Notes under the pieces: model-generated | The model's input: only the letters and a program-made list of their open reading frames with translations | Database searches by the model: none | Told to the model about the DNA's origin: nothing | Part shown: positions 1 to 64,000 of the stretch, piece after piece | Layout: the number at the start of each line of letters is the position of its first letter | Numbering within the stretch: the stretch's first letter is position 1 | Assembly (NCBI RefSeq): GCF_900110945.1 | Contig: NZ_FOFL01000004.1 | Location: forward strand, 124,001-188,000 | Direction of reading: 5' to 3' | Length of the DNA stretch: 64,000 nucleotides | DNA from: Devosia sp. YR412 | GTDB lineage: Bacteria > Pseudomonadota > Alphaproteobacteria > Rhizobiales > Devosiaceae | Program-made: the position numbers and the translations under genes

Positions 1-1307
1 ACCAGCGCACCCTCGATCTCGGGCACCTGTTCCAGCGTATAGATGCCGGTCTTGCCGGACACCGGCGAGACATAGACCACGTCGCCGACCTTGAGGATGT
101 CCTGCAGCGGCTTCGAGACCCATTTGATCTCCGGCCCCGACAGCGTGCCCAGGGTCCGCTCGTCGCCCACGGCATTGTCGGCCAGATTATCGGGCCGCAG
201 CCCGATCTGCGCCTCATTGCCATTCATCGACAGCACCACGGCCAGCTGCCATTCCGGCACGTCGCTGAGCGGAATGATCTTGGCGACGTCAGCGCCCCAG
301 TCTTCGCCCACCTCGATCGTCGCCACCGGCGCGCGGAAACCCTTGGTGTGGTCGTAGGAGATCAAGCCATCCATCAGCGCGCGGCGGGCATATTCCTGCA
401 GCCGCGGTTCCAGCGTCGTGCGCACCGACAAGCCGCCGCCATACAGCTGGTCCTCGCCATAGAGCTTGGCCAGTTCGCGGCGCACTTCTTCGGTGAAATA
501 TTCGGCCGAATAGAGCTGGCTGCCACCGGCGCGCGGAATGACATTGAGCGGCTCGTCCTTGGCAATGGACGCCTCTTCCAGCGTCGCATAGCCATTCTCC
601 ACCATGCGATCGATCACCCAGTTGCGGCGCTCGATAGCGGCCTGCGGGCGACGGAACGGATGGTAATTGTTCGGACCCTTGGGCAGCGCCGCGATATAGG
701 CCGCTTCGCTCAGCGTCAGCTGATACAGCGCCTTGTCGAAATAATTCAGCGCCGCCGCCGCCACGCCATAGGAGTTCAGTCCGAGGAAAATCTCGTTGAG
801 ATAGAGCTCGAGAATGCGGTCCTTGGAAAAGGTCGATTCGATGCGGATGGCCAGCAGCGCTTCCTGGATCTTGCGATCCCAGGTTTGCTCGGAGCTGAGC
901 AGGAAGTTCTTGGCCACCTGCTGGGTGATCGACGAACCGCCACCCTGAATGGCCGAATTGCCATCCATGCGGGCGAGCAGGTTATCGCGCGCCGCGCGGA
1001 CCAGACCATCCAGCGCAATGCCGCCGTGGCTGTAAAAATCCTTGTCCTCGGCCGAAAGGAAGGCATGCACCAGCAGCGGCGGCACCGTCTCGATCGGCTG
1101 GAACAGCCGGCGCTCGCGGGCAAATTCGGCCAGCAGCGTGCCATCGGCCGCATGCACGCGCGTGGTCACCGGCGGCTGGTAATCCTTGAGCACGGTATAA
1201 TCTGGCAGATCGGCAGCAACCGTGGTGAGGTACACCGCCGCCACGCCGACCCCGGCCAGCGCGGCGAACATCGAAAACCCAAAAATCCAGCCGAGCAAGC
1301 GCAACAT
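1..1307 (-). CDS. mrcA: Penicillin-binding protein 1A, partial (N-terminal part)
   Basis: Bifunctional class A penicillin-binding protein that polymerises lipid II and cross-links glycan strands in the periplasm. Only about 435 residues are in the window; the gene runs off the left edge. Seen: ATG preceded by GGGAGAG, one N-terminal membrane anchor (residues ~5-27), then a family 51 transglycosylase domain with EDKDFYSHGG (catalytic Glu ~87), GGSSITQQVAKN (~121-132) and ELYLNEIFLG (~162). The transpeptidase domain with its SxxK serine must lie outside. The protein continues far past the GT51 domain, which argues against monofunctional MtgA. It lies downstream of the amidase gene on the same strand, with 167 bp between them. 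Confidence 0.93.
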   Translation of the reverse strand, partial: MLRLLGWIFGFSMFAALAGVGVAAVYLTTVAADLPDYTVLKDYQPPVTTRVHAADGTLLAEFARERRLFQPIETVPPLLVHAFLSAEDKDFYSHGGIALDGLVRAARDNLLARMDGNSAIQGGGSSITQQVAKNFLLSSEQTWDRKIQEALLAIRIESTFSKDRILELYLNEIFLGLNSYGVAAAALNYFDKALYQLTLSEAAYIAALPKGPNNYHPFRRPQAAIERRNWVIDRMVENGYATLEEASIAKDEPLNVIPRAGGSQLYSAEYFTEEVRRELAKLYGEDQLYGGGLSVRTTLEPRLQEYARRALMDGLISYDHTKGFRAPVATIEVGEDWGADVAKIIPLSDVPEWQLAVVLSMNGNEAQIGLRPDNLADNAVGDERTLGTLSGPEIKWVSKPLQDILKVGDVVYVSPVSGKTGIYTLEQVPEIEGAL

Positions 1308-1393
1308 ATATACGTATCTCTCCCGGAAAGCCCTGTGGCCTGCCGTAAACCAGAACCCCGCCGCCTGCCCCTAAGCGCCGGATTCACCGCAGA

Positions 1394-1402
1394 ATCATAG
1401 CA
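1394..1402 (-). promoter_or_regulatory. Possible extended -10 promoter for mrcA
   Basis: On the minus strand the bases read TGCTATGAT, an extended -10 element (TGn followed by a 5/6 match to TATAAT), about 85 nt upstream of the mrcA start. No good -35 hexamer lies at 17 bp, which is usual for extended -10 promoters. It suggests that mrcA has its own start site besides read-through from the amidase gene. Pattern match only. Confidence 0.33.
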
Positions 1403-1474
1403 GATTGCGCCGCCAATTGGCATCACAAGCCAGCAAGCCCAACGCTTGCCAAGCGCCGTGACGCAATTGTCACA

Positions 1475-2728
1475 TCACTCGTCGGGGACCATGCTGTCGA
1501 AATAGCTCGAAATCCCCCGCGCCAGCGCATCGGCGGTCCGGTCCTGCCATTCGCCCTGCAGCAGATTGGCCATGTCATCGGCATTGCTGAGGAAACCAAG
1601 CTCCAGCAGCACCGAGGGCACATCCGGCGCCTGCAGCACCAAAAAGTCGGCCTGCCGCACCGGGAAGCGGCGCAGTTCGACGCTCGGCTCGAGCTGATGC
1701 ACGATGGCCTGCGCCGCCACAAACGACTGATGCCGCATCTCGCGCCGCATCAGGTCGAGCAGGATATCCACCACTTCCGGCGCCATCTGCGGCATAGCGA
1801 AGCCGGCGATGATGTCGGTCTTGTTCTCGTTGTCGGCCAGCACCTTATCGAGCACGTCGGTAGCATTCTCGTCGCGCGTATAGACACTGGCGCCGCGAAT
1901 TTCCGGCTGCTGGAAACTGTCGGCATGCAGCGAGATGAAGAGGTCGGCCTTGTTGGTCCGCGCCAGCGCCACGCGCTCTTCGAGCCGCAGGAACGTATCG
2001 TCCTCGCGTGTCAGCGCCACATCGAACCGCCCGGACGACACCAGCAGTTCCTGCAGCTTCAGCGCGAAGGACAGCACAATGTCCTTCTCCTTGATGCCAT
2101 CGGCGGTTTCGGCACCGCTGTCGATGCCGCCATGGCCGGGATCGATCACCACCAGCGGCCGCGTCGCGATCGGCAGTTCGGAACCGCCAGCCGGTGTCGA
2201 GTCCGCCGTCACCGGCGGCGTCGCCGTGCCCGAAGCAGCCGCATCGCGGGCCACATTGGCGGCGAATTCCTCGGCCGTCGCCGGAATGACATCCACCACC
2301 AGCCGCGCCGGCTGGCCTTCGAAAGGGTCGAGCACATAGGCCTGCTGCACTTGGGCCGGCGCCGATAGCGTCAGCATGGTGCGCACCCGGTCGGGCGCCG
2401 CCTGCTCGACCAGATAATCACTGATCATATTGCCTTCGCCGGCCGGCTTGCCGCTCGGCTCCGGCACCGAAAAGGTCGCGGCCCGCACGTCGATGGCGAT
2501 GCGGTCGGGTTCGCTCAGCGACACCAGGGCAAATTCGGTCTTGGCGGCGAGGTCGATGATCAGCCGCGCCCGCTCCGGGGTCGCCGAAACGCGCACGTCG
2601 ATCACATTGGGCAGCGCGACAGGTGCAACTTCGGCAGGCGCCGCCGGCGCATCCTGGGCTTGCAGGCCACCGGCCAGCAGCAGCGCCGCCACGAGCGGCA
2701 GAACCAGTAATCGAATGGATTTCAGCAA
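1475..2728 (-). CDS. amiC: N-acetylmuramoyl-L-alanine amidase with AMIN domain
   Basis: Periplasmic zinc amidase that cuts the bond between N-acetylmuramic acid and the stem peptide, used for daughter-cell separation. Seen: signal peptide (residues 1-24, ending near LQAQ), an AMIN domain (~38-150) that in this family targets the enzyme to septal peptidoglycan, a Pro/Thr/Ala linker, and an Amidase_3 domain (~192-415). The zinc site shows as DPGHGG, a Glu in the following helix and SLHAD; the C-terminal catalytic Glu is in LLELGFLSN. At 417 residues it is the normal length. It is upstream of mrcA on the same strand, so both act on peptidoglycan. AmiC is the best symbol, since AmiA lacks the AMIN domain. 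Confidence 0.92.
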   Translation of the reverse strand: MLKSIRLLVLPLVAALLLAGGLQAQDAPAAPAEVAPVALPNVIDVRVSATPERARLIIDLAAKTEFALVSLSEPDRIAIDVRAATFSVPEPSGKPAGEGNMISDYLVEQAAPDRVRTMLTLSAPAQVQQAYVLDPFEGQPARLVVDVIPATAEEFAANVARDAAASGTATPPVTADSTPAGGSELPIATRPLVVIDPGHGGIDSGAETADGIKEKDIVLSFALKLQELLVSSGRFDVALTREDDTFLRLEERVALARTNKADLFISLHADSFQQPEIRGASVYTRDENATDVLDKVLADNENKTDIIAGFAMPQMAPEVVDILLDLMRREMRHQSFVAAQAIVHQLEPSVELRRFPVRQADFLVLQAPDVPSVLLELGFLSNADDMANLLQGEWQDRTADALARGISSYFDSMVPDE

Positions 2729-2800
2729 GCGCAGACCGGCCCCGTGAACATGTCTGCCGCATCTCCCATGATGGTCGGGCGATTCTGCGGCGCGACCGCT

Positions 2801-2829
2801 CTTATGCGATGATTTGCCCTTGCGGCCAA
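2801..2829 (-). promoter_or_regulatory. Possible sigma-70 promoter for the amidase gene
   Basis: Reading the minus strand, TTGGCC (-35, positions 2829-2824) and CATAAG (-10, positions 2806-2801) are separated by exactly 17 bp, with 4/6 matches each, about 75 nt upstream of the amidase start. The region also separates divergent genes. Pattern match only. Confidence 0.3.
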
Positions 2830-3023
2830 CGCATCACTTTGGGGCTGACAAAACAGTGACGCGCGCTATGATCCCGCTACGGCCGGAGGCGGCCGGCAGC
2901 CCGCGTCCTGCAAGGGATATGGCGAATGCCTCCACGCTCTGTCCTTTCCCGTTCATTCGTCGGGCGAAGGCGTCGGCAATGCGGGCACTGACGAGAACTT
3001 TCGCCACCACGAAAGGAACGGAC

Positions 3024-3557
3024 ATGCGCGATTATCGCGATGCGAAAGCCATGGCTAGGAGCCTGCGCGAGGCCCTTGCCGCCAGCGGCATCACCATCCA
3101 GCACAGCCAGGCGTTGGAAATCGTCGCCCAGCAATTCGGGCTCGCCACCTGGAACATCCTGGCTGTCAAAATCGACGCCGAGCCAAAGGGCGACACCGTG
3201 GCCTTCGAACAGGCCGTACCCATCATCCGCATCTTCGACGTCGCTAAGGCGCATGAATTCTACCTCGGCTTCCTCGGCTTCAGCGTCGATTGGGAACATC
3301 GCTATGGCGAGAACTTCCCGCTCTATACCCAGGTCTCGCGTGGCGGCCTGCGCCTGCACCTTTCCGAACATGCCGGCGACAGCATGCCCGGCGGCAATGC
3401 CATGGTCTATATGCAGGGTATCCAGCAATTCCACGCAGAACTTTCCGGCAAGAACTATCGCTACATGAAGCCGGGCCTCGAGGAGCAGGATGGCCGGCTT
3501 GAAGTCCAGGTCACCGACCCGTTTGGCAACCGTATCCGCTTCATGCAGGTCACATAG
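3024..3557 (+). CDS. Glyoxalase superfamily protein
   Basis: A 177-residue protein of the glyoxalase/bleomycin-resistance (VOC) superfamily; substrate unknown. The first ~50 residues (DAKAMARSLREAL... followed by AxQFGLATWNIL) match the short helical glyoxalase-related domain that precedes the VOC fold in this group. The VOC part (~65-177) has the opening IIRIFDVAKAHEFYLGFLGF and ends DPFGNRIRFMQ, with a Glu in the position of a metal ligand. I chose the ATG at 3024 because GAAAGGAA precedes it and because the N-terminal domain begins there; an upstream in-frame extension looks non-coding. It stands alone between the divergent amidase gene and the rne leader. A role in resistance or detoxification is only a family-level guess. 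Confidence 0.8.
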   Translation: MRDYRDAKAMARSLREALAASGITIQHSQALEIVAQQFGLATWNILAVKIDAEPKGDTVAFEQAVPIIRIFDVAKAHEFYLGFLGFSVDWEHRYGENFPLYTQVSRGGLRLHLSEHAGDSMPGGNAMVYMQGIQQFHAELSGKNYRYMKPGLEEQDGRLEVQVTDPFGNRIRFMQVT

Positions 3558-4106
3558 GCCAAATCTGGCGGGGTGGCATGGCGCAGTCCGCGCCGCCCTC
3601 CCATGACATCCCCTGCCCCTCGCAAGCCCCTGTCATGGTTACTTTTCGACTTTCTTGTTGCCAATCTGTCTCAACATCCCTACACGCTTAGAGGTGAAGC
3701 GCATGCTTCCCGCAGAACCAGTTTGCGCAGGTCTTTTGGACCGACGACGGTGGTACGGGGAGTGGCCGGACGAGGGATCGAAGAGAGCTCCCGACCTCCG
3801 GTTCAGAAGCGGCAAATCCAGCGCTTCACTACGAATTTCGGCCTTTCGGGGCCGGACGGTTGCCGAGAGGCAATCCAATAGGAAGAGGTCAGATGGCCCG
3901 CAAGCGGACAGAGCGCGACGCGATCGAAATTACCGATTGCCGCTTTGTCACGCAGCATCTTCCGGCCATGACCACATCGACCGGCGCGATGAAGGCAGAG
4001 CTTCTGCGCGCCATACACCCCAAACCATTCGCCTCGCACAGCGCCACAGTCAGGACGCCGGTTTTCCGGCGGCCTCTTGTCGGCGCGCGAGCGCGCGGAG
4101 TTCAAT
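3558..4106 (+). other. Long untranslated leader region before rne
   Basis: About 550 bp lie between the glyoxalase-like gene and rne. Several hairpins are visible: TTGCC-GAGA-GGCAA near 3858, CGCCGG-TTTT-CCGGCG near 4060, and GCGCG-CGAG-CGCGC at 4083-4096, directly abutting the rne ribosome binding site GGAG. Long 5' leaders are known for rne in enterobacteria, where RNase E autoregulates its own message; a similar role here is inference. A short reading frame with a strong Shine-Dalgarno sequence lies inside (listed separately). Confidence 0.5.
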
Positions 4107-4177
4107 ATGGCTACCAAGAGAATGCTGGTGGATGCCATCCACCCGGAAGAAACACGGATTGTCGTCACATCGGGTAA
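3893..4177 (+). CDS. Possible leader ORF overlapping the rne start
   Basis: A 94-codon frame that starts with ATG after a strong Shine-Dalgarno sequence, AGGAAGAGG, and ends 71 nt inside rne in a different frame. Its product begins MARKRTERDAIEITD and is not recognised. The overlap would let translation of this frame influence initiation at rne, for example by opening the GC-rich hairpin next to the rne ribosome binding site. The composition is not clearly protein-like after residue ~50, so it may be a regulatory uORF or chance. Confidence is low. Confidence 0.3.
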   Translation: MARKRTERDAIEITDCRFVTQHLPAMTTSTGAMKAELLRAIHPKPFASHSATVRTPVFRRPLVGARARGVQYGYQENAGGCHPPGRNTDCRHIG

Positions 4178-6800
4178 CCGGATCGAAGAGTTCGACTTCG
4201 AATCAGCCCAGCGTCAGCAGTTGCGGGGCAATATCTACCTCGCCAAGGTCACGCGCGTTGAGCCGTCGTTGCAGGCGGCCTTTGTGGAATATGGCGGCAA
4301 TCGCCATGGCTTCCTCGCTTTCAGCGAAATCCATCCCGACTATTACCAGATCCCGGTTGCCGATCGCGAAGCCCTGCTGCGCGACGAAGAGGCCGAGGAC
4401 GAGCACCACGACGAAGCCGAAGACACTGTCTCGCTGCCCGAAGGCGTAACCGAGCCCGACGCCGAAGCCGATCCCCAGGAGACTGAAGAAGACAGCCATA
4501 TCGAGCAGGCCCCGGCCAATAGCGAACCCGTCGAATCGATCGGTGGCGCCGATGCGCTGGAAGAAGTTCCCGAGCGTCGCCGGCAGAGCCAGAACCGTCG
4601 TCACTACAAGATCCAGGAAGTCATCAAGCGCCGCCAGGTCATGCTGGTGCAGGTGGTCAAGGAAGAGCGGGGCAACAAGGGCGCGGCTCTGACCACCTAT
4701 CTGTCGCTGGCTGGCCGCTATTCCGTGCTGATGCCCAATACCGCGCGTGGCGGCGGCATTTCGCGCAAGATCACCAATGCCGCCGACCGCAAGCGCCTAA
4801 AGGAGATCACCTCCGATCTTGAAGTGCCGCAGGGCATGGGCGTCATCCTGCGCACGGCTGGTGCCTCGCGCACCAAGGCCGAGGTCAAGCGCGACTTCGA
4901 ATATCTGATGCGCCTTTGGGAATCAGTGCGCGAACTGACCCTCAAGTCGCAGGCGCCATGCCTCGTCTATGAGGAAGGCTCGCTGATCAAGCGCACCATT
5001 CGCGACCTCTACAACAAGGATATCGACGAGGTTTTCGTTGCGGGCGATGCGGCCTTCCTCGAGGCCAAGGACTTCATGCGCATGATCATGCCGAGCCACG
5101 CGAAGAACGTGCAGCTCTACAAGGATGATCAGCCGCTGTTCTCCAAGTATGGCATCGAAGCCCAGCTCGACTCGATGTTCTCGCCGACGGTTACCCTGCC
5201 CTCCGGCGGCTATATCGTCATCAACCCGACCGAGGCGCTCGTCTCCATTGACGTGAACTCGGGCCGCTCCACCAAGGAGCACAATATCGAGGACACCGCG
5301 CTCCAGACCAATCTGGAAGCCGCCGAGGAAGTCAGCCGCCAGCTTCGCCTGCGCGATCTGGCCGGCCTCATCGTCATCGACTTCATCGACATGATGGAGA
5401 ACCGCTCCAACCGGGCCGTCGAGCGCAAGCTCAAGGATTGCCTCAAGGACGACCGCGCCCGCATCCAGGTCGGCCGCATCAGCCATTTCGGCCTGATGGA
5501 AATGAGCCGCCAGCGCATCCGCTTCGGCGTCGTCGAAAGCTCGACCCACAAGTGCCCGATCTGCGACGGCACCGGTCTCGTGCGTTCGGTCGAATCGCTG
5601 GCGCTGATGATCATGCGCCAGATCGAAGACCACGTGCTGCGCCGCCAGGGCCAGTCGATCAACGTACGCGTGCCGGTCGATGTCGCGCTCTATATCCTCA
5701 ACTTCAAGCGCGACACCCTGATCGCGCTGGAAATCCGCAACCAGCTGTCGATCACCATCACCGCTGACGGCAAGATGACCGGCCACCAGTTCGCCATCGA
5801 AAAGGGCGAAGCCCGCGTCATGGCCTATGCCGAGACTCGCGTCACCGAGCATGTCCGCGTCGATAGCGCCATCATCGAAGACGATATCGACGACGACATC
5901 GTCGAGGACGAGGAGGAGGCCGAAGAGGCACCCGCCGCTGCAGCGTCTGCCGAAGCCGGTGAAGGCGAAGGCCGTCGCCGCCGTCGCCGCCGCCGTCGTG
6001 GCGGTGCCGATCGCGAAGAAGGCGGTCCGCGTCCGCAGCAGCAGCGCGCTGCCCAGGCGCCAAGCGTTGAAGCCAATGTTGCCGAAGGCGAGACCGACGA
6101 AGACGAGGGCGAAGAAGAAAACCCGGGCCGTCCGTCCGGCGAAGCCGCTGGTGACGACGAGCCCCGCAAGCGCCGCCGTCGCGGTCGCCGTGGTGGCCGC
6201 CGCAACCGTCGCGATGGCGAAGATGGCGTTCGCGCGCCCTCGCCGGCTGGCGAAGACGGCCTAACCGAAGCCCAGACCGAAGCGGTCGCTTCGGATCTCC
6301 TCGCGCAGGACGCCATCCAGGCTGCCGAACCCGCGATCGCCGAGGCAGCCGCACCTGTCGAAGCCGCGCCGGCCGAAAAGCCCAAGCGCACGCGTCGCAA
6401 GAAGGTCGACGAAACGGCTGAATCGGCCCCGGCCGAAACCGCGCCCGTCGCCGCTGTCGCCGAAGCCGCTTCTGCTGCCGAGGACGAAAAGCCCAAGCGC
6501 AAGCCGCGTGCCCGCAAGCCCAAGGCCGAAGCTGTGGAAGCAGCCGAAGTCGCCCAGGCAGCCGTTGCCGAGGTCGCAGACGCGCCTGTCGCCGAGGCCA
6601 CTTCCGCACCGGCACCAGTGCCCGCCTCAGAAGCCCCTGCCGAGGCGCCCAAGCCGCGCAGGGTGAAGAAGGAACTGCCCGCCGAAGGCGTGGTGGTCTC
6701 CTCCAGCGCCCCCAAGGCAGAGCCGGAAGCCGAAGGCAAGCCTGCCGAGGAGCCCAAGAAGAAGGGCGGCTGGTGGCAGCGCCGGCTTGGTCTAGGCTAG
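4107..6800 (+). CDS. rne: Ribonuclease E
   Basis: Endoribonuclease E/G family, the core of the RNA degradosome; it cuts single-stranded AU-rich RNA and matures rRNA and tRNA. Seen in 897 residues: an S1 domain (~36-210) split by a long acidic insertion (~95-150), as in other alphaproteobacteria; the DNase I-like catalytic core with metal-binding Asp ~382 (DVNSGRST) and Asp ~425 (VIDFIDMM); the zinc-link CPICDGTG (~483); and a C-terminal half that is Ala/Glu/Pro-rich with two Arg-rich blocks (RNA binding). The protein ends KKGGWWQRRLGLG; in Caulobacter a C-terminal GWW motif docks polynucleotide phosphorylase. Start chosen at MATKRMLVDAIHP, with GGAG upstream. A strong terminator follows. Confidence 0.97.
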   Translation: MATKRMLVDAIHPEETRIVVTSGNRIEEFDFESAQRQQLRGNIYLAKVTRVEPSLQAAFVEYGGNRHGFLAFSEIHPDYYQIPVADREALLRDEEAEDEHHDEAEDTVSLPEGVTEPDAEADPQETEEDSHIEQAPANSEPVESIGGADALEEVPERRRQSQNRRHYKIQEVIKRRQVMLVQVVKEERGNKGAALTTYLSLAGRYSVLMPNTARGGGISRKITNAADRKRLKEITSDLEVPQGMGVILRTAGASRTKAEVKRDFEYLMRLWESVRELTLKSQAPCLVYEEGSLIKRTIRDLYNKDIDEVFVAGDAAFLEAKDFMRMIMPSHAKNVQLYKDDQPLFSKYGIEAQLDSMFSPTVTLPSGGYIVINPTEALVSIDVNSGRSTKEHNIEDTALQTNLEAAEEVSRQLRLRDLAGLIVIDFIDMMENRSNRAVERKLKDCLKDDRARIQVGRISHFGLMEMSRQRIRFGVVESSTHKCPICDGTGLVRSVESLALMIMRQIEDHVLRRQGQSINVRVPVDVALYILNFKRDTLIALEIRNQLSITITADGKMTGHQFAIEKGEARVMAYAETRVTEHVRVDSAIIEDDIDDDIVEDEEEAEEAPAAAASAEAGEGEGRRRRRRRRRGGADREEGGPRPQQQRAAQAPSVEANVAEGETDEDEGEEENPGRPSGEAAGDDEPRKRRRRGRRGGRRNRRDGEDGVRAPSPAGEDGLTEAQTEAVASDLLAQDAIQAAEPAIAEAAAPVEAAPAEKPKRTRRKKVDETAESAPAETAPVAAVAEAASAAEDEKPKRKPRARKPKAEAVEAAEVAQAAVAEVADAPVAEATSAPAPVPASEAPAEAPKPRRVKKELPAEGVVVSSSAPKAEPEAEGKPAEEPKKKGGWWQRRLGLG

Positions 6801-6806
6801 AAATTG

Positions 6807-6836
6807 AAAGGGCGGCCTCCGGGCCGCCCTTTTTGT
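6807..6836 (+). terminator. Rho-independent terminator of rne
   Basis: GGGCGGCC-TCCG-GGCCGCCC, extended by AAA/TTT pairing, followed by TTTTTGTTT, starting 7 nt after the rne stop. It is a canonical intrinsic terminator. The converging aminotransferase gene ends at 6859, just beyond it. Confidence 0.92.
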
Positions 6837-6858
6837 TTGTCGGTACTCGCTTAGGCGC

Positions 6859-8004
6859 CTAGCGCAAAACCTTGCCCATCCGCTCCAGCGCCAGTTCCAC
6901 ACTCTCGCGCTTCCCGGCATAGGAGAATCGAACAAACCGGTTGCCGCCGGCGCGGTCAAAATCGATCCCCGGCGTGATCGCCACGCCCGCTTCGTCGAGC
7001 AAAGTCTCGCAAAAGCTCATCGCATCGTTGGAAAAGCGTGAAATCCCGGCATAGGCATAGAAGGCCCCGTCCGATGGCGCGCCAATGTCAAAGCCCAGCG
7101 CATGCAGCCCGTCATTGAGCAATTGCCGATTGGCGGCATAGCCGGCCTTCTGCTGCTCGGCATAGTCGCGCTCGCCCAGCGCCACGGTGGCGGCGATCTG
7201 GCTCAGCGTCGGCGCCGAGATGAAGAGGTTCTGCTGCAGGATTTCGGCGCGGCGCACCAGATCGTCGGGCAGCACCATCCAGCCGATGCGCCAGCCGGTC
7301 ATGCAGTAATATTTCGAGAATGAGTTGATGACGATGGCATCGCGCGTCAGCTCCAGCGCCGAGACCGACGGCCCGGCATAGTCGAGGCCATGATAGATTT
7401 CGTCCGAAATCAGCCGCACCCCCAGCCGCTGGCAGGTCGCGATGATATCGGCCAGCCCAGCCCGATCCACCGTCGCGCCCGTCGGATTGGCCGGACTGGC
7501 GAACAGCAGGCCCTCGAAGGGCGTATCGGCATGGGCCGCCGCAATATCCGCCCCGGTCAGCCGCCAGCCGTTTTCGGCGCTGAGCGGAATTTCGGCAATG
7601 CCGAAGCCGAGGCCCAGCAGCGTATTCACATAGGCCGGATAGCCGGGCCGGGTGATTGCGATGCGCGCGCCGGGCCGAAACGCCGTGTGAAACGCGATGA
7701 TGAAGCCCGAGGACGACCCCATTGTGCAGAGCATGGAATCAGGATCCACCGTCACCCCATGCTGGGCGGCGTAATAGGCCGTCAGCCCTTCACGCAATTC
7801 TGTCAGCCCCTTGGCATTGGTATAGCCCTGCGCCAGCGGCAGGGCCTTGCCAACCGCCTCGATCACCCGCGGTGCCGGCGGTGCACCGGGCTCGCCCACT
7901 TCGAGATGGCAGACTGTCCGCCCCGTCGCCTCGATCGCCTTGGCGCGCTTGAGAATTTCCATGGCGTGGAAGGGCATCAGTCCATCGGCGGGCAATTCGG
8001 TCAT
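6859..8004 (-). CDS. Class I/II pyridoxal-phosphate aminotransferase
   Basis: Fold-type I PLP enzyme of the aspartate aminotransferase family, 381 residues, cytoplasmic. Seen: the ANPTG motif, SDEIYHGLDY (cofactor-binding Asp and Tyr), and SFSKYYCMTGWRIGW carrying the PLP lysine and the conserved Gly-Trp-Arg. The C-terminal Arg that binds the substrate carboxylate is in RFVRFSYAG. The start LEVGEPGAP region matches the N-terminal lid of this family. The amino-acid substrate cannot be read from sequence. It is a single gene convergent with rne and divergent from the DsbA-like gene, so context gives no pathway. Confidence 0.9.
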   Translation of the reverse strand: MTELPADGLMPFHAMEILKRAKAIEATGRTVCHLEVGEPGAPPAPRVIEAVGKALPLAQGYTNAKGLTELREGLTAYYAAQHGVTVDPDSMLCTMGSSSGFIIAFHTAFRPGARIAITRPGYPAYVNTLLGLGFGIAEIPLSAENGWRLTGADIAAAHADTPFEGLLFASPANPTGATVDRAGLADIIATCQRLGVRLISDEIYHGLDYAGPSVSALELTRDAIVINSFSKYYCMTGWRIGWMVLPDDLVRRAEILQQNLFISAPTLSQIAATVALGERDYAEQQKAGYAANRQLLNDGLHALGFDIGAPSDGAFYAYAGISRFSNDAMSFCETLLDEAGVAITPGIDFDRAGGNRFVRFSYAGKRESVELALERMGKVLR

Positions 8005-8149
8005 GCTGGCTCCGTGTTTCTCTCCGGCCTAGCCCGTTCCGCCGACACCCTCAACTACAATTGATGCCGGCCCGCGCGGCCTCGCCACTCCCCGCTGCCA
8101 ATCTGCCATCGCCTCTGCTAGAAGCGGTCCATTGCATCGGGAGCTGTCT

Positions 8150-9025
8150 ATGTCGCGCGTCACTCTTGCCCTCGTGGCCCTTGTGGGCATTCTGGCCGGG
8201 GCCCTGGGCTATTCCACGCTCAACCAGCCAGCGCCCCAAACCGATATGGTCGCGGTAGAGGCCATGATCACCCAGGCGCTCAGCGACTATGACGCCAAAC
8301 GTCTCGCCGAAGCGCCGGTCATCGTTCCGGCTCAGGACGTCGCGCAGATCGATCCGGCCACGCTCAATCCGATGATCGAATCGTTCCTGATGGGTGACCC
8401 AAAAATCCTGCAGCGCATGTCGGTGGCGCTCGAAACCACGGTCAAGGCCGAGGAGCGCCAGAAGTCCGGCTTCGCCATCGCCGCCATGCGTGACAAGATC
8501 TTCAACGATCCCGGCCAGGTCGTGCTCGGCAATCCCGATGGCGACGTCACCCTGGTGGAATTCTTCGATTACAATTGCGGCTATTGCCGCAACGCCCTGC
8601 CCGATCTCGCGACCCTGCTGGCCGAAGACCCCAACCTGCGCGTCGTGCTCAAGGAATTCCCCATTCTCTCCAATGAATCCATCGATGCCGCCCGCGTCGC
8701 GGTGCTGGTGGGCGATGCCGATGTCGACTACTGGAGCTTTCACGAGGCCCTGTTCACCAGCCGCGGCCAGGTCGACAAGCAGGTGGCCCTCGCCGCCGCC
8801 GGCGCTCTGGGGCTCTCCCCGATTGCCCTCGAGCTCGACATGAACAGCGAGCCGGTGGCCAGGAAAATCCAGACCTCCTACGAGATCGCCAAGGCGCTCA
8901 ACATCACCGGCACCCCGACCTATATCATCGGCAATGAGATCATCCCCGGTGCCATCGGCCTTGACGAGCTTAAGAGCCGCATCGCCAATATGCGCGCCTG
9001 CGGCGAGACACAATGCGAGGGCTAA
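8150..9025 (+). CDS. DsbA-family thiol-disulfide oxidoreductase
   Basis: Periplasmic thioredoxin-fold protein that oxidises or isomerises disulfides in exported proteins. Seen in 291 residues: an uncleaved anchor or signal peptide (~3-22), an N-terminal helical region (~40-115) typical of ScsC/Com1-like DsbA proteins, and a thioredoxin fold with the CGYC active site at ~143-146 and the cis-proline loop ITGTPTYIIG near residue 250. ATG at 8150 is preferred over an upstream TTG because GGGAG lies 7 nt before it. An extra Cys pair near the C-terminus (RACGETQC) could form a disulfide. It is followed by aroQ after a 92-bp gap that contains a large inverted repeat. Confidence 0.9.
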   Translation: MSRVTLALVALVGILAGALGYSTLNQPAPQTDMVAVEAMITQALSDYDAKRLAEAPVIVPAQDVAQIDPATLNPMIESFLMGDPKILQRMSVALETTVKAEERQKSGFAIAAMRDKIFNDPGQVVLGNPDGDVTLVEFFDYNCGYCRNALPDLATLLAEDPNLRVVLKEFPILSNESIDAARVAVLVGDADVDYWSFHEALFTSRGQVDKQVALAAAGALGLSPIALELDMNSEPVARKIQTSYEIAKALNITGTPTYIIGNEIIPGAIGLDELKSRIANMRACGETQCEG

Positions 9026-9036
9026 GCCCTCCTTTG

Positions 9037-9122
9037 GCCATGATTTTTGCCTTTTCAGTGCATTTCGTATAACCGGACTTGCGCCAGCCCGAACGGCCGG
9101 TGCAAAAGGCAAAAATCATGGC
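9037..9122. promoter_or_regulatory. 19-bp perfect inverted repeat covering the aroQ ribosome binding site and start codon
   Basis: Left arm 9037-9055 and right arm 9104-9122 are perfect reverse complements over 19 bp, separated by 48 nt. The right arm contains the aroQ Shine-Dalgarno AAAAGG and the ATG itself. In the mRNA the left arm would pair with both and block initiation unless something opens or competes with the hairpin. This is seen directly; the regulatory role is inference. Confidence 0.8.
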
Positions 9123-9555
9123 TAAGCGCGTTCTCGTCCTCAACGGCCCGAACCTCAATCTGCTCGGTACCCGCGAGCCCGAAATCTATGGCGCCGAGAC
9201 GCTCCAGGATGTAGAGGCCCTTTGCCGCCGCACCGGCGACGAATTCGGCCTAGCGGTCGAATGCCGCCAGTCCAACCATGAAGGCGAATTGATCACCTGG
9301 ATCCACGAGGCCCGCGGCACTGCCGATGCTATCGTCATCAATCCGGGCGCCTATTCGCATACCTCGGTCGCCATCCATGACGCGCTCAAGGGCGTCGGAC
9401 TGCCGGTGGCCGAAGTACATATTTCCAACATCCATCAGCGTGAAAGCTTCCGGCACCATTCCTTTGTGTCGGCTGTCGCCTTCGGCGTCATTTGCGGCTT
9501 TGGCGTCAACGGGTATAGAATGGCGCTCACAGCGCTTGCCGAAAAACTCAAATAG
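9118..9555 (+). CDS. aroQ: 3-dehydroquinate dehydratase, type II
   Basis: Converts 3-dehydroquinate to 3-dehydroshikimate, the third step of the shikimate pathway. At 145 residues it has the usual length of the dodecameric type II enzyme. Seen: [17 protein letters not shown] at the N-terminus (active-site Asn, Arg and Tyr), the SNHEGELI segment, NPGAYSHTS, and [15 protein letters not shown] with the catalytic His and the substrate-binding loop. The ATG at 9118 lies inside the right arm of an inverted repeat. accB follows 33 bp downstream, an order conserved in Hyphomicrobiales that links aromatic and fatty-acid biosynthesis. Confidence 0.96.
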
Positions 9556-9588
9556 AGATCAACGCGTCCAGCGCGGGAGACGACAAGA

Positions 9589-10080
9589 ATGACCAAGTCA
9601 TCGCAAGACGATCAGGACCTGATCCGGGCCATTGCCGAGCTGCTCAACAAGGAAAATCTCGCCGAGATCGAGATCGAAAAGGAAGATTTCCGGGTCCGGG
9701 TCACGCGCTCCTATGCCAATGAAGCGCCGGTTTACACCCAGGCACCGCAGTATTATGCGCCGCCGGCCGCTGCCGCTGCGCCATTGGCTCCGGCCGGCTC
9801 GGTCCCCGCTGCAGCTCCTGCCGCCGTGGAAGACCTCGCCTCCAATCCCGGCACCCTGACCTCCCCCATGGTCGGCACCGCCTATCGCTCGCCCGAGCCG
9901 GGCAAGCCCAGCTTTGCCGAAGTCGGCACCAAGGTCACCGAAGGCCAGACCCTGCTCATCATCGAAGCGATGAAGACCATGAACCAGATCCCGGCGCATC
10001 GCTCCGGCACCGTCACGCGCATCCTCGTCCAGGATGCCCAGCCGGTGGAATACGGCGAGCCACTCGTCGTCATCGAGTAA
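9589..10080 (+). CDS. accB: Biotin carboxyl carrier protein of acetyl-CoA carboxylase
   Basis: Carries the biotin that shuttles carboxylate between biotin carboxylase and carboxyltransferase in the first step of fatty-acid synthesis. Its 163 residues show an N-terminal helical dimerisation part, an Ala/Pro-rich flexible linker (~55-85) and the biotinyl domain (~88-163). The biotinylated lysine is K129 in EAMKTMNQI, and the thumb and PMVGTAY opening are normal. accC starts 10 bp after the stop, so the two are co-translated as in most bacteria. Confidence 0.97.
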
Positions 10081-10090
10081 GGGGAACCTC

Positions 10091-11437
10091 ATGTTCCAGA
10101 AGGTCCTCATCGCCAATCGCGGCGAAATCGCCCTGCGCATCCTGCGCGCCTGCAAGGAGCTCGGCATCCAGACCGTGGCCGTGCATTCGACGGCCGACGC
10201 CAATGCCATGCATGTGCGCCTCGCCGACGAAAGCGTCTGCATCGGCCCGCCCTCCGCCAAGGACAGCTATCTCAACATCCCGTCGATTCTCGCCGCCTGC
10301 GAGATCACCGGCGCCGATGCCGTACATCCCGGTTACGGTTTCCTCAGTGAAAACGCCCGTTTCGCCAAGATCCTCGGCGAGCACAAGGTGACCTTCATCG
10401 GTCCCTCGGCGCATCACATCGAGATCATGGGCGACAAGATCACGGCCAAAAAGACCGCCGTCGAGCTTGGCATTCCCGTGGTGCCCGGTTCGGCCGGCGC
10501 CGTCGAAAGCGATGAAGACGCGCTCAAGACCGCCGCGGAAATCGGCTATCCCGTGCTGATCAAGGCAACCGCCGGTGGCGGTGGTCGTGGCATGAAGGTC
10601 GCCAAGACCGAAAAAGACGTGCTCGAAGCCTGGTCGACCGCCCGCACCGAGGCCAAGGCCGCCTTTGGCAATGATTCCGTCTATATGGAAAAATACCTCG
10701 GCAAGCCGCGCCACATCGAAGTGCAGGTGCTCGGCGATGGCCAGGGCAACGCCGTCCATCTTGGCGTTCGCGACTGCTCGCTGCAGCGGCGCCACCAGAA
10801 GGTCTGGGAAGAGGCCGGTGGCCCAACCATCGCCCCCGAAGAACGCGACAAGATCGGCGAGATCTGCGCCGCCGCCATGCGCAAGCTGAAATATTCCGGC
10901 GCCGGCACGATCGAATTCCTCTACGAAAACGGCGAGTTCTATTTCATCGAAATGAACACCCGCCTCCAAGTGGAGCACCCGGTCACCGAGCGCATCACCG
11001 GCATCGACATCGTCTATGAGCAGATCCGCGTCGCCTCGGGCGAAGCCCTCTCCATGCGCCAGTCCGATGTCAGCTTTTATGGCCATGCCATCGAAGTGCG
11101 CATCAATGCCGAGGACCCGCAGACCTTCGCCCCCTCGCCCGGCACCATCACCTTCTACCACCCGGCCGGTGGGGTTGGCGTGCGTGTCGATTCGGCGGTC
11201 TATCAGGGCTACAAGATCCCGCCCTATTACGACTCCCTGATCGGCAAGCTCATCGTCTACGGCCGCACCCGCGACGAATGCCTGCAGCGCCTGCGCCGCG
11301 CCATCGACGAATTCGTCGTCGACGGTATCAAGACCACCCTGCCCTTGTTCCAGCGCCTGATCCGCGAGCCCGACATCCTGGCTGGCAATTACGACATCCA
11401 CTGGCTGGAAAAGTATTTGGCCGAGAACAAGGTCTAA
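10091..11437 (+). CDS. accC: Biotin carboxylase subunit of acetyl-CoA carboxylase
   Basis: ATP-dependent carboxylation of biotin on AccB. The 448 residues have the three expected parts: an N-terminal preATP-grasp domain opening FQKVLIANRGEIALRI, an ATP-grasp domain with the glycine-rich loop ATAGGGGRGMK and the metal site FIEMNTRLQVEHPVTE, and a C-terminal domain with the AEDP segment. Start chosen at ATG 10091 after AGGGGAA. It is directly downstream of accB. The spacer to aat carries a GC-rich palindrome. Confidence 0.97.
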   Translation: MFQKVLIANRGEIALRILRACKELGIQTVAVHSTADANAMHVRLADESVCIGPPSAKDSYLNIPSILAACEITGADAVHPGYGFLSENARFAKILGEHKVTFIGPSAHHIEIMGDKITAKKTAVELGIPVVPGSAGAVESDEDALKTAAEIGYPVLIKATAGGGGRGMKVAKTEKDVLEAWSTARTEAKAAFGNDSVYMEKYLGKPRHIEVQVLGDGQGNAVHLGVRDCSLQRRHQKVWEEAGGPTIAPEERDKIGEICAAAMRKLKYSGAGTIEFLYENGEFYFIEMNTRLQVEHPVTERITGIDIVYEQIRVASGEALSMRQSDVSFYGHAIEVRINAEDPQTFAPSPGTITFYHPAGGVGVRVDSAVYQGYKIPPYYDSLIGKLIVYGRTRDECLQRLRRAIDEFVVDGIKTTLPLFQRLIREPDILAGNYDIHWLEKYLAENKV

Positions 11438-11460
11438 GACATCTGACTGCAAGTCCCGCA

Positions 11461-11575
11461 GTCGACACCCGCCCCCTTGCAGGAGGGATCAAGGGAGGGG
11501 GACGTTTGGCCACAGTATCGGGCCCAGTCCGCACCCCTCCTAGCCTCCCCCGTCAAGGGGGAGGTACCGTCCGGT
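11461..11575. repeat. GC-rich intergenic palindrome in the accC-aat spacer
   Basis: The spacer holds two blocks of C-runs facing G-runs. The clearest is CCTCCCCC-GTCAA-GGGGGAGG at 11544-11564, an 8-bp stem; a looser version lies at about 11470-11500. Palindromes of this kind are common as dispersed intergenic repeats in alphaproteobacteria. There is no U-tract, so it is not a normal terminator. Whether it is dispersed in this genome cannot be seen here. Confidence 0.5.
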
Positions 11576-11598
11576 GGTTGTTACAAGAGGGTATGACA

Positions 11599-12243
11599 AT
11601 GGCCCGCCGGCAAGATCCCTTTGACATCGAGATCACCCCCGAGCTGATCATCCGCGCCTATCGTGCCGGCATCTTCCCGATGTCCGAGGACGCCGAGGAC
11701 GAAAACCTGTTCTGGGTCAGCCCGGAACTGCGCGGCATCCTGCCGCTCGACGGCTTCCACCTCTCGACCAGCCTGCGCAAGGCGATCCGTAAGTCGGGTT
11801 TCACGGTCCGCGTCGACAGCGACTTCGAGGCGATCATCGAGGGCTGTGCCACGGTCGGCGCCGATCGCGACACCACCTGGATCAACCGCACCATCCGCAA
11901 TGTCTATGGCGAATTGTTCCGCCGTGGCGTCGCTCATACGGTGGAAGTCTGGGACGGCCCGGACCTCGTAGGCGGGCTTTATGGCCTGGCCATTGGCGGC
12001 GCCTTCTTTGGCGAAAGCATGTTTCACCGCCGAACCAATGCCAGCAAGATGGCCATGGCACACCTCGTGGAACGGCTCAACGTCGGCGGCTTCGCGCTGC
12101 TCGACACCCAGTTCGTCACCGATCACCTGGAATCGCTCGGCGGCGTGGAAATCCCCCGCACGGTTTATGAGGAGCGCCTCGCCGACGCGCTCCTTCTCGA
12201 GGGCGACTGGTCCGCCTGGGACCGGCTCAATCCCGCAGCTTGA
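11599..12243 (+). CDS. aat: Leucyl/phenylalanyl-tRNA-protein transferase
   Basis: Adds Leu or Phe from aminoacyl-tRNA to proteins with N-terminal Arg or Lys, marking them for ClpAP (N-degron pathway). The 214 residues show the family core: AYRAGIFPM at the N-terminus, FWVSPELRGILPL, the ADRDTTWIN loop, VEVWDGPDLVGGLYG, and GGAFFGESMFHRR. The ATG at 11599 is favoured over the ATG two codons upstream because AGAGGG then has a 7-nt spacing. Its 3' end overlaps the convergent GyrI-like gene by 17 bp. The aat position after accC is conserved in related genomes. Confidence 0.95.
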   Translation: MARRQDPFDIEITPELIIRAYRAGIFPMSEDAEDENLFWVSPELRGILPLDGFHLSTSLRKAIRKSGFTVRVDSDFEAIIEGCATVGADRDTTWINRTIRNVYGELFRRGVAHTVEVWDGPDLVGGLYGLAIGGAFFGESMFHRRTNASKMAMAHLVERLNVGGFALLDTQFVTDHLESLGGVEIPRTVYEERLADALLLEGDWSAWDRLNPAA

Positions 12244-12724
12244 ATTCGAGCACCGTCACCCACCTGTCCATGTCAGGTTCTTCGTCCGGATCGCTTTCGT
12301 AGATTTCCAGCCGGCAGGCGAAGTGATCGCCATCCGCTGCCTCCCGCACGTCGAAGGCCAGCGCCCGCTCCTTGGCCCAGCCGATCAGCATGGCGGTAGC
12401 ATCATAGAGCTTGTCGGGATGGCCGTGCCAGGTGACCGTCAGATAGCGCCCTGCCGGCAGCGTGCCAAACTGCACCTCGCCACCATTCGACCCACTGCGG
12501 CTCACCGCCACGCCGGCCTCGACATCCAGCGTGTCGCTCATGTCGATGCGGCGATAATTGTAAAAGGCGGCGCCCGCCGGTTCGATGCCACTCTGCCCCA
12601 GATGGGCGAACAGTTTCGGAAAGCCCTCATTGGCCGGCTTCTGCATCTGGTTCATGCGCACGGTAAAGGGAATAAAGGCATAGGCCCGTTCGGGTCGTTC
12701 GACCACTTCCGGCAAAGTCAGCAT
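12227..12724 (-). CDS. GyrI-like effector-binding domain protein
   Basis: Stand-alone small-molecule-binding domain of the GyrI/SOUL type, 165 residues, no DNA-binding domain. The signs are the pattern AYAFIPFTVRMNQM near the N-terminus, two similar beta-alpha-beta halves, GTLPAGRYLTVTWHGHPDKL in the middle, and a C-terminal strand with RLEIYESDPDEEPDMDRW, which is the usual end of this family. Members bind hydrophobic ligands or sequester gyrase inhibitors; the ligand here is unknown. It is convergent with aat, overlapping it by 17 bp, and precedes no obvious partner. A stress or drug-sensing role would be a guess. Confidence 0.75.
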   Translation of the reverse strand: MLTLPEVVERPERAYAFIPFTVRMNQMQKPANEGFPKLFAHLGQSGIEPAGAAFYNYRRIDMSDTLDVEAGVAVSRSGSNGGEVQFGTLPAGRYLTVTWHGHPDKLYDATAMLIGWAKERALAFDVREAADGDHFACRLEIYESDPDEEPDMDRWVTVLEFKLRD

Positions 12725-12823
12725 TGCAGCGCTCCTCTCGCGTCAACAGAAACAGCCTCAAAAGAGGCTAACATTGCAGACGACGAGGGAAACAGTCCGG
12801 CTTCGACAGCCAGCCGAAAAAAC

Positions 12824-13255
12824 CTAGCGCTGATCCGGTGCCGGCACGTCAGTGGAAACTTTGCACTCGACCAGCCACACATCATAGATCGCGTGATCCA
12901 CGGCATTAAGCGCCGGGCTGTCGGCAAACATCCAGCCGCTGAAGATGCGCTTGGAGACGCCCGTCAGGCTGCGCTGATCGACTTCCAGAAAGGCCGAAAC
13001 GCTCTGCGCCTCGGTGCTGGGCCGCGTATAGCAGGCGCGTGGCGTGATTTCCAAAGCGCCGAACAGCACGGTCTCGTCGATATAGACATCGAAGCGCGTG
13101 ATGCGGCCGGTGATCTTGTCGAGGCCGGCAAAGCTTGCCACCGGATTGGCGATCGGCTGCGCCATGGCGGGCGTGGCAAGACCCAACAGCGCCAGTCCCG
13201 CGAACGGGACCAGCGACATGATCACGGTCTGGAAAATGGGGCCGATCCGGCGCAA
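12824..13255 (-). CDS. DUF2155 domain protein, exported
   Basis: A 143-residue exported protein of the alphaproteobacterial DUF2155 family; function unknown. Seen: a signal peptide with a hydrophobic core (~12-30) ending ATPAMAQ, then the DUF2155 core with ARxxxLDKITGRITRFDVYIDE-type sequence, ITPRACYTRPSTE, and SGWMFADSPALNAVDHAIYDVWLVEC at the end. The two cysteines probably form a disulfide in the periplasm. It starts 5 bp after the NDUFA12 gene on the same strand, a pairing conserved in the order, so the two are co-transcribed. A link to complex I assembly is possible but unproven. Confidence 0.85.
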   Translation of the reverse strand: MRRIGPIFQTVIMSLVPFAGLALLGLATPAMAQPIANPVASFAGLDKITGRITRFDVYIDETVLFGALEITPRACYTRPSTEAQSVSAFLEVDQRSLTGVSKRIFSGWMFADSPALNAVDHAIYDVWLVECKVSTDVPAPDQR

Positions 13256-13260
13256 GGCGT

Positions 13261-13659
13261 TTATTCGGGCGACCAGGCGTCGTAGTCGCCGGTGACGCGC
13301 GGGCGTTCGCCCTTGTTGAGCAGGCTGCCATCGGGACGGTACGCGGCAGCCGTACCGGTCAGGTTGGCCTCATGCGGCTTTTCCCAAGACTTGGCGACAT
13401 AGCCGGCCTTGGTCGGCACCACGTCGGAGCGGTGATGCATCCAGCCGTGCCAGCCCTGGCCAATGGTCGAGGCATCAGCGTAACCGTTATAGGTCACATA
13501 GCGCCGGTCGGCCTTCTTGTCCTGGTAGTATTTATTGCCGAATTCGTCGCTGCCGACATAGTCGCCAAAGCGCCAGATCCACAGCCGCGTGCCCCAGGTC
13601 TGGCCATTCCACCAGACGAAGATTTCACTCAGGAACTTTTTGATACCGGGTTTGGCCAC
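13261..13659 (-). CDS. NADH:ubiquinone oxidoreductase accessory subunit NDUFA12
   Basis: Alphaproteobacterial homologue of the mitochondrial 17.2-kDa accessory subunit of respiratory complex I, encoded away from the nuo operon. The 132 residues show the family core WWNGQTWGTRLWIWRFG, the GSDEFGNKYYQ segment, RRYVTYNG, and the GWHGWMHHRSDVVPT stretch. I chose the GTG at 13659 (product MAKPGIKKFLSEI) because it gives the usual length and GGCGGA lies 8 nt upstream; a longer frame continues upstream but overlaps the divergent kinase gene. The next gene, DUF2155, starts 5 bp downstream. Confidence 0.9.
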   Translation of the reverse strand: MAKPGIKKFLSEIFVWWNGQTWGTRLWIWRFGDYVGSDEFGNKYYQDKKADRRYVTYNGYADASTIGQGWHGWMHHRSDVVPTKAGYVAKSWEKPHEANLTGTAAAYRPDGSLLNKGERPRVTGDYDAWSPE

Positions 13660-13783
13660 GTGTCGATTCCGCCGTCGAATATGCGAGTTGTCGCGGTGTA
13701 CCATGGGCGATGATCCGAGCCTAGTGTTTGGCAAGGATTTTACCGCAGCGACAATCTCCTTTACCGTCATCATCGGAGGGGCC

Positions 13784-14563
13784 ATGTCCATATCTTCGAA
13801 CCACGAACTGGCACTGCCGTCCCGGCTGGCTTTCCTGCGCAAGCGTCTGCCGATCACGCTGGGCCGGTCCGATGCCATGGTCTGGAGGATTGAAGACGAG
13901 GGACAAGCCCTGTTCCTCAAGGCCGAAGCCATTCACCCGCTCAGCGAGCTACCTGGCGAAACCAGACGCCTGCGATGGCTGGAGAAAACGCCCGTCCCAG
14001 CCGCCAAGGTTCGCGACAGCTTTGCCGACGCTGGTTTCAACTGGCTGCTGATGACCGCCCTGCCCGGCACGGATCTCACCCACCTGGTCGATCGCCCCGA
14101 AGATTTGCGGAAAATCCTGGCTACCGGTCTGAGGGCTATGCACGCGCTCGATCCCGTTACATGCCCCTTCGATCACCGCCTCGATGCCAAGCTGTCCAGC
14201 GGCTCCGCCAATGTCAAAGCCGGCCGGGTTGACGAGAGCGATTTCGATGACGCCCGCGACGGCTGGACTGCGCACCAGGTGCTCGACTGGCTGCTCGACA
14301 ATCGCCCTCCGGCCGAAGACCTCGTCGTCACCCATGGCGATGCCAGCCTGCCCAATATCATGGCCAGCGATGGCCGCTTCGCTGGCGTCATCGACGTTGG
14401 CCGCCTCGGCGTAGCCGATCGCTGGCAGGATCTGGCCCTTGCCTGCCGCAGCCTGATCTACAATTGCGGCCCAGAACATGTTGCGCCCTTCCTCTCCGCC
14501 TATGGCGCCGACTGGAATGAGGCCCGCTACCACTACTATTGCACGCTCGACGAGCTGTTCTGA
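13784..14563 (+). CDS. APH(3')-like aminoglycoside phosphotransferase
   Basis: Protein-kinase-fold small-molecule phosphotransferase, 259 residues, most like aminoglycoside 3'-O-phosphotransferases. Seen: the nucleotide-binding Lys in ALFLKAEA (~46), the catalytic loop HGDASLPNIM with Asp186 and Asn191, and DVGRLGVADRWQDLAL with Asp204. The 186/191/204 spacing equals D190/N195/D208 of APH(3')-IIIa, and the GRLGVADR(W/Y)QD signature is typical of APH(3') rather than of choline kinases. ATG 13784 follows GGAGGGG with ideal spacing. It is convergent with the TetR gene and not part of an obvious mobile element. Whether it acts on an antibiotic is unknown. Confidence 0.82.
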   Translation: MSISSNHELALPSRLAFLRKRLPITLGRSDAMVWRIEDEGQALFLKAEAIHPLSELPGETRRLRWLEKTPVPAAKVRDSFADAGFNWLLMTALPGTDLTHLVDRPEDLRKILATGLRAMHALDPVTCPFDHRLDAKLSSGSANVKAGRVDESDFDDARDGWTAHQVLDWLLDNRPPAEDLVVTHGDASLPNIMASDGRFAGVIDVGRLGVADRWQDLALACRSLIYNCGPEHVAPFLSAYGADWNEARYHYYCTLDELF

Positions 14564-14567
14564 CCGC

Positions 14568-15161
14568 TCAGCTTTTCACCAGCATGCCAGTCGCCAGCGC
14601 CCGAAAGGCCGCCGCGGCCTTGCCCAACACCACTTGCGGCTCATTGCTGGCGGCAATCCACAGCGCCGCATTGAGCGCCGCGCCATTTAGCAGCCGCGCT
14701 GCCGCCTCCGCATCGACCGGCTTGATCACCCCCGTCTCGATCAGCCCCGTGACCTTTTCCACCGACGCCTTGAGGCAAGCATTCTGGCTCGGCCATTGCG
14801 CGGGATCGCCAAGGAAGGCCGGACCATCCAGCAGCACGATGCGCTGCACCTCGGGCTGCAGCGCCATTTCGATATAGGCCACGCCTTCGGCCATCAGCGC
14901 GTCCCAGTCATTGGCCTCGCTGCTGCCGATCTCTTGCGCCCGGGCCGCCATTTCGGCGTCAATCTCATTGACCACAGCGGCCAGCAATTGCTGCTTGTCG
15001 CCAAAATGGTGATAGAGCGCCCCCCGCGTCAGCCCCACATCAGCGGTCAGCTCGTCCATCGAGGAGGCGGCATAGCCTTTTTCCGCAAAGGCCTTGCGCG
15101 CTGCCTGCAGCAGCTTGAGCCGCGTCTCTTCCATCATTTCGGCGCGCGTCTTGCCGGCCAT
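14568..15161 (-). CDS. TetR family transcriptional regulator
   Basis: DNA-binding repressor of 197 residues. The N-terminal helix-turn-helix (~12-58) reads KLLQAARKAFAEKGYAASSM, then DELTADVGLTRGALYHHFGDK, the standard TetR recognition pattern. The C-terminal domain (~80-190) is a helical ligand-binding region of the type found in several short TetR proteins, ending in the LNGAALNAALW segment. It is divergent from ridA across 133 bp that carry three palindromes of one pattern, so it very probably controls both itself and ridA. The inducing ligand cannot be told from sequence. Confidence 0.9.
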   Translation of the reverse strand: MAGKTRAEMMEETRLKLLQAARKAFAEKGYAASSMDELTADVGLTRGALYHHFGDKQQLLAAVVNEIDAEMAARAQEIGSSEANDWDALMAEGVAYIEMALQPEVQRIVLLDGPAFLGDPAQWPSQNACLKASVEKVTGLIETGVIKPVDAEAAARLLNGAALNAALWIAASNEPQVVLGKAAAAFRALATGMLVKS

Positions 15162-15180
15162 GGCCTTTTCCCCATTTCAC

Positions 15181-15246
15181 ATACGGAACGTATTTGAATT
15201 GACATACGTTACGTATGCGAACTATCAACTCACATACGCGGCGTAT
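15181..15246. promoter_or_regulatory. Triple palindromic operator between tetR and ridA
   Basis: Three copies of ATACG-N3-CGTAT, each preceded by CAC or GAC, at 15181-15193, 15204-15216 and 15234-15246. Centres are 23 and 30 bp apart. The middle copy lies between the -35 and -10 of the ridA promoter and also within the spacer of a promoter-like pair on the tetR strand (TTGATA and TATGTC, 16 bp apart). The likely binder is the adjacent TetR protein. Confidence 0.85.
15199..15228 (+). promoter_or_regulatory. Promoter of ridA
   Basis: A perfect -35 TTGACA at 15199-15204 and a -10 TATCAA (4/6) at 15223-15228 with 18-bp spacing. The central operator palindrome fills the spacer, so a bound TetR dimer would exclude RNA polymerase. 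Confidence 0.6.
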
Positions 15247-15294
15247 CCGAATTGATATCCCAAACGCCGCGGCAATGAAAAGAGGAATTGCATC

Positions 15295-15693
15295 ATGACC
15301 CAGCGCCAGGCCGTTTTCCCCGCAGGCCGTCACGAACTTTACGCCGCCCACGGCTATTCAGCCGCCATCCGCTCCGGCGACCTGCTGTTTGTCTCCGGCC
15401 AGGTCGGCGCCCGCACCGATGGTTCGCCCGAACCCGATTTCGAAAGGCAGGTGCAGCTGGCATTCGACAATCTGATCGCCGTGCTCGCCGCTGCCGGCGC
15501 GACGCTAGAGGATGTGGTCGACGTCACCACCTTTCACACCGATCCGGAAAACCAGTTCGGCGCCGTCATGGCGGTCAAGAACCGCGTCCTGACCGAAGCG
15601 CCCTACCCCAACTGGACCGCCGTCGGCGTCACCTGGCTGTCCGGCTTCGACTTCGAGATCAAGGTCATCGCCCGGCTCCCTGCCGCCGCCTGA
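15295..15693 (+). CDS. RidA family (YjgF/YER057c/UK114) protein
   Basis: Small trimeric RidA-family protein, 132 residues. Archetypal RidA hydrolyses reactive enamine/imine intermediates from PLP enzymes; many paralogues do other things. Seen: the family opening with GYSAAIRSGDLLFVSGQVG, a central FDNLIAVLAAAGATLEDVV helix, and VKNRVLTEAPYPNWTAVGV near the end. The key substrate-binding Arg of true RidA (in the R-x-x-V region near ~105) is not in its normal context, so imine deaminase activity is uncertain. ATG follows AGAGG. It is under a TetR-type operator array, which is unusual for a housekeeping RidA and suggests an inducible role. Confidence 0.85.
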   Translation: MTQRQAVFPAGRHELYAAHGYSAAIRSGDLLFVSGQVGARTDGSPEPDFERQVQLAFDNLIAVLAAAGATLEDVVDVTTFHTDPENQFGAVMAVKNRVLTEAPYPNWTAVGVTWLSGFDFEIKVIARLPAAA

Positions 15694-16003
15694 GCCATTT
15701 GTGGTCCCGCTGCCGGCCGTTTAGTACTGCCGGCAGCAGGCCACACTACCTATGGGGTGACCACCATCCCTTGTGGTCAAATCTTCCCTAGCCACAATCG
15801 CGCCCAAATTTCTGCGCTTGACACCCTTTGGCTGTCGCGATTCTGTCATGTGCAGCCATGGTAAACCCCGGATTAAGGCCCATCGCCAGATGGCGATAGT
15901 TGAGCAATCCTGCGGCTTTAGAGCCTCTTCCTCGGTCGGCTGAGCGGCCAAAGCCGAGCCTCTGCAAGAGCCTCAATGTGATCGCTCAAAGCGCCGGTTT
16001 TCC

Positions 16004-16032
16004 TTGCACTTTGTCCCCGTAATTCACATATT
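16004..16032 (+). promoter_or_regulatory. Promoter of nrdJ
   Basis: TTGCAC (-35, 16004-16009), exactly 17 bp, then CATATT (-10, 16027-16032), with matches of 5/6 and 4/6. The predicted start near 16039 falls inside the first NrdR-type box. Confidence 0.6.
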
Positions 16033-16036
16033 ACCC

Positions 16037-16083
16037 CTACTAGTGCTTGTCGTGCATGGCAGCCAGACCACTAGCCCTTGTGA
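16037..16083. promoter_or_regulatory. Tandem NrdR-type boxes
   Basis: Two 16-bp boxes (16037-16052 and 16068-16083) share aCTAGnnCTTGT and match the key positions of the known NrdR-box consensus acaCwAtATaTwGtgt (C4, A6, T11, G13). The boxes are exactly 31 bp apart, three helical turns, which is the spacing usual for cooperative NrdR pairs. They overlap and follow the predicted start site, fitting repression of nrdJ at high (d)ATP. Confidence 0.72.
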
Positions 16084-16326
16084 TTTCTCGCGTTGACGCC
16101 GAAGCTGAATCGGAAGATTGATTAAGCCGATCCGATGCAGTGCCTGTAGCGGATAAGCCCTGGGTAGGAGCGCTGGCAATCAGACCGGCGACAGGCCTGG
16201 GCACAGGCAAGATTTTGAGCCCGCGTTCCGGGCTCGGTTGGTAAGCGTCAACACAGATTTGGATGAGAAGCCGGATTTCGGCTCGCGGGCACCTGTGTGC
16301 CTGTTACATTGGGGAATACGTCGACT

Positions 16327-19300
16327 ATGCGCATAGAACGTCGCTTTACGACTGCCGATCAGGATCGCTACGCGTCCGTGGACTTCCGCTCGGCCACGAG
16401 CGAAATCCGCAACCCCGACGGCTCGGTTGTCTTCAAGCTCGAAGACATCGCCATCCCCACGACCTGGAGCCAGGTCGCGGCTGACATCATTGCCCAGAAG
16501 TATTTCCGCAAGGCCGGCGTCGCCAAGGCGCTCAAGAAGGTCGAAGAAAACTCCGTGCCGTCTTGGCTGTGGCGCTCCGTCCCCGACGAAGCTGCGCTCG
16601 CCAAGCTGCCGGAAGCCGAGCGCTATGGTTCGGAAATGGATTCTCGCCAGGTGTTCGATCGCCTGGCCGGCACCTGGACCTATTGGGGCTGGAAGGGCGG
16701 CTATTTCGACTCTGAAGCCGACGCCCTCACCTTCCGCGACGAGCTCGCCTATATGCTGGCCACCCAGCGCGTGGCGCCGAACTCGCCGCAGTGGTTCAAC
16801 ACCGGCCTGCATTGGGCCTATGGCATCGACGGCCCCGGCCAGGGCCACTTTTACGTTGACCCCTTCACCAACAAGCTGGTGAGCTCCAAGAGCTCCTACG
16901 AGCATCCGCAGCCCCATGCCTGCTTCATCCAGTCGGTCAATGACGACCTGGTCAATGAGAACGGCATCATGGATCTCTGGGTCCGCGAGGCGCGCCTGTT
17001 CAAATATGGTTCGGGCACCGGCACCAATTTCTCCGCCCTGCGCGGTTCGGGCGAAAAGCTCTCCGGCGGCGGCAAGTCGTCGGGCTTGATGAGCTTCCTC
17101 AAGATCGGCGATCGCGCGGCCGGCGCCATCAAGTCGGGCGGCACCACTCGCCGTGCGGCGAAAATGGTCGTGCTCGATATCGATCACCCCGATGTGGAAG
17201 AATATATCAACTGGAAGGTCAAGGAGGAGCAGAAGGTTGCTGCCCTCGTGACCGGCTCCAAGGTCGTCTCCAAGCATCTTAAGCTGATCATGAAGGCCGC
17301 CGTGAACTGCGAAGGTTCAGGCGACGATTGCTTCGACGTGGCCAAGAACCCCGCCCTCAAGCGCGAAGTCCGCGCCGCCAAGAAGGCGCTGGTGCCGGAG
17401 AATTACATCTACCGCGTCATCCAGTTCGCCAAGCAGGGCTATACTGACATCGAATTCCCGGTCTACGACACCGACTGGGACAGCGAAGCCTATCTGACCG
17501 TCTCCGGCCAGAATTCGAACAATTCCGTCCGCGTCACCGATGACTTCCTGCGCGCCGTCGAAAATGACAGCGACTGGAACCTCAAGGCTCGCCAGTCCGG
17601 CAAGGTCACCAAGACCCTCAAGGCCCGCGATCTCTGGGAACAGGTCGGCTATGCCGCCTGGGCCTCGGCCGATCCCGGCATCCAGTATCACACCACCATC
17701 AACGAGTGGCACACCTCCCCCGAAGCCGGTCCGATCAATGCATCGAACCCCTGCTCGGAATATATGTTCCTCGATGACACGGCCTGCAATCTGGCCTCGG
17801 TCAACCTGCTGCCCTATCGCAACGAGGATGGCTCCTTCAACACCGCCGCCTATGAGCACACCGTCCGCCTCTGGACCGTCGTCCTCGAAGTCTCGGTGAT
17901 GATGGCCCAGTTCCCCTCGCGCGCCATTGCCGAACGCTCGTTCGAATACCGCACGCTGGGCATCGGCTATGCCAATATCGGCGGCTTCCTGATGACCTCC
18001 GGCATTCCCTATGACTCGGCTGAAGGCCGCGCCATTGCCGGTGCCGTCACCGCCATCATGACCGGTGTCTCCTATGCGACCTCGGCCGAAATGGCCAAGG
18101 AGCTGGGCCCGTTCAAGGACTACAAGCGCAACGCCAAGCACATGCTGCGCGTCATCCGCAACCATCGCAATGCCGCCCATGGCAATGCGACCGGCTACGA
18201 AGCGCTCTCGATCAATCCGGTCCCGCTCGACCACGCCTCGCTGATCGATGCGAACCTTTCGGAACGCGCCAAGCTCGCCTGGGACAACGCTCTGGCTCTG
18301 GGCGAAAAGCACGGCTTCCGTAACGCCCAGGTTTCCGTTATCGCCCCGACCGGCACCATCGGTCTGGTGATGGATTGCGACACCACCGGCATCGAGCCCG
18401 ATTTCGCCCTGGTCAAGTTCAAGAAGCTCGCCGGTGGCGGTTACTTCAAGATCATCAACCGCGCTGCCCCCCCGGCTCTGCGCACCCTCGGCTATTCGGA
18501 ATCCGAAATCGCCGAAATGGAAGCCTATGCGGTCGGCCACGGCAATCTCAACCAGGCGCCTGGCGTCAATCCATCGACGCTGCGCGCCAAGGGCTTTACC
18601 GACGACAAGATCGCCGCGCTGAACGCCGCGACGGCCTCGGCCTTCGACATCAAGTTCATCTTCAACCAGTGGACCCTAGGCGTTGATTTCCTGAAGGGCC
18701 TCGGCGTCACCGAAGAGCAGATGAACGACTTCTCCTTCGAGCTGCTGCCTTTCCTGGGCTTCTCCAAGAAGGACATCGAGGCGGCAAACCTCCATGTCGT
18801 CGGCGCCATGACGCTCGAAGGTGCCCCGCACCTCAAGGCCGAACACCTGCCGGTGTTCGATTGCGCCACCCCATGCGGCAAGATCGGCAAGCGTTACCTC
18901 TCGGTTGAATCGCATATCCTGATGATGGCTGCTGCCCAGCCCTTCATCTCGGGCGCCATCTCCAAGACCATCAACATGCCAAACGACGCCACCGTCGAAG
19001 AGGCAAAGGAAGCTTACATGCTGTCCTGGCGCCTGGCCCTCAAGGCCAACGCCCTCTATCGCGATGGCTCCAAGCTTTCCCAGCCGCTGAACTCTTCGGT
19101 TCTGGCTGCCGCCGACGAGGATGACGACGAAGACCATATCGAAAACCTCGTCGCCATGAATGCCGATGCCCGCGTCCCGGCGATCGCCGAAAAGCTCGTC
19201 GAGCGCATCATCGAGCGTGAAGTGGAAATCCGCAGCCGCGAGAAGATGCCCGACCGTCGCAAGGGCTATACCCAGAAGGCCGTCGTTGGTGGCCACAAGG

Positions 19301-20046
19301 TCTATGTCCACACCGGCGAATATGCCGATGGCCGCCTGGGCGAGATCTTTATCGACATGCACAAGGAAGGCGCCGCCTTCCGCGCGATGATGAACAACTT
19401 CGCCATCGCCATCTCGATCGGCCTGCAATATGGCGTGCCGCTGGACGAGTTTGTGGAGGCCTTCACCTTCACCCGCTTCGAGCCCGCCGGCATGGTCATG
19501 GGCAATGACCGCATCAAGAACGCGACGTCGATCCTCGACTACGTGTTCCGCGAACTCGCCGTCTCCTATCTCGACCGCGACGACCTGGCCCACGTCAATC
19601 CCGACAGCCCCACCTCGCTCGGCAAGGGCGTGGCCGAGGACCAGAGCCCGGCGCACACTGCGTCGGCCCCTGCTCCGGTGCCCGCCGAGCGCTTTGTCTC
19701 CCGCGGCATGACCCGCGGCCGCGTCGCCAACAAGTCGCTGATGATCGTCTCCGGCGATCACCAGTACAATCCGGTCCAGGCGATGCAGACCTCCACCGTC
19801 ACGGCGCTCCGCACCGCGACGGCCCTCAAGGTCGACACGCAACTGTCGCCCTCAGCCTTCGCCCCCGCCGAACTGAGCCCCATCCCCAGCCCGCCTCCCT
19901 CCAAGGACACCGGCTTGCTGCGGGCCGAAGCCCAGATGAAAGGCTACACCGGCGACCAGTGCACCGAGTGCCACAACTTCACCATGGTGCGGAACGGCAC
20001 GTGTCTGAAGTGCGATACGTGTGGGACGACGACCGGATGTAGTTAA
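16327..20046 (+). CDS. nrdJ: Class II (vitamin B12-dependent) ribonucleotide reductase
   Basis: Reduces ribonucleotides to deoxyribonucleotides using adenosylcobalamin, oxygen-independent. The 1239 residues are the normal long alphaproteobacterial form. Seen: N-terminal part opening [14 protein letters not shown], the active-site Cys in NPCSEYMF (~474) followed by [10 protein letters not shown], the loop [20 protein letters not shown], a TSCPD-like region near 1010, and a C-terminal tail with paired cysteines ([10 protein letters not shown], then [13 protein letters not shown]) that re-reduces the active site and binds zinc. Start ATG 16327 follows GGGGA; an upstream GTG is in frame but has no better signal. 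NrdR-type boxes precede it and a strong terminator follows. Confidence 0.96.
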
Positions 20047-20053
20047 AATTTTC

Positions 20054-20086
20054 AGCCCGCGAACAATTTTTGTTCGCGGGCTTTAT
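20054..20086 (+). terminator. Rho-independent terminator of nrdJ
   Basis: A perfect 12-bp stem, AGCCCGCGAACA with TGTTCGCGGGCT, a 5-nt loop and a TTTAT tail, 8 nt after the nrdJ stop. It also marks the left border of the AT-richer island that follows. Confidence 0.88.
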
Positions 20087-20140
20087 ATTGGTGAACAAAA
20101 GAGGTACGAATAGCAACCGCGACAGGCATCGGGCAATTAC

Positions 20141-20767
20141 ATGGCACTATCGAGAAGCTACCTTACTTCTACGAAAAATCTTTCTGCTATACTGAGCGCA
20201 ATTCAGGGTGCCCAAGCGCCAGACAAATTTACCATTAAATTCTTGGAATCTCTCGACTTCAAATCGACCACAGATCGGCTGATCATAGGTGTTTTGAAGT
20301 CCATCGGCTTCCTTGGTCCTGAAGGGCAACCTACTGATCGATATTTTAGGTTTCTTGACCAAACACAGTCGGCCGCGGTGCTGGCCGAAGGAATACGTGA
20401 GGGTTATTCCGACCTCTTCCAAGTAAACAAGAACGCCCAAAACCTCACGCAAGCTGAAGTTGTGAACAAGCTGAAGACCCTAGGCCAAGGGCAGTTTTCA
20501 GAGTCCGTTTTGGAAAAAATGGCATTAACGTATTCAAGCTTGGTCAAGCTAGCTGACTTTAAGTCACCCGCGGCGGCTACTCCAGACGTACAAGCAGACC
20601 CCACTACTACTCCTGCAAGTGATGAAGTCGGTCGCGCTTTTAGCACGCCCCCTCGCAATTCCACCTTGGGCGGCTTGCACTACAATATTCAAATTATTCT
20701 ACCAGAAACTCGCGATACGGTTGTGTACGACGCCATATTCAGAAGTCTACGTGAGCATCTGATTTGA
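20141..20767 (+). CDS. DUF5343 domain protein
   Basis: A 208-residue protein of the DUF5343 family; function unknown. Seen: the opening SYLTSTKNLSAILSAIQGA, KFLESLDFKSTTDRLIIGVL, then LKSIGFLGPEGQPTDRYFRF (a winged-helix-like unit), a low-complexity Ala/Pro/Thr linker (~150-175) and the C-terminal strand-helix NIQIILPETRDTVVYDAIF... ending FRSLREHLI, which is the hallmark end of the family. The stop overlaps the start of the HEPN gene (TTGA), so the two are translationally coupled. Base composition and codon use are clearly more AT-rich than neighbours, a sign of transfer. From context it may be the antitoxin-like or regulatory partner of the HEPN protein. Confidence 0.85.
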   Translation: MALSRSYLTSTKNLSAILSAIQGAQAPDKFTIKFLESLDFKSTTDRLIIGVLKSIGFLGPEGQPTDRYFRFLDQTQSAAVLAEGIREGYSDLFQVNKNAQNLTQAEVVNKLKTLGQGQFSESVLEKMALTYSSLVKLADFKSPAAATPDVQADPTTTPASDEVGRAFSTPPRNSTLGGLHYNIQIILPETRDTVVYDAIFRSLREHLI

Positions 20768-21332
20768 ACGACGATCAAGCGTATAGTTTTGTGTTTCGCG
20801 CAATCCTAACCAAGGACGCGTTGGGTCGAATTGTACCGGCCGCCCCCCCCAACGATGACGAGGACCTCCAATTCCTGTTGGCCGTGGACGCCCTTGATGA
20901 GAGATTTGTTTCCGATGCTCGGAGAATGTCGCTCGTATACATGACAATTGCTGCTTTTGAGAATTCCGTTCGAGAACTCATCTCTTCCACTTTACTTGAA
21001 GAGGTCGGTGAAAACTGGTGGACGACATGCGTCTCGGACAAAATTCAGGGCCAAGTCAAAATCCGAATGGACGAAGAAGAAAAGATTCGATGGCATACCC
21101 ACGAGGAACTGATCCCATAAACTTTGCAATGCTTCCAAATCTTCTCAACATCGTTCGTCAAAACCATGCTCACTTTGCGGCACTAATCCCAGACATAGAA
21201 TGGGCCGCGAACGTTTTTGATGTCGTCGAACGGTCGCGAAATGTAATAATGCATAGCGGACAAATAACGCGCCGAGATATGGCTCGCCTTGGGACTTTTA
21301 TTAGAGATTGGTCGGCTCAAGTATATTCATGA
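20764..21332 (+). pseudogene. Swt1-type HEPN domain protein, frameshifted
   Basis: HEPN-family protein of the Swt1 type, a fold often found in ribonuclease toxins and defence proteins. Frame 1 (TTG at 20764) gives MTIAAFENSVRELISSTLLE then EEVGENWWTTC and breaks after KIRWHT. The expected continuation PRGTDPINF starts in the -1 frame at 21099, and runs through the HEPN active-site motif RSRNVIMHSG (R-N-x3-H) to the stop at 21332. Adding one C to the CCC run at 21098-21100 restores a single 189-residue frame. So the gene is either inactivated, a sequencing error, or read by slippage. Frame 1 alone stops at 21120 without the catalytic motif. It is coupled to the DUF5343 gene by a 4-bp overlap. 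Confidence 0.82.
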
Positions 21333-22148
21333 TTGAATTCGCGGCACCTCCTGATCACATGGCGCCGGTTTACTGGGGTCAATTCCAACTGCTGAACGTA
21401 GATGAGTAACGTATATTTCCCACATTTCCTTTGACTCAGCGTCGACCGCACTCAGATATTTCTTCTGAAACTGGACGCGATCCTCGGGCCAAACGTCCAT
21501 TTTTGCCGCCGCCATCATTTCCTGCAGCTGAGCGAAAGCATCTATTACCTGTTGAAGGGCAGCCTGAACAAGTTGACGTTGTTCGGGCTTTTCCATGGTG
21601 CGGCTGGGCAATGACAGTATCCTCGACAAAAGCGACGGGCGCTCGTGAGCGTGAACGATTTTGTGCCTCTCGCGCAGTCTGCCCTGGAATGCGGCCCGAT
21701 ATTTTTTCGAGAACCGCTTAGCCGCCTTTGAGTCTCCGAGACCCAAGTTGTCTGAAACGTATGCGGCAAACCTTATAGAGTCTTCTGCCCGTTCAAGTAT
21801 GGTATATATCTCAGCGACACGAAGCGCGTAGATATGATCAATAAAAGACAAGAAAATCTCTCGGTCCTCTGACGGGAAAAAGTATCTATATCGTTCAATA
21901 TATTGATACCTTACTATTCTAACAGAGACGTCTGAAACCACACTCAACAAGAGCCTTAAAGCACTCTCCAATGTCTCGTAGTTCTTGTAAGCGCTGGGGG
22001 CCGTTCGCTTTGTAATTTCGCTTTTGACCTTCTCTCCTATTATCTCGTCGGGACCGATACGATCCGCCAAAAAAGTACGCAGCTCACCGAGTAGAAGGTC
22101 AATGCTGTCCTCTGAAGGCCCAGTAGGCGGGGTATAGCCATCTTTCAT
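21327..22148 (-). CDS. Hypothetical protein with HEPN-like R-x4-H motif
   Basis: A 273-residue protein that I do not recognise. It is mostly helical with no signal peptide or membrane segment. A central helix pair (~95-165) is followed by GRLRERHKIVHAHER, which contains R-x4-H of the kind seen in HEPN RNases, then a polar C-terminal part with RQLVQAALQQVIDAFAQLQE, a possible coiled coil. The ATG at 22148 is well supported by AAGGAGAGG 6-8 nt upstream; the longer frame upstream has no such signal. It converges on the HEPN gene with a 6-bp overlap and shares the AT-rich composition, so it probably arrived with it. HEPN assignment is inference from one motif and the helical pattern. Confidence 0.7.
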   Translation of the reverse strand: MKDGYTPPTGPSEDSIDLLLGELRTFLADRIGPDEIIGEKVKSEITKRTAPSAYKNYETLESALRLLLSVVSDVSVRIVRYQYIERYRYFFPSEDREIFLSFIDHIYALRVAEIYTILERAEDSIRFAAYVSDNLGLGDSKAAKRFSKKYRAAFQGRLRERHKIVHAHERPSLLSRILSLPSRTMEKPEQRQLVQAALQQVIDAFAQLQEMMAAAKMDVWPEDRVQFQKKYLSAVDAESKEMWEIYVTHLRSAVGIDPSKPAPCDQEVPRIQS

Positions 22149-22482
22149 AGAACCTCTCCTTGATCTCGCACCGCCCCACCCCCCTTCGCCTAAACTCCAG
22201 AGAGATTTGAAGGCGTCGCATTGGCCGTGACACACGTGTCACGCTTGCCGTTCCTTCCATCAGCGATGCGAGTCCTCAATCATTTCTCGTCTCGTCAAGG
22301 CTATGACCCGAGCTTCCAATATCTACCATGTCATCCCGGCGCAGGCCGGGATCCATCCTGGGATGGTGCCCCAGCCGCAAGGTGGTTTGACCAAGCGGCC
22401 ATCCTTCACCCAGGCATCTCAGGCTGGATCCCGGCCTTCGCCGGCATGACATAGAGTGAGCGGACGCATCCAGCGTCCGCCC
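22149..22482. other. Intergenic region at the right border of the AT-rich island
   Basis: No gene is visible. It contains the promoter side of the HEPN-like gene and, at 22328-22452, a paired inverted repeat (separate entry). Composition returns to the GC-rich average at about 22320. Confidence 0.5.
22328..22452. repeat. Inverted repeat element (28-nt arms)
   Basis: Left arm 22328-22355 and right arm 22425-22452 are reverse complements at 26 of 28 positions, each with its own internal palindrome CCCGGC...GCCGGG. This is the pattern of the dispersed palindromic repeats common in alphaproteobacterial intergenic DNA (TGGATCCCGGC... type). It lies at the edge of the AT-rich island, where such repeats may have served as recombination points. 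Confidence 0.8.
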
Positions 22483-23064
22483 CTACTGCGGCGTATTCGG
22501 ATCCCCATCGCTATCCATACACCGCGCATACATGTCGGGCTTCAGCCCCATGCACATTTGCGCGCGGGTCGGCTGCGGCCCACCCGGCCGCACAATGCCC
22601 TCGTCGCCGATCACCGGACCAGTCAGCGCCACGCCGGTGCGGCTGGCGAGGTCGCCGATCGTGGTTCGGCCGGCGCCGAGCGGAAATGGCGCCGCGCCGC
22701 GCGTGGCCAGGCCGAATAGATCGCCATCGACCTGCTCATAGGTCAGGGCGAGCAGCTTCATGACATGCTGGCATTCCGGGTCGCGGCCGGGGCGGCCCGT
22801 CACCGGATTATAGTCGCTGCCGCCATAGGGCAGGCAGATCGTATCCGGATAGGTGCCAAGGGTCCGCGTCGACCAGCGCCCCGCAATGATCTGATCGCTG
22901 GAGCCATGCCACAGATAGGTCTTGTTGGAGCGCCCGAGGTAAATCACCTGCGTGCCCTGCACCGCATCATGCAGCATCATGGTCCGCTCGCGCAGAAGGT
23001 CCTGCGCCGCTGCAGCACTGGTCAGAACCAGCGCCAGGACAACCGAGATGATAAATTGGCGCAC
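22483..23064 (-). CDS. Hypothetical exported protein
   Basis: A 193-residue protein with a clear signal peptide (residues 1-20, MRQFIISVVLALVL... cleaved after AAA). I do not recognise the mature domain. It has a WHGSSDQIIAGRW segment, GGSDYNP with CLP and ECQHVMKL cysteines that could pair, and a C-terminal QMCMGLKPDMYARCMDSDGD motif with two further cysteines. The even cysteine count fits a disulfide-bonded periplasmic protein. The gene uses GC-rich codons like the core genome and stands alone. No neighbour suggests a role. Confidence 0.75.
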   Translation of the reverse strand: MRQFIISVVLALVLTSAAAAQDLLRERTMMLHDAVQGTQVIYLGRSNKTYLWHGSSDQIIAGRWSTRTLGTYPDTICLPYGGSDYNPVTGRPGRDPECQHVMKLLALTYEQVDGDLFGLATRGAAPFPLGAGRTTIGDLASRTGVALTGPVIGDEGIVRPGGPQPTRAQMCMGLKPDMYARCMDSDGDPNTPQ

Positions 23065-23077
23065 GCTGTCCCCGCAA

Positions 23078-23344
23078 TCAAAGTCCAGGAAGTCTCCGCG
23101 CAGGCAAGCATCCTATTGGCTTGATAGCAATGCACTCTTCGTCACCGGACCATGTCATTTGGGAGACAGAAAAGACGCGGGCCAGAAAACGTACTCCGCT
23201 CCCTTTCACCTCGACTATCCTGTTCGCATCTTCCCGCAGCTGCGCGGTCGCGACGAACAGTCGGCGGGAGGGCCGGATGACGGGCGGGGCGCTGCCTGTC
23301 CGACGGCGTGACTGAACTGGACACATCGTCTCCGTGAGTCGCAT
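23078..23344 (-). CDS. Possible small hypothetical protein
   Basis: An 88-codon frame starting MRLTETMCPVQ with a plausible core RRLFVATAQL then REDANRIVEVKGSGVRFLARV. It has no close family that I recognise. There is no strong ribosome binding site, and alternative frames overlap it, so it may not be a gene. It is listed because the region would otherwise be empty and its last two thirds look protein-like. Confidence 0.25.
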   Translation of the reverse strand: MRLTETMCPVQSRRRTGSAPPVIRPSRRLFVATAQLREDANRIVEVKGSGVRFLARVFSVSQMTWSGDEECIAIKPIGCLPARRLPGL

Positions 23345-23759
23345 GATGCCCGATCCCGGCTGCACCGGTTCGGGCCCTTGTCCCAGGGCCAACAGGGCCG
23401 CAAGGCAAGGTTCACGGCGGGTTGAAGATGGCCATGACATCCGCAACAGGCGGCGCTTCTGCACGCCTGTACCTCAACCCGATGCAGATCAGTCTACAGC
23501 TTGGTTGAACTGTCATCCAACTGACGACAGGAAAACCTTGGCTCAAATAGACAGTCAAAAAGCACGCTACCGATTAAGTTCGCCAATATATTTAATCGAG
23601 ACAACCCCGCTCCAGCAACCCAATGCTTAACCGTGAGTTAACTATGCGGAACCCGACAGTATACGATCAGCCTCACTCAATAATGGGAGGCGCTTTTTAG
23701 TCGGCTTCCCCGATCGAACCAGGAAAAACCGGTTCTGGATCGGCACCCCCGGTGTTCAT
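23345..23759 (+). other. Intergenic region, AT-rich toward its right half
   Basis: About 415 bp with no supported gene. A 26-codon frame at 23428-23508 is too short to call. The part 23520-23700 is AT-rich and probably carries promoter elements for the downstream protease-like gene; I could not place a convincing -35/-10 pair. Confidence 0.4.
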
Positions 23760-24329
23760 TTGACGCATATTACAGCCCTGTGCCGTAAGTCGCTCGTCTA
23801 TATCGCCCTCGCCGCCTGCCTCCTCCCCGCCACCGCCCACGCCGCCCCGCTCAACCAGATCCGCCAGGCGGGCTGGGAGGCGATGTGCGCCCGGGACGAC
23901 CAACCGATGAATTTCTGCGCCGCCTTCGCCGGCCCGGCCCGTATCTCCTACGGCCCCGGCCTGGAACAAACCCTCTCCGACACCAATGACCAGGTGAATG
24001 CCCGCTACAGCTTCCGCTCCGACAACCGGGCCTATGGCGCCTCCGATCACTGGAGCGTACCAACCGGCGCGACCGCCGATTGCGAAGACTACGTGCTGGC
24101 CAAGATCCAGCAGTTGCAGGGCTCGGGCGTCTCCGTCTCGGCCATGGTGATCATGGTCGGTCCGCTGCGCAACGGCCGTTGGCATGCGGTACTCGGCATC
24201 AAGACCGATGCCGGCATGGTGGTGCTCGACAGCATGACGCCCGGCGTCACCAGCGCCAAGGCGATCGGCCTGACCACGCAATATACCATGGCCATGAACG
24301 ACAGCGGCCATTGGCGGGCCGCCCGCTAG
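23760..24329 (+). CDS. Bacterial transglutaminase-like cysteine proteinase (BTLCP)
   Basis: Exported transglutaminase-like cysteine protease; in other bacteria the family (LapG-like and relatives) cleaves surface adhesins or acts on the envelope. The 189 residues show a signal peptide (~10-29, ending AHA-AP), the family pattern VNARYSFRSDNRAYG, DHWSVPTGATADCEDYVLAK with the catalytic Cys, WHAVLGIKT with the catalytic His, and VVLDSM with the Asp. All three catalytic residues are present. The first available start is a TTG at 23760 with a weak ribosome binding site, so translation may be low or the start may be mis-set. It converges on the adenine-deaminase-like gene. Confidence 0.85.
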   Translation: MTHITALCRKSLVYIALAACLLPATAHAAPLNQIRQAGWEAMCARDDQPMNFCAAFAGPARISYGPGLEQTLSDTNDQVNARYSFRSDNRAYGASDHWSVPTGATADCEDYVLAKIQQLQGSGVSVSAMVIMVGPLRNGRWHAVLGIKTDAGMVVLDSMTPGVTSAKAIGLTTQYTMAMNDSGHWRAAR

Positions 24330-24335
24330 ACAGCA

Positions 24336-26201
24336 CTACCAGACGACCGGGTGGGTCTGCCCGGTCGCCACATTGACGAAGCCGTTTGGCGCCAGAGGTG
24401 ATGGCGCCACCAGCACCCAGCGCCACGGCGCGCAGGTCAGCGTCGCAAAGGCCAGCCGCTCCGGAAAACCCGGCCACCAGCGCGGAGAAAACGTCGGCTC
24501 ATACATCCATTCGATGCTTTCACCGGCCCGATACAGCGCCTGCATTTCGACATCGAGCTCCGGCGCCGTCCGGCAGGTCATCAGCCCGCCAACCTCATAG
24601 CCGACCGTCGCCAGCAATTCGCCACGCCCCACCAGTGCCCAGCCGCCCTGCGTTTCGCGCAGCGCATTGACCGCCTTGGCCATGGACGCGTCGGACGAGC
24701 CGACCACCCAGATATTGTGCTTGTCATGCCCCATGGAACAGGCCAGGGCCGTCTCCTCTGTGCGTGGCCCGGTCCCCAGCCAGAACATGGCCGACGTCTT
24801 TCCCTCGCCGGAGAAGCGATCGACGATGGCAAACTTGGTAATGTTGCGGGTGGCATCACGCTGCACCAGTCCGTTCACCACCGGCAATTCCGTGGCGATG
24901 AAATCATCCGCCCAATGGAACGGCCGCAACAGCGCCGCCTGCACCACGTCCCGACCTTCGGGCGCTGCAATGGCAAAGTCCGCCGCCACCATCTCGCGCT
25001 CGATCTTGACCGTCCGCGTCGCCCACTCCGGCCAGTCGATGCGCGGCAGGGCGCCGACATAATCCCGGCCCCGCGACACCTGCGCACCATCGGCCCAGAC
25101 TTCGGCAATCGACAGCGTCGCCACATCGTCGAGTAGCACCAGATCGGCAAAGCGACCCGGTGCAATCGAGCCGACCCACGGCGTCAGCCGCATATGCCGC
25201 GCCGGATTGATCGTCACCAGCTGGATGGCGATCTCAGGCGACAGCCCGGCCTCGATCGCGAGCCGCACATTGTGATCCGTCGCGCCAAGCTTCATCGTGT
25301 CCGAGGCCGAGCGGTCATCGGTGCAGAGCGCAAACTGGCTCCAGTCCTGCTGTCCATCGGCAGTCAGGCCACTCACCATTTCCTTGAGCGAATGCGGTCG
25401 CAGCTCCATGAACAGCCCACGCCGCAGCTTGTCGGCAACTTCCTCCGCCGTCCACGCTTCATGATCCGAAGCCATGCCGGCGGCAGCAAAGGCATTGATA
25501 TCGTCAATCCCCCGCATGCCCGCCGCATGGCCCTCCACCACACCGCGCTGCTCGAAGGTCGCCTTGATCATCCCCCACAGCCGCTCATAGGACGGATTCT
25601 CCGGGTTCCACACCGCCGGCCAATCCATCACCTCGTCGAGCCCAGCCACCATCATCTGGCTGCTGAGGAAATCCTTCTGCTCGTCATAGCCGAAATGCCC
25701 ACCACCCCATTCATAAGCCGTGGGCGGCACGGCCGAGCCGGGCAGCGGAAAGATCTTCATCGGCGACCCAGCCAGCCGCGCCGTCAGCCAGAACTCAAGG
25801 TTCTTCGGCCCGTTGACATTAGAGAATTCGTGGCTCGCCTCGCAGGTCCAGGTGCAACCGAAGGGCAGCACCAGCGCCGCCTCATGCTCGGGCGTCAAAT
25901 GGCTGGATTCGATATGCTTGTGCACCTCGCCAAAGCCCGGCACGGCGCTCAGATGGCTGCGATCGACGCGCTCATCGACAACACCTGGATACTTCCCCGC
26001 CGGCCCGACCCAGGCAATGCGCCGCCCCGACACCACGATCTCCTGATCCTCATGCCAGCGTCGCCCGTTGACATCGAGCAGACGCCCGACGCGGACAGCG
26101 CGCGTCGCCGGCCGCTTGCCCAGCGCCACCAGCGCCAGATGCTGGCGGATCCGGACTTCGTCAGCGGCATTGATCAACAGGTCGGGGGGAAGTTCGCTCA
26201 C
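24336..26201 (-). CDS. Adenine deaminase family protein, diverged
   Basis: Amidohydrolase-superfamily enzyme related to adenine deaminase, 621 residues. Seen: N-terminal beta-sandwich with RVGRLLDVNGRRW, then VHKHIESSHL in place of the HxHIESS site, CEASHEFSNVNG in place of SHEIANV, GHAAGMRG, LCTDDRSASD and a C-terminal domain with MGHDKHNIWVVGSSD. The order of motifs is that of Ade, but several residues near the metals differ from the canonical second copy at 32964, so its substrate may be another aminopurine. GTG start with AGAAGG upstream. It is divergent from the ABC operon that carries canonical ade, which supports a shared purine-related role. Confidence 0.85.
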   Translation of the reverse strand: MSELPPDLLINAADEVRIRQHLALVALGKRPATRAVRVGRLLDVNGRRWHEDQEIVVSGRRIAWVGPAGKYPGVVDERVDRSHLSAVPGFGEVHKHIESSHLTPEHEAALVLPFGCTWTCEASHEFSNVNGPKNLEFWLTARLAGSPMKIFPLPGSAVPPTAYEWGGGHFGYDEQKDFLSSQMMVAGLDEVMDWPAVWNPENPSYERLWGMIKATFEQRGVVEGHAAGMRGIDDINAFAAAGMASDHEAWTAEEVADKLRRGLFMELRPHSLKEMVSGLTADGQQDWSQFALCTDDRSASDTMKLGATDHNVRLAIEAGLSPEIAIQLVTINPARHMRLTPWVGSIAPGRFADLVLLDDVATLSIAEVWADGAQVSRGRDYVGALPRIDWPEWATRTVKIEREMVAADFAIAAPEGRDVVQAALLRPFHWADDFIATELPVVNGLVQRDATRNITKFAIVDRFSGEGKTSAMFWLGTGPRTEETALACSMGHDKHNIWVVGSSDASMAKAVNALRETQGGWALVGRGELLATVGYEVGGLMTCRTAPELDVEMQALYRAGESIEWMYEPTFSPRWWPGFPERLAFATLTCAPWRWVLVAPSPLAPNGFVNVATGQTHPVVW

Positions 26202-26415
26202 GTCAATGGCCTTCTCATATTCGCCCCATCTTTTGACCGCGCTGACTGGGAATGTCGAGTGCCGCCAATTGCGGTTGATAAACCGGCATCTGCGGCATTT
26301 AGCTCAAACATTGGGCTTGCGGTGACAGCGCCACAAAAATAGGCTCCCGGCCGGGAAGCCAGCCATTCTCCACCAGTCGTCGCCGTGCGTCGCCGACGCA
26401 AACAGGAAGCCGTCC

Positions 26416-27450
26416 ATGAACAAAATTCTCGTCACCGCCCTGGCGATCTCCGCCACGGCCATGCTGTCCGCCGCGCCCGCCATGGCGCAGGGCAAGACCC
26501 TGACCATTTCCTGGTGGGGCTTTAACGGCGAAAAACTCGAATCCATCATTCTCGCCCCCTTCCGCGCCCAGTGCGGCTGCGAGATCGTGTTCGAGACCGG
26601 CAACAATGGCGAGCGCCTCAACAAGATCCAGATCCGCAATGGCGCTGGCGTCGACGTGGCCTATTTCTCCGACAGCTACAGCCAGCAGGGCATCGAAGCC
26701 GGCCTGTTCCAGAAGATCGATCCGGCCAAGCTCCCCAACCTTGCCGGCATCTACGACCTCGCCAAGGATCCGCAGGGCGGCTACGGCCCGGCCTATTCGA
26801 TCGGCCGCGTCGGCATTGTCTATGACGAAGCCAAGGTGACCACTCCTATCACCTCGTGGAACGATCTGTGGCGCGAAGACCTTGCGTCGTCGCTGACCCT
26901 CCCGGGCATCACCACCACGGCCGGCCCGATGGTCGTGACCAAGGCCGGCGAGCATGCCGGCGTCGACGCCTTCACCGACACAGACGCGGCCTTTGCCGCC
27001 GTCGAAGAGCTGAAGCCGAATGTGGTCAAGAACTACAATACCGGCTCGGAGATGATCAACCTGTTCTCGACCGGCGAAGTCACCGCCGCCATCGCGCAGG
27101 ACTTCACCCTCGGCCAGATCCAGGCCGCCGTGCCAACCGTCAAGTGGGCCGAGCTGGAAGAAGGCTCGATCGCCACGCTCAACACCGTCAACATCCCGAC
27201 CGGCGCGGCCGAGCCGGAGCTCGCCTATGAATTCATCAACTTCATCCTGTCGCCGGAAATCCAGCAGCAGCTGGCCGAACAGGGCGTCGATGCCCCGGTC
27301 AACACTGCCGTCGAACTGACGCCCGAACAGGCTGCCCTCTGGACCTATGGCGCCGACGTCATTGCCGGCCTGCAGCGCGTCGATTACGTCAAGCTCAATG
27401 CCGCCAAGGGCGGTTGGGTCGATCGCTGGAACGAAATTTTCGGCATGTAA
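26416..27450 (+). CDS. ABC transporter substrate-binding protein (PotD/spermidine type)
   Basis: Periplasmic binding protein of the polyamine-type ABC family, 344 residues. Seen: signal peptide (1-24, AMAQ), LTISWWGFNG at the start of the mature protein, the lobe-crossing segments GVDVAYFSDSYSQQG and YGPAYSIGRVGIVYDE, TSWNDLWRED, and a C-terminal hinge NFILSPEIQQQLAEQG. A Cys pair (CGC ~55) is unusual for the family. The next genes encode two permeases and an ATPase followed by purine enzymes, so the ligand is probably a purine or nucleoside derivative rather than a polyamine; this is inference. A 12-bp stem-loop follows. Confidence 0.88.
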   Translation: MNKILVTALAISATAMLSAAPAMAQGKTLTISWWGFNGEKLESIILAPFRAQCGCEIVFETGNNGERLNKIQIRNGAGVDVAYFSDSYSQQGIEAGLFQKIDPAKLPNLAGIYDLAKDPQGGYGPAYSIGRVGIVYDEAKVTTPITSWNDLWREDLASSLTLPGITTTAGPMVVTKAGEHAGVDAFTDTDAAFAAVEELKPNVVKNYNTGSEMINLFSTGEVTAAIAQDFTLGQIQAAVPTVKWAELEEGSIATLNTVNIPTGAAEPELAYEFINFILSPEIQQQLAEQGVDAPVNTAVELTPEQAALWTYGADVIAGLQRVDYVKLNAAKGGWVDRWNEIFGM

Positions 27451-27454
27451 GACT

Positions 27455-27483
27455 TTGACGCGGGGGTTGATCCCCCGCGTCAA
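27455..27483 (+). terminator. Stem-loop after the binding-protein gene
   Basis: TTGACGCGGGGG and CCCCCGCGTCAA form a perfect 12-bp stem with a 5-nt loop, 5 nt after the stop. There is no U-tract, so it more likely stabilises the upstream message or partly attenuates transcription, giving more binding protein than permease. Confidence 0.7.
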
Positions 27484-27584
27484 TCTGTGACTAAGCATAG
27501 CGCCCGCCCCACCATGATGCCTTTTCGCCAACAGCGACGCGGACATCAGCGGTGGGGCTGGTTCTTGCAATGAAAGCCTGATCC

Positions 27585-28409
27585 ATGAAACGTTTCGCCG
27601 GCTGGACCCTGGCCTCCCCTGCCACCATTCTGGTTGTGGTGTTCCTCGTGCTGCCGGTGCTGGCGACCATTGTCACCACCTTCACCACCCCCGCCGGTCC
27701 CTTCGCCACCTATTTCGCCTTCTTCGGCAGCGGCTTCCGCCGCACCGTGCTGTTCCGCACCATCCAGGTGTCGCTGGCCGTGACTGCCATCTCACTGGTG
27801 ATCGGATTCCTCACCGCCTATGTGGTGTCGCGCGCGCCGGGGTGGCTCAAATCCATCCTGATCATCGCCGCCGTCTTCCCGCTTCTCACAGGCGTCGTGG
27901 TCCGCTCCTTTGCCTGGCTGATCATTCTCGGCAAGAATGGCATTCTCAATTCAACGCTGCTCAATCTTGGGTTGATCGCCGAGCCGTTCCAGATGCTCTA
28001 CACGCAAGGGGCGGTGATCGTGGCCATGGTCTATCTCTTCGTGCCGCTGATGATCCTGACCCTGGTCGGCGTACTGGAATCCATTCCGGACGATCTGATC
28101 CAGGCCTCGTCCTCGCTTGGTGCCAAGCCCTCCGCCACCTTCATGCAGGTCACCCTGCCCCTGGCCGTGCCCGGGCTGATTGTCGGCGCCGTGCTGGTCT
28201 TCACCGGCAGCTTCACCTCCTATGCCACGCCGCAATTGCTGGGTGGTGAGCAGGTGATGATGATGGGCACGCTGATGTATCAGCAGGCCATGGTCACCTT
28301 CGACTGGGTTGCCGCTTCCACCATCGCCGCCGTCATGGTCGTCATCACCATCGCCATCGTGGCGCTGATGAATGCCGTGGCCCGCCGCCTCAACCCGATG
28401 ACCGTCTGA
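27585..28409 (+). CDS. ABC transporter permease (PotB type)
   Basis: Inner-membrane permease of a polyamine-type ABC importer, 274 residues. About six membrane spans are visible (~8-30, 62-84, 96-118, 140-162, 190-212, 240-265). The EAA loop that docks the ATPase reads DDLIQASSSLGAKPSATFMQVTLP. It pairs with the next permease, whose start codon overlaps its stop by one base (TGATG). A first periplasmic loop (~30-60) is short, as in PotB. Confidence 0.9.
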   Translation: MKRFAGWTLASPATILVVVFLVLPVLATIVTTFTTPAGPFATYFAFFGSGFRRTVLFRTIQVSLAVTAISLVIGFLTAYVVSRAPGWLKSILIIAAVFPLLTGVVVRSFAWLIILGKNGILNSTLLNLGLIAEPFQMLYTQGAVIVAMVYLFVPLMILTLVGVLESIPDDLIQASSSLGAKPSATFMQVTLPLAVPGLIVGAVLVFTGSFTSYATPQLLGGEQVMMMGTLMYQQAMVTFDWVAASTIAAVMVVITIAIVALMNAVARRLNPMTV

Positions 28410-29197
28410 TGACCCGCAATATCCATCCCCTGCTCATCGCCGGCACCGTGCTGGTGTTCATCTTCCTCGTCGGCCCTCTGGTCATCGTGCTCGGCTCGGC
28501 GCTGAGCGACACAACCTATCTGACCTTCCCGCCGCAGGGCCTGTCGCTGCGCTGGTTCGAGAATATCTTCCAGATCGATGCCTTCCGCCGCACCATCGTC
28601 ACCAGCCTGCAGATTGCGCTGCTCTCGACCACCATCGCGCTGATCATCGGCATTCCCGCCGCCTATGCGCTCAACCGGCACCGCATCCAGCTCCCCGGCT
28701 GGCTCTCGACGCTGTTCATCCTGCCGGTGCTGGTGCCTGAACTGGTGCTGGGCTTCTCGCTGCTGAAGAACCTCGCCGTGCAGTTCAATTCGCCGATCTA
28801 TATCTCGCTGTTGTTCGGCCATGCGCTGATCGTTCTGCCCTATGTGATCCGCGTCATCAGCGCCTCGCTCGCTTCCTTCGATTTCTCCATCGAGGAAGCC
28901 GCCATCAGCCTCGGCTCGCCGCCGCTCAAAACCTTCTTCACGATCCTCTTGCCCAATGTGCGCTCCGGCGTCATTGCGGCCTTCATCCTTGCCTTCATCA
29001 CCTCGATCAACGACGTCTCCATCTCAATCTTTCTGACCGGACCGGGCCTCTCCACCCTGCCCATCCAGTTGCTCGCCCATATGGAGCAGTTTTTCGATCC
29101 CACCGTGGCGTCCGTATCGGTGCTGCTGATGCTTCTCACCGTGGCCGTGATGGCCATCGTCGAGCGTACGCTCGGCCTGACCTTCCTGGCCAAATGA
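28409..29197 (+). CDS. ABC transporter permease (PotC type)
   Basis: Second inner-membrane permease, 262 residues with six predicted spans. The EAA loop reads SIEEAAISLGSPPLKTFFTILLP. The C-terminal span ends MAIVERTLGLTFLAK. It forms the heterodimeric channel with the preceding permease and is followed 4 bp later by the ATPase gene. Sequence alone does not tell the ligand. Confidence 0.9.
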   Translation: MTRNIHPLLIAGTVLVFIFLVGPLVIVLGSALSDTTYLTFPPQGLSLRWFENIFQIDAFRRTIVTSLQIALLSTTIALIIGIPAAYALNRHRIQLPGWLSTLFILPVLVPELVLGFSLLKNLAVQFNSPIYISLLFGHALIVLPYVIRVISASLASFDFSIEEAAISLGSPPLKTFFTILLPNVRSGVIAAFILAFITSINDVSISIFLTGPGLSTLPIQLLAHMEQFFDPTVASVSVLLMLLTVAVMAIVERTLGLTFLAK

Positions 29198-29201
29198 TCC
29201 C

Positions 29202-30263
29202 ATGACCCAGTCCCTCACCCTCGACTCCATCTCCGCCCACTACGGCTCCACCCAGGTGCTGGAAAACCTCTCGCTCGCCGTCGGCGAAGGCGAGCTGGTG
29301 TCCCTGCTCGGCGCCTCCGGCTGCGGCAAGACCACGACGCTCCGCCTTGTCGCCGGCTTCCTGCAGCCCACCTCGGGCACCATCACCCTGGGCGGTCGCG
29401 ACCTCACCCGCCTGCCGCCGCACCAGCGCGACATCGGCCTGGTCTTCCAGAACTACGCCCTGTTCCCGCATCTCTCCGTCGCAGACAATGTCGGCTTCGG
29501 CCTCAAGCAACGCGGCGTCTCCGGCGATGCCAAGGCCAAACGCGTTACGGAAATGCTGGAACGCGTCGGCCTCGCCCATCTCGCCGATCGCCTGCCGGGC
29601 GCCCTCTCCGGTGGCCAGAAGCAGCGCGTCGCGCTGGCCCGCGCCCTCGTCATCAAGCCGCCGCTGCTGATGTTCGATGAGCCGTTGTCCAACCTCGATG
29701 CTAAGCTGCGCGTCGATATGCGCGTCGAAATCCGCCAGCTGCAGCGCGCCAATGGGACTACCTCGGTCTATGTCACGCATGACCAGGAAGAGGCTTTCTC
29801 GATCTCCGATCGCGTCGCCATCATGCATGCTGGCCGCATTATGCAGCTCGATACGCCGGAACGGCTTTACCAGCGCCCGGCCAATGCTTTCGTCGCCCGC
29901 TTCGTCGGCTTCGAGAACCTGATCCCGATGGCAGTCGTTGAGCGCGACGGCGCCAAGATCACCGCCGAAATGGCCGGTGGCGTGCGCCTGACGCTGCCGC
30001 TCGAACAGTTCGGCGCCATCCCCGACAGCTTTATTCTCGCCTGCCGGGCCGATGGCCTGCAGGTCACCGACAATGCGACGATGGAAGGCATCCCGGCGAC
30101 CCTGGGCCTGCGCACCTATCTCGGCCGCGCCTACCAGTACCAGGCCGAAACCCCGGCCGGTGCGCTGATCGCCAACGGCCCGCTGACCCGCGTGCTGGAG
30201 TCCGGCGCGGCGGCCAAGCTGGTCCCCGTGCCGGAACAGTGCACCATCCTCGCGCCGGAATGA
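29202..30263 (+). CDS. ABC transporter ATP-binding protein (PotA type)
   Basis: Cytoplasmic ATPase of the importer, 353 residues. Seen: Walker A GASGCGKTTT (~38-47), Q-loop VFQNYALFPH, signature LSGGQKQRVALARAL, Walker B LLMFDEPLSNLD and the H-loop YVTHDQEEAF. After ~235 residues comes a TOBE regulatory domain (~280-350), usual for the polyamine/sulfate/maltose ATPase group. The last four bases overlap the amidohydrolase start (ATGA), so transport and catabolic genes are translated as one unit. Confidence 0.93.
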   Translation: MTQSLTLDSISAHYGSTQVLENLSLAVGEGELVSLLGASGCGKTTTLRLVAGFLQPTSGTITLGGRDLTRLPPHQRDIGLVFQNYALFPHLSVADNVGFGLKQRGVSGDAKAKRVTEMLERVGLAHLADRLPGALSGGQKQRVALARALVIKPPLLMFDEPLSNLDAKLRVDMRVEIRQLQRANGTTSVYVTHDQEEAFSISDRVAIMHAGRIMQLDTPERLYQRPANAFVARFVGFENLIPMAVVERDGAKITAEMAGGVRLTLPLEQFGAIPDSFILACRADGLQVTDNATMEGIPATLGLRTYLGRAYQYQAETPAGALIANGPLTRVLESGAAAKLVPVPEQCTILAPE

Positions 30264-31579
30264 CCACGCTTCTCACCAATGCCTGGATCCTCACCCTCGA
30301 CGACGCTCTGACCGAGCATAATCCGGGCTGGATCCAGATCGATGGTACCACCATCACCGCCCTTGGCTCCGGCACACCGCCAAGCATCACGGGCGCAGAA
30401 GTGGTGGACTGCGGCGGCGATGTGGTCATGCCGGGCATGGTCAACACGCACTGCCATATGGGCATGTCGGTGTTCCGCGGCCTGGCCGAAGATGTCGATG
30501 ACCGGCTCTATCGCTACATCCTGCCGCTCGAGCGCAAGTTCGTCACGGCAGAGATGGTGCGGATCGGCACGACGCTGTCGGCGCTGGAGCTGATCCAGGG
30601 CGGCGTCACCACCGTCGCCGACATGTATTATTTCGAAACCGAAGTGGCTGAGGTCTGCGACACCGCCGGGTTGCGGGCCATTGTCGGCCAGACGCTGGCC
30701 GATTTCGATCCACCCGACCACAAGGACTTCGACGAAGGCTTTGCCCGCGTCGATGAGCTGGTCGATCGCTATCGCGACCATCCGCTGGTCACGCCCTCCA
30801 TCGCGCCACACGCCCCCTATTCCACCGGACTCAAGACCATGGAGCGTATCGCGCAATGGTCGGCCTATCATCCCGGCGTGCCGGTGCAGATGCACCTCGC
30901 CGAAAGCACGCTGGAGGTGAACTGGGCGCAGGAGAACCATGGCAAGTCGACCGTCGCCGTGACCCGCGATGCGGGCCTGCTGAAACCCAATCTGATCGCC
31001 GCGCACTGCCTGCAGCTCGATGATGCCGACATCACCATGATGAGCGAGCACCAGGTCTGCGTCGCCACCAATCCGCGCTCCAATGGCAAGGCCGGACGCG
31101 GCATTGCCCCGGTGGAAAAGATGCGCAATGCCGGCCTGCCGGTCGGCATCGGCAGTGACGGGGCGATGAGCGGCAATACGCTGGATCTGTTCAGCCAGTT
31201 CGCCCCGGTGTCGATGTTCGCCAAGCTGCTAGCCGGCTCGCGCAAGCCGCTGCCGGCCGTCGATGTCATCCGCATGGCGACCATCGAGGGCGCGCGGGTG
31301 CTGAGCCTCAATCTCAAGACCGGTTCGCTCGAAACGGGCAAGCAGGCCGACCTGATCCGCATCAGCCTCGCGGCGCCACGGCTGCATCCGATCTACGATC
31401 CCTATTCCATGCTGGTCTTTGCCACCATGCCCGATGACGTCACCGACAGCATGGTGGCCGGCCGCTGGCTGATGCGCGACCGCCAGGTGACGACGCTCGA
31501 CAGCGGCGAGGCCCTTGCCGATGCCAATCAGATTGCCCGCCAGTTCAAGGCCGAAATGGCCCGGATAGACAGACTATGA
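30260..31579 (+). CDS. Amidohydrolase family deaminase (ATZ/TRZ, MtaD/SsnA type)
   Basis: Metal-dependent cytoplasmic deaminase or chlorohydrolase-type enzyme, 439 residues. Seen: the metal site NTHCHMGMSVFRGLAEDV (HxH), SIAPHAPYSTG, MHLAEST (catalytic Glu side), AHCLQLDDADI and GIGSDGAMSGNTLDLF (Asp). These match the group that deaminates guanine, 8-oxoguanine, S-adenosylhomocysteine or aminotriazines; the exact substrate is not readable. Start ATG overlaps the ATPase stop by 4 bp. Next to a nucleoside hydrolase and adenine deaminase, an aminopurine or purine-like substrate is most likely. Confidence 0.87.
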   Translation: MTTLLTNAWILTLDDALTEHNPGWIQIDGTTITALGSGTPPSITGAEVVDCGGDVVMPGMVNTHCHMGMSVFRGLAEDVDDRLYRYILPLERKFVTAEMVRIGTTLSALELIQGGVTTVADMYYFETEVAEVCDTAGLRAIVGQTLADFDPPDHKDFDEGFARVDELVDRYRDHPLVTPSIAPHAPYSTGLKTMERIAQWSAYHPGVPVQMHLAESTLEVNWAQENHGKSTVAVTRDAGLLKPNLIAAHCLQLDDADITMMSEHQVCVATNPRSNGKAGRGIAPVEKMRNAGLPVGIGSDGAMSGNTLDLFSQFAPVSMFAKLLAGSRKPLPAVDVIRMATIEGARVLSLNLKTGSLETGKQADLIRISLAAPRLHPIYDPYSMLVFATMPDDVTDSMVAGRWLMRDRQVTTLDSGEALADANQIARQFKAEMARIDRL

Positions 31580-32967
31580 CCTCACTCGACGCCGTTCTCG
31601 CCCAGGCCGATGCCAATCTCGACGCCAGCCTTGAGCGGCTGTTCGAGCTGATCCGTATTCCATCGGTTTCGACCGAACCTGCATATGCCGCCGACTGTCG
31701 CCGCGCGGCCGAATGGCTGAAGGATCAGCTAGCCGCCCTCGACTTCGACGCGACCGTTCGCGACACCGCCGGCCATCCCATGGTGGTCGGCCATGGCCCC
31801 AAGGTCGCCGGGCCGCATGTGCTGTTCTATGGGCATTATGACGTGCAGCCGGTCGATCCGCTGCACCTGTGGAACACGCAGCCCTTCGAGCCTTCGCTGG
31901 CACCGCAGCCGGATGGCGAGACCTATATCCTCGGTCGCGGCGCATCGGACGACAAGGGGCAATTGCTGATCTTCGTCGAAGCCTGCCGCGCCTGGAAAGC
32001 GGTCACCGGCACCTTGCCGATCCAGGTCTCGATGCTGTTCGAAGGCGAGGAAGAGGCCGGCTCGCCCAGCCTTGGACCTTTCCTCGAACAACATGGCGAC
32101 GACCTGCGCGCCGATATCATGCTGGTCTGCGACACCGACATGTGGGACCGCGAGACGCCGGCCATCACCACCATGTGGCGCGGCTTTGTATCGGAGGAGT
32201 TCGAAGTCACCACGGCCGACCGGGACCTGCATTCCGGCATGTTTGGCAGCGCGGCCCGCAATGCCGTGCAGCTGATCGGCACCATTATTGGCAAGCTCCG
32301 CGCCGAGGATGGCAGCGTCGCCATTCCCGGCTTTTATGACGGCGTCTCCGAACTGGCCGAGGCCAATCGCCAGGAATGGCAGCGCCTGCCCTTTGATGCG
32401 GAGAAATTCCTCGGCGATGTAGGCCTCTCCATCCCGGCCGGTGAAGCCGGTCGCTCAGTGCTCGAACAGGTCTGGGCGCGGCCGACGGCCGAAGTGCACG
32501 GCGTCTGGGGCGGCTATGCCGGCGAGGGTTTCAAGACCGTCATCCCGGCCAATGCCGGCGCCAAGATTTCCTTCCGCCTCGTTGCCGGCCAGGACCCCGC
32601 CCGTATCCGCCAGCTGTTCCGCGATTTCGTCACCGCGCTGATCCCTGCCGATTGCGCCGTCTCTTTCAAATCCTATGCTTCAGCCACGGCGCAAAGCATG
32701 CCGCTGGATGGCGAGTTGCTCACCAAGGCCCGGCATGCGCTGACCGCAGAATGGCAGCGCGAGACTGCGCTGGCCGGCACGGGCGGTTCGATCCCGATCC
32801 TCGGGGAATTCAAGGACCGTCTCGGCATGGAAAGCCTGCTGATCGGCTTTGCCCGTTTCGACAACCGCATTCATAGTCCAAACGAAAAATACGACCTGTC
32901 GAGCTTCCACAAGGGCATCCGCTCCTGGGTGCGCATCCTCGCCGCGTTCTCGGAGACCGAAAAATGA
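31576..32967 (+). CDS. M20 family dipeptidase
   Basis: Zinc metallopeptidase of the M20 family, 463 residues, the CNDP-type dipeptidase or PepV-like group. Seen: [12 protein letters not shown] (His and Asp ligands), [10 protein letters not shown] (bridging Asp), [11 protein letters not shown] (catalytic Glu-Glu), and a dimerisation domain (~200-330) with [10 protein letters not shown]; the last ligand lies in the C-terminal [12 protein letters not shown]. It overlaps the genes on both sides by 4 bp. A peptidase inside a purine cluster is unusual: the substrate may be an aminoacyl or peptidyl conjugate of a purine, which is a guess. Confidence 0.88.
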
Positions 32968-34763
32968 CCCTGACCCGCTTTTCCGTCGCCCCGCTGCATG
33001 CCAGCACCACGCATCTGGCCGCAGTCGCCGGTGGCCGCACTGCAGCCGATGTGGTGATCACCGGCGCCCGCGTGCTCTCGACCTATTCGGAACGCATCGC
33101 CACGGATCGGGAAATCTGGCTGGCCAATGGCCGCATCGCCGCGGTCATGCCGGCAGGCGCCCATAAGCGCGGCCCTGCGCACAAGGCCATTTACGATGCC
33201 CGCGGTGGCATTATCGCGCCGGGCCTGGTTGATCCTCACATCCACATTGAAAGCTCGATGGTCACCGCCTGCGCCTATGCCGAGGCGGCGCTGCTCAATG
33301 GCACGACGACGATCTTCTGCGACAGCCACGAGATCGGCAATGTCATGGACGTGGCCGGCGTCGAAGCCATGCTCGAGGACGCTCGCCTCGCGCCACTGTC
33401 GATCTTCCTCACCGTCCCCTCGACCGTCCCCGCCACCTCGCCCAAGCTCGAAACCGCCGGCGGCGACCTGACGCCCGACAAGATCGGCGCGCTGTTCGAC
33501 AAATGGCCGGAAGCCGTGGCGCTGGGCGAAAAGATGGACTTCGTGCCGGTCGCCATGGGCGATCCGCGCAGTCATGCCATTATCGCCGAAGCGCTCAAGC
33601 GTAACCGGCCTGTTTCCGGCCACATCTATGGCCGCGAATTCGTTGCGCCCTATGCTGCCTCGGGCGTCACCGATACACATGAAGCCATCGACCGCAATAT
33701 TGCCAATGATTTCGTCGATGCCGGTATCTGGGTCTTCCTGCGCGGCGGCAATCCGGCGACGCCGTGGAATTCCATCGTCGAAGCCATCAAGCCGATCACC
33801 GAACTGGGCGCCAGCCACAAGCGCTTCTGCGTCTGCACCGATGATCGCGATGCGGATGACCTGCTCAATTTCGGTCTCGACTGGGTGGTCCGCGAAGCCA
33901 TCCGCTGCGGCATGAGCCCGGCCCAGGCCTGGTCGATGGGCTCGCTGCATGGCGCCACCCGCTTCGGCATGGGCGACGAGATCGGCGGCCTCGGCGGCGG
34001 GCGCCGCGCCGACCTGGTGCTGCTCGACGATAGCCTCAAGCCCGTCAGCACATGGTATGGCGGCGAGCTGGTGGTCGATGACCGCAAGGTCACGCCGGTG
34101 CTCGAAGCCACGCTCAACCAGCGCTACCGCTACCCCGAAGCCGCCTACAATACTGTCCACCTGCCCAAGGGCCTGAAGCTCACGCCGGAACTGCCGACCG
34201 AGCCGGTGACTGCCAATGCCATCGGCATCGAAATGCCGGGGATCGTGCTGCCGCATCGCAAGGTCGCCATCGAGCCGGCCAATGACTGGGCGGGCGTTCT
34301 CGACAAGTATAGCCTGAGCTTCGTCACCGTCATCGAGCGCCATGGCAAGTCCGAGGGCGGCATTGCCCATGGCCTGCTGCAGGATTTCGGCATCAAGAAC
34401 GGCGCTGTCGGCTCCAGCGTTGGCCATGACAGCCACAATATCATCCTCGCCGGCAGCAACGAGGCAGATATGGCCCTGGCACTGGCGACGATCGAAGCGG
34501 CCAAGGGTGGTGTGGTCGTGGTGCAGGAGGGCAAGGTCATCGCCTTCGTCGGCCTGCCGGTGGCCGGCCTACTGTCCGACAAGCGTGTGCATGAGGTCGC
34601 TGCCGAGAACCAGTTGCTCAAGGCGGCCTGGACCAAGGTCGGCTGCACCATCCCCTATATGGGCTTCAACCTCATCCCGCTCTCGGTGATCCCGGAAATC
34701 CGCATCACCGACAAGGGCCTTGTGAAGGTTCCTGGAATGGTATTGGCGCCGCTCTATGAATAG
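32964..34763 (+). CDS. ade: Adenine deaminase
   Basis: Deaminates adenine to hypoxanthine; dinuclear metal amidohydrolase, 599 residues. Seen: [13 protein letters not shown] (metal ligands), [16 protein letters not shown], the GHIYG motif, [11 protein letters not shown] (Asp), the ADLVLLDD segment and the C-terminal domain with [19 protein letters not shown] then [15 protein letters not shown]. All active-site motifs of Ade are canonical, unlike the paralogue at 24336. It overlaps the M20 dipeptidase (4 bp) and the nucleoside hydrolase (8 bp), so nucleoside cleavage and base deamination are coupled. Confidence 0.92.
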
Positions 34764-35658
34764 AAAAGTCATCATCGATACCGATCCCGGCCTCGATGAC
34801 GCCGTGGCGATCCTCTTCGCCCTCAATTGCGGGCGCTTCGATATCTTGGGCCTGACCACGGTGGCCGGCAATATTGGCATCGAGAACACCACGCGCAACG
34901 CCGGCCGCCTGCTCGCTGCCATGCAGCGCAGCGACATTTCGGTCGTCATGGGTGCCGATACGCCGATGCGGCGCGAAGCGATCGATATCGTCGTGGTGCA
35001 TGGCCAGGACGGCGTCAAAGGCCTCGCGCTGCCCGAACCGGAAGTCGCAGCGCTTCCCGGCGCCGTGGAGTGGATGGCCAACAAACTGATCGCCGAACCA
35101 GCCGGCAGCGTGGATATCCTGGCGCTCGGCCCGCTAACCAATCTCGCGCATCTGCAGATGCGCTATCCGGAAGCGGCCGCCCGCATCGGCAAGCTGATCG
35201 TCATGGGTGGAGCCGTGGACGAGCCCGGCAATGTCGGCGCCCGTTCCGAGTTCAACTTCGCCACCGATCCGGAAGCCGTGCACATTGTCTTCCGCGCCGG
35301 TCTCGACCTGACCGTCATCCCGCTCGACGTCACCCGCCGCGTCCGTGCCAATCCGGGGCAGGTCGCCGCCATGCGCGGCGCCACGGCCGGCAACATCGCC
35401 GCTGATGTGATCGACCTCTACTTCGGCGAGGGCCGCGAAAGCCGGCCGCTGCATGACCCCTGCGTCATGCTTTATGCGCTCGAACCCGGCCTGTTCGGTA
35501 TCGAAGAGCGCAACCTGGCCGTCGATCTCGAAGAAGGCACCGATGCCGGTGCGCTCAAGCCCGGCCGACCGGGCCTGCCGAACAAGAAATTCGCCATGAC
35601 GGTCGATGCGCCGGGCGCCATTGCCCTGCTGACGAAAGGGCTGACCGGTTCGCTCTAG
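34756..35658 (+). CDS. Inosine-uridine preferring nucleoside hydrolase
   Basis: Hydrolyses the N-glycosidic bond of ribonucleosides to free base and ribose, 300 residues. Seen: the N-terminal calcium motif [11 protein letters not shown], the [11 protein letters not shown] segment, [20 protein letters not shown], and [11 protein letters not shown] with the ribose-binding residues; His in [11 protein letters not shown] completes the site. It starts inside the end of ade. As the last gene of the transporter unit it would supply free bases to the deaminases. Its 3' end overlaps the convergent M20 gene by 4 bp. Confidence 0.92.
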
Positions 35659-36821
35659 CGCAGTTCATGTTCGACCAATGTGGTCCAGTAGCGTGCACCG
35701 GTGGCAATCGCCGCGTCGTTGAAGTCATAGCGCGAATTGTGGTGCAAGGCGCCATCCACCGCCGGACCATTGCCCAGCCAGACATAACATCCCGGCACGC
35801 GCCCACCGAATTCGGCAAAATCATCCCCGGCCGTCGAGGGCGGGAAGTCGGTGACGACGGGCTTGCCGGTTGCGGCCCGCGCTGCGGCCAGCGCTGCCGC
35901 CGTCGAGCCGGCGTCATTCACCACCGGCGGAATACGGCGCATGAAACTGTAGCTAGCACGGAGACCGAAGGTGCCGGCAATGCCCTGCGCCAGCTTGCCG
36001 ATCTCGGCCTCCAGCTGATCGCGCACCGTGGCGGTATAGGCCCGCGCCGTGCCGCCGATCCGCACATCGTCCGGAATGACATTGAGCGCCCGGAAATCGC
36101 CGCCGCTGATAGCGCAGGCACTGACCACCGCCGGTTGCAGCGGATCGACCACCCGCGCCACCACGGTGTGGATGGCCGTCAGGAAATGCGCCGCCGCCGT
36201 CATGGCATCCCGCCCCAGATGCGGCTTGGCACCATGCGTGCCGACGCCATGGAAGGTGACTTCCCAGCTATCCGACGAGGCCAGCTGCGGTCCGGCCACC
36301 ACCGCCATTTCGTTTGTCGCCAGCCCCGGCATATTGTGCAGGCCATAGACGGCATCAATTGGGAAACGCTCGAGGAAACCGTCCTCAAGCATCGCCTTGG
36401 CGCCACCGCGGCCCTCCTCGGCCGGCTGGAAGATGAAATGCACCGTGCCGGAAAACTGCCGCGTCCGCGCCAGATGCCGCGCCGCCGCCAGCAACATCAC
36501 CGTGTGCCCGTCGTGACCGCAGGCATGCATGGTATTGGGTGTGCCGGACTTATAGGCCACCTCGCCCAGTTCGGGCATGGCCAGCGCATCCATATCGGCC
36601 CGCAGGGCGATGCTGCGCGTCCCGCCCCCCACTCGCAGCGTGCCGACGACCCCAGTCTTGCCCAACCCGCGATGCACTTCAATGCCGGCCTCAGCCAATA
36701 GGTCAGCCACGATCTGGCTGGTGCGAACCTCCTCGAAACCCAGTTCGGGATGCGCATGCAGGTCCTGCCGCAGAGCGATCATCGCCTCGAGTTCGAATGG
36801 ATCGTTGTCGCCGTGGGTCAT
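35655..36821 (-). CDS. M20 family amidohydrolase (hippurate hydrolase type)
   Basis: Zinc- or manganese-dependent amidohydrolase removing N-acyl groups, 388 residues. Seen: LRQDLHAHPELGFEE at the start, ALRADMDALAMPE, MHACGHDGHTVMLL (metal Cys and His), FQPAEEGRGGAKAM (catalytic Glu), YGLHNMPG, and a lid domain (~180-290) with GVGTHGAKPHLG. The motif set is that of hippurate/indole-acetyl-amino-acid hydrolases (M20D) rather than dipeptidases. It converges on the nucleoside hydrolase and is divergent from the phosphoribosyltransferase, separated by 75 bp. Confidence 0.9.
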   Translation of the reverse strand: MTHGDNDPFELEAMIALRQDLHAHPELGFEEVRTSQIVADLLAEAGIEVHRGLGKTGVVGTLRVGGGTRSIALRADMDALAMPELGEVAYKSGTPNTMHACGHDGHTVMLLAAARHLARTRQFSGTVHFIFQPAEEGRGGAKAMLEDGFLERFPIDAVYGLHNMPGLATNEMAVVAGPQLASSDSWEVTFHGVGTHGAKPHLGRDAMTAAAHFLTAIHTVVARVVDPLQPAVVSACAISGGDFRALNVIPDDVRIGGTARAYTATVRDQLEAEIGKLAQGIAGTFGLRASYSFMRRIPPVVNDAGSTAAALAAARAATGKPVVTDFPPSTAGDDFAEFGGRVPGCYVWLGNGPAVDGALHHNSRYDFNDAAIATGARYWTTLVEHELR

Positions 36822-36896
36822 GGGTTGCTAAGCTCTTGAAAACGCTCCACGGCTATAGCATCCGGCGGTGTCCGCCGCCCAGCAAGGAAACCGCCT

Positions 36897-37595
36897 TTGC
36901 CACTTCTCCCCCATCAATTCTGGCAAACCATTGATCCGGCAGGATCGCATGATGCCGCGCCGTCCGTGGGCTTTGCCGACAGTTATCCCGCCACCCTGCC
37001 CGACGGAAGCCAACTGCTGCTGCCCATTCGCGTGCTGCCCGGCGACGGCACCAAAGCCGTCGCATCGCTAATCATCAACCAGGCCAGCTTTGCCGTGGAG
37101 GATGCCATCTCCGCCGCCCTTGCCGAGCTGTTGCGCGCCTATGCACCCGATGTGATCATCGGCGTGCCGACACTGGGCCTGCCGCTGGCCAACAACGTGG
37201 CCCGTCGCCTTGGCCATGCCCGCATGGTCGCCCTGGGGACCTCTCGGAAATTTTGGTATCGCGACGAGCTGTCGGCGCCCCTGTCGTCGATCACCAGCCC
37301 GAACCAGCAAAAGACCATCTACCTCGATCCGCGCTCCCTGCCCCTGCTCGACGGCAAGCGTATCGTCGTCGTGGACGATGTCATCAGTTCGGGCACATCC
37401 ATGAGCGCCGTGCTGCAACTGCTCAAAACCGCTGCCATAGACCCGGTCGCCATCGGCTGCGCCATGCTGCAGGGCACGCGCTGGCAAACCGACCTTAGAG
37501 ATTGGCGCGACCGTGTTGTAGCGCCACTCGCCTCGCCGAGGCTCGAAAAAGCTGGAAACGACCATTGGCAGGTAGAAGGCACCGCAGTCGCGTAG
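36897..37595 (+). CDS. Type I phosphoribosyltransferase
   Basis: Transfers phosphoribosyl groups from PRPP to a base, 232 residues. Seen: the PRPP-binding motif RIVVVDDVISSGTSM (~158-172), IIGVPTLGLPLANNVARRLG (the PPi loop region) and RKFWYRDELSAPLSS (flexible loop). It resembles adenine/xanthine-type salvage enzymes, but with an N-terminal extension (~1-45). TTG start with AAGGAAA upstream; no ATG gives a better length. Next to nucleoside hydrolase and deaminases it fits purine-base salvage. Confidence 0.82.
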   Translation: MPLLPHQFWQTIDPAGSHDAAPSVGFADSYPATLPDGSQLLLPIRVLPGDGTKAVASLIINQASFAVEDAISAALAELLRAYAPDVIIGVPTLGLPLANNVARRLGHARMVALGTSRKFWYRDELSAPLSSITSPNQQKTIYLDPRSLPLLDGKRIVVVDDVISSGTSMSAVLQLLKTAAIDPVAIGCAMLQGTRWQTDLRDWRDRVVAPLASPRLEKAGNDHWQVEGTAVA

Positions 37596-37636
37596 CCGCT
37601 TCTCGAGCACCAAATTCCGTATTGTATATTTTAGTC

Positions 37637-37647
37637 TTGTATTACAA
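37637..37647. promoter_or_regulatory. GntR/FadR-type operator before the M14 peptidase gene
   Basis: TTGTATTACAA is a perfect fit to the TNGTnnnACNA pattern of FadR-subfamily GntR operators. It lies 75 nt before the start codon and a few bases after a -10-like TATATT at 37625-37630. The same site in reverse complement form (TTGTAATACAA) stands at 41081. Confidence 0.65.
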
Positions 37648-37722
37648 ACTCTGTGGGTCAGGCGTCGTTCATGCCTGTCCGCAGCGCTCGCAGGCGCCCC
37701 CCTCCCCTCGAAAGGACGCCTC

Positions 37723-39399
37723 ATGGCCAAGGTCGATATTGCCTTCGACACCTACTATACCTACGACGAAATGACGGTGCATCTACAGGCGCTGGCCGCG
37801 GCTTACCCCAAGCTTGCAACGCTCACCTCCGTCGCGAAGTCGCATCGCGGCCGCGATGTCTGGCTGATGGAAATCACCAATCCCGATACCGGTCCGGGCC
37901 TGGAAAAACCGGGCTTTTACATCGACGCCCAGATCCATGCCGAAGAGCATGCGACCAGCGCAACGGCGCTTTATGGGATCTGGTACATCCTCTCCAATTA
38001 CGGCACAGACGAGGAAGTCACCCGGCTGGTCGACAGCCAGGTGTTCTATGTGCTGCCGCGCATCAATCCCGATGGTGCCGAACTCTCGCTGGTGGAACCC
38101 TATCATCCCTGGTGCGGCAATGGCCGCTTCCTGCCCGGCGAAGATCGCCTGGAAGGCCTGATCCCGCAGGACATCAATGGCGATGGCTATATCGTCAACA
38201 TGCGCGTGCCCGACCCCACTGGCGAATGGAAGAAGTCCGAGCGTGATCCGCGCCTCATGGTGCAGCGGGAACCGGGCGAGGAAGGTGGGCAATATTTCCG
38301 CGTCTATCCCGAGGGCCTGATCCGCAATTATGACGGCGTGCATGTCAAGATCGAGAAGCAGGAAGACGGCAATATGAACCGTAACTTCCCGATCAACTGG
38401 TCGCCGCAGGAATATGGCTCGGGCGCCTATCCTTTCTCCGAACCAGAAGCCATGGCGATGGGCAAGTTGGTGCTGGATCACCCCAATATCTGCGGCATGT
38501 GCGCCTATCACACCCATGGCGGCATCATCCTGCGCCCGTCGATGCTGAAATACGACGCCGACATGAGCCCGCGCGATCTGGCGCTGTACAAGGATCTCGG
38601 TGGCGTCGGCACCCGGCTCACTGGCTATCCGGTAATCTCGACCTATGAGGATTTCACACCCGACAAGACCAAGGGCCGCCATGGCAGCCTCAAGGACTGG
38701 GTCTATGAAGAACTGGGAATCATCTGCTTTTCGACCGAACTGTGGGACATGGAGCGCACCGCCGGCGTCGACAAGAAGGGCTTTCTCAATCTCGGGCCGC
38801 GCGACGCCGATACCCAGCAGAAGGTCTTCGACTGGGTGATCGACAATGTCGGCGAAAAGGGTTTCCGCGACTGGGAGCATTTCGACCATCCCCAGTTGGG
38901 GCCGGTGGAAGTCGGCGGCATGGTCTATATCTGGAGCTATCGCAATCCGCCGGGCAAGCTGCTCGAGGAAATCTGCCACAACAACACAATGTTCAACCTG
39001 CGGCACGCTGCAGCGGCGCCGCAGGTCAAGGTCGACAAGTTCACCGTAGAAGCGCTCGGCGCCGATCTCTACAAGGTCTCGGCCGTAATCGCCAACCATG
39101 GCTATCTGCCCACGAACCTGTCGGACGTGGCCATCGAGAACAAGGTGGCCAAGCCTGTGACCATCACGCTGGACCTGGAAAATGCCAGCCTGGTGATCAA
39201 TCCGCAGAAGCAGGATCTGGGCAACCTGGCTGGCCGCAACGAGCGCAAGTTCAACTGGTCGAACTGGGGCCCGCAATGGTCGCCAACTGCCAAGCCGGTC
39301 GAATGGCTGGTCAAGGCCAATGGCCCGGGCGCCAAGGTGACGGCCATTGCCGCTTCGGAAAAGGGCGGCACACATCGGGTCAGTCAAGCACTCGGCTGA
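37723..39399 (+). CDS. M14 family zinc carboxypeptidase
   Basis: Cytoplasmic or secreted zinc peptidase of the M14 family, 558 residues, no obvious signal peptide. Seen: YYTYDEMTVHLQALAAAYP (typical N-terminus), the zinc site QIHAEEHATS (HxxE), PRINPDGAE, NMNRNFPINW (substrate-binding Asn-Arg), the third zinc ligand in AYHTHGG, and the catalytic Glu in FSTELWD. A C-terminal ~150 residues form an extra beta domain. It is the right boundary of the purine region and has its own FadR-type operator, the same as the transporter genes downstream, so it probably belongs to the peptide-like catabolic regulon. Confidence 0.9.
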   Translation: MAKVDIAFDTYYTYDEMTVHLQALAAAYPKLATLTSVAKSHRGRDVWLMEITNPDTGPGLEKPGFYIDAQIHAEEHATSATALYGIWYILSNYGTDEEVTRLVDSQVFYVLPRINPDGAELSLVEPYHPWCGNGRFLPGEDRLEGLIPQDINGDGYIVNMRVPDPTGEWKKSERDPRLMVQREPGEEGGQYFRVYPEGLIRNYDGVHVKIEKQEDGNMNRNFPINWSPQEYGSGAYPFSEPEAMAMGKLVLDHPNICGMCAYHTHGGIILRPSMLKYDADMSPRDLALYKDLGGVGTRLTGYPVISTYEDFTPDKTKGRHGSLKDWVYEELGIICFSTELWDMERTAGVDKKGFLNLGPRDADTQQKVFDWVIDNVGEKGFRDWEHFDHPQLGPVEVGGMVYIWSYRNPPGKLLEEICHNNTMFNLRHAAAAPQVKVDKFTVEALGADLYKVSAVIANHGYLPTNLSDVAIENKVAKPVTITLDLENASLVINPQKQDLGNLAGRNERKFNWSNWGPQWSPTAKPVEWLVKANGPGAKVTAIAASEKGGTHRVSQALG

Positions 39400-39418
39400 T
39401 CCCAGCCAATGCAATGAC

Positions 39419-39447
39419 AAAAAAGGGCCGGCGCGAGCCGGCCCTTT
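39419..39447. terminator. Bidirectional terminator
   Basis: AAAGGGCCGGC-GCGA-GCCGGCCCTTT, a perfect 11-bp stem. On the minus strand it is followed by a run of six T, on the plus strand by TTTCATTT. It sits between the convergent M14 peptidase and binding-protein genes and serves both. Confidence 0.88.
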
Positions 39448-39476
39448 CATTTGCCCTGCCTAAGGCTGGTCGTGAG

Positions 39477-41024
39477 TTACTTGAGCTTCGCGGTCCAGGC
39501 CTCGATCGCTTCGTCACGACGCGGCTCCCATTCGATACGGCTCGAAACACCATAGAAGTCGGGCTGGAAGTAGAGGAAAATCCACGGCGCATCGTCGTGG
39601 AAAATCTTGAGCATCTCGTCGACCACGACACGTTCCGCCTCGGGATCGCGGATGCCCGACAGGCTGTCCCAGCGGGTCTGCCATTCCTGGTTGAACCACA
39701 TGCCGTTATTGACCGGCACATCGCGCGATGGGAATAGCGACATGTCATAGATGGCGCTCCAGGTGGCGCCGCCCTGCCCGATGAAGAACAGAGGACCGGC
39801 CTTATGTTCGCGCGCCAGCGGCGAGAACAGGGTCATTTCCATCAGGTCATTGGTGGTTTCGACGCCGATATCGCTCAGATACTGGGCGATGGCCTGCTGC
39901 ACTGCACTGTCATTGAGGTACCGGCCCTGCGGTCCCTGCATGTCGAGGGTGAAGCGAACGCCATTGGCATCGCGCGGGAAGCCGGCGGCGTCGAGCGCGG
40001 CTTCAGCCGCATCGGGATCGTAGGGATAGGGCTCGATGCTGGGATCGCCCAAGTTCGCAGGACCATTGGCGCGGACGCATTCGGTGCCGAGTAGCTGCTG
40101 GCAGATGGTTGGCACGTCGACAGCCATGTTAAGGGCGCGGCGCACCTCGACATTCTTGATGGCATCGCCACCCGGGGTGCCATCGAAGGCGCCGGAGAAA
40201 TTGAAGCCGACGAACATGCGGCGCGTGCCGGCGACCGACTTCACCGTCGCATAGCCGGTGCTGTCGATGGCGTCGGCCTGGTCGGGCGGAATATTGGTGG
40301 CGATATCGACATTGCCGGCGATGAGTTCAGCGGTCCGGGTACTGGATTCCGGAACGACGCGGAAAATCACCTTGTCGAAAGGCACTTCACCGAGGGTCCA
40401 GTTCGGGTTCTTCTCCAGAACCACGCGGTCGGCGCGAACCCATTCGACCAGCTTGTAGGGACCCGAGGCGACGGGCGCGACCGCAGCTTCTTCGACGGTC
40501 AGCTTTTCGTAGCTGTCCTTGCAGTGAATGAAAATCTTGGCGGCCATGCCGGGTACGGTCGAGGAATAGCCTTTGAGCTGCATTACCGCCGTATTGCCCT
40601 CTTCGACGCGGGCGCCGACAAAGCCGATCGATGAATAGACGAAGCCGGGCGTATGGCCGATGAACTTGTTGGCCGGGTCGGCGGCGCGGGTGAAGGAATA
40701 GACGACGTCCTCGGCATCGAGTGTCTCGCCATCTTCGCACATCAGGCCGTCGCGGATCTTGAACGAGATTTCCGTGCCTTCGTCATTCCACGCATAGCTT
40801 TCGGCGAAGTTTGGCACGATTTCACCCTGCGGCGTAACGCTGAGCAGCGTACCCCAGAGATGGCTGGCGACATTGATCGATGTCGCCTGGTTGAGCATGT
40901 CCGGCTCGAGCGATTCAACATCGACCGATTGGGCAATCACCAGCGTTCCTGCATCGGCCTGAGCGAAAGCCGGCCAGCAACTGGCCGCCAGTAGCAGCGC
41001 GCAAGCGCTTATCCTCTTGAGCAT
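39477..41024 (-). CDS. Family 5 ABC substrate-binding protein (copy 3)
   Basis: Periplasmic oligopeptide/opine-type binding protein, 515 residues, with signal peptide (~1-22, FAQA). Seen: EPDMLNQATSINVASHLWGTL opening, DGLMCEDGETLDAEDVVYSF, the IHCKDSYEKLTVEEAA stretch shared with two other copies at 46020 and 47818, TRTAELIAGNVDI, and FLYFQPDFYGVSSR near the end. Six cysteines recur in similar places, suggesting disulfides. Start ATG 41024 follows AAAAGGGGA. It has its own promoter and FadR-type operator, downstream of a Gfo/Idh gene. Confidence 0.92.
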   Translation of the reverse strand: MLKRISACALLLAASCWPAFAQADAGTLVIAQSVDVESLEPDMLNQATSINVASHLWGTLLSVTPQGEIVPNFAESYAWNDEGTEISFKIRDGLMCEDGETLDAEDVVYSFTRAADPANKFIGHTPGFVYSSIGFVGARVEEGNTAVMQLKGYSSTVPGMAAKIFIHCKDSYEKLTVEEAAVAPVASGPYKLVEWVRADRVVLEKNPNWTLGEVPFDKVIFRVVPESSTRTAELIAGNVDIATNIPPDQADAIDSTGYATVKSVAGTRRMFVGFNFSGAFDGTPGGDAIKNVEVRRALNMAVDVPTICQQLLGTECVRANGPANLGDPSIEPYPYDPDAAEAALDAAGFPRDANGVRFTLDMQGPQGRYLNDSAVQQAIAQYLSDIGVETTNDLMEMTLFSPLAREHKAGPLFFIGQGGATWSAIYDMSLFPSRDVPVNNGMWFNQEWQTRWDSLSGIRDPEAERVVVDEMLKIFHDDAPWIFLYFQPDFYGVSSRIEWEPRRDEAIEAWTAKLK

Positions 41025-41073
41025 TTTCGTCCCCTTTTGCCATTCCACGAGAAGTCATCCATCGCCGAGCAAC

Positions 41074-41096
41074 GCTAATCTTGTAATACAATTAGC
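41074..41096. promoter_or_regulatory. GntR/FadR-type operator before binding-protein copy 3
   Basis: TTGTAATACAA at 41081-41091 fits TNGTnnnACNA, and outer arms GCTAAT (41074-41079) and ATTAGC (41091-41096) extend the symmetry. It sits 11-33 bp downstream of the predicted start site of the adjacent promoter, a position suited to repression. Confidence 0.75.
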
Positions 41097-41113
41097 ATGT
41101 CTAACGTAGTGCG

Positions 41114-41143
41114 ATAGTGATGATGGCAGATTGATGCTGTCAA
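41114..41143 (-). promoter_or_regulatory. Promoter of binding-protein copy 3
   Basis: On the minus strand a perfect TTGACA (positions 41143-41138), 18 bp, then CACTAT (positions 41119-41114). It gives this gene expression independent of the upstream operon. Confidence 0.5.
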
Positions 41144-41164
41144 GGGAGACTGCACGCAGGTGTG

Positions 41165-42208
41165 CTAGCTCAAAAGGCGCGCCAGACCATTGCGCTCGTA
41201 GAAATCGGCCATGGTCACCGCTGCGCCGGTCTGGCTGCTCTCTATGCCGGCAAAGCACAGGCTGAGCGAACGCAGGTGATCGCGACCATCACAGGGTGGT
41301 GGCCTGCCATTCCGGACGGCGGTGATGAACTCGGCCAGCAAGGCCACGCTATCGTCGTAATAGGGCGCAGCTTCGGCAGTTTCGACCGGGATCAGTTCAG
41401 GATCGGCGCTGCGAGCATAGGCAAGGTCTGAATGGAGCTTCCGCTGCACCAGGATGCCCTCGGCGCAATCGACGCGCCATTCAAAATTATAGACGTTCCA
41501 GCCGCCCGACCATGTGCCGTGGTAATTGACCTCGACGCCGCCTTCGAGACCGAGCAGGCAGTTCACATTGGCATCGTGGGCATACATGCTCCACGGCGGG
41601 TTCCATTCCCGGCAGGCAATGGTCTCTACCTCACGGCCATGCACGAAACGGATCAGATCCAGGTGGTGGATGGTCTGCTCGAGCATCATCGGATGCTCCA
41701 TTTCGAGAGGATAGCGGTTGATGCCCGGACGTTTGCCATTGCGGTTGGTGCGATAGTTAAACTGCCCGAAGCCTACCTGCCCCAACCGTTCGCCGGTGAG
41801 CCACTGGCGCATGGTCTGGTTGACCGGCAGGTAACGGAAGTTGAGGCCGACGCTCATCGGCAGGCCCGATGCATCGGCCATGTCGACGATGGCAGCCGCA
41901 TCGGCCAGGGTGGTGGCTAGAGGCTTCTCGGCCATAATAGGCAGGCCGGCGTCGAACAGGCGGCGCATCTGGGCGAGATGGCCATCCGGTGGTGTTACCA
42001 GGATGACGGCATCGTAAAACCCGGCGGCCAAGGCCGCTTCCACGTTGGTAAAAGCCGGTGTTTCGGGGTTCTCAGCCGCATAGAGGTCAAGCGATGCCTG
42101 GCTGGGATCGACGACGGCACCAGTGATGACACAGTCGGACATCTTAACGACCTTGCCCCACATGCGACCGCGCGTACCGGCACCCAATTGCAGAACGGTG
42201 AATGCCAT
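41165..42208 (-). CDS. Gfo/Idh/MocA family oxidoreductase (copy A)
   Basis: NAD(P)-dependent dehydrogenase of the glucose-fructose oxidoreductase family, 347 residues. Seen: N-terminal Rossmann fold VLQLGAGTRGRMWG, EKPLA (the conserved Lys), GLNFRYLPVNQTMRQW and the catalytic HHLDLIRFVHG. It is clearly paralogous to the protein at 49374: both contain PxWSMYAxDANV, VNYxGTW and FEWRxxCA in the same order. In both cases a family 5 binding-protein gene follows directly. The substrate is unknown; family members oxidise sugars, inositols, or act on glycosidic bonds by a redox route. Confidence 0.9.
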   Translation of the reverse strand: MAFTVLQLGAGTRGRMWGKVVKMSDCVITGAVVDPSQASLDLYAAENPETPAFTNVEAALAAGFYDAVILVTPPDGHLAQMRRLFDAGLPIMAEKPLATTLADAAAIVDMADASGLPMSVGLNFRYLPVNQTMRQWLTGERLGQVGFGQFNYRTNRNGKRPGINRYPLEMEHPMMLEQTIHHLDLIRFVHGREVETIACREWNPPWSMYAHDANVNCLLGLEGGVEVNYHGTWSGGWNVYNFEWRVDCAEGILVQRKLHSDLAYARSADPELIPVETAEAAPYYDDSVALLAEFITAVRNGRPPPCDGRDHLRSLSLCFAGIESSQTGAAVTMADFYERNGLARLLS

Positions 42209-42217
42209 CAGTGCCTC

Positions 42218-42943
42218 TCAGGCTGCAGTGTCTATGGCCTGGGACATGTCCCAGGCGTTGAGGCGCTGACCGTTGAGGTCGGGATGACGTCGCTCGGCAA
42301 GGGCAACAAAGGCCGAGGTCAGCATCATCGGATCGACCCATTTGGTCTTGAGCTCGGCGGAATAGTTCCGCTCCGACATCGGGGTCTGCATATACATGCC
42401 GGGCGTGATGGTATTGGATTGGATACCCACGGCCGCACCTTCCGCCGCCAGCGATTGCGAAAAGCCTTCCAGCGCATGCTTGGCCGCGCAATAGGCCGTC
42501 TCATTGGCAAAGCCCTGGATGCCCGAGCGAGACGAAACGAAGATCATGGCGCCGCCGCCATTGGCTACCATGCCCGGCCAGACGGCATGGGCCAGCTGAT
42601 AACCGGCCTGAAGACCGACGTTTACCGTCTTGAAGAAGCTGGCAAAATCCTCATCAACGAAGGGCTTTTCGATCAGGATCGCCGCATTGTGCACCAGCGT
42701 GGTCACCGGTCCGGTGATGGCCAGCGCCCGGTCAATGGCCTGCTGGGTTGCCGTCGCATCGGACAGGTCTACAGCGATACCTTCGGCGCGTCCGTCGCAG
42801 GCCGCAACAACCTGCTGCAGGCCTTCGGCATTGTAGTCCATCAGGACAAGCTTTGCCCCGGACGCGGCGTAGCGGCGGGCAATGGCGGCGCCGAGACCTT
42901 GCGCCGCGCCGGTGACGACAATGCGCTGTTCGCCAAGGTTCAT
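42218..42943 (-). CDS. Short-chain dehydrogenase/reductase
   Basis: Classical SDR, 241 residues. Seen: cofactor motif TGAAQGLG (~12-19), an Asp at ~36 after the second strand that points to NAD rather than NADP, NNAG-equivalent VHNAAIL, Ser at SSRSGIQG and catalytic YCAAKHALE. It overlaps the upstream Gfo/Idh gene by 4 bp and is followed 9 bp later by another, suggesting sequential redox steps on a hydroxylated substrate. Confidence 0.92.
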   Translation of the reverse strand: MNLGEQRIVVTGAAQGLGAAIARRYAASGAKLVLMDYNAEGLQQVVAACDGRAEGIAVDLSDATATQQAIDRALAITGPVTTLVHNAAILIEKPFVDEDFASFFKTVNVGLQAGYQLAHAVWPGMVANGGGAMIFVSSRSGIQGFANETAYCAAKHALEGFSQSLAAEGAAVGIQSNTITPGMYMQTPMSERNYSAELKTKWVDPMMLTSAFVALAERRHPDLNGQRLNAWDMSQAIDTAA

Positions 42944-44019
42944 TTGCCGGTTTCCGCCGGCAGGTCGACCCAGGCCCGGCTCTTGGTGGACTGCTTTACG
43001 GCATCGAGCACCAGCTGATTGGCCAGACCGTCATGGAAGGTGGCGCCACGCCGGAGCGACCGCCCCTCGGCGATCGCCGCCGACATTTCCTGCAGGGCCG
43101 CGACAACCGAGACATTCCAGATGCCCTTGTTGACGCCCGGCAGGCGGGCATTGGGATCGTCGACGGTGATATCCACGAAGCTGCCGCCCGCCTTGGCGTA
43201 GAGGAGCTTTTCGTCGCCATTGTCGAGCAGGATGGTGCCCTTGGAGCCGAAGACCTGCGTCAGATTGCCGATATTATTGGCGGCAACGCCACTCATGAAC
43301 ACCTGGACGCGGGCGCCGCTATTCATGGCCATGGTGAAATAGGAGACGTCATCCGCCGTCGCCGTCCAGGGCTCGTTGGTCACCTTGTCCAGGCGATTGG
43401 GGATCACGGTGAGCGCTTCCCCGACCACCGAAGCGACCGGACCGAGCCACCAGCGGATCATGTCCACCTGATGGCTGCCATTGGCGCCGAGGCGACCGCC
43501 GCCCTGCTCGGCCAATGACCACCAGTCGCCCTTGGGACGCGAGGCGGGATTGGCCCAGGAGGCGCCGATATTGGCGATATTGACGTGGCGGATCTCGCCG
43601 AGGTCGCCCTCTGCGATCATCTCGGCCACTTTAGCGCGGTTGGGATTGAACCGCATTTCATGGTCCAGCATATGCAGCCGGCCGAGGCCCTCCGCCTTGT
43701 CGAGCATGGCGCGCGCCTCGGCCGCATCCATCGCCGTCGGCTTTTCGCAGACCACATGGGCGCCCTGCTCCAGCGCCGCCAGCGTCATCGGGGCATGGGT
43801 GACTGTCGGCGTGGCGATGAGCACCAGGTCGAACCGATGACTGTCCAGCATTGTCCGCCAGTCGGCATAGGCATTAGGCACGCCAAAAGCCGTTGCGGCC
43901 GACTGGGCGCTTTCGAGCCGACCCGAGGCGATCGCAACGACCTCGGCACCCGGCACATGCTTGAGCGCAGGCAGATAGGCGTCACGCGCAAAACTTGCGC
44001 CGATGATTCCGACTTTCAT
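42940..44019 (-). CDS. Gfo/Idh/MocA family oxidoreductase (copy B)
   Basis: NAD(P)-dependent oxidoreductase, 359 residues, only distantly related to the two other copies. Seen: GIIGASFARDAYLPAL (Rossmann), VCEKPTAMDAAEA, LDHEMRFNPNRAKVAEM, and the catalytic region GANGSHQVDMIRWWLG. The C-terminal domain carries GSKGTILLDNGDEKLL, typical of the family. It starts 19 bp after the DppC-type permease gene and overlaps the SDR gene by 4 bp. Confidence 0.9.
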   Translation of the reverse strand: MKVGIIGASFARDAYLPALKHVPGAEVVAIASGRLESAQSAATAFGVPNAYADWRTMLDSHRFDLVLIATPTVTHAPMTLAALEQGAHVVCEKPTAMDAAEARAMLDKAEGLGRLHMLDHEMRFNPNRAKVAEMIAEGDLGEIRHVNIANIGASWANPASRPKGDWWSLAEQGGGRLGANGSHQVDMIRWWLGPVASVVGEALTVIPNRLDKVTNEPWTATADDVSYFTMAMNSGARVQVFMSGVAANNIGNLTQVFGSKGTILLDNGDEKLLYAKAGGSFVDITVDDPNARLPGVNKGIWNVSVVAALQEMSAAIAEGRSLRRGATFHDGLANQLVLDAVKQSTKSRAWVDLPAETGK

Positions 44020-44038
44020 TTTTTCTTACCTTGTTGGA

Positions 44039-44965
44039 TCAGCCGACCGTCTTGAGGCGCGGATCGAGGAAATCGCGCAGCCAGTCGCCGAGGATATTGA
44101 ACGAGAGAACCGTGCAGACGATGGCCAGGCCCGGGAACACGGCCAGCCACCACTTGTTGGCCATCAGCTGGTCGCGGCTGTCGGCCAACATGGCGCCCCA
44201 GGTCGGCACATTGGGCGGAACGCCCAGGCCTAGAAAGGACAGCGAGGCTTCTGACAGGATGACGCTGGCCACGTTGAACGAAGCGATGACGGTGAGCGGC
44301 GCCATGATATTGGGCAGGATGGTGCGGAAGATCACCGAGAAGGTGCTGTCGCCCAAGGCGCGTGCCGCCTCGACATATTCCTTTTCGCGCAGGGAGAGCG
44401 TCTGCGCGCGCACGATTCGCGCATAGGTCACCCACTGCCCAACCCCGAGCACCAGGATGATGTTGAAGACGCCCGGCCCCAGGATCACCAGGAACATGAT
44501 GGCCAGCAGGATGAAGGGAAAGGCCAGCTGGATGTCGCCAAGGCGCATGATGACGTCGTCGATCCAGCCGCCGAAATAGCCGGCCACCAGCCCGGCGACG
44601 ACGCCGATCGTGCCGCCGACCATGATGGCGAAGACGCCAACCATCAGCGAGATACGGGCGCCATAGAGCAGGCGCGACAGCACATCGCGGCCGAGCCCGT
44701 CGGTGCCCAGATAGAACATGGCATTGTTGCGCCCGCCCGCGGTCAGCGGATCGGCCAGGCGCAGCATGATGTTCTGCCGGTTCGGATCGAGCGGCGCGAT
44801 GGCCGGCCCGAAGATTGCGGCAAACAACACGCCGAGCAGGATGAACAGCGCGACCAGCGGCCACTTGGCAGCGACGAGGCTGCGCCAGGCGCGGCGAAAC
44901 TCCTTGCGGCGGTTGGACAAGGGAGGTGCTGCAGGACGGGCGGCAGTTACGGTATCGACGGCCAT
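44039..44965 (-). CDS. Peptide-type ABC transporter permease (DppC family)
   Basis: Inner-membrane permease, 308 residues. Seen: a cytoplasmic N-terminus (1-35), the OppC_N helix (~36-58), GTDGLGRDVLSRLLYG (hallmark of OppC/DppC), five further spans, and the EAA loop EYVEAARALGDSTFSVIFRT. It follows the DppB-type gene by 10 bp. No ATPase gene is in this operon or the rest of the window. Confidence 0.93.
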   Translation of the reverse strand: MAVDTVTAARPAAPPLSNRRKEFRRAWRSLVAAKWPLVALFILLGVLFAAIFGPAIAPLDPNRQNIMLRLADPLTAGGRNNAMFYLGTDGLGRDVLSRLLYGARISLMVGVFAIMVGGTIGVVAGLVAGYFGGWIDDVIMRLGDIQLAFPFILLAIMFLVILGPGVFNIILVLGVGQWVTYARIVRAQTLSLREKEYVEAARALGDSTFSVIFRTILPNIMAPLTVIASFNVASVILSEASLSFLGLGVPPNVPTWGAMLADSRDQLMANKWWLAVFPGLAIVCTVLSFNILGDWLRDFLDPRLKTVG

Positions 44966-44975
44966 GGTGCGGCTC

Positions 44976-45950
44976 CTAGAGTTTCACGCGCGGATCGATC
45001 TTGGCGTAGATCAGATCGACGATGAGATTGAGCGAGATAAAGACCAGCGCCAAGATGACGACCGAGGCCTGCACCACGGGAATGTCGCGCTGGTTGATGG
45101 CGTTGAACACCAGGCGGCCGATACCGGGCCAGGAGAACACCATCTCCACCACCACGACACCGCCGAGCAGGAAGCCGAATTCGAGGCCGATCAGCGTAAC
45201 CACAGGCAACCAGGCATTGCGCAGGGCATGGCGGATCACCACGGCCCATTCGGGAATCCCCTTGGACCGGGCCGTCCGCACATAGTCCTGGCCCAGCACT
45301 TCGAGCATGGACGAGCGCACGAGGCGCGCATTGCGCGACAGCGAGTAGAAGCCGACCGCGACGCTGGGCATGATCAAATAGTAGAGCGCCTGCGGCAGCT
45401 GGCTGAAGGCTTGCACCACATTGCCTTGGATCAACGGCATGATGAAGGGCACATGGCCCGAGATCGGGAACCAGCGCAGCTGCAGCCCGAAGAACATGAT
45501 CATCATGATACCCAGCCAGAAGCTGGGGATCGACTGGCCCAGCATGCCCATGGTCATAATCGAACCGTCGACCGAGGTACCGCGATACAGCGCGGCAAAC
45601 ACCCCGAGCGGGATGGCCAGCCCGATCGCCATGATCATCGAAAACAGGGTCAGCTCGATGGTGGCCGGCAGGGCCTCGAGCACCGCCTCCAGCGCCGGGC
45701 GCTTGTAGGATAGCGAGTTGCCGAAATCGCCCTGCGCCAGATTGCCGAGAAATTTCAGATATTGCTCGTGCAACGGCCGGTCAAAGCCCAGCGCAACGCG
45801 CGTCTGCTGGATTTCGGCCTCGGTGGCGCGTTCCGAGACATAGAGATAGGTCGGATCGCCGCTCATCTGCAGCGCAACGAAGGTAATGAGGGTGACACCC
45901 AGGACGACGATCAGACTTTGAATCAGTCGACGGATAATGAAGGTCCACAT
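44976..45950 (-). CDS. Peptide-type ABC transporter permease (DppB family)
   Basis: Inner-membrane permease, 324 residues. Seen: MWTFIIRRLIQSLIVVLGVT opening, SFGNSLSYKRPA-like periplasmic loop, six spans, and the EAA loop GQDYVRTARSKGIPEWAVVIRH. ATG 45950 gives the usual N-terminus; a TTG 15 bp upstream is also in frame. A strong stem-loop separates it from the upstream binding-protein gene. It pairs with the DppC-type permease. Confidence 0.92.
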   Translation of the reverse strand: MWTFIIRRLIQSLIVVLGVTLITFVALQMSGDPTYLYVSERATEAEIQQTRVALGFDRPLHEQYLKFLGNLAQGDFGNSLSYKRPALEAVLEALPATIELTLFSMIMAIGLAIPLGVFAALYRGTSVDGSIMTMGMLGQSIPSFWLGIMMIMFFGLQLRWFPISGHVPFIMPLIQGNVVQAFSQLPQALYYLIMPSVAVGFYSLSRNARLVRSSMLEVLGQDYVRTARSKGIPEWAVVIRHALRNAWLPVVTLIGLEFGFLLGGVVVVEMVFSWPGIGRLVFNAINQRDIPVVQASVVILALVFISLNLIVDLIYAKIDPRVKL

Positions 45951-45980
45951 GTTCGCAAGGTCCAATCATCGAAAGAGGGG

Positions 45981-46008
45981 CGATGCGCGGCGGACATGCC
46001 GCGCATCG
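45981..46008 (-). terminator. Intercistronic stem-loop between binding protein and permease genes
   Basis: CGATGCGCGGC and GCCGCGCATCG form a perfect 11-bp stem with a 6-nt loop, 11 nt after the stop of binding-protein copy 2. There is no U-tract. It probably protects the binding-protein message and reduces read-through, as in the transporter unit at 27455. Confidence 0.65.
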
Positions 46009-46019
46009 ATCAGGCGGTG

Positions 46020-47570
46020 CTACTTGAGGCTGGCGTTGAACAGCTCGATTTCCTCGTCACGACGCGGCGTCCAGTCGAGGCGACTGGAAACACCGTAGAA
46101 GTCGGGCTGGAAGTAGAGCTGCAGCCACGGGCCCTCGTCGTAAAAGAGCTTGAGCATGCGGTTAATGACCGGGCGGGCTTCCTCGACCGTCGGTGCGGCC
46201 AAGGCCAGCTTGTAGTCGTCGAACCAGCGCTCGTCGGTCCAGCCGGCATAGTTGGTGGCGGCTTCAGGCGTCGCGAACAGGCTCATGTCATAGAGCGGGT
46301 TCCAGGTGACGCCGCCAGCGCCGAGGAAGAACAGCGGACCAGCTTCCTTGGTGCGCAGCAGCGGCTGGTAGACCGATGCCCATTCCATCAACTCGACTTC
46401 GGTTTCGACACCGACATCGGTCAGATACTGGCCAATGGCCTGGATGACATTGGCATCGTTGAGGTAACGGCCGCGCGGACCCTGCAGCTTGATCTTGAAA
46501 CGAACGCCGTCTTCGCCGCGTGGATAGCCGGCTTCGTCGAGCAAGGTTTCGGCCATGTCCGGATCATAGGGAACCGGGACAAGGTCAGGATTGCCATTGG
46601 GCGGATTGACCAAGCTGGTGGCGCGGTCGCAGGCCATGCCAAGCAGCTGGGTGCAGATGCCGGGCACGTCGACGGCATATTGCAGGGCAAAGCGGACCTT
46701 GGGATCCTTGATCTCCTCCGCGCCGGGCTGACCAGCCATGGCGTCGGTCATATTGAAGCCGATCTGGATGCGGCGGGTACCGCTGACGGCCGAAACAGTG
46801 GCAGTACCGGAGCTGTCGATGGCGCCAACCTGATCGGGCGACACATTGGTGATGATATCGACATTGCCGGCGATCAGCTCGGCCGTACGGGTCGAAGCTT
46901 CAGGAATGACGCGCCAGATGATGGTCTGGAAATTGCCTGGATCCTTGACCTTTTCCAGCACGACCTGCGAACCGCGATCCCAGGAAGCCAGCTTGTAAGA
47001 GCCGGAGCCGATCGGATTGGCGGCAGCCTCTTCCACCGTCATCTTCTCGTAGCTGTCTTTGCAGTGGATATACACTTGGCTCATCATGCCCAGCGCCAGA
47101 GTGGTGCGGGCCGAGATGTTGATCTTGACATGCAGGTCGTCGACCACCTCGGCGGACTTGAAGCCCAGCGTGGTATAGACGAAGCCTGGCGTGTTGCCGG
47201 TAAAGGCCAATGACTTGTCGGCCGGCCGGTTGAACGAATAAGCCACGTCTTCGGCGGTCAACGGCTCGCCGTCGTCGCAGGTCAGGTCGGGCTTGATGCC
47301 AAAGGTATAGGCCAGGCCATCGTCGCTGACTTCGGTCGTGTCGACCAGGTAGGGCTGAACTTCGCCCTCGTAGGTCACAGTGAACAGCGTCGCGAAGATA
47401 TGCTTGGCGATATTGGCGTTGTCTCGGCTGGAAATCTGGGCCGGGTCGAAGGTAGACGGTTCAGCGCTGAGGCCGACGACGACGGTATTGTCCGGCGGTG
47501 CGGCCTGGGCAAGGACGGGCAGCGCCAATAGCGCGGCACCGGCCAGCAGGAGAGATTTGAGGGGCTTCAT
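46020..47570 (-). CDS. Family 5 ABC substrate-binding protein (copy 2)
   Basis: Periplasmic peptide/opine-type binding protein, 516 residues with signal peptide (1-23, AQA-AP). Seen: NTVVVGLSAEPSTFDPAQIS at the mature N-terminus, LTCDDGEPLTAEDVAYSF, IHCKDSYEKMTVEEAA, GRYLNDANVIQAIGQYL and LYFQPDFYGVSSRLDW. It is very similar to copy 1 (47818), with nearly identical openings, so the two arose by tandem duplication; copy 3 is more distant. It is the copy closest to the permease genes. Confidence 0.93.
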   Translation of the reverse strand: MKPLKSLLLAGAALLALPVLAQAAPPDNTVVVGLSAEPSTFDPAQISSRDNANIAKHIFATLFTVTYEGEVQPYLVDTTEVSDDGLAYTFGIKPDLTCDDGEPLTAEDVAYSFNRPADKSLAFTGNTPGFVYTTLGFKSAEVVDDLHVKINISARTTLALGMMSQVYIHCKDSYEKMTVEEAAANPIGSGSYKLASWDRGSQVVLEKVKDPGNFQTIIWRVIPEASTRTAELIAGNVDIITNVSPDQVGAIDSSGTATVSAVSGTRRIQIGFNMTDAMAGQPGAEEIKDPKVRFALQYAVDVPGICTQLLGMACDRATSLVNPPNGNPDLVPVPYDPDMAETLLDEAGYPRGEDGVRFKIKLQGPRGRYLNDANVIQAIGQYLTDVGVETEVELMEWASVYQPLLRTKEAGPLFFLGAGGVTWNPLYDMSLFATPEAATNYAGWTDERWFDDYKLALAAPTVEEARPVINRMLKLFYDEGPWLQLYFQPDFYGVSSRLDWTPRRDEEIELFNASLK

Positions 47571-47783
47571 TTCGTTTTCCCTGAAGAATGCTCAATTGCG
47601 AAATCTTGGCTTCTTAGCCGGACTACCGGCGGTTCAGATGCGCCGGACCTTTGCCCGACGCGCCTTCGCAGAAATGGGACTGGAGATGGGTTCCAGTCCG
47701 GCCCTAAGTCTCGCTGCCGGGCTTACAGCAGCACCGTCTTTCCGTTCGAGGCTTCCCAACCGCAAACCATGCACGTCACATTC

Positions 47784-47812
47784 CCGGACACGCGGCTAAA
47801 CCGCGTGTCCGG
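47784..47812 (-). terminator. Stem-loop between binding-protein copies 1 and 2
   Basis: CCGGACACGCGG and CCGCGTGTCCGG form a perfect 12-bp stem with loop CTAAA, 5 nt after the stop of copy 1. No U-tract. The remaining ~210 bp to copy 2 hold nothing recognisable. Confidence 0.65.
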
Positions 47813-47817
47813 CTGGC

Positions 47818-49377
47818 TTACTTGGCCAGTGCTGCGTCCCACAGGTAGACGCGTTCGTCGCGGCGAGCCTCCCAGGTGATGCGTTCAGAAACGCCGTAGA
47901 AGTCAGGCTGGAAGTAGAGCATCAGCCACGGCGGATCGTTGTAGAACACGTCCAGCATGCGGTTGATGATCGGGCGCTGCGCCTCAGGCGTGGCGGCTTC
48001 GGCAATCTCTGCCCAGCCGTCGAACCAGTCGGGGTTGGCCCAAGAAGTGTAGTTGGTGCCAGACTCGACGGTGGCCAGGTCGGTCATGTCGATCAGTGGT
48101 TCGGACAGGTTACCGCCGGTGCCGAGGAAGAACAGCGGGCCGGCGTCATGGGCACGGATCAGCGGCACGTAGACGGAAGCGAATTCCATCAGGTCCACTT
48201 CGGTTTCGATGCCGACGTCGGTGAGGTACTGACCGATAGCCTGAACGACGTTGGCATCGTTCAGGTAGCGGCCGCGCGGACCCTGCAGCTTGATGGTGAA
48301 ACGCACACCATTTTCGCCACGTGGATAGCCGGCTTCGTCGAGCATCGCCTCGGCCTTGTCGGGATCATAGGCATAGGGCACCAGATCGGGATTGCCATTG
48401 GGTGGATTGACCAGGCCGGTGGCGCGTTCGCAGTCGAAGTTCAGCAGCTGCGAGCAGATCGCAGGAACGTCGATGGCATATTGCATGGCCTTGCGCACGT
48501 CGGTCTTCTGGATGGCGGCACCACCCTCGCTACCGGCAGCGAAATCTTCACGCAGGTTGAAACCGACATAGATGCGGCGCGTGCCCTGCACGGACTGCAC
48601 TTCGGCGGTACCCGACGAGTTGATCGCCTCGAGCTGGTCGGGGGCCACATTGGTGATGATGTCGACATTGCCGGCGATCAGCTCGGCCGAGCGGGTGGAT
48701 GCTTCCGGGATGATACGGTAGATCAGATTGTCGAACGTGCCGGGCTCACGGTACTTTTCCAGCACGACTTGGGAGGCACGATCCCAGGTGACGAGCTTAT
48801 AGGCGCCCGAACCAACCGGATGCTCGGCCGCTTCTTCGACCGTCATCTTCTCGTAGCTGTCCTTGCAGTGGATCATCACTTCGGTCATCAGCGTGAAGGC
48901 GATGGGGTTCTTGCGGCCGATAGTGATCTTGGCTTCGGTATCGCTGATAGCTTCAGCGCCCTTGAAGTCGATCGAGGTGAAGATATAGCCGGGCGTATTG
49001 CCGGTGAAGGCCAGGGCGGGATCGGCGGAGCGGGTGAAGGAATAGGCCACGTCTTCGGCAGTCAGCGCCTCGCCATCTTCGCAGGTCAGGCCCGTCGGGA
49101 TGGTATAGGTATATTCGAGGCCATCGTCGGACACCGAATAGGCGGTGGCGACATCGGGCACGATCTCGCCGGTCGGCAGCGGCTCGTAGAGCGTGCGGAA
49201 AATGTGCCGGGCGATATTGGAATTGTCGCGCGACGAAATCTGGGCAGGGTCGAAGGTCGAGGCATCTGCAGAGAGGCCCACGACAATGGTGTTATCCGGC
49301 GGCGCTGCATAGGTGGGAACCATCGGCGCGACGAGCGCTACGGTGCCCGCCATGAGCAGGTGTCTCATGGTCTTCAT
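47818..49377 (-). CDS. Family 5 ABC substrate-binding protein (copy 1)
   Basis: Periplasmic binding protein of the dipeptide/oligopeptide/opine type, 519 residues; signal peptide ~1-24 (PTYAAP). Seen: NTIVVGLSADASTFDPAQIS, LTCEDGEALTAEDVAYSF, IHCKDSYEKMTVEEAAE, GRYLNDANVVQAIGQYL and LYFQPDFYGVSERITW. I chose ATG 49377 (MKTMRHLLM) because AAAGGACG precedes it and the signal peptide begins there. It overlaps the Gfo/Idh stop by 4 bp (ATGA). With two more copies nearby, one permease pair may serve several related ligands. Confidence 0.93.
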   Translation of the reverse strand: MKTMRHLLMAGTVALVAPMVPTYAAPPDNTIVVGLSADASTFDPAQISSRDNSNIARHIFRTLYEPLPTGEIVPDVATAYSVSDDGLEYTYTIPTGLTCEDGEALTAEDVAYSFTRSADPALAFTGNTPGYIFTSIDFKGAEAISDTEAKITIGRKNPIAFTLMTEVMIHCKDSYEKMTVEEAAEHPVGSGAYKLVTWDRASQVVLEKYREPGTFDNLIYRIIPEASTRSAELIAGNVDIITNVAPDQLEAINSSGTAEVQSVQGTRRIYVGFNLREDFAAGSEGGAAIQKTDVRKAMQYAIDVPAICSQLLNFDCERATGLVNPPNGNPDLVPYAYDPDKAEAMLDEAGYPRGENGVRFTIKLQGPRGRYLNDANVVQAIGQYLTDVGIETEVDLMEFASVYVPLIRAHDAGPLFFLGTGGNLSEPLIDMTDLATVESGTNYTSWANPDWFDGWAEIAEAATPEAQRPIINRMLDVFYNDPPWLMLYFQPDFYGVSERITWEARRDERVYLWDAALAK

Positions 49378-50450
49378 AGTGACGTCCTTTGCTGGTGAGC
49401 GGAGGTAAAAGTCTGGCCAATCCCGCGCTCCGCGCTGGTCTCGAGATCGGATGGGTTGATCGCACTGCCCTGCTGCTGGGAAATGATGCAGGCCTGGACC
49501 ATGCGAAGAGATTTGAGGTGGTCGCGCCCCGAACAGAGCAGTGGCGCGGTACCGCGCAGCGTGGCGACGAAGGCCGCGAGCAGCGCGATCGCGTCGTTGA
49601 TCCATTGCTCGTAGGCCGGCAGTTCGACGGCGGTCAGGGCCTCGTCCTGCTGGCGGGCGAAATGCAGGTCGCCGAACTGGTCCTTCTGCAGCACCACGCC
49701 GTCGGCGCACTCGGTGCGCCATTCAAAGCCCGGCTGTTGCCAGTTGGACTGCCAGGTGCCCTGGTAGTTGACGATCACGCCATTGGCCATTGTGAACAGG
49801 GCGCTGACATTGGCGTCGTCGGCATACATCGACCAGCTCGGATTGAAGGTCTTGGCAAAGACCTGCACCGGCTCGGACTTGTAGACATAGCGCAGCAGGT
49901 CGAAGTGGTGGATCGACTGCTCCCACAGCATAGGCTGGTCCATGGTCAGCGGATATTTGTTGAGCCGCGCCAGCCTGCCATCGCGCCAGCGCTCGTAGGT
50001 GAAGCGGGCGAACTCGGGCTTGCCCACATCGGTCTCGAACAGGCTGATGGTCTTCTGCGTCACCGGCAGGAAGCGGAAATTGAGGCCCACCATCAGTGGC
50101 ACGCCGGCCTCTTCGGCCATTTCCACATAGTGCGCGGCGAGCTCGACACTGTCGGCCAGCGGCTTTTCGGCCAGGATCGGCAGCCTGGCTTTGCAGGCGG
50201 CCTCCATCTGTCGCTCGCGTCCGCCGGGCGGCGTGGCCAAAAGCACGAAATCGGCCGGAACCTGCGACAGCAGATCCACATCGGCCGCGGCAACCGCACC
50301 CGGGCACTGCGCCAGGGCCCGCTCGCGCGCGGCCTCGGAAGGGTCGACCAGGCCGACGATCCGGCAATCGGGATTGGCATTGATGACACGCAGCCAGAAC
50401 TGGGCACGGGCGCCAAGCCCAACAATGATGATGCGGAGCGGCTCGGTCAT
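49374..50450 (-). CDS. Gfo/Idh/MocA family oxidoreductase (copy C, paralogue of A)
   Basis: NAD(P)-dependent oxidoreductase, 358 residues. Seen: IIIVGLGARAQFWLRVI (Rossmann), LAEKPLADSVE, VGLNFRFLPVTQKT, IHHFDLLRYVY (catalytic His/Asp), PSWSMYADDANV and FEWRTECADGVV. It shares most of these with the protein at 41165. It is coupled by 4-bp overlaps to the epimerase gene before it and binding-protein copy 1 after it. The repeated Gfo-then-binding-protein order indicates a duplicated cassette. Confidence 0.9.
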   Translation of the reverse strand: MTEPLRIIIVGLGARAQFWLRVINANPDCRIVGLVDPSEAARERALAQCPGAVAAADVDLLSQVPADFVLLATPPGGRERQMEAACKARLPILAEKPLADSVELAAHYVEMAEEAGVPLMVGLNFRFLPVTQKTISLFETDVGKPEFARFTYERWRDGRLARLNKYPLTMDQPMLWEQSIHHFDLLRYVYKSEPVQVFAKTFNPSWSMYADDANVSALFTMANGVIVNYQGTWQSNWQQPGFEWRTECADGVVLQKDQFGDLHFARQQDEALTAVELPAYEQWINDAIALLAAFVATLRGTAPLLCSGRDHLKSLRMVQACIISQQQGSAINPSDLETSAERGIGQTFTSAHQQRTSL

Positions 50451-51361
50451 GGCTGGGCCTCTGTCGCAATGATGTGGGACAGACCGCTGGCCAGCGAGGT
50501 CCAGGGGTAGAGGCAGGCCATGTCACGACGCATGCTGGCCATCGGCAGGCGCCGGGATGCGCCGGCCGTCTCGACCTCTACACGCGTGCCGGGCACCAAT
50601 GCCGCGATGGCCTGCGCGAGGCCGGCTTCGCTAGTCAGCTCGGGTGAGGAGAAATGCAGTATGGCCGGCGGCGCCACCCGGTCGCGCAGCACGGCATTGA
50701 GCGCCGGCGCCAGGTCCGGTGCAAAGGTCCAGTCGCGGACCGTCGCGGGGGATGTGACCACGATCGGCTCCCCTGCCCGCGCAGTATCAAGCCAGCGTCG
50801 CACCATGGACACAGTCTTGCGGCTGTCCCGGCTCGCCTCGTAGGGCCCGAAGACTGGCCCCAGGCGGATGGAAAAGGCCGTGAAATGCTCGCTGGCCGCA
50901 CCTTGCACGATGATTTCACTAGCGCGCTTGGCCACGGCATAGGGTGCCAGGCTCGTCGGCACGGTGGTCTCGAGCAGCACATCGTCGCTGTCGGTATTGT
51001 CGAACACGCCGGACGAGGAGATGAAGACGAACTGACTTGCGCCGGCCTGTTGGGCAAATTCCAGGCAATCCAATAGGGGCAGCAGATTGCTGCGGACATG
51101 GGTCGTGCCGCTTATGCCAAGGTCCTCAGCGGTCGAGGTCAGCGCTGCGCCATGGATCACCAGGTCGAACGGTCCGAGTGCGCCAAGGCTTTCGCTATCC
51201 AGCGAGGCCTCGATCATCGCGATGCCCTCGAGCCGCGCTGCCGTCGGCGCGTCGAACTGGCGATCGAATGCCGTGACGTGATCGCCCAGCTTGGCAAAAC
51301 CTGTCGCCAGATGCGATCCGACGAAACCACCGGCTCCAGTGATGAGGACGCGACGGCTCAA
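50447..51361 (-). CDS. NAD-dependent epimerase/dehydratase family protein
   Basis: Extended SDR, 304 residues. Seen: the NAD motif ITGAGGFVGSHLA (~7-19), Asp at the end of the second strand (FDRQFD), VIHGAALTS, SSSGVFDN (catalytic Ser), YAVAKRASE (catalytic Tyr-Lys) and RLGPVFGPYE. Family members act on nucleotide sugars, uronates or hydroxy acids; the lack of other sugar-nucleotide genes here favours a small-molecule dehydrogenase. It overlaps both neighbours by 4 bp. Confidence 0.9.
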   Translation of the reverse strand: MSRRVLITGAGGFVGSHLATGFAKLGDHVTAFDRQFDAPTAARLEGIAMIEASLDSESLGALGPFDLVIHGAALTSTAEDLGISGTTHVRSNLLPLLDCLEFAQQAGASQFVFISSSGVFDNTDSDDVLLETTVPTSLAPYAVAKRASEIIVQGAASEHFTAFSIRLGPVFGPYEASRDSRKTVSMVRRWLDTARAGEPIVVTSPATVRDWTFAPDLAPALNAVLRDRVAPPAILHFSSPELTSEAGLAQAIAALVPGTRVEVETAGASRRLPMASMRRDMACLYPWTSLASGLSHIIATEAQP

Positions 51362-52035
51362 GATGTGATCCCCAGTTCTTCCGGGCTGATCTGGGAGGCC
51401 GACCGCGTGTGATCGGAAATCAGCGAGATAGCCAGGATCATGTCGCCCTTCTCGATGGCATCAACGATGGGCGGATGATTGCGGGCGACCTGGCTGAGGT
51501 CGCGATTGGACATGTTGCGCAGGGCCATGATCTGGCGGATGCGCAGGTAGAGATTGTCCCACATGCCCAGCATCAGCTGATGGTCGGCCAACAGGATCAG
51601 GCAACGGTGGAAGGCCTCGTCCGACCTCATCAGTGCGGCAAAATCCTTGCGCTCGGCTGCCTCGAACATCGACGCGGTATGCAGCCGGAGTTCGGCGACA
51701 TCGACCTTGCGCTCGACGATGCGGCGAATGGCAAAGGCTTCGAACTGCTCGCGCAGGCTGTAGAGTTCTTCCACTTCCTTCTGCGTCAGCGGTTTGACGC
51801 GCTTGCCCTTGTAGGGCTCACTTTCGATCAGCCCGTCGGCTTCCAGGATCTGAATGGCCTCACGCACCGGCGCGCGGGACACATTCAACTGCTCGGCCAG
51901 CGCCATTTCGATGATCGGTGTGCCGGGCTTCATGCTGCCGTTGACGATAGCCTGACGCAGGATGTCGGCCACCGTGACGCGGAGCGGCACGTTTTCGATG
52001 CGGGCAATCTCTGTTGCGGCCTGATCGGTGATCAT
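51358..52035 (-). CDS. GntR family regulator, FCD (FadR) subfamily
   Basis: DNA-binding regulator, 225 residues. The winged helix (~15-75) shows VADILRQAIVNGSMKPGTPI, the recognition helix NVSRAPVREAIQILEADGLI and the wing. The C-terminal FCD domain (~90-215) has a metal/ligand site with Asp in RSDEAFHRCLI and His residues in ARNHPPIVDAI and SDHTRSA. FCD regulators usually respond to organic acids or amino-acid-like ligands. It sits mid-operon and is the only GntR gene in the window, making it the likely binder of the TTGT-N3-ACAA operators at 37637 and 41081 and perhaps of the palindrome at 57827. Confidence 0.92.
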   Translation of the reverse strand: MITDQAATEIARIENVPLRVTVADILRQAIVNGSMKPGTPIIEMALAEQLNVSRAPVREAIQILEADGLIESEPYKGKRVKPLTQKEVEELYSLREQFEAFAIRRIVERKVDVAELRLHTASMFEAAERKDFAALMRSDEAFHRCLILLADHQLMLGMWDNLYLRIRQIMALRNMSNRDLSQVARNHPPIVDAIEKGDMILAISLISDHTRSASQISPEELGITS

Positions 52036-52036
52036 C

Positions 52037-52558
52037 TCAATGTCCCTGTCCAGAGGCGATGGTGTCGATCCGGAAGTCGTCCGACGGCAAAATTTCGATG
52101 GCGGGTATCGGCAGGAAAACATCGTCATCCGCTGCACCGCGCCACATCAGGACGGCGAAGGAGCCGGTTCGATCGAGCACGCTCGCTCCGCCATGCCAGA
52201 CGTTGCGGCCATAGATCACGCCTAGCGTGGAGGGCAGTTCGAAGACCGCCACCGCGCTGAGGTCCGGCTGTCCGGAAGCCAGCGACGGCGCCACCGTCAC
52301 AAGGTAGCGGGACACATCGAGCGGCACGAAGGCCTGGGCGGCATGCGGATGTTTTTCGAGCTTGTCCAAGCGACCCGGCAGCCTCACCGGTTCGATCCGA
52401 TTGACGTGAAAAACCGGCGCCAGTCCGCTCGACGCGGATCCGAGCCAGTCGGAATAGAACTGGCGCTGCCCGGCTTCCGCAGGCCGAGTGATCAGCGTGC
52501 CAAAGGGCGCGAAGGTCTCGTCCGAAATGTCCTGCCGGATCCGCAGCTGATGGGTCAT
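52037..52558 (-). CDS. Ureidoglycolate lyase family protein (AllA-like)
   Basis: Cupin-fold protein of the ureidoglycolate lyase family, 173 residues; the archetype splits ureidoglycolate to glyoxylate and urea in allantoin breakdown. Seen: FAPFGTLI at the start, the FSxxxxR-like fold pattern, HPHAAQAFVPLDVSRYLVTV (central strands with the His pair), and GVIYGRNVWHGGASVLD near the end. It overlaps the PuuE-like gene (4 bp). Presence of both suggests a ureide substrate, although no allantoicase gene is seen. Confidence 0.85.
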   Translation of the reverse strand: MTHQLRIRQDISDETFAPFGTLITRPAEAGQRQFYSDWLGSASSGLAPVFHVNRIEPVRLPGRLDKLEKHPHAAQAFVPLDVSRYLVTVAPSLASGQPDLSAVAVFELPSTLGVIYGRNVWHGGASVLDRTGSFAVLMWRGAADDDVFLPIPAIEILPSDDFRIDTIASGQGH

Positions 52559-53466
52559 GCCCGCTCCCCAAGCGACGATGGCATGACGCTTTTCCAGTGT
52601 GCAGCGATGTCGGCGCGCCGCGCCACCCAGACGTCCGGTTTGTTGGCGATGTGGTCGAGAAATTTGACCAGTCCGGCGATACGCCCCGGATGGCCAATGA
52701 CCCGTGGATGCAGGCCGATCGACATCATGCGTGGCGTGGTCTGCCCCTCAGCGCGCAGCACGTCGAAGCTGTCGATCAGGAACTGCGCATAGTCCTGACC
52801 GTTCTCGATGCCACCACCGGCCAGAAGCTTGGCGTCATTGGTGACCAGCGAATAGGGCACCACCAGATGCGGCTTGCCGCCGACTTCGGTCCAATATGGC
52901 ACTTCGTCATTATAGGCGTCGCTGTCATAGCCATAGCCGCCATGTTCCACCACGAGCCGGCGGGTATGTTCGCTGGGGCTATAGCGGCAGTACCAGCCTT
53001 GTGGCGCACGGCCGACGCTTTGCTCGATGCTCGTATAGGCCTTGGCGATATGCTCACGCTCGGTTGCTTCATCCAGGTGGTAGTGTTCCACCCAGCGATA
53101 GCCATGCGCCACGATATCCCAGTCGGTCTGGGCGATCGCCTTGGCCACTTCACCATTGTGCTCAAGCGCCAGTGCCGCCGCAAACACCGTCAGCGGCAAT
53201 TGCCGCTCCTGGAATAGCCTAGCAATGCGCCAGAAGCCGACCCGCGAGCCATATTCATACATGCTCTCGGAGGCCAGATCGCGGCTTCCCGCCGGGACGC
53301 GGGCCGCATTGACCTCGATCAGCGCGGTCTCGGAACGCCCGTCACCATTGCCGATCGAATATTCCGAACCCTCTTCGTAGTTGAGCACGAAGTTGATCGC
53401 GACGCCGGCATTGTGGGGCCAGCGTATGGTCGGCGGTCGATCTGCGTAGCCAACGAAGTCGCGCAT
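52555..53466 (-). CDS. PuuE-like allantoinase (polysaccharide deacetylase fold)
   Basis: Member of the cofactor-independent allantoinase (PuuE) branch of the polysaccharide deacetylase family, 303 residues. Seen: INFVLNYEEGSEYSI, ESMYEYGSRVGFWRIARLF, AHGYRWVEHYHLDEATEREH and SIGLHPRVIGHPGRIAGL, in family order. Two regions differ from PuuE as I remember it (the segment before TRRLVVEHGGY, and Pro after the LH), so the ring opened may not be allantoin. Start ATG 53466 is chosen because AGGGGA is 8 nt upstream; another ATG two codons earlier is too close to it. Confidence 0.87.
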   Translation of the reverse strand: MRDFVGYADRPPTIRWPHNAGVAINFVLNYEEGSEYSIGNGDGRSETALIEVNAARVPAGSRDLASESMYEYGSRVGFWRIARLFQERQLPLTVFAAALALEHNGEVAKAIAQTDWDIVAHGYRWVEHYHLDEATEREHIAKAYTSIEQSVGRAPQGWYCRYSPSEHTRRLVVEHGGYGYDSDAYNDEVPYWTEVGGKPHLVVPYSLVTNDAKLLAGGGIENGQDYAQFLIDSFDVLRAEGQTTPRMMSIGLHPRVIGHPGRIAGLVKFLDHIANKPDVWVARRADIAAHWKSVMPSSLGERA

Positions 53467-53491
53467 CTGCATGTCCCCTGTGCCAGACCTC

Positions 53492-54493
53492 TTACGGCGT
53501 CCAGGCACGCGGCCCCTCTACCTTGTTGAAGAAGCAGCACCAGTCGCCGGTGTTGACATTGGGCAAGGCGCGGAGACCGAAGAACATGCCGTCAGCCGGC
53601 GCCACCAGATGCGCCAGCTCGTCGCCGAAGATGTTGACAATCTTTGCCAGGCTATCGCCCTTCTTCATCGGCTTGAGGAAATCGACACCCGGTGTCGGCA
53701 CGAAAATGCCCGATACCGGGGCGAGCAGCGCCTCCTGCTGGCCCTTGGTGGCATCGGTCGGATAGGTCGCCTGCCCCGGATACATCTTGTAATGGCGCAG
53801 GATGTTGATGATCGAGTCCGCCAGGTGTCGCGAGACCTCGGCGAACTTTTCAGGCGAGGTCGCCGAACGGCCGCCCAGCTCGACCGTGATGCCGGTCTTG
53901 CCGATTTCCTTCATCTGCGCCATGGGCGAACCCTTGGGCAGGAAGTTACTCATGATGCAGCCCCAGCCGTCGCCCATTGCCATGGCGAGTTCGACCGAAG
54001 CGGGGGTCTCGTCGACGAAAATGGCCTTGGCGAGGAAGGAATGCGCTCCGCCCGAATGGATCGAGATTTCGAGATCGGCAACCTTGCTCATCCATTCCGA
54101 ATGGGCCCAGGCGACGCGTTCGCTGAGATAGCCATTGGCCTTGCCGGGATAGATGCGGTTCATGTCGAAAGAAAATGTATCGAGCGGATTGCCGCGATTG
54201 GAATTCTCGAAAGCCATGACATTCATCACCGGCACCATGACCAGCGTGCCCGACAGCTGTGCCGGATCGACTTCCTTCAGCGCTATTCCGCAGGCCATCG
54301 GGCCTTCCGGCTCGTCGCCATGGATGGCGCCGTCGACCCAGAACACCGGGCCGGGCTTGGCGCCGTTGATGATCACCAGGGGGATTTCGACCTTGGTGCC
54401 GCCGGCCAGCTCGGTGACCGGAATGACGCCGCGAACAATGGTGCCGGGAGCAGCGATGGCAGTACCGACAGTGATGGTTTTAGCTTCGGACAT
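53492..54493 (-). CDS. Succinylglutamate desuccinylase/aspartoacylase family protein
   Basis: Zinc-dependent deacylase of the M14-related AspA/AstE family, 333 residues. Seen: zinc ligands in DGAIHGDEPEG (HxxE), NSNRGNPLDTFSFDMNRIYPG (substrate loop), third ligand in ISIHSGG, and the catalytic Glu in TVELGG. The C-terminal ~80 residues form the small beta domain of the family. Members remove acyl groups from N-acyl amino acids or act in similar amide cleavage. It lies between the VOC and PuuE-like genes in the operon. Confidence 0.88.
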   Translation of the reverse strand: MSEAKTITVGTAIAAPGTIVRGVIPVTELAGGTKVEIPLVIINGAKPGPVFWVDGAIHGDEPEGPMACGIALKEVDPAQLSGTLVMVPVMNVMAFENSNRGNPLDTFSFDMNRIYPGKANGYLSERVAWAHSEWMSKVADLEISIHSGGAHSFLAKAIFVDETPASVELAMAMGDGWGCIMSNFLPKGSPMAQMKEIGKTGITVELGGRSATSPEKFAEVSRHLADSIINILRHYKMYPGQATYPTDATKGQQEALLAPVSGIFVPTPGVDFLKPMKKGDSLAKIVNIFGDELAHLVAPADGMFFGLRALPNVNTGDWCCFFNKVEGPRAWTP

Positions 54494-54498
54494 GGCGA

Positions 54499-54981
54499 TC
54501 AAATACCCTTTACGGCCTTGTACTTCTCGAGCTCTTCGGCCGTGTAGACCTGCATGAACTCGATCTCGATGCCGCCGGCATCATTGTCGAGGAAGGCCAC
54601 GAAGCCCTCGGGATGGGCATGCGAACCGTAGACACCGCAGGCCTGGCAGATGCGCAGCTCGGCGCCCTGCGCCTTGGCGTGGTCGAGGGCCTTGTCGATA
54701 TTGTCGACGGCGTAGCAGATGTGGTGCAGGCCTTCGGCATTGCGCTGCTTGATCCAGGTGTCGAAGCGCCCCCCCTCCTCCAGCGACTGGCAGAGCTGGT
54801 ATTCGATGCCGCCCAGTTCAAAGAGCGCGACGCGGTTCTTGGACTTGGGATAGTCGATCAGCGCCGTATCGGTCGGCACGTCGAGGAACTTGGAATAGGC
54901 CGATAGGGCGCCCTTGGCGTCCTTCACCGCGAAGGCCATGTGCTTGATCGACAGAACGTTTGGATTGGTAGAAACGGACAT
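54499..54981 (-). CDS. VOC family protein (methylmalonyl-CoA epimerase-like)
   Basis: Vicinal oxygen chelate enzyme, 160 residues with two beta-alpha-beta-beta-beta modules. Seen: metal ligands in IKHMAFAVKD (His), IEYQLCQSLEE, LHHICYAVDNI (His) and GIEIEFMQ (Glu). The arrangement is that of methylmalonyl-CoA epimerase, but the substrate cannot be assigned; epimerisation or enolisation of an intermediate would fit an operon with an aminotransferase and dehydrogenases. It starts 9 bp after the aminotransferase gene. Confidence 0.85.
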   Translation of the reverse strand: MSVSTNPNVLSIKHMAFAVKDAKGALSAYSKFLDVPTDTALIDYPKSKNRVALFELGGIEYQLCQSLEEGGRFDTWIKQRNAEGLHHICYAVDNIDKALDHAKAQGAELRICQACGVYGSHAHPEGFVAFLDNDAGGIEIEFMQVYTAEELEKYKAVKGI

Positions 54982-54990
54982 GACTGCTCC

Positions 54991-56193
54991 TTAGGCTGCG
55001 GGCGCGGCGCGCTCGGCTCGAATGGTAGTGACAACGGTCTGGATGCGGCTCATCGCCTCTTTGATGCGCTCGACCGGCTGGGTCAGCGACATGCGGACGA
55101 AATCATCGGTGTAGTCGCCGTAGATCGTGCCCGGGTAGACCATGACCTTGCCCTCGGCGAGTACGCGCTCGCAGAACTGGCTGGCCAGCAGGCCGATGGC
55201 GGCGACATTGGCATAGACATAAAAGGCGCCCTGCGGCTCGGCATAGGGAATGCCGATGGCGTCGAGCCCGGCGCACAGCGCCTTGCGGCGCTCGTCATAG
55301 ATGAGGCGCATCTCTTCGACGCAGTCCTGCGGCCCGGTCAGCGCGGCCAAGGCCGCATGCTGGCTGACGGAAGCCACGGAAATGGCAAAGGCGTGGTTGA
55401 TCTCGGCCATGGCCACGATCAATTCGCGCGGCCCGGCAAAATAGCCGATGCGCCAGCCGGTCATGGCATAGGCTTTTGAAAAGCCCGACAGCGTGATGGT
55501 GCGCTCTTTCATGCCGGGCAGCGAGGCCACCGGCTGGATGCGCTGATTGCCATAGGTCAGGCGGGCATAGATTTCGTCAGAAATGACGATCAGGTCATGC
55601 TCGATCGCCAGCTTGGCGATCTTTTCGACCTCGTCCGGCGCCGTCACCGTGCCGGTCGGATTGTTCGGATTGATCAGCACCAGCACCTTGGACTTCGGCG
55701 TGATGGCGGCCTTGACCATATCGGCGGTGAGCGTGAAATTGGTCTCCATGCTCATGCGGATATTGACGACTGTTGCGTCGGCCAGTTCAGCAGCCTGACC
55801 ATAGGGATTGTAGCCCGGGCATGGCACGAGGATTTCGTCGCCCGGATTAAGCAGGGCTAGCGCGATGACGAACATGGCATGCTGACCGCCGGGCGTGACG
55901 ACGATCTCGTCGACGGCATAATCGGCGCCGCCATAGGCCTTGATATTCTCGGCAATCGCCTTGCGCAGCGCCGGCAGACCCAGCGGATGGCCATAATGGG
56001 TCTCGCCGCGCCCCAGCGCGTCCTGGCCGGCCTTGACGATATGGGCTGGCGTATCGAGATCGGGATCGCCGCGACCCAGCTTGATGACGTCGGTCAGCCC
56101 CTCGGCGATATCGGCCATGCGGGTGATGATATGGGCGTCCTTGAGCTTGACGCGGTCGGCCAGACGATTGGCATGCAGTGCTGAAGCTTCCAT
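54991..56193 (-). CDS. Class I/II PLP aminotransferase (copy 1)
   Basis: Fold-type I aminotransferase, 400 residues. Seen: KLGRGDPDLDTPAHIVKAG, PGGQHAMFVI, INPNNPTGTV, ISDEIYARLTYG and SGFSKAYAMTGWRIGY with the PLP lysine. It is paralogous to the truncated protein at 63188, which shares the rare GRGDPD...TPAHI opening and PGMKERTITL. Two copies in divergent units of one locus suggest that amino-group transfer is central to the pathway. The substrate is unknown. Confidence 0.92.
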   Translation of the reverse strand: MEASALHANRLADRVKLKDAHIITRMADIAEGLTDVIKLGRGDPDLDTPAHIVKAGQDALGRGETHYGHPLGLPALRKAIAENIKAYGGADYAVDEIVVTPGGQHAMFVIALALLNPGDEILVPCPGYNPYGQAAELADATVVNIRMSMETNFTLTADMVKAAITPKSKVLVLINPNNPTGTVTAPDEVEKIAKLAIEHDLIVISDEIYARLTYGNQRIQPVASLPGMKERTITLSGFSKAYAMTGWRIGYFAGPRELIVAMAEINHAFAISVASVSQHAALAALTGPQDCVEEMRLIYDERRKALCAGLDAIGIPYAEPQGAFYVYANVAAIGLLASQFCERVLAEGKVMVYPGTIYGDYTDDFVRMSLTQPVERIKEAMSRIQTVVTTIRAERAAPAA

Positions 56194-56207
56194 GACCCTC
56201 TCCTCCC

Positions 56208-57728
56208 CTAGAGGCTGTAAAGTTCGCTGTATTTGGTGGTGAGGTGGGCAATATAGGGCTCGGGATCGAGCTTGCGGCCCGTCGCCTTGACCAGCAGTTC
56301 ATCGCGCATGTAGCGGCGCCCGTGCTGATGCACATTCTCGACCATGTAGGCCCGCAGTGGCTCGTAATTGCCCGAAGCCAGGCCGCTGGCGATGGTCGCA
56401 TCCTGCTTCGCGGTCTCGAACAGCTGGCCGGCCATCACATTGCCGATCGTGTAATTGCAGAAGGTGCCGATCTGGCCCGATGACCAATGCACGTCCTGCA
56501 GCACGCCCAGCGCGTCATTGGGCACGTCGAGACCGAGATATTCCTTGATCTTGGCGTTCCAGGCCTCGGGCAGATCCTTGACCTTGAGCGAACCGTCGAT
56601 CAGTGCCGCCTCGATGTCGGTGCGCAGCATGACGTGGAAATCATAGGTCAGTTCATCGGCCTCGACGCGGATCAGGCCCGGCTTGCAGCGATTGACCGCC
56701 CGGAAGAATTCCTCCGCCGTCACATCGGCCAGCTGCTCGGGATAGAAGGCCTGCGCCTCGGCGAAATTGACTGCCCAGAACTCCCGGCTGCGGCCGACAT
56801 GGTTTTCCCACAGGCGCGACTGCGATTCATGGGCGCCAAAACTGACGCCGCCCACGGCATAAAGACCGACAAGGTCGGTAGCGAAAGGCGTGCGCGTATA
56901 GGCTGCGTCCACACCCTGCTCATAGAGCGCGTGACCAGCCTCGTGAAGCGCACCGAACAGGCTTGCCGCGACATAATTTGGATTGAAGCGCGTGGTGATG
57001 CGCACGTCATTGCGGGTGAATGACACTTCGAAGGGATGCAGCGTCGTATCCAGCCGCCCGCGATTGAGGTCGTAGCCGACCTTCTGCGACATCGAGAGGG
57101 CAAATTCATGCTGCTTGTCGATCGGATAGAAGCGCTCAAGGAAATCGAAGCGCGGCTGCTCCTTGTCGCCGATCGCCTTGACCAGCGGGATCAGCGCCTC
57201 GCGCAGGCGGGCAAACAGCGGGGTGAGGCTGGCGACGGTTTCGCCGGGCTCGAAGCGATACATCAGCGCATCATAGGGATGCGCCTCATAGCCAATGGCC
57301 TCTGCCATCTCGCGATTGAGCGCCACGGTCTGCTCGAGGATCGGCGCAAACTGGCTGAATTCGCTTTCGGCTCGCGCCTTGGCCCAGACGGCATGGCCGT
57401 TGGCGCCCAGCTCAGCCCGCTTGCGGGTCAGTTCGGCCGGAATGGCAAGGTGATAGTCGATGGCAGCACGCACTTGGGCGACCATGACCTTTTCCACAGC
57501 TTCATCAGGCATGGCGGCAACTTCCGCCTCGGCTCTGTCCAAGTGGCTGCGCGTCGACGCGGAAACCAGCAGGTCGCGGGTCAAAACCGACAGCGTGGCC
57601 AACTGCTTGCCACGCGTTTCGTGACCGCCATGAGGCATCATGGTGCGAGCATCCCAGCTCAGGATCGACTGCGTGTTGAGCAGGTCGTTCACCTGACCCA
57701 CACTCTCCATAAGCTGCGCGTAACTCAT
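56208..57728 (-). CDS. M32 family metallocarboxypeptidase (Taq type)
   Basis: Zinc carboxypeptidase that removes single residues from peptide C-termini, 506 residues, cytoplasmic. Seen: SWDARTMMPHGGHETRG (N-terminal helical region with the conserved MMPxG), HPFEVSFTRNDVRITTRF, the zinc site HEAGHALYEQG, the third ligand in FGAHESQSRLWEN, and DELTYDFHVMLR. All family motifs are complete. It is the first gene of the long minus-strand operon and is divergent from the DUF4438 genes. Together with the M14 peptidase it implies a peptide-like substrate. Confidence 0.93.
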   Translation of the reverse strand: MSYAQLMESVGQVNDLLNTQSILSWDARTMMPHGGHETRGKQLATLSVLTRDLLVSASTRSHLDRAEAEVAAMPDEAVEKVMVAQVRAAIDYHLAIPAELTRKRAELGANGHAVWAKARAESEFSQFAPILEQTVALNREMAEAIGYEAHPYDALMYRFEPGETVASLTPLFARLREALIPLVKAIGDKEQPRFDFLERFYPIDKQHEFALSMSQKVGYDLNRGRLDTTLHPFEVSFTRNDVRITTRFNPNYVAASLFGALHEAGHALYEQGVDAAYTRTPFATDLVGLYAVGGVSFGAHESQSRLWENHVGRSREFWAVNFAEAQAFYPEQLADVTAEEFFRAVNRCKPGLIRVEADELTYDFHVMLRTDIEAALIDGSLKVKDLPEAWNAKIKEYLGLDVPNDALGVLQDVHWSSGQIGTFCNYTIGNVMAGQLFETAKQDATIASGLASGNYEPLRAYMVENVHQHGRRYMRDELLVKATGRKLDPEPYIAHLTTKYSELYSL

Positions 57729-57826
57729 TGCCCTGACTAACTTTCTTCTTCTTTGCGACCGTTTTTGCCGCTTTGTTGATCGGGTGCTTGACGAGGCCCG
57801 ATCCGTGTGCACATTTGTCGGTTATC

Positions 57827-57842
57827 AGATTGTCGACAATCT
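57827..57842. promoter_or_regulatory. Perfect 16-bp palindrome between the divergent operons
   Basis: AGATTGTCGACAATCT is a perfect palindrome with TTGT/ACAA half-sites like those at 37637 and 41081, but with 2 bp between them instead of 3. It lies in the 194-bp region between the M32 and DUF4438 start codons, where one regulator could control both directions. Confidence 0.72.
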
Positions 57843-57922
57843 AATGAGCTAATGTTGGACAGGGAATCTGGTGGTTGTCAAGCGATGCAAACGGGACGTT
57901 GGAAAATAGTGGAAGCGCACAA

Positions 57923-58804
57923 ATGAGCACCGATCTGGGGAGACTTACCTCCAATTCCGACGCCCTCGTCGCCATGGCAGTTTGCGGCTATGTCAGCACG
58001 CCATCGCTGCGTCCGGGGCACTACACGCACTATCCCGACGGCAAGGGTGTCATCCTGCCCGGAATGTTCGGCGTGACCTATAATGCTAGCGTCGGCGACC
58101 GCGCCTTTGGCTGGGCCGGCGACCATGTCGAGCCCGGTGTTTCCATCGCCCATCCGGACGAAAAGTCGGACATGGCGCTGCATTACCTGAGCTGCGTCGG
58201 CAATGAAGCCACTGTCATGTCTGGCCTCGCCAAGGGCGCTAAGGGCACCGTGACCGGCGAGCATGCCCGCCTGCTCGTCGCCTTTCCTGATGAGGTCAAC
58301 GAGCTGCTCAATATCGGCGACCAGATCCAGATCGAGGCTCTCGGCCGCGGCATTGCGCTCGATGAGTTTCCGCAGGTCGAATTCAAGAAGACCAGCCCCA
58401 AGCTGTTGCAGGCCCTGCGCCTGACTCGGAGCGGCAATGGCGCACTCAAACTTCCCGTCGCCATCGAACTGCCGATCGAGATCATGGGCTCGGGCGCCGA
58501 ACTCAATTCCGAATATGTCGACCAGGACCTGATGAGCGGCGATCGCCAGCTGATGGCCGACCTTGGTGTCGACCAGATGCGGCTGGGCGACATCATCGCC
58601 ATCCGCCACGCCGACCACCATTTCGGCCGCTCCTATCGCGAGGGCGCCGTCTCCATCGCCATCTGCATCCACGGCGACTCGATCATGACCGGCCACGGGC
58701 CGGGCATCATGACGCTGATGAGCTGCGCCGAAGGCGGCATCGAGTTCGACATCGACCCGACCGCCAACATTTCCAACTACTTCCGTATCGGAGCCGCCAA
58801 ATGA
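57923..58804 (+). CDS. DUF4438 domain protein (copy 1)
   Basis: Protein of the DUF4438 family, 293 residues; as far as I recall the family has no established function. Seen: VAMAVCGYVSTPSLRPG, GVTYNASVGDRAFGWAGDHV, PGVSIAHPDEK, CVGNEATVMSGLAKGAKGTV, and near the end RLGDIIAIRHADHHFGRSYR and GHGPGIMTLM. ATG 57923 is chosen because GGAAG precedes it and the length then equals the second copy; an upstream TTG has no signal. No signal peptide. It overlaps copy 2 by 4 bp (ATGA), so the two are probably subunits of one complex. Confidence 0.82.
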   Translation: MSTDLGRLTSNSDALVAMAVCGYVSTPSLRPGHYTHYPDGKGVILPGMFGVTYNASVGDRAFGWAGDHVEPGVSIAHPDEKSDMALHYLSCVGNEATVMSGLAKGAKGTVTGEHARLLVAFPDEVNELLNIGDQIQIEALGRGIALDEFPQVEFKKTSPKLLQALRLTRSGNGALKLPVAIELPIEIMGSGAELNSEYVDQDLMSGDRQLMADLGVDQMRLGDIIAIRHADHHFGRSYREGAVSIAICIHGDSIMTGHGPGIMTLMSCAEGGIEFDIDPTANISNYFRIGAAK

Positions 58805-59679
58805 CCGTCAGTTTCAACGAAGCCGATCTCGTTGCCGTCTCGGTCGGCGGCATCATTGCCCATCCCGGCTTTCCCGGCCTGCCGGCCGAGCCCTATCGCC
58901 TCGCCGCCGACGGCACGCCCTTCCTGCTGCCGGCCTGGGGCGGCATCGTCTACAATATCTCGGTTGGCGACCGCGCCTTCGGCTGGGCCGCCGATTGCAT
59001 CCATCCCGGCGTCTCGATCCGCGGCACCGATGACCTGAAGAACCGCGGCCTCAACGTCTTTGCCTGCCTGGGCAATACGGCCACCGTCATGACCGGCCAG
59101 GCGCAGGGTGCCAAGGGCGTCGTCACCGGCAAATCCGGCCGCTTTTCCGAACAGGTGATCGTCCACTTTCCCAAGGACATCCGCAAGAAAATGTCCGTTG
59201 GCGACCAGATTCTGGTCAAGTCCTACGGCACCGGCATCTCCATCACGGGCCATGAGGCGATCAACTGCAAGGGCCTGTCGCCAGACCTGCTCAAGGTCCT
59301 GCCCAGCAAGGTCGAAGATGGCGTGCTCAAGTTCGGCGTCGTCGCCACCGTGCCGGCCTTTCTAGTCGGCGCCGGTGCAGGCCTTACCAGCGAAGGCGGC
59401 AGCCTGCATATGCAGTCGACCGACAAGGCTGCGCTGAAAGAGGCCGGTCTCGACCAGCTCAAGCTCGGCGATGTGGTCGCCATCGAGAATACCGATAGTC
59501 GCTACAACCACGGTTACCTGCGCGGCGCCATGAGCATCGGCATTGTCGGGCAGACCGATGGCCCGCGCTCCGGCTATGGCCCCGGTATGACGGTGATCAT
59601 GACCGCGCCCAAGGGAGAACTCGGCGCCTATGCCGAAGCCTCCGCCAATATTGCCGCCCTGCTCAAGCTCGAGGCATAG
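58801..59679 (+). CDS. DUF4438 domain protein (copy 2)
   Basis: Second DUF4438 protein, 292 residues, paralogous to copy 1 along its whole length. Seen: VAVSVGGIIAHPGFPG, LPAWGGIVYNISVGDRAFGW, PGVSIRGTDDLKNRG, CLGNTATVMTGQAQGAKGVV, KLGDVVAIENTDSRYNHGYLRG and SGYGPGMTVIMT. The clustered Gly and the conserved Asp/His/Asn in the last third look like an active or binding site. It is followed 3 bp later by the Ldh-family dehydrogenase. Retention of two diverged copies argues for a heteromeric enzyme or distinct substrates. Confidence 0.82.
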   Translation: MTVSFNEADLVAVSVGGIIAHPGFPGLPAEPYRLAADGTPFLLPAWGGIVYNISVGDRAFGWAADCIHPGVSIRGTDDLKNRGLNVFACLGNTATVMTGQAQGAKGVVTGKSGRFSEQVIVHFPKDIRKKMSVGDQILVKSYGTGISITGHEAINCKGLSPDLLKVLPSKVEDGVLKFGVVATVPAFLVGAGAGLTSEGGSLHMQSTDKAALKEAGLDQLKLGDVVAIENTDSRYNHGYLRGAMSIGIVGQTDGPRSGYGPGMTVIMTAPKGELGAYAEASANIAALLKLEA

Positions 59680-59682
59680 CAA

Positions 59683-60765
59683 GTGGCCATCACGCTGACC
59701 AATGTCGACAGGCCCAGCCTTGAGCGTTTCATGTCGGAAGGTTTCGAGGCACTCGGTCTGACGAGCGGCGACGCTCGCATCTTTGCCGATGCGCTGATCT
59801 TTTCCGAGCTACGCTTCCACCCCGGCCACGGCCAGGGCGTGCGTCGCCTGCGCCGCTATCAGGAGCGGATCGCCCAGAAACTGGTCGATCCTCGTGCGCC
59901 CTTTGAAGTGGTCAAGGAGAGCCCTGCCCTCGCCCTCGTCGATGCACACAACGGCATCGGCACTGTGGCGGCCGCCAAGGCCATGAAGCTGGCCGTGGAA
60001 AAATCCAAGGTCTGCGGCATCGGCCAGGTGATCGTGCGCAATTCCACCCATTATGGCTCGTCGGCGGTCCATGCCTGCCAGGCCATGGAAGCGGGCTGCA
60101 TCGGCATTGCTTATACCAATGCCGGCCCCGAAATGGCGCCATGGGGTGGTCGCGAAGGCGCGGTCGGCACCAACCCCTGGGGCATTGCCGCGCCGACAAG
60201 TCTCGGCTTTCCCGTCGTGATGGATTTTGCCCTGACCACGGCCGGCAAGGGCATGATGCTCTGGCATGCCCGCGAAGGCAAAAAGATGCCGACCGACTGG
60301 GCGCTCACCCCCGCCGGCGAAGTGACCGACGACCCCAATGCCGCCATGCAGGGCGCCCTTTTGGCCATCGGCGAATATAAGGGCTATGGCCTCGCCTTCA
60401 TGACCGATGTGCTAACCGGCGTCATTTCCGGCGGCGGTTTTGGCCTTACGCCCTATGCCGATCAAGCCAGGCTCGACGTCTCCCATAGCCTCACCGCCAT
60501 CGACATCGAGTGGTTTATGCCGCTCGAGACCTTCAAGGCGCGGATGGGCGAATTTTCCGAAATGGTCAAAAGCCGGGCGACGCGCCCCGGCTTTTCCGAA
60601 ATCCTCATTCCCGGCGAACAGGAAGCCCGCCGCGTGGCGAAGAAATCCGCCGCCGGAGTGCCGCTAGACGACGACGTGCTCAAGGACCTTGTCACCCTCG
60701 GTACCGAACTAGGCCTTTCTGCCCGCATCGAAGCGCTCGGCCCCTATCGGGAGGATCGCCTGTGA
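59683..60765 (+). CDS. Ldh family oxidoreductase (malate/L-lactate/ureidoglycolate dehydrogenase type)
   Basis: NAD(P)-dependent dehydrogenase of the Ldh_2 family, 360 residues, the family that includes ureidoglycolate dehydrogenase AllD. Seen: DALIFSELRFHPGHGQGVRRL (substrate Arg and His), STHYGSSAVHACQAME (catalytic His), YTNAGPEMAPWGGREGAVGTNPW (NAD loop) and GYKGYGLAFMTDVLTG. GTG start. With AllA-like and PuuE-like proteins in the divergent operon, oxidation of a ureide or 2-hydroxy acid is plausible but not shown. It overlaps the M24 gene by 4 bp (GTGA). Confidence 0.9.
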   Translation: MAITLTNVDRPSLERFMSEGFEALGLTSGDARIFADALIFSELRFHPGHGQGVRRLRRYQERIAQKLVDPRAPFEVVKESPALALVDAHNGIGTVAAAKAMKLAVEKSKVCGIGQVIVRNSTHYGSSAVHACQAMEAGCIGIAYTNAGPEMAPWGGREGAVGTNPWGIAAPTSLGFPVVMDFALTTAGKGMMLWHAREGKKMPTDWALTPAGEVTDDPNAAMQGALLAIGEYKGYGLAFMTDVLTGVISGGGFGLTPYADQARLDVSHSLTAIDIEWFMPLETFKARMGEFSEMVKSRATRPGFSEILIPGEQEARRVAKKSAAGVPLDDDVLKDLVTLGTELGLSARIEALGPYREDRL

Positions 60766-61943
60766 CCCTGGTCCTGCCGATCGTCCAACCCGTCAAGCCA
60801 CTCGGCGCGAGCTTCCGTCAGGCCGTGCGGGATCGCCTGCTCCAGGCTGCAGCGGCGCGCGGGTTGGACGGCGTGCTGCTGCTGTCGCCGGCCAATGTCT
60901 TCTACGCCTGCGGCTTCCACTTCTCGGTCAACGAGCGCCCCGTCGGCCTCTATGTGCCGGTCGACGGCGAGCCGACGCTTTTCATCCCATTGCTGGAGCT
61001 GGAAAATGCCCAGCCTACGCCGGGTGTCTCGCTTGGCGTCTATGAGGAATTTCCCGGGCTGGTGCATCCGGTGGTCTGGATGGTCTGTCAGTCCAAGGCC
61101 AATCGCATCGCCATCGATGGGCTGGATGCCCGCCAGATCGCGCCGCTCAATACCCTGCTCGATGAATTGGTCCTCGAAGACCTGATTGCACCGCAGCGCT
61201 ATATCAAGACCGCGGAAGAACTGGTGCTGACCCGCATCGCGGCCAGCTATGCCGATCTCTGCCTCGAACGCCTGCTGGCTGAAGCTGGCAACATCATCGC
61301 CCAAGGCGGCAGCGAGCTCGATCTGCATGCCGATTGCACCGGCTTTGCCTTGGCCGCCCTCAAGCGCGACTATGGCGCAGCCTTTGCCGGATCCAAGCTG
61401 GCTGTCGCCGCCTCGGTGCATTCCGGCCCGCGCTGCGCCCTGCCCCATGGCGCCACCAGCCATCGCCAGCCGCTTGCCGGCGAAACCATCATCTGCGGCG
61501 TCGGCGCCACCCTCGGCGGTTACCACGCCGAAAGCGGCGTCACGCTCTTCACTGGCGAAATAACTGCCGAACATCGACGCGTCATGATCGCCATGGACGC
61601 CTGCAATGATGCGGCTGTCGCCGCGCTCAAGCCCGGCGCCCGCTGCCAGGATGTCAACGAGGCGGCGCTCGATGCCCTCAAGGCCGCCGATCTCGGCGAC
61701 GCCATCCGCCATCGTATCGGTCACGGCATGGGCGTCGAAGGCCATGAGGCGCCTTGGCTCGCTCCCGGCGACATGACCGAGGTCGCGCCCAGCATGGTGT
61801 TTTCCAACGAGCCGGGCGTTTACCGCCCCGAGCGCGACGGCTATCGCACCATCAACACCATGCTGGTTCAGCCGGACGGCGTCGAAATTCCCAGTCGGTT
61901 CCAAGCCGACCATCCCATCGAACAGCGCGTCATCGCGCTCTAA
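60762..61943 (+). CDS. M24 family protein (creatinase/prolidase fold), metal site largely lost
   Basis: Pita-bread-fold protein, 393 residues, related to Xaa-Pro aminopeptidase, creatinase and ectoine hydrolase. The N-terminal creatinase domain (~1-150) is present. In the catalytic domain the usual Asp pair is replaced: CGVGATLGGYHAES has Gly and Glu where metallo-members have Asp. The His (RIGHGMGVEGHEAP) and one Glu (SNEPGVY) remain, but the last Glu is missing in YRTINTMLV. Creatinase is a metal-free member of this family, so a non-peptidase C-N hydrolase is likelier than a peptidase. GTG start overlapping the dehydrogenase. Confidence 0.87.
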   Translation: MTLVLPIVQPVKPLGASFRQAVRDRLLQAAAARGLDGVLLLSPANVFYACGFHFSVNERPVGLYVPVDGEPTLFIPLLELENAQPTPGVSLGVYEEFPGLVHPVVWMVCQSKANRIAIDGLDARQIAPLNTLLDELVLEDLIAPQRYIKTAEELVLTRIAASYADLCLERLLAEAGNIIAQGGSELDLHADCTGFALAALKRDYGAAFAGSKLAVAASVHSGPRCALPHGATSHRQPLAGETIICGVGATLGGYHAESGVTLFTGEITAEHRRVMIAMDACNDAAVAALKPGARCQDVNEAALDALKAADLGDAIRHRIGHGMGVEGHEAPWLAPGDMTEVAPSMVFSNEPGVYRPERDGYRTINTMLVQPDGVEIPSRFQADHPIEQRVIAL

Positions 61944-61956
61944 TAGAGGTGCTTGA

Positions 61957-63186
61957 ATGCCCGAACCCGTAGCCTGGCACTATACCAAGATCACCAAGCC
62001 GATGTTCGACCAGAAGCCGGTCGACCAGATTCTGGTTGGTCGCATCATCACCGCCAATGGCGACGAGATCATCAAGGACGGCTTCGTGGAAGTCATCGGC
62101 GGCAAGATCACCCGTGTCGGCCAAAAGTCCGAAATGGGCACGCCGACCCTCACCGTCACCGATACCGGCGGCAAGACCATCATGCCCGGACTCATCCAGT
62201 CGCATGGCCATCTCTCGTGGGACGGCGTGCATGAGCTGTCTTTCCAGTCCATGTATGACAGCCCAGAAATCCGCGCCTACAAGGCCGCCGGCAATATGCT
62301 GAAGTCCCTGCGCGCCGGCGTCACTTTGGTGCGCGACCTTGGCGTGCACAATGCCAATCTCTTCGCCAAACAGGCCGTCGCCCAGGGTTTCTTCCCGGGC
62401 CCGCGCCTTCTGGTCTCCGGCGAGAGCATCATCCAGACCGGCGGCCACACCTATTGGGTCTGTCGCGAAGCCTCGGGCGCCGACGAAATGCGTCGTGCCG
62501 TGCGCGACCAGGTCAAGGGCGGCGCCGATCTCATCAAGATCATGGCCTGCCACGATACGCTCGAATTCACCGACGCCGAGCTCGAAGCCGTCATCGATGA
62601 AGCCCATCGCAATCGCCTGCCCGTCACCGCCCACGCAACCTATGACGCCTGCATCAGGCGCGTCGTCGAATTCGGCGTCGACTGCGTCGAACACGGCGGC
62701 TCGATGAGCGACGAGACCATCCAGCTGCTGCTCGACAAGAAAATCCCGATAGTCACGACCTTCTCGGCTTTGGTCATCCAGTCCAAGCCCGAGATCGCCC
62801 GTGCCTTCGGCATTCCCGAATGGAAGATCGCCGAGCGCCAGAAGGCCGTTGCCGACAAGACCCGCTTCGATGGTCTCGTCCGCGCTGCCAAGGCCGGCGT
62901 GCCGATCGTCTTCGGCACTGATGCCGGCAGCCCGGCTGTCGAGCATGACCAGATAGCGCCCGAGCTCGAATTCATGGTCGAGGTCGGCGTCTGCACCAGC
63001 AAGCTGGATGCGCTCCGCGCCATCACCATTCGCGGTGCCCAGCTTTCGAAAATGGACAAGAAAATCGGCACGGTCGAAGTCGGCAAGGAAGCCGATCTGA
63101 TCGTCGTCGACGGCAAACCCGATGAAGATTTCTACGCGCTGGAACGCGTTCAGATGACGTTCATCGCTGGCAAGAGGATGCATTGA
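61957..63186 (+). CDS. Amidohydrolase family protein (imidazolonepropionase/dipeptidase-like)
   Basis: Binuclear-metal amidohydrolase, 409 residues. Seen: GLIQSHGHLSWDG (HxH), DLIKIMACHD with the Lys that is carboxylated in this class, VTAHATYDACI (His), CVEHGGSMSD (His), and FGTDAGSPAVEH (Asp). The set resembles the imidazolonepropionase-like and Xaa-Arg/Xaa-Pro dipeptidase subgroup. The composite beta-sandwich domain uses residues ~20-75 and 360-409 (KIGTVEVGKEADLIVVDG). It sits between the M24 and aminotransferase genes (2-bp gap to the latter). Confidence 0.9.
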   Translation: MPEPVAWHYTKITKPMFDQKPVDQILVGRIITANGDEIIKDGFVEVIGGKITRVGQKSEMGTPTLTVTDTGGKTIMPGLIQSHGHLSWDGVHELSFQSMYDSPEIRAYKAAGNMLKSLRAGVTLVRDLGVHNANLFAKQAVAQGFFPGPRLLVSGESIIQTGGHTYWVCREASGADEMRRAVRDQVKGGADLIKIMACHDTLEFTDAELEAVIDEAHRNRLPVTAHATYDACIRRVVEFGVDCVEHGGSMSDETIQLLLDKKIPIVTTFSALVIQSKPEIARAFGIPEWKIAERQKAVADKTRFDGLVRAAKAGVPIVFGTDAGSPAVEHDQIAPELEFMVEVGVCTSKLDALRAITIRGAQLSKMDKKIGTVEVGKEADLIVVDGKPDEDFYALERVQMTFIAGKRMH

Positions 63187-63187
63187 T

Positions 63188-64000
63188 ATGAGCGTAATTG
63201 CAGACAAACTGACCAGCCGCATCGTCGAGGAAGACGGCTCTTTCCGCAGCAAAATGCTGGCCATTGCCGCCACCCTGCCCAGCGTCATTGCCATGGGCCG
63301 CGGCGATCCGGATTTCCATACGCCCGCCCATATCACCGAAGCCGCCAAGAAGGCCATCGACGAGAACCAGCATCACTATACCGGCCCGACCGGCCTGCCC
63401 CAGTTGCGCCAGGCCATCGCCGCCGACCTCAAGGCCGAATATGGCCTCGACTACGGCGCCGATGACATTGTCGTCACGGCCGGTGTGCAGGAATCCATCA
63501 CGCTCATCATGCTGTCGCTGATTGCTCCGGGCGATGAGGTGCTGATCACCTCGCCGCGCTTCATGACCTATGACACCGCCGTCGGCCTGGCCGGCGGCAC
63601 GCCGATCCCGGTCCCGACCTATGAAAAGGACGATTTTGCTCTCGATATCAACGAGATCGAACAGCGCATCACGCCCAAGACCAAGATGTTCGTCTTGGTC
63701 TCGCCCAACAACCCAACCGGCGCCGTGACCCCGCCCGATGTCATCCGCAAGATCGCCGATCTGGCCATCAAGCACGACATCCTCATCGTTTCCGACGAGA
63801 TCTACGCCAAGATCATCTATGAGGGGAACGAGCACCTCTCCATCGCCACCATTCCGGGGATGAAGGAGCGGACCATCACGCTCAATGGCTTCTCCAAGAC
63901 CTATGCGATGACCGGCTGGCGCGTAGGCTATCTCGCCGCGCCAGCCGACTTCGTCACTAAGGTCACCGAAGTCCGTCACACGCTCTCGATCAATACCTGC
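63188..64000 (+). CDS. Class I/II PLP aminotransferase (copy 2), partial
   Basis: First 271 residues of a fold-type I aminotransferase; the gene runs off the right edge. Seen: AMGRGDPDFHTPAHITEAA, TAGVQESITLIML, VSPNNPTGAVTPP, VSDEIYAKIIYEG and NGFSKTYAMTGWRVGY with the PLP lysine. It resembles copy 1 at 54991 over the whole visible length. It starts 2 bp after the amidohydrolase stop, so it belongs to the same transcript as the DUF4438 genes. Confidence 0.92.
   Translation, partial: MSVIADKLTSRIVEEDGSFRSKMLAIAATLPSVIAMGRGDPDFHTPAHITEAAKKAIDENQHHYTGPTGLPQLRQAIAADLKAEYGLDYGADDIVVTAGVQESITLIMLSLIAPGDEVLITSPRFMTYDTAVGLAGGTPIPVPTYEKDDFALDINEIEQRITPKTKMFVLVSPNNPTGAVTPPDVIRKIADLAIKHDILIVSDEIYAKIIYEGNEHLSIATIPGMKERTITLNGFSKTYAMTGWRVGYLAAPADFVTKVTEVRHTLSINTC

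Follow-up and report, generated by a model that had tools for sequence, protein, structure and literature searches.

Gene content and extent of the block

The window, meaning the whole stretch of DNA that was analyzed, comprises 64,000 nt of Devosia sp. YR412 (contig NZ_FOFL01000004.1, positions 124,001–188,000, forward strand). Coding-potential gene calling placed 24 genes, g29–g52, between position 37723 and its end and, together with Pfam, confirmed the gene number and families listed in an earlier sequence-only reading of this DNA. The first gene, g29 (37723–39399, plus strand), encodes an M14 zinc carboxypeptidase, M14a (PF00246, 6.7e-41), with HAEE, NRN and TELW motifs and a lysine at the likely S1′ position; no signal peptide was seen by eye. 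Genes g30–g46 are on the minus strand, beginning with a family-5 solute-binding protein (SBPa, g30, 39477–41048; PF00496), two Gfo/Idh/MocA dehydrogenases (both PF01408; GfoA, g31, 41165–42208, IolG-like at 82.5/355 bits, given as score/cut-off; GfoB, g33, 42940–44019, levoglucosan dehydrogenase model 118.9/650 bits) and, between these, a short-chain dehydrogenase (SDR, g32, 42218–42943; PF00106). ABC permeases of the OppC/DppC type (g34, 44039–44965; PF00528, PF12911) and OppB/DppB type (g35, 44976–45965; PF00528, PF19300) are followed by two further SBP_bac_5 proteins, SBPb (g36, 46020–47570; PF00496) and SBPc (g37, 47818–49377, start per gene calling; PF00496 in a longer frame), a third Gfo/Idh dehydrogenase (GfoC, g38, 49374–50450; PF01408, 57.2 bits), a NAD-dependent epimerase/dehydratase (g39, 50447–51361; PF01370) and a GntR/FCD regulator (g40, 51358–52035; PF00392 and PF07729 in a longer frame). 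The remaining minus-strand genes encode an AllA-like protein of the ureidoglycolate-lyase family (Ureidogly_lyase; g41, 52037–52558), a PuuE-like protein of the allantoinase/polysaccharide-deacetylase fold (g42, 52555–53472), an AstE/AspA-like deacylase (g43, 53492–54493; PF24827), a VOC protein of the glyoxalase fold (Glyoxalase_4; g44, 54499–54981; PF13669), a class I aminotransferase (AT1, g45, 54991–56193; PF00155, 3.2e-74) and an M32 carboxypeptidase (g46, 56208–57710; PF02074, 1e-167, longer frame). Divergently, on the plus strand, are two DUF4438 proteins, a (g47, 57923–58804) and b (g48, 58801–59679), an Ldh_2 dehydrogenase (g49, 59683–60765; PF02615, 2e-104), an M24-fold protein without the usual metal-ligand set (g50, 60762–61943; PF00557, longer frame), an Amidohydro_1 protein of the prolidase/arginine-carboxypeptidase type (AH1, g51, 61957–63186; PF01979) and a second Aminotran_1_2 protein (AT2, g52, 63188–64000, continuing past the window to 64369; PF00155, 1.6e-66).

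The transporter named in the sequence-only reading is only partly in the window, as the permeases and three binding proteins lie within it but the Opp-type ATPases (oligo_HPY) lie outside, at 67.2–69.3 kb. The right half of the regulon had similarly been overlooked: the whole block has more than 30 genes, takes in, as a minimum, a second M14 gene at 70.99 kb and probably continues to about 87 kb. A DegT aminotransferase and GMC and RidA proteins are also encoded in the block and, beyond the window, adjacent genes overlapping by 4 bases encode hydantoinase/oxoprolinase A and B (PF01968, 322.3 bits, and PF02538, 593.2 bits, both over cut-off). The left neighbors g19–g28 (another ABC importer, amidohydrolases, M20, nucleoside hydrolase, phosphoribosyltransferase) were excluded, because they gave only matches of <50% identity in related loci. 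None of the enzymes scanned, among the matches listed, reached a pathway-defining equivalog cut-off, and every reaction is therefore read from superfamily.

Conservation across phyla and shared operator-like sites

The block is a conserved unit whose core has been transferred between bacterial phyla. We examined the best 80 of at least 456 DUF4438 relatives in public genomes, a sample tilted toward conserved neighborhoods because these are the closest relatives; 56 of the loci were full-length, and rather than being scattered, the block families were kept together in them (5–20 per locus, median 18.5). These loci are from Alphaproteobacteria, Gemmatimonadota, Acidobacteriota, Chloroflexota, Deinococcota and one actinobacterium, with marine Alphaproteobacteria (single-cell records among them) and Anaerolineae included, and the phyla are intermixed in the tree. 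Carriers inhabit soil, plant surfaces, sludge and the sea. Both this spread and the likely sugar chemistry considered below had been overlooked in the sequence-only reading. Among the full-length loci, retention was highest for DUF4438 b (55/56), Ldh (54/56), AT2 (52/56) and GHL10, VOC and GfoC (50/56 each), with AllA-like g41 in 39, PuuE-like g42 in 38 and the GntR/FCD regulator in 26. The pairwise divergences of 14 genes track those of DUF4438 a (r 0.60–0.91), and hydantoinase A/B adjoins the block in three other genomes (G755, G183 and G544).

A large catabolic cluster would be expected to break up across phyla, whereas here the core genes, and often the operator, stay together. This bears on the possibility that the block is a general-purpose regulon that scavenges damaged amino acids and mixtures of small peptides, has no single substrate and joins its genes by regulation alone. 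Four SBP/OppB/OppC sets on the G183 contig, the match of four amidohydrolases to an Xaa-Pro dipeptidase model and the substitution of M14, M32 and M20 peptidases for one another between lineages would fit such a regulon. However, the persistence of one core (DUF4438 pair, Ldh, VOC, GfoC, AT2, GHL10) across phyla, often with one operator, indicates a defined route, and we consider general scavenging unlikely. As the core is kept across phyla, including in marine single-cell records, the substrate is probably a common component of organic matter; we found no description linking such a substrate to these genes.

Shared operators had been proposed from the sequence, and operator-like sites of two kinds are present. 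The palindrome TTGTCGACAA, a known GntR-type site, occurs with 0–1 mismatch upstream of DUF4438 in 49/80 loci (control mean 1.26, maximum 5, 200 draws), although it was absent from the six marine loci and most Trueperaceae among the 80; in Devosia the corresponding site, AGATTGTCGACAATCT (57827–57842), is in the divergent promoter, and its core recurs at the same place across phyla. TTGTCGACAA is not specific to the block, since only one of its nine sites in this Devosia genome is located here and, according to PMC9765439, the Pseudomonas aeruginosa protein PrpR, a different regulator, has ATTGTCGACAAT as its consensus. The second kind, TTGTAWTACAA, has three genomic sites, all within the block (control pattern 0), among them TTGTATTACAA upstream of M14a (37637–37647) and TTGTAATACAA upstream of SBPa (41081–41091). 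GntR/FCD regulators would gate the block via both kinds of site, although the pairing of regulator and site is a tentative assignment.

A putative route for a peptide-like compound

We consider it reasonably likely that the block is a single horizontally mobile catabolic regulon that imports and then dismantles a peptide-like compound, probably one that contains a sugar and a cyclic part (ureide, amidine or lactam), although it may handle several compounds instead of one. From the observed genes, synteny, motifs, folds and residues we infer the order of steps, the enzyme roles and the cell compartment. The compound would enter through an ABC importer of the Dpp/Opp type that has several binding proteins, and in the cytoplasm two M14 and one M32 carboxypeptidase, the AstE/AspA-like deacylase and dipeptidase-like amidohydrolases would split its amide bonds. 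The three family-5 binding proteins and the many C–N bond hydrolases support the uptake and the peptide or acyl cleavage suggested previously. The HxxE zinc motif, the Asn-Arg for a C-terminal carboxylate and the catalytic Glu are present in both g29 and g57, and for AH1 the arginine carboxypeptidase Cc2672 ranks second among PDB matches.

The three Gfo/Idh proteins, a protein of PgaB/Cwp19 fold (g53), DegT and GMC suggest that sugar chemistry is likely, but the argument is weakened by the use of non-sugars in the Gfo/Idh, SDR and epimerase families and by the lack of a good sequence match for g53. The latter matches GHL10 (PF02638) at 29.7 bits (gathering 27.9) over just 89 residues, and no known enzyme matched its sequence better than E 0.015 (Cwp19); the closest folds to its predicted structure, the PgaB C-terminal domain and Cwp19 (Z ~25), agree with the GHL10 assignment. 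This predicted glycosidase-fold protein, the Gfo/Idh and SDR dehydrogenases and the epimerase would handle a sugar or cyclitol part. The same proteins could instead serve muropeptide catabolism, in which imported peptidoglycan fragments would be split into amino sugars and stem peptide by the GHL10-fold, PuuE, AspA-like and M14/M32 proteins, the sugar oxidized by Gfo/Idh and SDR and the lactate by Ldh_2; the carboxypeptidases and the fold of g53, nearest to Cwp19 and PgaB, speak for this, and a substrate from nearly all bacteria would suit the broad habitat range. However, the standard muropeptide recycling families NagZ, AmpD, AnmK, MurQ and LdcA are all absent among the Pfam matches of the scanned block proteins, and hydantoinase A/B and the creatinase-like and allantoinase-like enzymes would be left without a role. 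The fold likeness of g53 to Cwp19, described in PMC6016235 as a peptidoglycan lytic transglycosylase, does not transfer function: a GH156 sialidase has this fold too but lacks the active-site residues (PMC6811678). Muropeptides, too, we consider an improbable substrate.

Ring opening of a ureide, amidine or lactam would fall to the allantoinase-like, creatinase-like and hydantoinase A/B enzymes, which strengthen that part of the earlier proposal, and Ldh_2 and the aminotransferases would produce 2-oxo acids and amino acids from the fragments. The description of g50 as metal-free is supported to the extent that three of the five ligands of metal-dependent M24 peptidases (Asp, Asp, His, Glu, Glu) are replaced (first Asp→Gly, second Asp→Glu, last Glu→Ile, each changed in 56/57 cluster members), but the Asp→Glu change could still allow metal binding. 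Residues placed by alignment as retained are His229 (56/57) and His321 and Glu350 (57/57), and Glu257 is likewise retained. The g50 protein is probably creatinase-like, with His229, Glu257 and Glu350 presumably corresponding to the general-base His and two guanidinium Glu of creatinase. The lactam/hydantoin openers, this creatinase-like protein, DegT, RidA and aminotransferases about equally near the cyclic-guanidine-forming GntC model and plain aminotransferases (316.5 and 345.2 bits) might alternatively suit a peptidyl-sugar/cyclic-guanidine natural product (streptothricin-like or a peptidyl nucleoside), with lactam and guanidine opened, amino-acid tails removed and sugar oxidized; this is very unlikely. 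For a soil antibiotic, finding the block in marine Alphaproteobacteria and Anaerolineae would be strange, and M14 residues that fit a free C-terminal carboxylate mismatch streptothricin, whose β-lysine chain ends without one.

Both DUF4438 copies match PF14505/PF20999 well above gathering (158.5/143.8 and 163.9/133.3 bits vs. 24.9/27). The His/acid set is conserved in a, the likely catalytic paralogue, whereas several such positions are replaced in its partner b. The family, which also occurs singly in other places, has two crystal structures, yet we found no described function for it. Together the two probably form a single hetero-oligomeric enzyme, in which a is catalytic and b has a supporting role, and which acts at a step that no known enzyme covers.

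A more specific version of the mobile-regulon reading, which we consider very unlikely, is a dedicated pathway for peptides damaged by sugars (glycated, Maillard-type), with arginine hydroimidazolones as one example. Whole peptides would be imported and trimmed by the carboxypeptidases, Gfo/Idh and SDR would oxidize the sugar-derived side chain, hydantoinase A/B, with the allantoinase-like and metal-poor M24 enzymes, would open the hydantoin-/creatinine-like ring, and the DUF4438 pair would be a new hetero-oligomeric enzyme at the sugar–ring junction. If true, glycated peptides would explain the sugar, peptide and cyclic-guanidine enzymes together and the spread through soil, plants, sludge and sea.

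Comparison with known pathways

We found no described pathway that matches the gene set of the block, in agreement with the earlier view of a large catabolic regulon without a described counterpart. Allantoin/ureide degradation likewise unites PuuE-, AllB-, AllA- and AllD-like enzymes, but g42 (376.8 bits, close under the TIGR03212 cut-off of 424.6), g54 (allantoinase/hydantoinase kin; 291 vs. 357.85, TIGR03178), g41 (72.4 vs. 160 for the subfamily model PRK13395, although 81.1 vs. 23 for the broader PF04115) and the Ldh protein g49 (159.2/496.2) are all under the NCBIfam cut-offs, and that pathway includes neither peptidases nor a peptide importer nor sugar-type enzymes. Ectoine degradation too pairs an M24 protein (DoeA/EutD) with an AspA-like deacylase (DoeB/EutE), as does the block with its altered metal site, but g50 and g43 score 40.8/613 (TIGR02993) and 90.4/402.7 bits (TIGR02994) and the remaining genes differ. 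Creatinine/N-methylhydantoin and caprolactam degradation (HyuA/B, CapA/B, creatinase) share hydantoinase A/B and a creatinase-like M24 protein with the block; creatininase and carbamoylsarcosinase families are absent among the Pfam matches of the scanned block proteins, and hydantoinase A/B is nearest to N-methylhydantoinase among solved structures (the best match of HyuA) and to the caprolactamase models, at 597.7 and 264.9 bits vs. cut-offs of 1000 (NF050156/NF050157). Dpp/Opp-type peptide importers have the same SBP_bac_5, BPD_transp_1 and oligo_HPY components, although the binding proteins are far under named models (Opp4A, 116.6/650 bits; GsiB, 99.8/594 bits, for SBPc). Finally, DUF4438 a has a fold in common with TM1086 of Thermotoga maritima (PDB 3dcl/3n99; 263 residues, Z 34.5, 42% identity), a solved structure of the same family; in the block the family forms a tandem a/b pair amid catabolic genes, which places it in a pathway context and, with the pairing, supplies a set of residues that can be tested.

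Extent and layout of the gene block

The sequence-only reading had described, from position 37723 to the window end, a block that combines a transporter with carboxypeptidases, oxidoreductases, amidohydrolases, aminotransferases and two DUF4438 proteins. We confirmed this block at 37723-64000, where gene calling by codon usage gave 24 genes (g29-g52), and Pfam and NCBIfam agreed with nearly every entry of the proposed gene list. The block extends further than had been proposed, however, and runs past the window end. The adjoining stretch of the contig (L002, L133) encodes a GHL10-like protein (g53, 64366-65793), to its right an allantoinase/hydantoinase-like amidohydrolase (g54), two ABC ATPases (g55 and g56) and a second M14 carboxypeptidase (g57), followed, to 76786, by two dipeptidase-like amidohydrolases, two SDRs and a GMC oxidoreductase. 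After these come RidA and a DegT aminotransferase, then hydantoinase B and A (HyuB and HyuA) and, to about 87.03 kb, a penicillin-amidase-like protein, a further dipeptidase-like amidohydrolase and a second GntR/FCD regulator (GntR2). Several of these additions also adjoin the block in the flanks of six genomes: HyuA/B in G755, G183 and G544, GntR2 in G755, G776 and G544, and the GMC and DegT genes in G183 and G544. (Some genomes and loci are almost surely single records and not independent, namely L043/G183, L017/G776 and L014/G542/G784.) The penicillin-amidase-like protein and the amidohydrolase AH5 had no best match in these six flanks and are therefore the least certain members.

The genes are tightly packed, with 20 of the 25 same-strand gaps between g31 and g57 being either shorter than 20 bases or 4-base overlaps, and two gene runs diverge between the M32 carboxypeptidase gene (57710, minus strand) and the first DUF4438 gene, DUFa (57923, plus strand). 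On visual inspection, g36 and g37, both binding proteins, have signal-peptide-like N-terminal stretches and the enzymes do not. Among the matches listed for 30 regulon proteins (E-value limits of 1e-20 and 1e-25 in two of three NCBIfam runs), none reached an equivalog cut-off, and one SDR exceeded a broad subfamily cut-off (225.7 vs. 215 bits). To the left lies what looks like a separate purine/nucleoside system (26416-37595) with an ABC importer, an amidohydrolase, two M20 peptidases, adenine deaminase, nucleoside hydrolase and a phosphoribosyltransferase, for which the related loci held only matches below 50% identity. To the right (L133:9299-15898) are a YkuD-family L,D-transpeptidase gene and, beyond it, a nucleoside-type ABC importer (PnrA-like binding protein, BPD_transp_2 permease) accompanied by an Amidohydro_3 protein.

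Distribution and probable transfer between phyla

The AstE/AspA-like protein (g43) was found at E ≤ 1e-40 in three of 249 genomes of the window's order, its own included, representing three genera, and DUF4438 occurred in no genome but the window's own among 289 sampled from the class and, in two copies each, in six of 61 genomes of the family. An alignment scan of the genome collection with DUF4438 gave at least 456 relatives, the best 80 of which were retained as loci. By record title, these 80 comprise Devosia, Pelagibacterium, Rhizobium, Neorhizobium, Aureimonas, Microvirga, Methylobacterium, many Rhodobacteraceae and single-cell marine Alphaproteobacteria, as well as Gemmatimonadota, Acidobacteria, Anaerolineae, other Chloroflexi, Trueperaceae and the actinobacterium Enemella. 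Carriers of the block include Devosia soli and Pelagibacterium lentulum.

Gene families were counted in the 56 of these loci of at least 20 kb, each gene being named by its best match after dropping tblastn pieces that covered less than 40% of the query or had less than 30% identity; edge genes are undercounted because locus flanks end at 10 kb. DUFa was present in 56 loci, its partner DUFb (g48) in 55, Ldh in 54, the aminotransferase AT2 (g52) in 52, GHL10, VOC and the Gfo/Idh enzyme GfoC in 50 each, the amidohydrolase AH2 and M24 in 46 each, the epimerase in 45, M32, the aminotransferase AT1 (g45) and the amidohydrolase AH1 (g51) in 44 each, AllA in 39, PuuE in 38, AspA in 35 and the regulator GntR (g40) in 26. 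Loci held 5 to 20 families (median 18.5), and the divergence of 14 genes tracks that of DUFa (r 0.60-0.91). Six marine alphaproteobacterial single-cell or bin records (L085-L090) have the core block, and one marine record set (G537) is about 1.2 Mb and possibly incomplete.

In a midpoint-rooted tree of DUFa, DUFb and Ldh, built from the window and the 73 of 80 loci having all three, the actinobacterium sits among Rhodobacteraceae (support 0.956), the Gemmatimonadota and three of four Acidobacteria are nested in a clade whose other members are alphaproteobacterial, and a single Truepera locus groups weakly (0.19-0.71) with Microvirga and an acidobacterium. The simplest reading is that the unit has been transferred between phyla. 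Metagenome bins, in which contigs may be misassigned, supply many of the 80 loci, and misbinned single contigs could account for some cross-phylum cases, but hardly for the repeated Gemmatimonadota ones. DUF4438 had no match on plasmids or phages, and the AspA-like protein matched plasmids only below 60% identity.

Operator-like palindromes

The divergent promoter holds AGATTGTCGACAATCT. In the 1.46 Mb of the 80 loci there are 23 exact occurrences of TTGTCGACAA, and 22 loci have one within the 320 bases before the DUFa match, a space of 25 kb in all. With up to one mismatch, the motif occupies this position in 49 of 80 loci, whereas 200 control draws of 320-base stretches from elsewhere averaged 1.26 and never exceeded 5. 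It is missing from the six marine loci and from most Trueperaceae. The window's genome (G000) contains nine TTGTCGACAA sites, one in the block and eight elsewhere, against four for a reversed control pattern. The 12-base form, ATTGTCGACAAT, is reported as the PrpR consensus of Pseudomonas aeruginosa (PMC9765439), and on that account TTGTCGACAA is a shared GntR-type site. Both this and the nine genome sites count against the motif being private to this regulon. The eight outside sites may serve further GntR-type regulators, for instance one resembling PrpR. The support that TTGTCGACAA lends to the regulon is its fixed position before DUF4438, not rarity.

A second palindrome, TTGTAWTACAA, occurs at just three sites in the 3.83-Mb genome (window 37637, 41081 and 75144; reversed control pattern, none), which precede the first M14 gene (M14a, g29), the binding-protein gene SBPa (g30) and the SDR/amidohydrolase operon, respectively. 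Copies elsewhere precede the matching SDR3 operon in L069 and DUFa in L070, and the stretches examined of G755, G776 and G183 have none. We infer that g40 reads TTGTCGACAA and GntR2 reads TTGTAWTACAA. Neither the genome count of TTGTCGACAA nor the PrpR result changes the odds of a regulon, since synteny and TTGTAWTACAA carry most of the case.

Enzymes, DUF4438 and candidate substrates

DUFa keeps His68, Glu70, His114, Asp202, His250 and His258 in all 81 sequences, and at the same positions DUFb has Cys (72/81), His (79/81), Ser (78/81), His (79/81), Gln (64/81) and Tyr (75/81). All ten aligned relatives from outside this cluster type keep His114, His250 and His258. Exactly two DUF4438 copies were found in each of the 11 genomes reached through chosen loci. 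We infer that DUFa is the catalytic and DUFb the supporting subunit. Fold comparison (Foldseek, VIA-align) gave no function, since TM1086 was the sole full-length match and residues about 18-141 matched the small barrel of F1-ATPases (Z about 9). The literature searched, which leaves out most subscription journals, yielded no mention of DUF4438, and titles on TM1086 were mostly unrelated, with one on crystallisation. DUF4438 was present in ten of 201 Chloroflexota genomes, as a single copy in six of the ten. Two Chloroflexota genomes (L128:3292-11894 and L129) have a different pair adjoining Gfo/Idh enzymes, a 2-hydroxyacid dehydrogenase-like protein, an SDR and a Mur-ligase-like protein, with no recognised peptidases in the stretch seen. 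Single-copy genes adjoin selB, for the selenocysteine elongation factor (L125:9266-12110), and a molybdopterin-dehydrogenase FAD-binding protein (L126).

Both M14 proteins retain the zinc and C-terminal-carboxylate motifs. At the position that we take to line the S1' pocket in carboxypeptidase A, M14a has Lys and M14b Met, hinting from sequence at acidic and neutral C-termini, respectively, as their substrates. In M24, three of the five residues that normally bind metal are lost, each from 56 of 57 members, but His229, Glu257, His321 and Glu350 are kept in nearly all, a pattern reminiscent of creatinase. AH1 and three related amidohydrolases are similar to Xaa-Pro dipeptidase and arginine carboxypeptidase, g54 is nearest to allantoinases and hydantoinases, and HyuA to N-methylhydantoinase. 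A shortened aminotransferase-like protein (230-240 residues) directly precedes the full one, as if the two formed a heterodimer, at L045:13280-13999, L080:8069-8791, L074:9950-10642 and L070:7138-7842, in Anaerolineae or other Chloroflexota, Trueperaceae and an acidobacterium; Pfam was run on the L045 protein only. The g53 model (pLDDT 86) resembles PgaB and Cwp19 (Z about 25), and its Glu197, after a central strand, is invariant in 18 of 18 sequences, but no full catalytic pair was identified. Cwp19 acts on peptidoglycan (PMC6016235), yet a sialidase has the same fold without sharing active-site residues (PMC6811678).

Literature searches on the gene set and on candidate substrates, which leave out most subscription journals, turned up no described pathway with this set. 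Ectoine degradation, which the altered metal site of M24 and the AspA-like deacylase had brought to mind, was rejected on model scores. Purine or allantoin degradation, suggested both by the proteins resembling PuuE, AllA, AllB and AllD and by the purine genes at the left, was rejected for scores under the cut-offs and for the identities below 50% of the left neighbours in related loci. The best reading is still the one proposed from sequence alone, a regulon for the catabolism of a compound that is peptide-like and bears a ring, with the addition of a sugar or cyclitol part to the compound. As candidate substrates, muropeptides, peptidyl-sugar natural products or glycated peptides would each suit part of the gene set.
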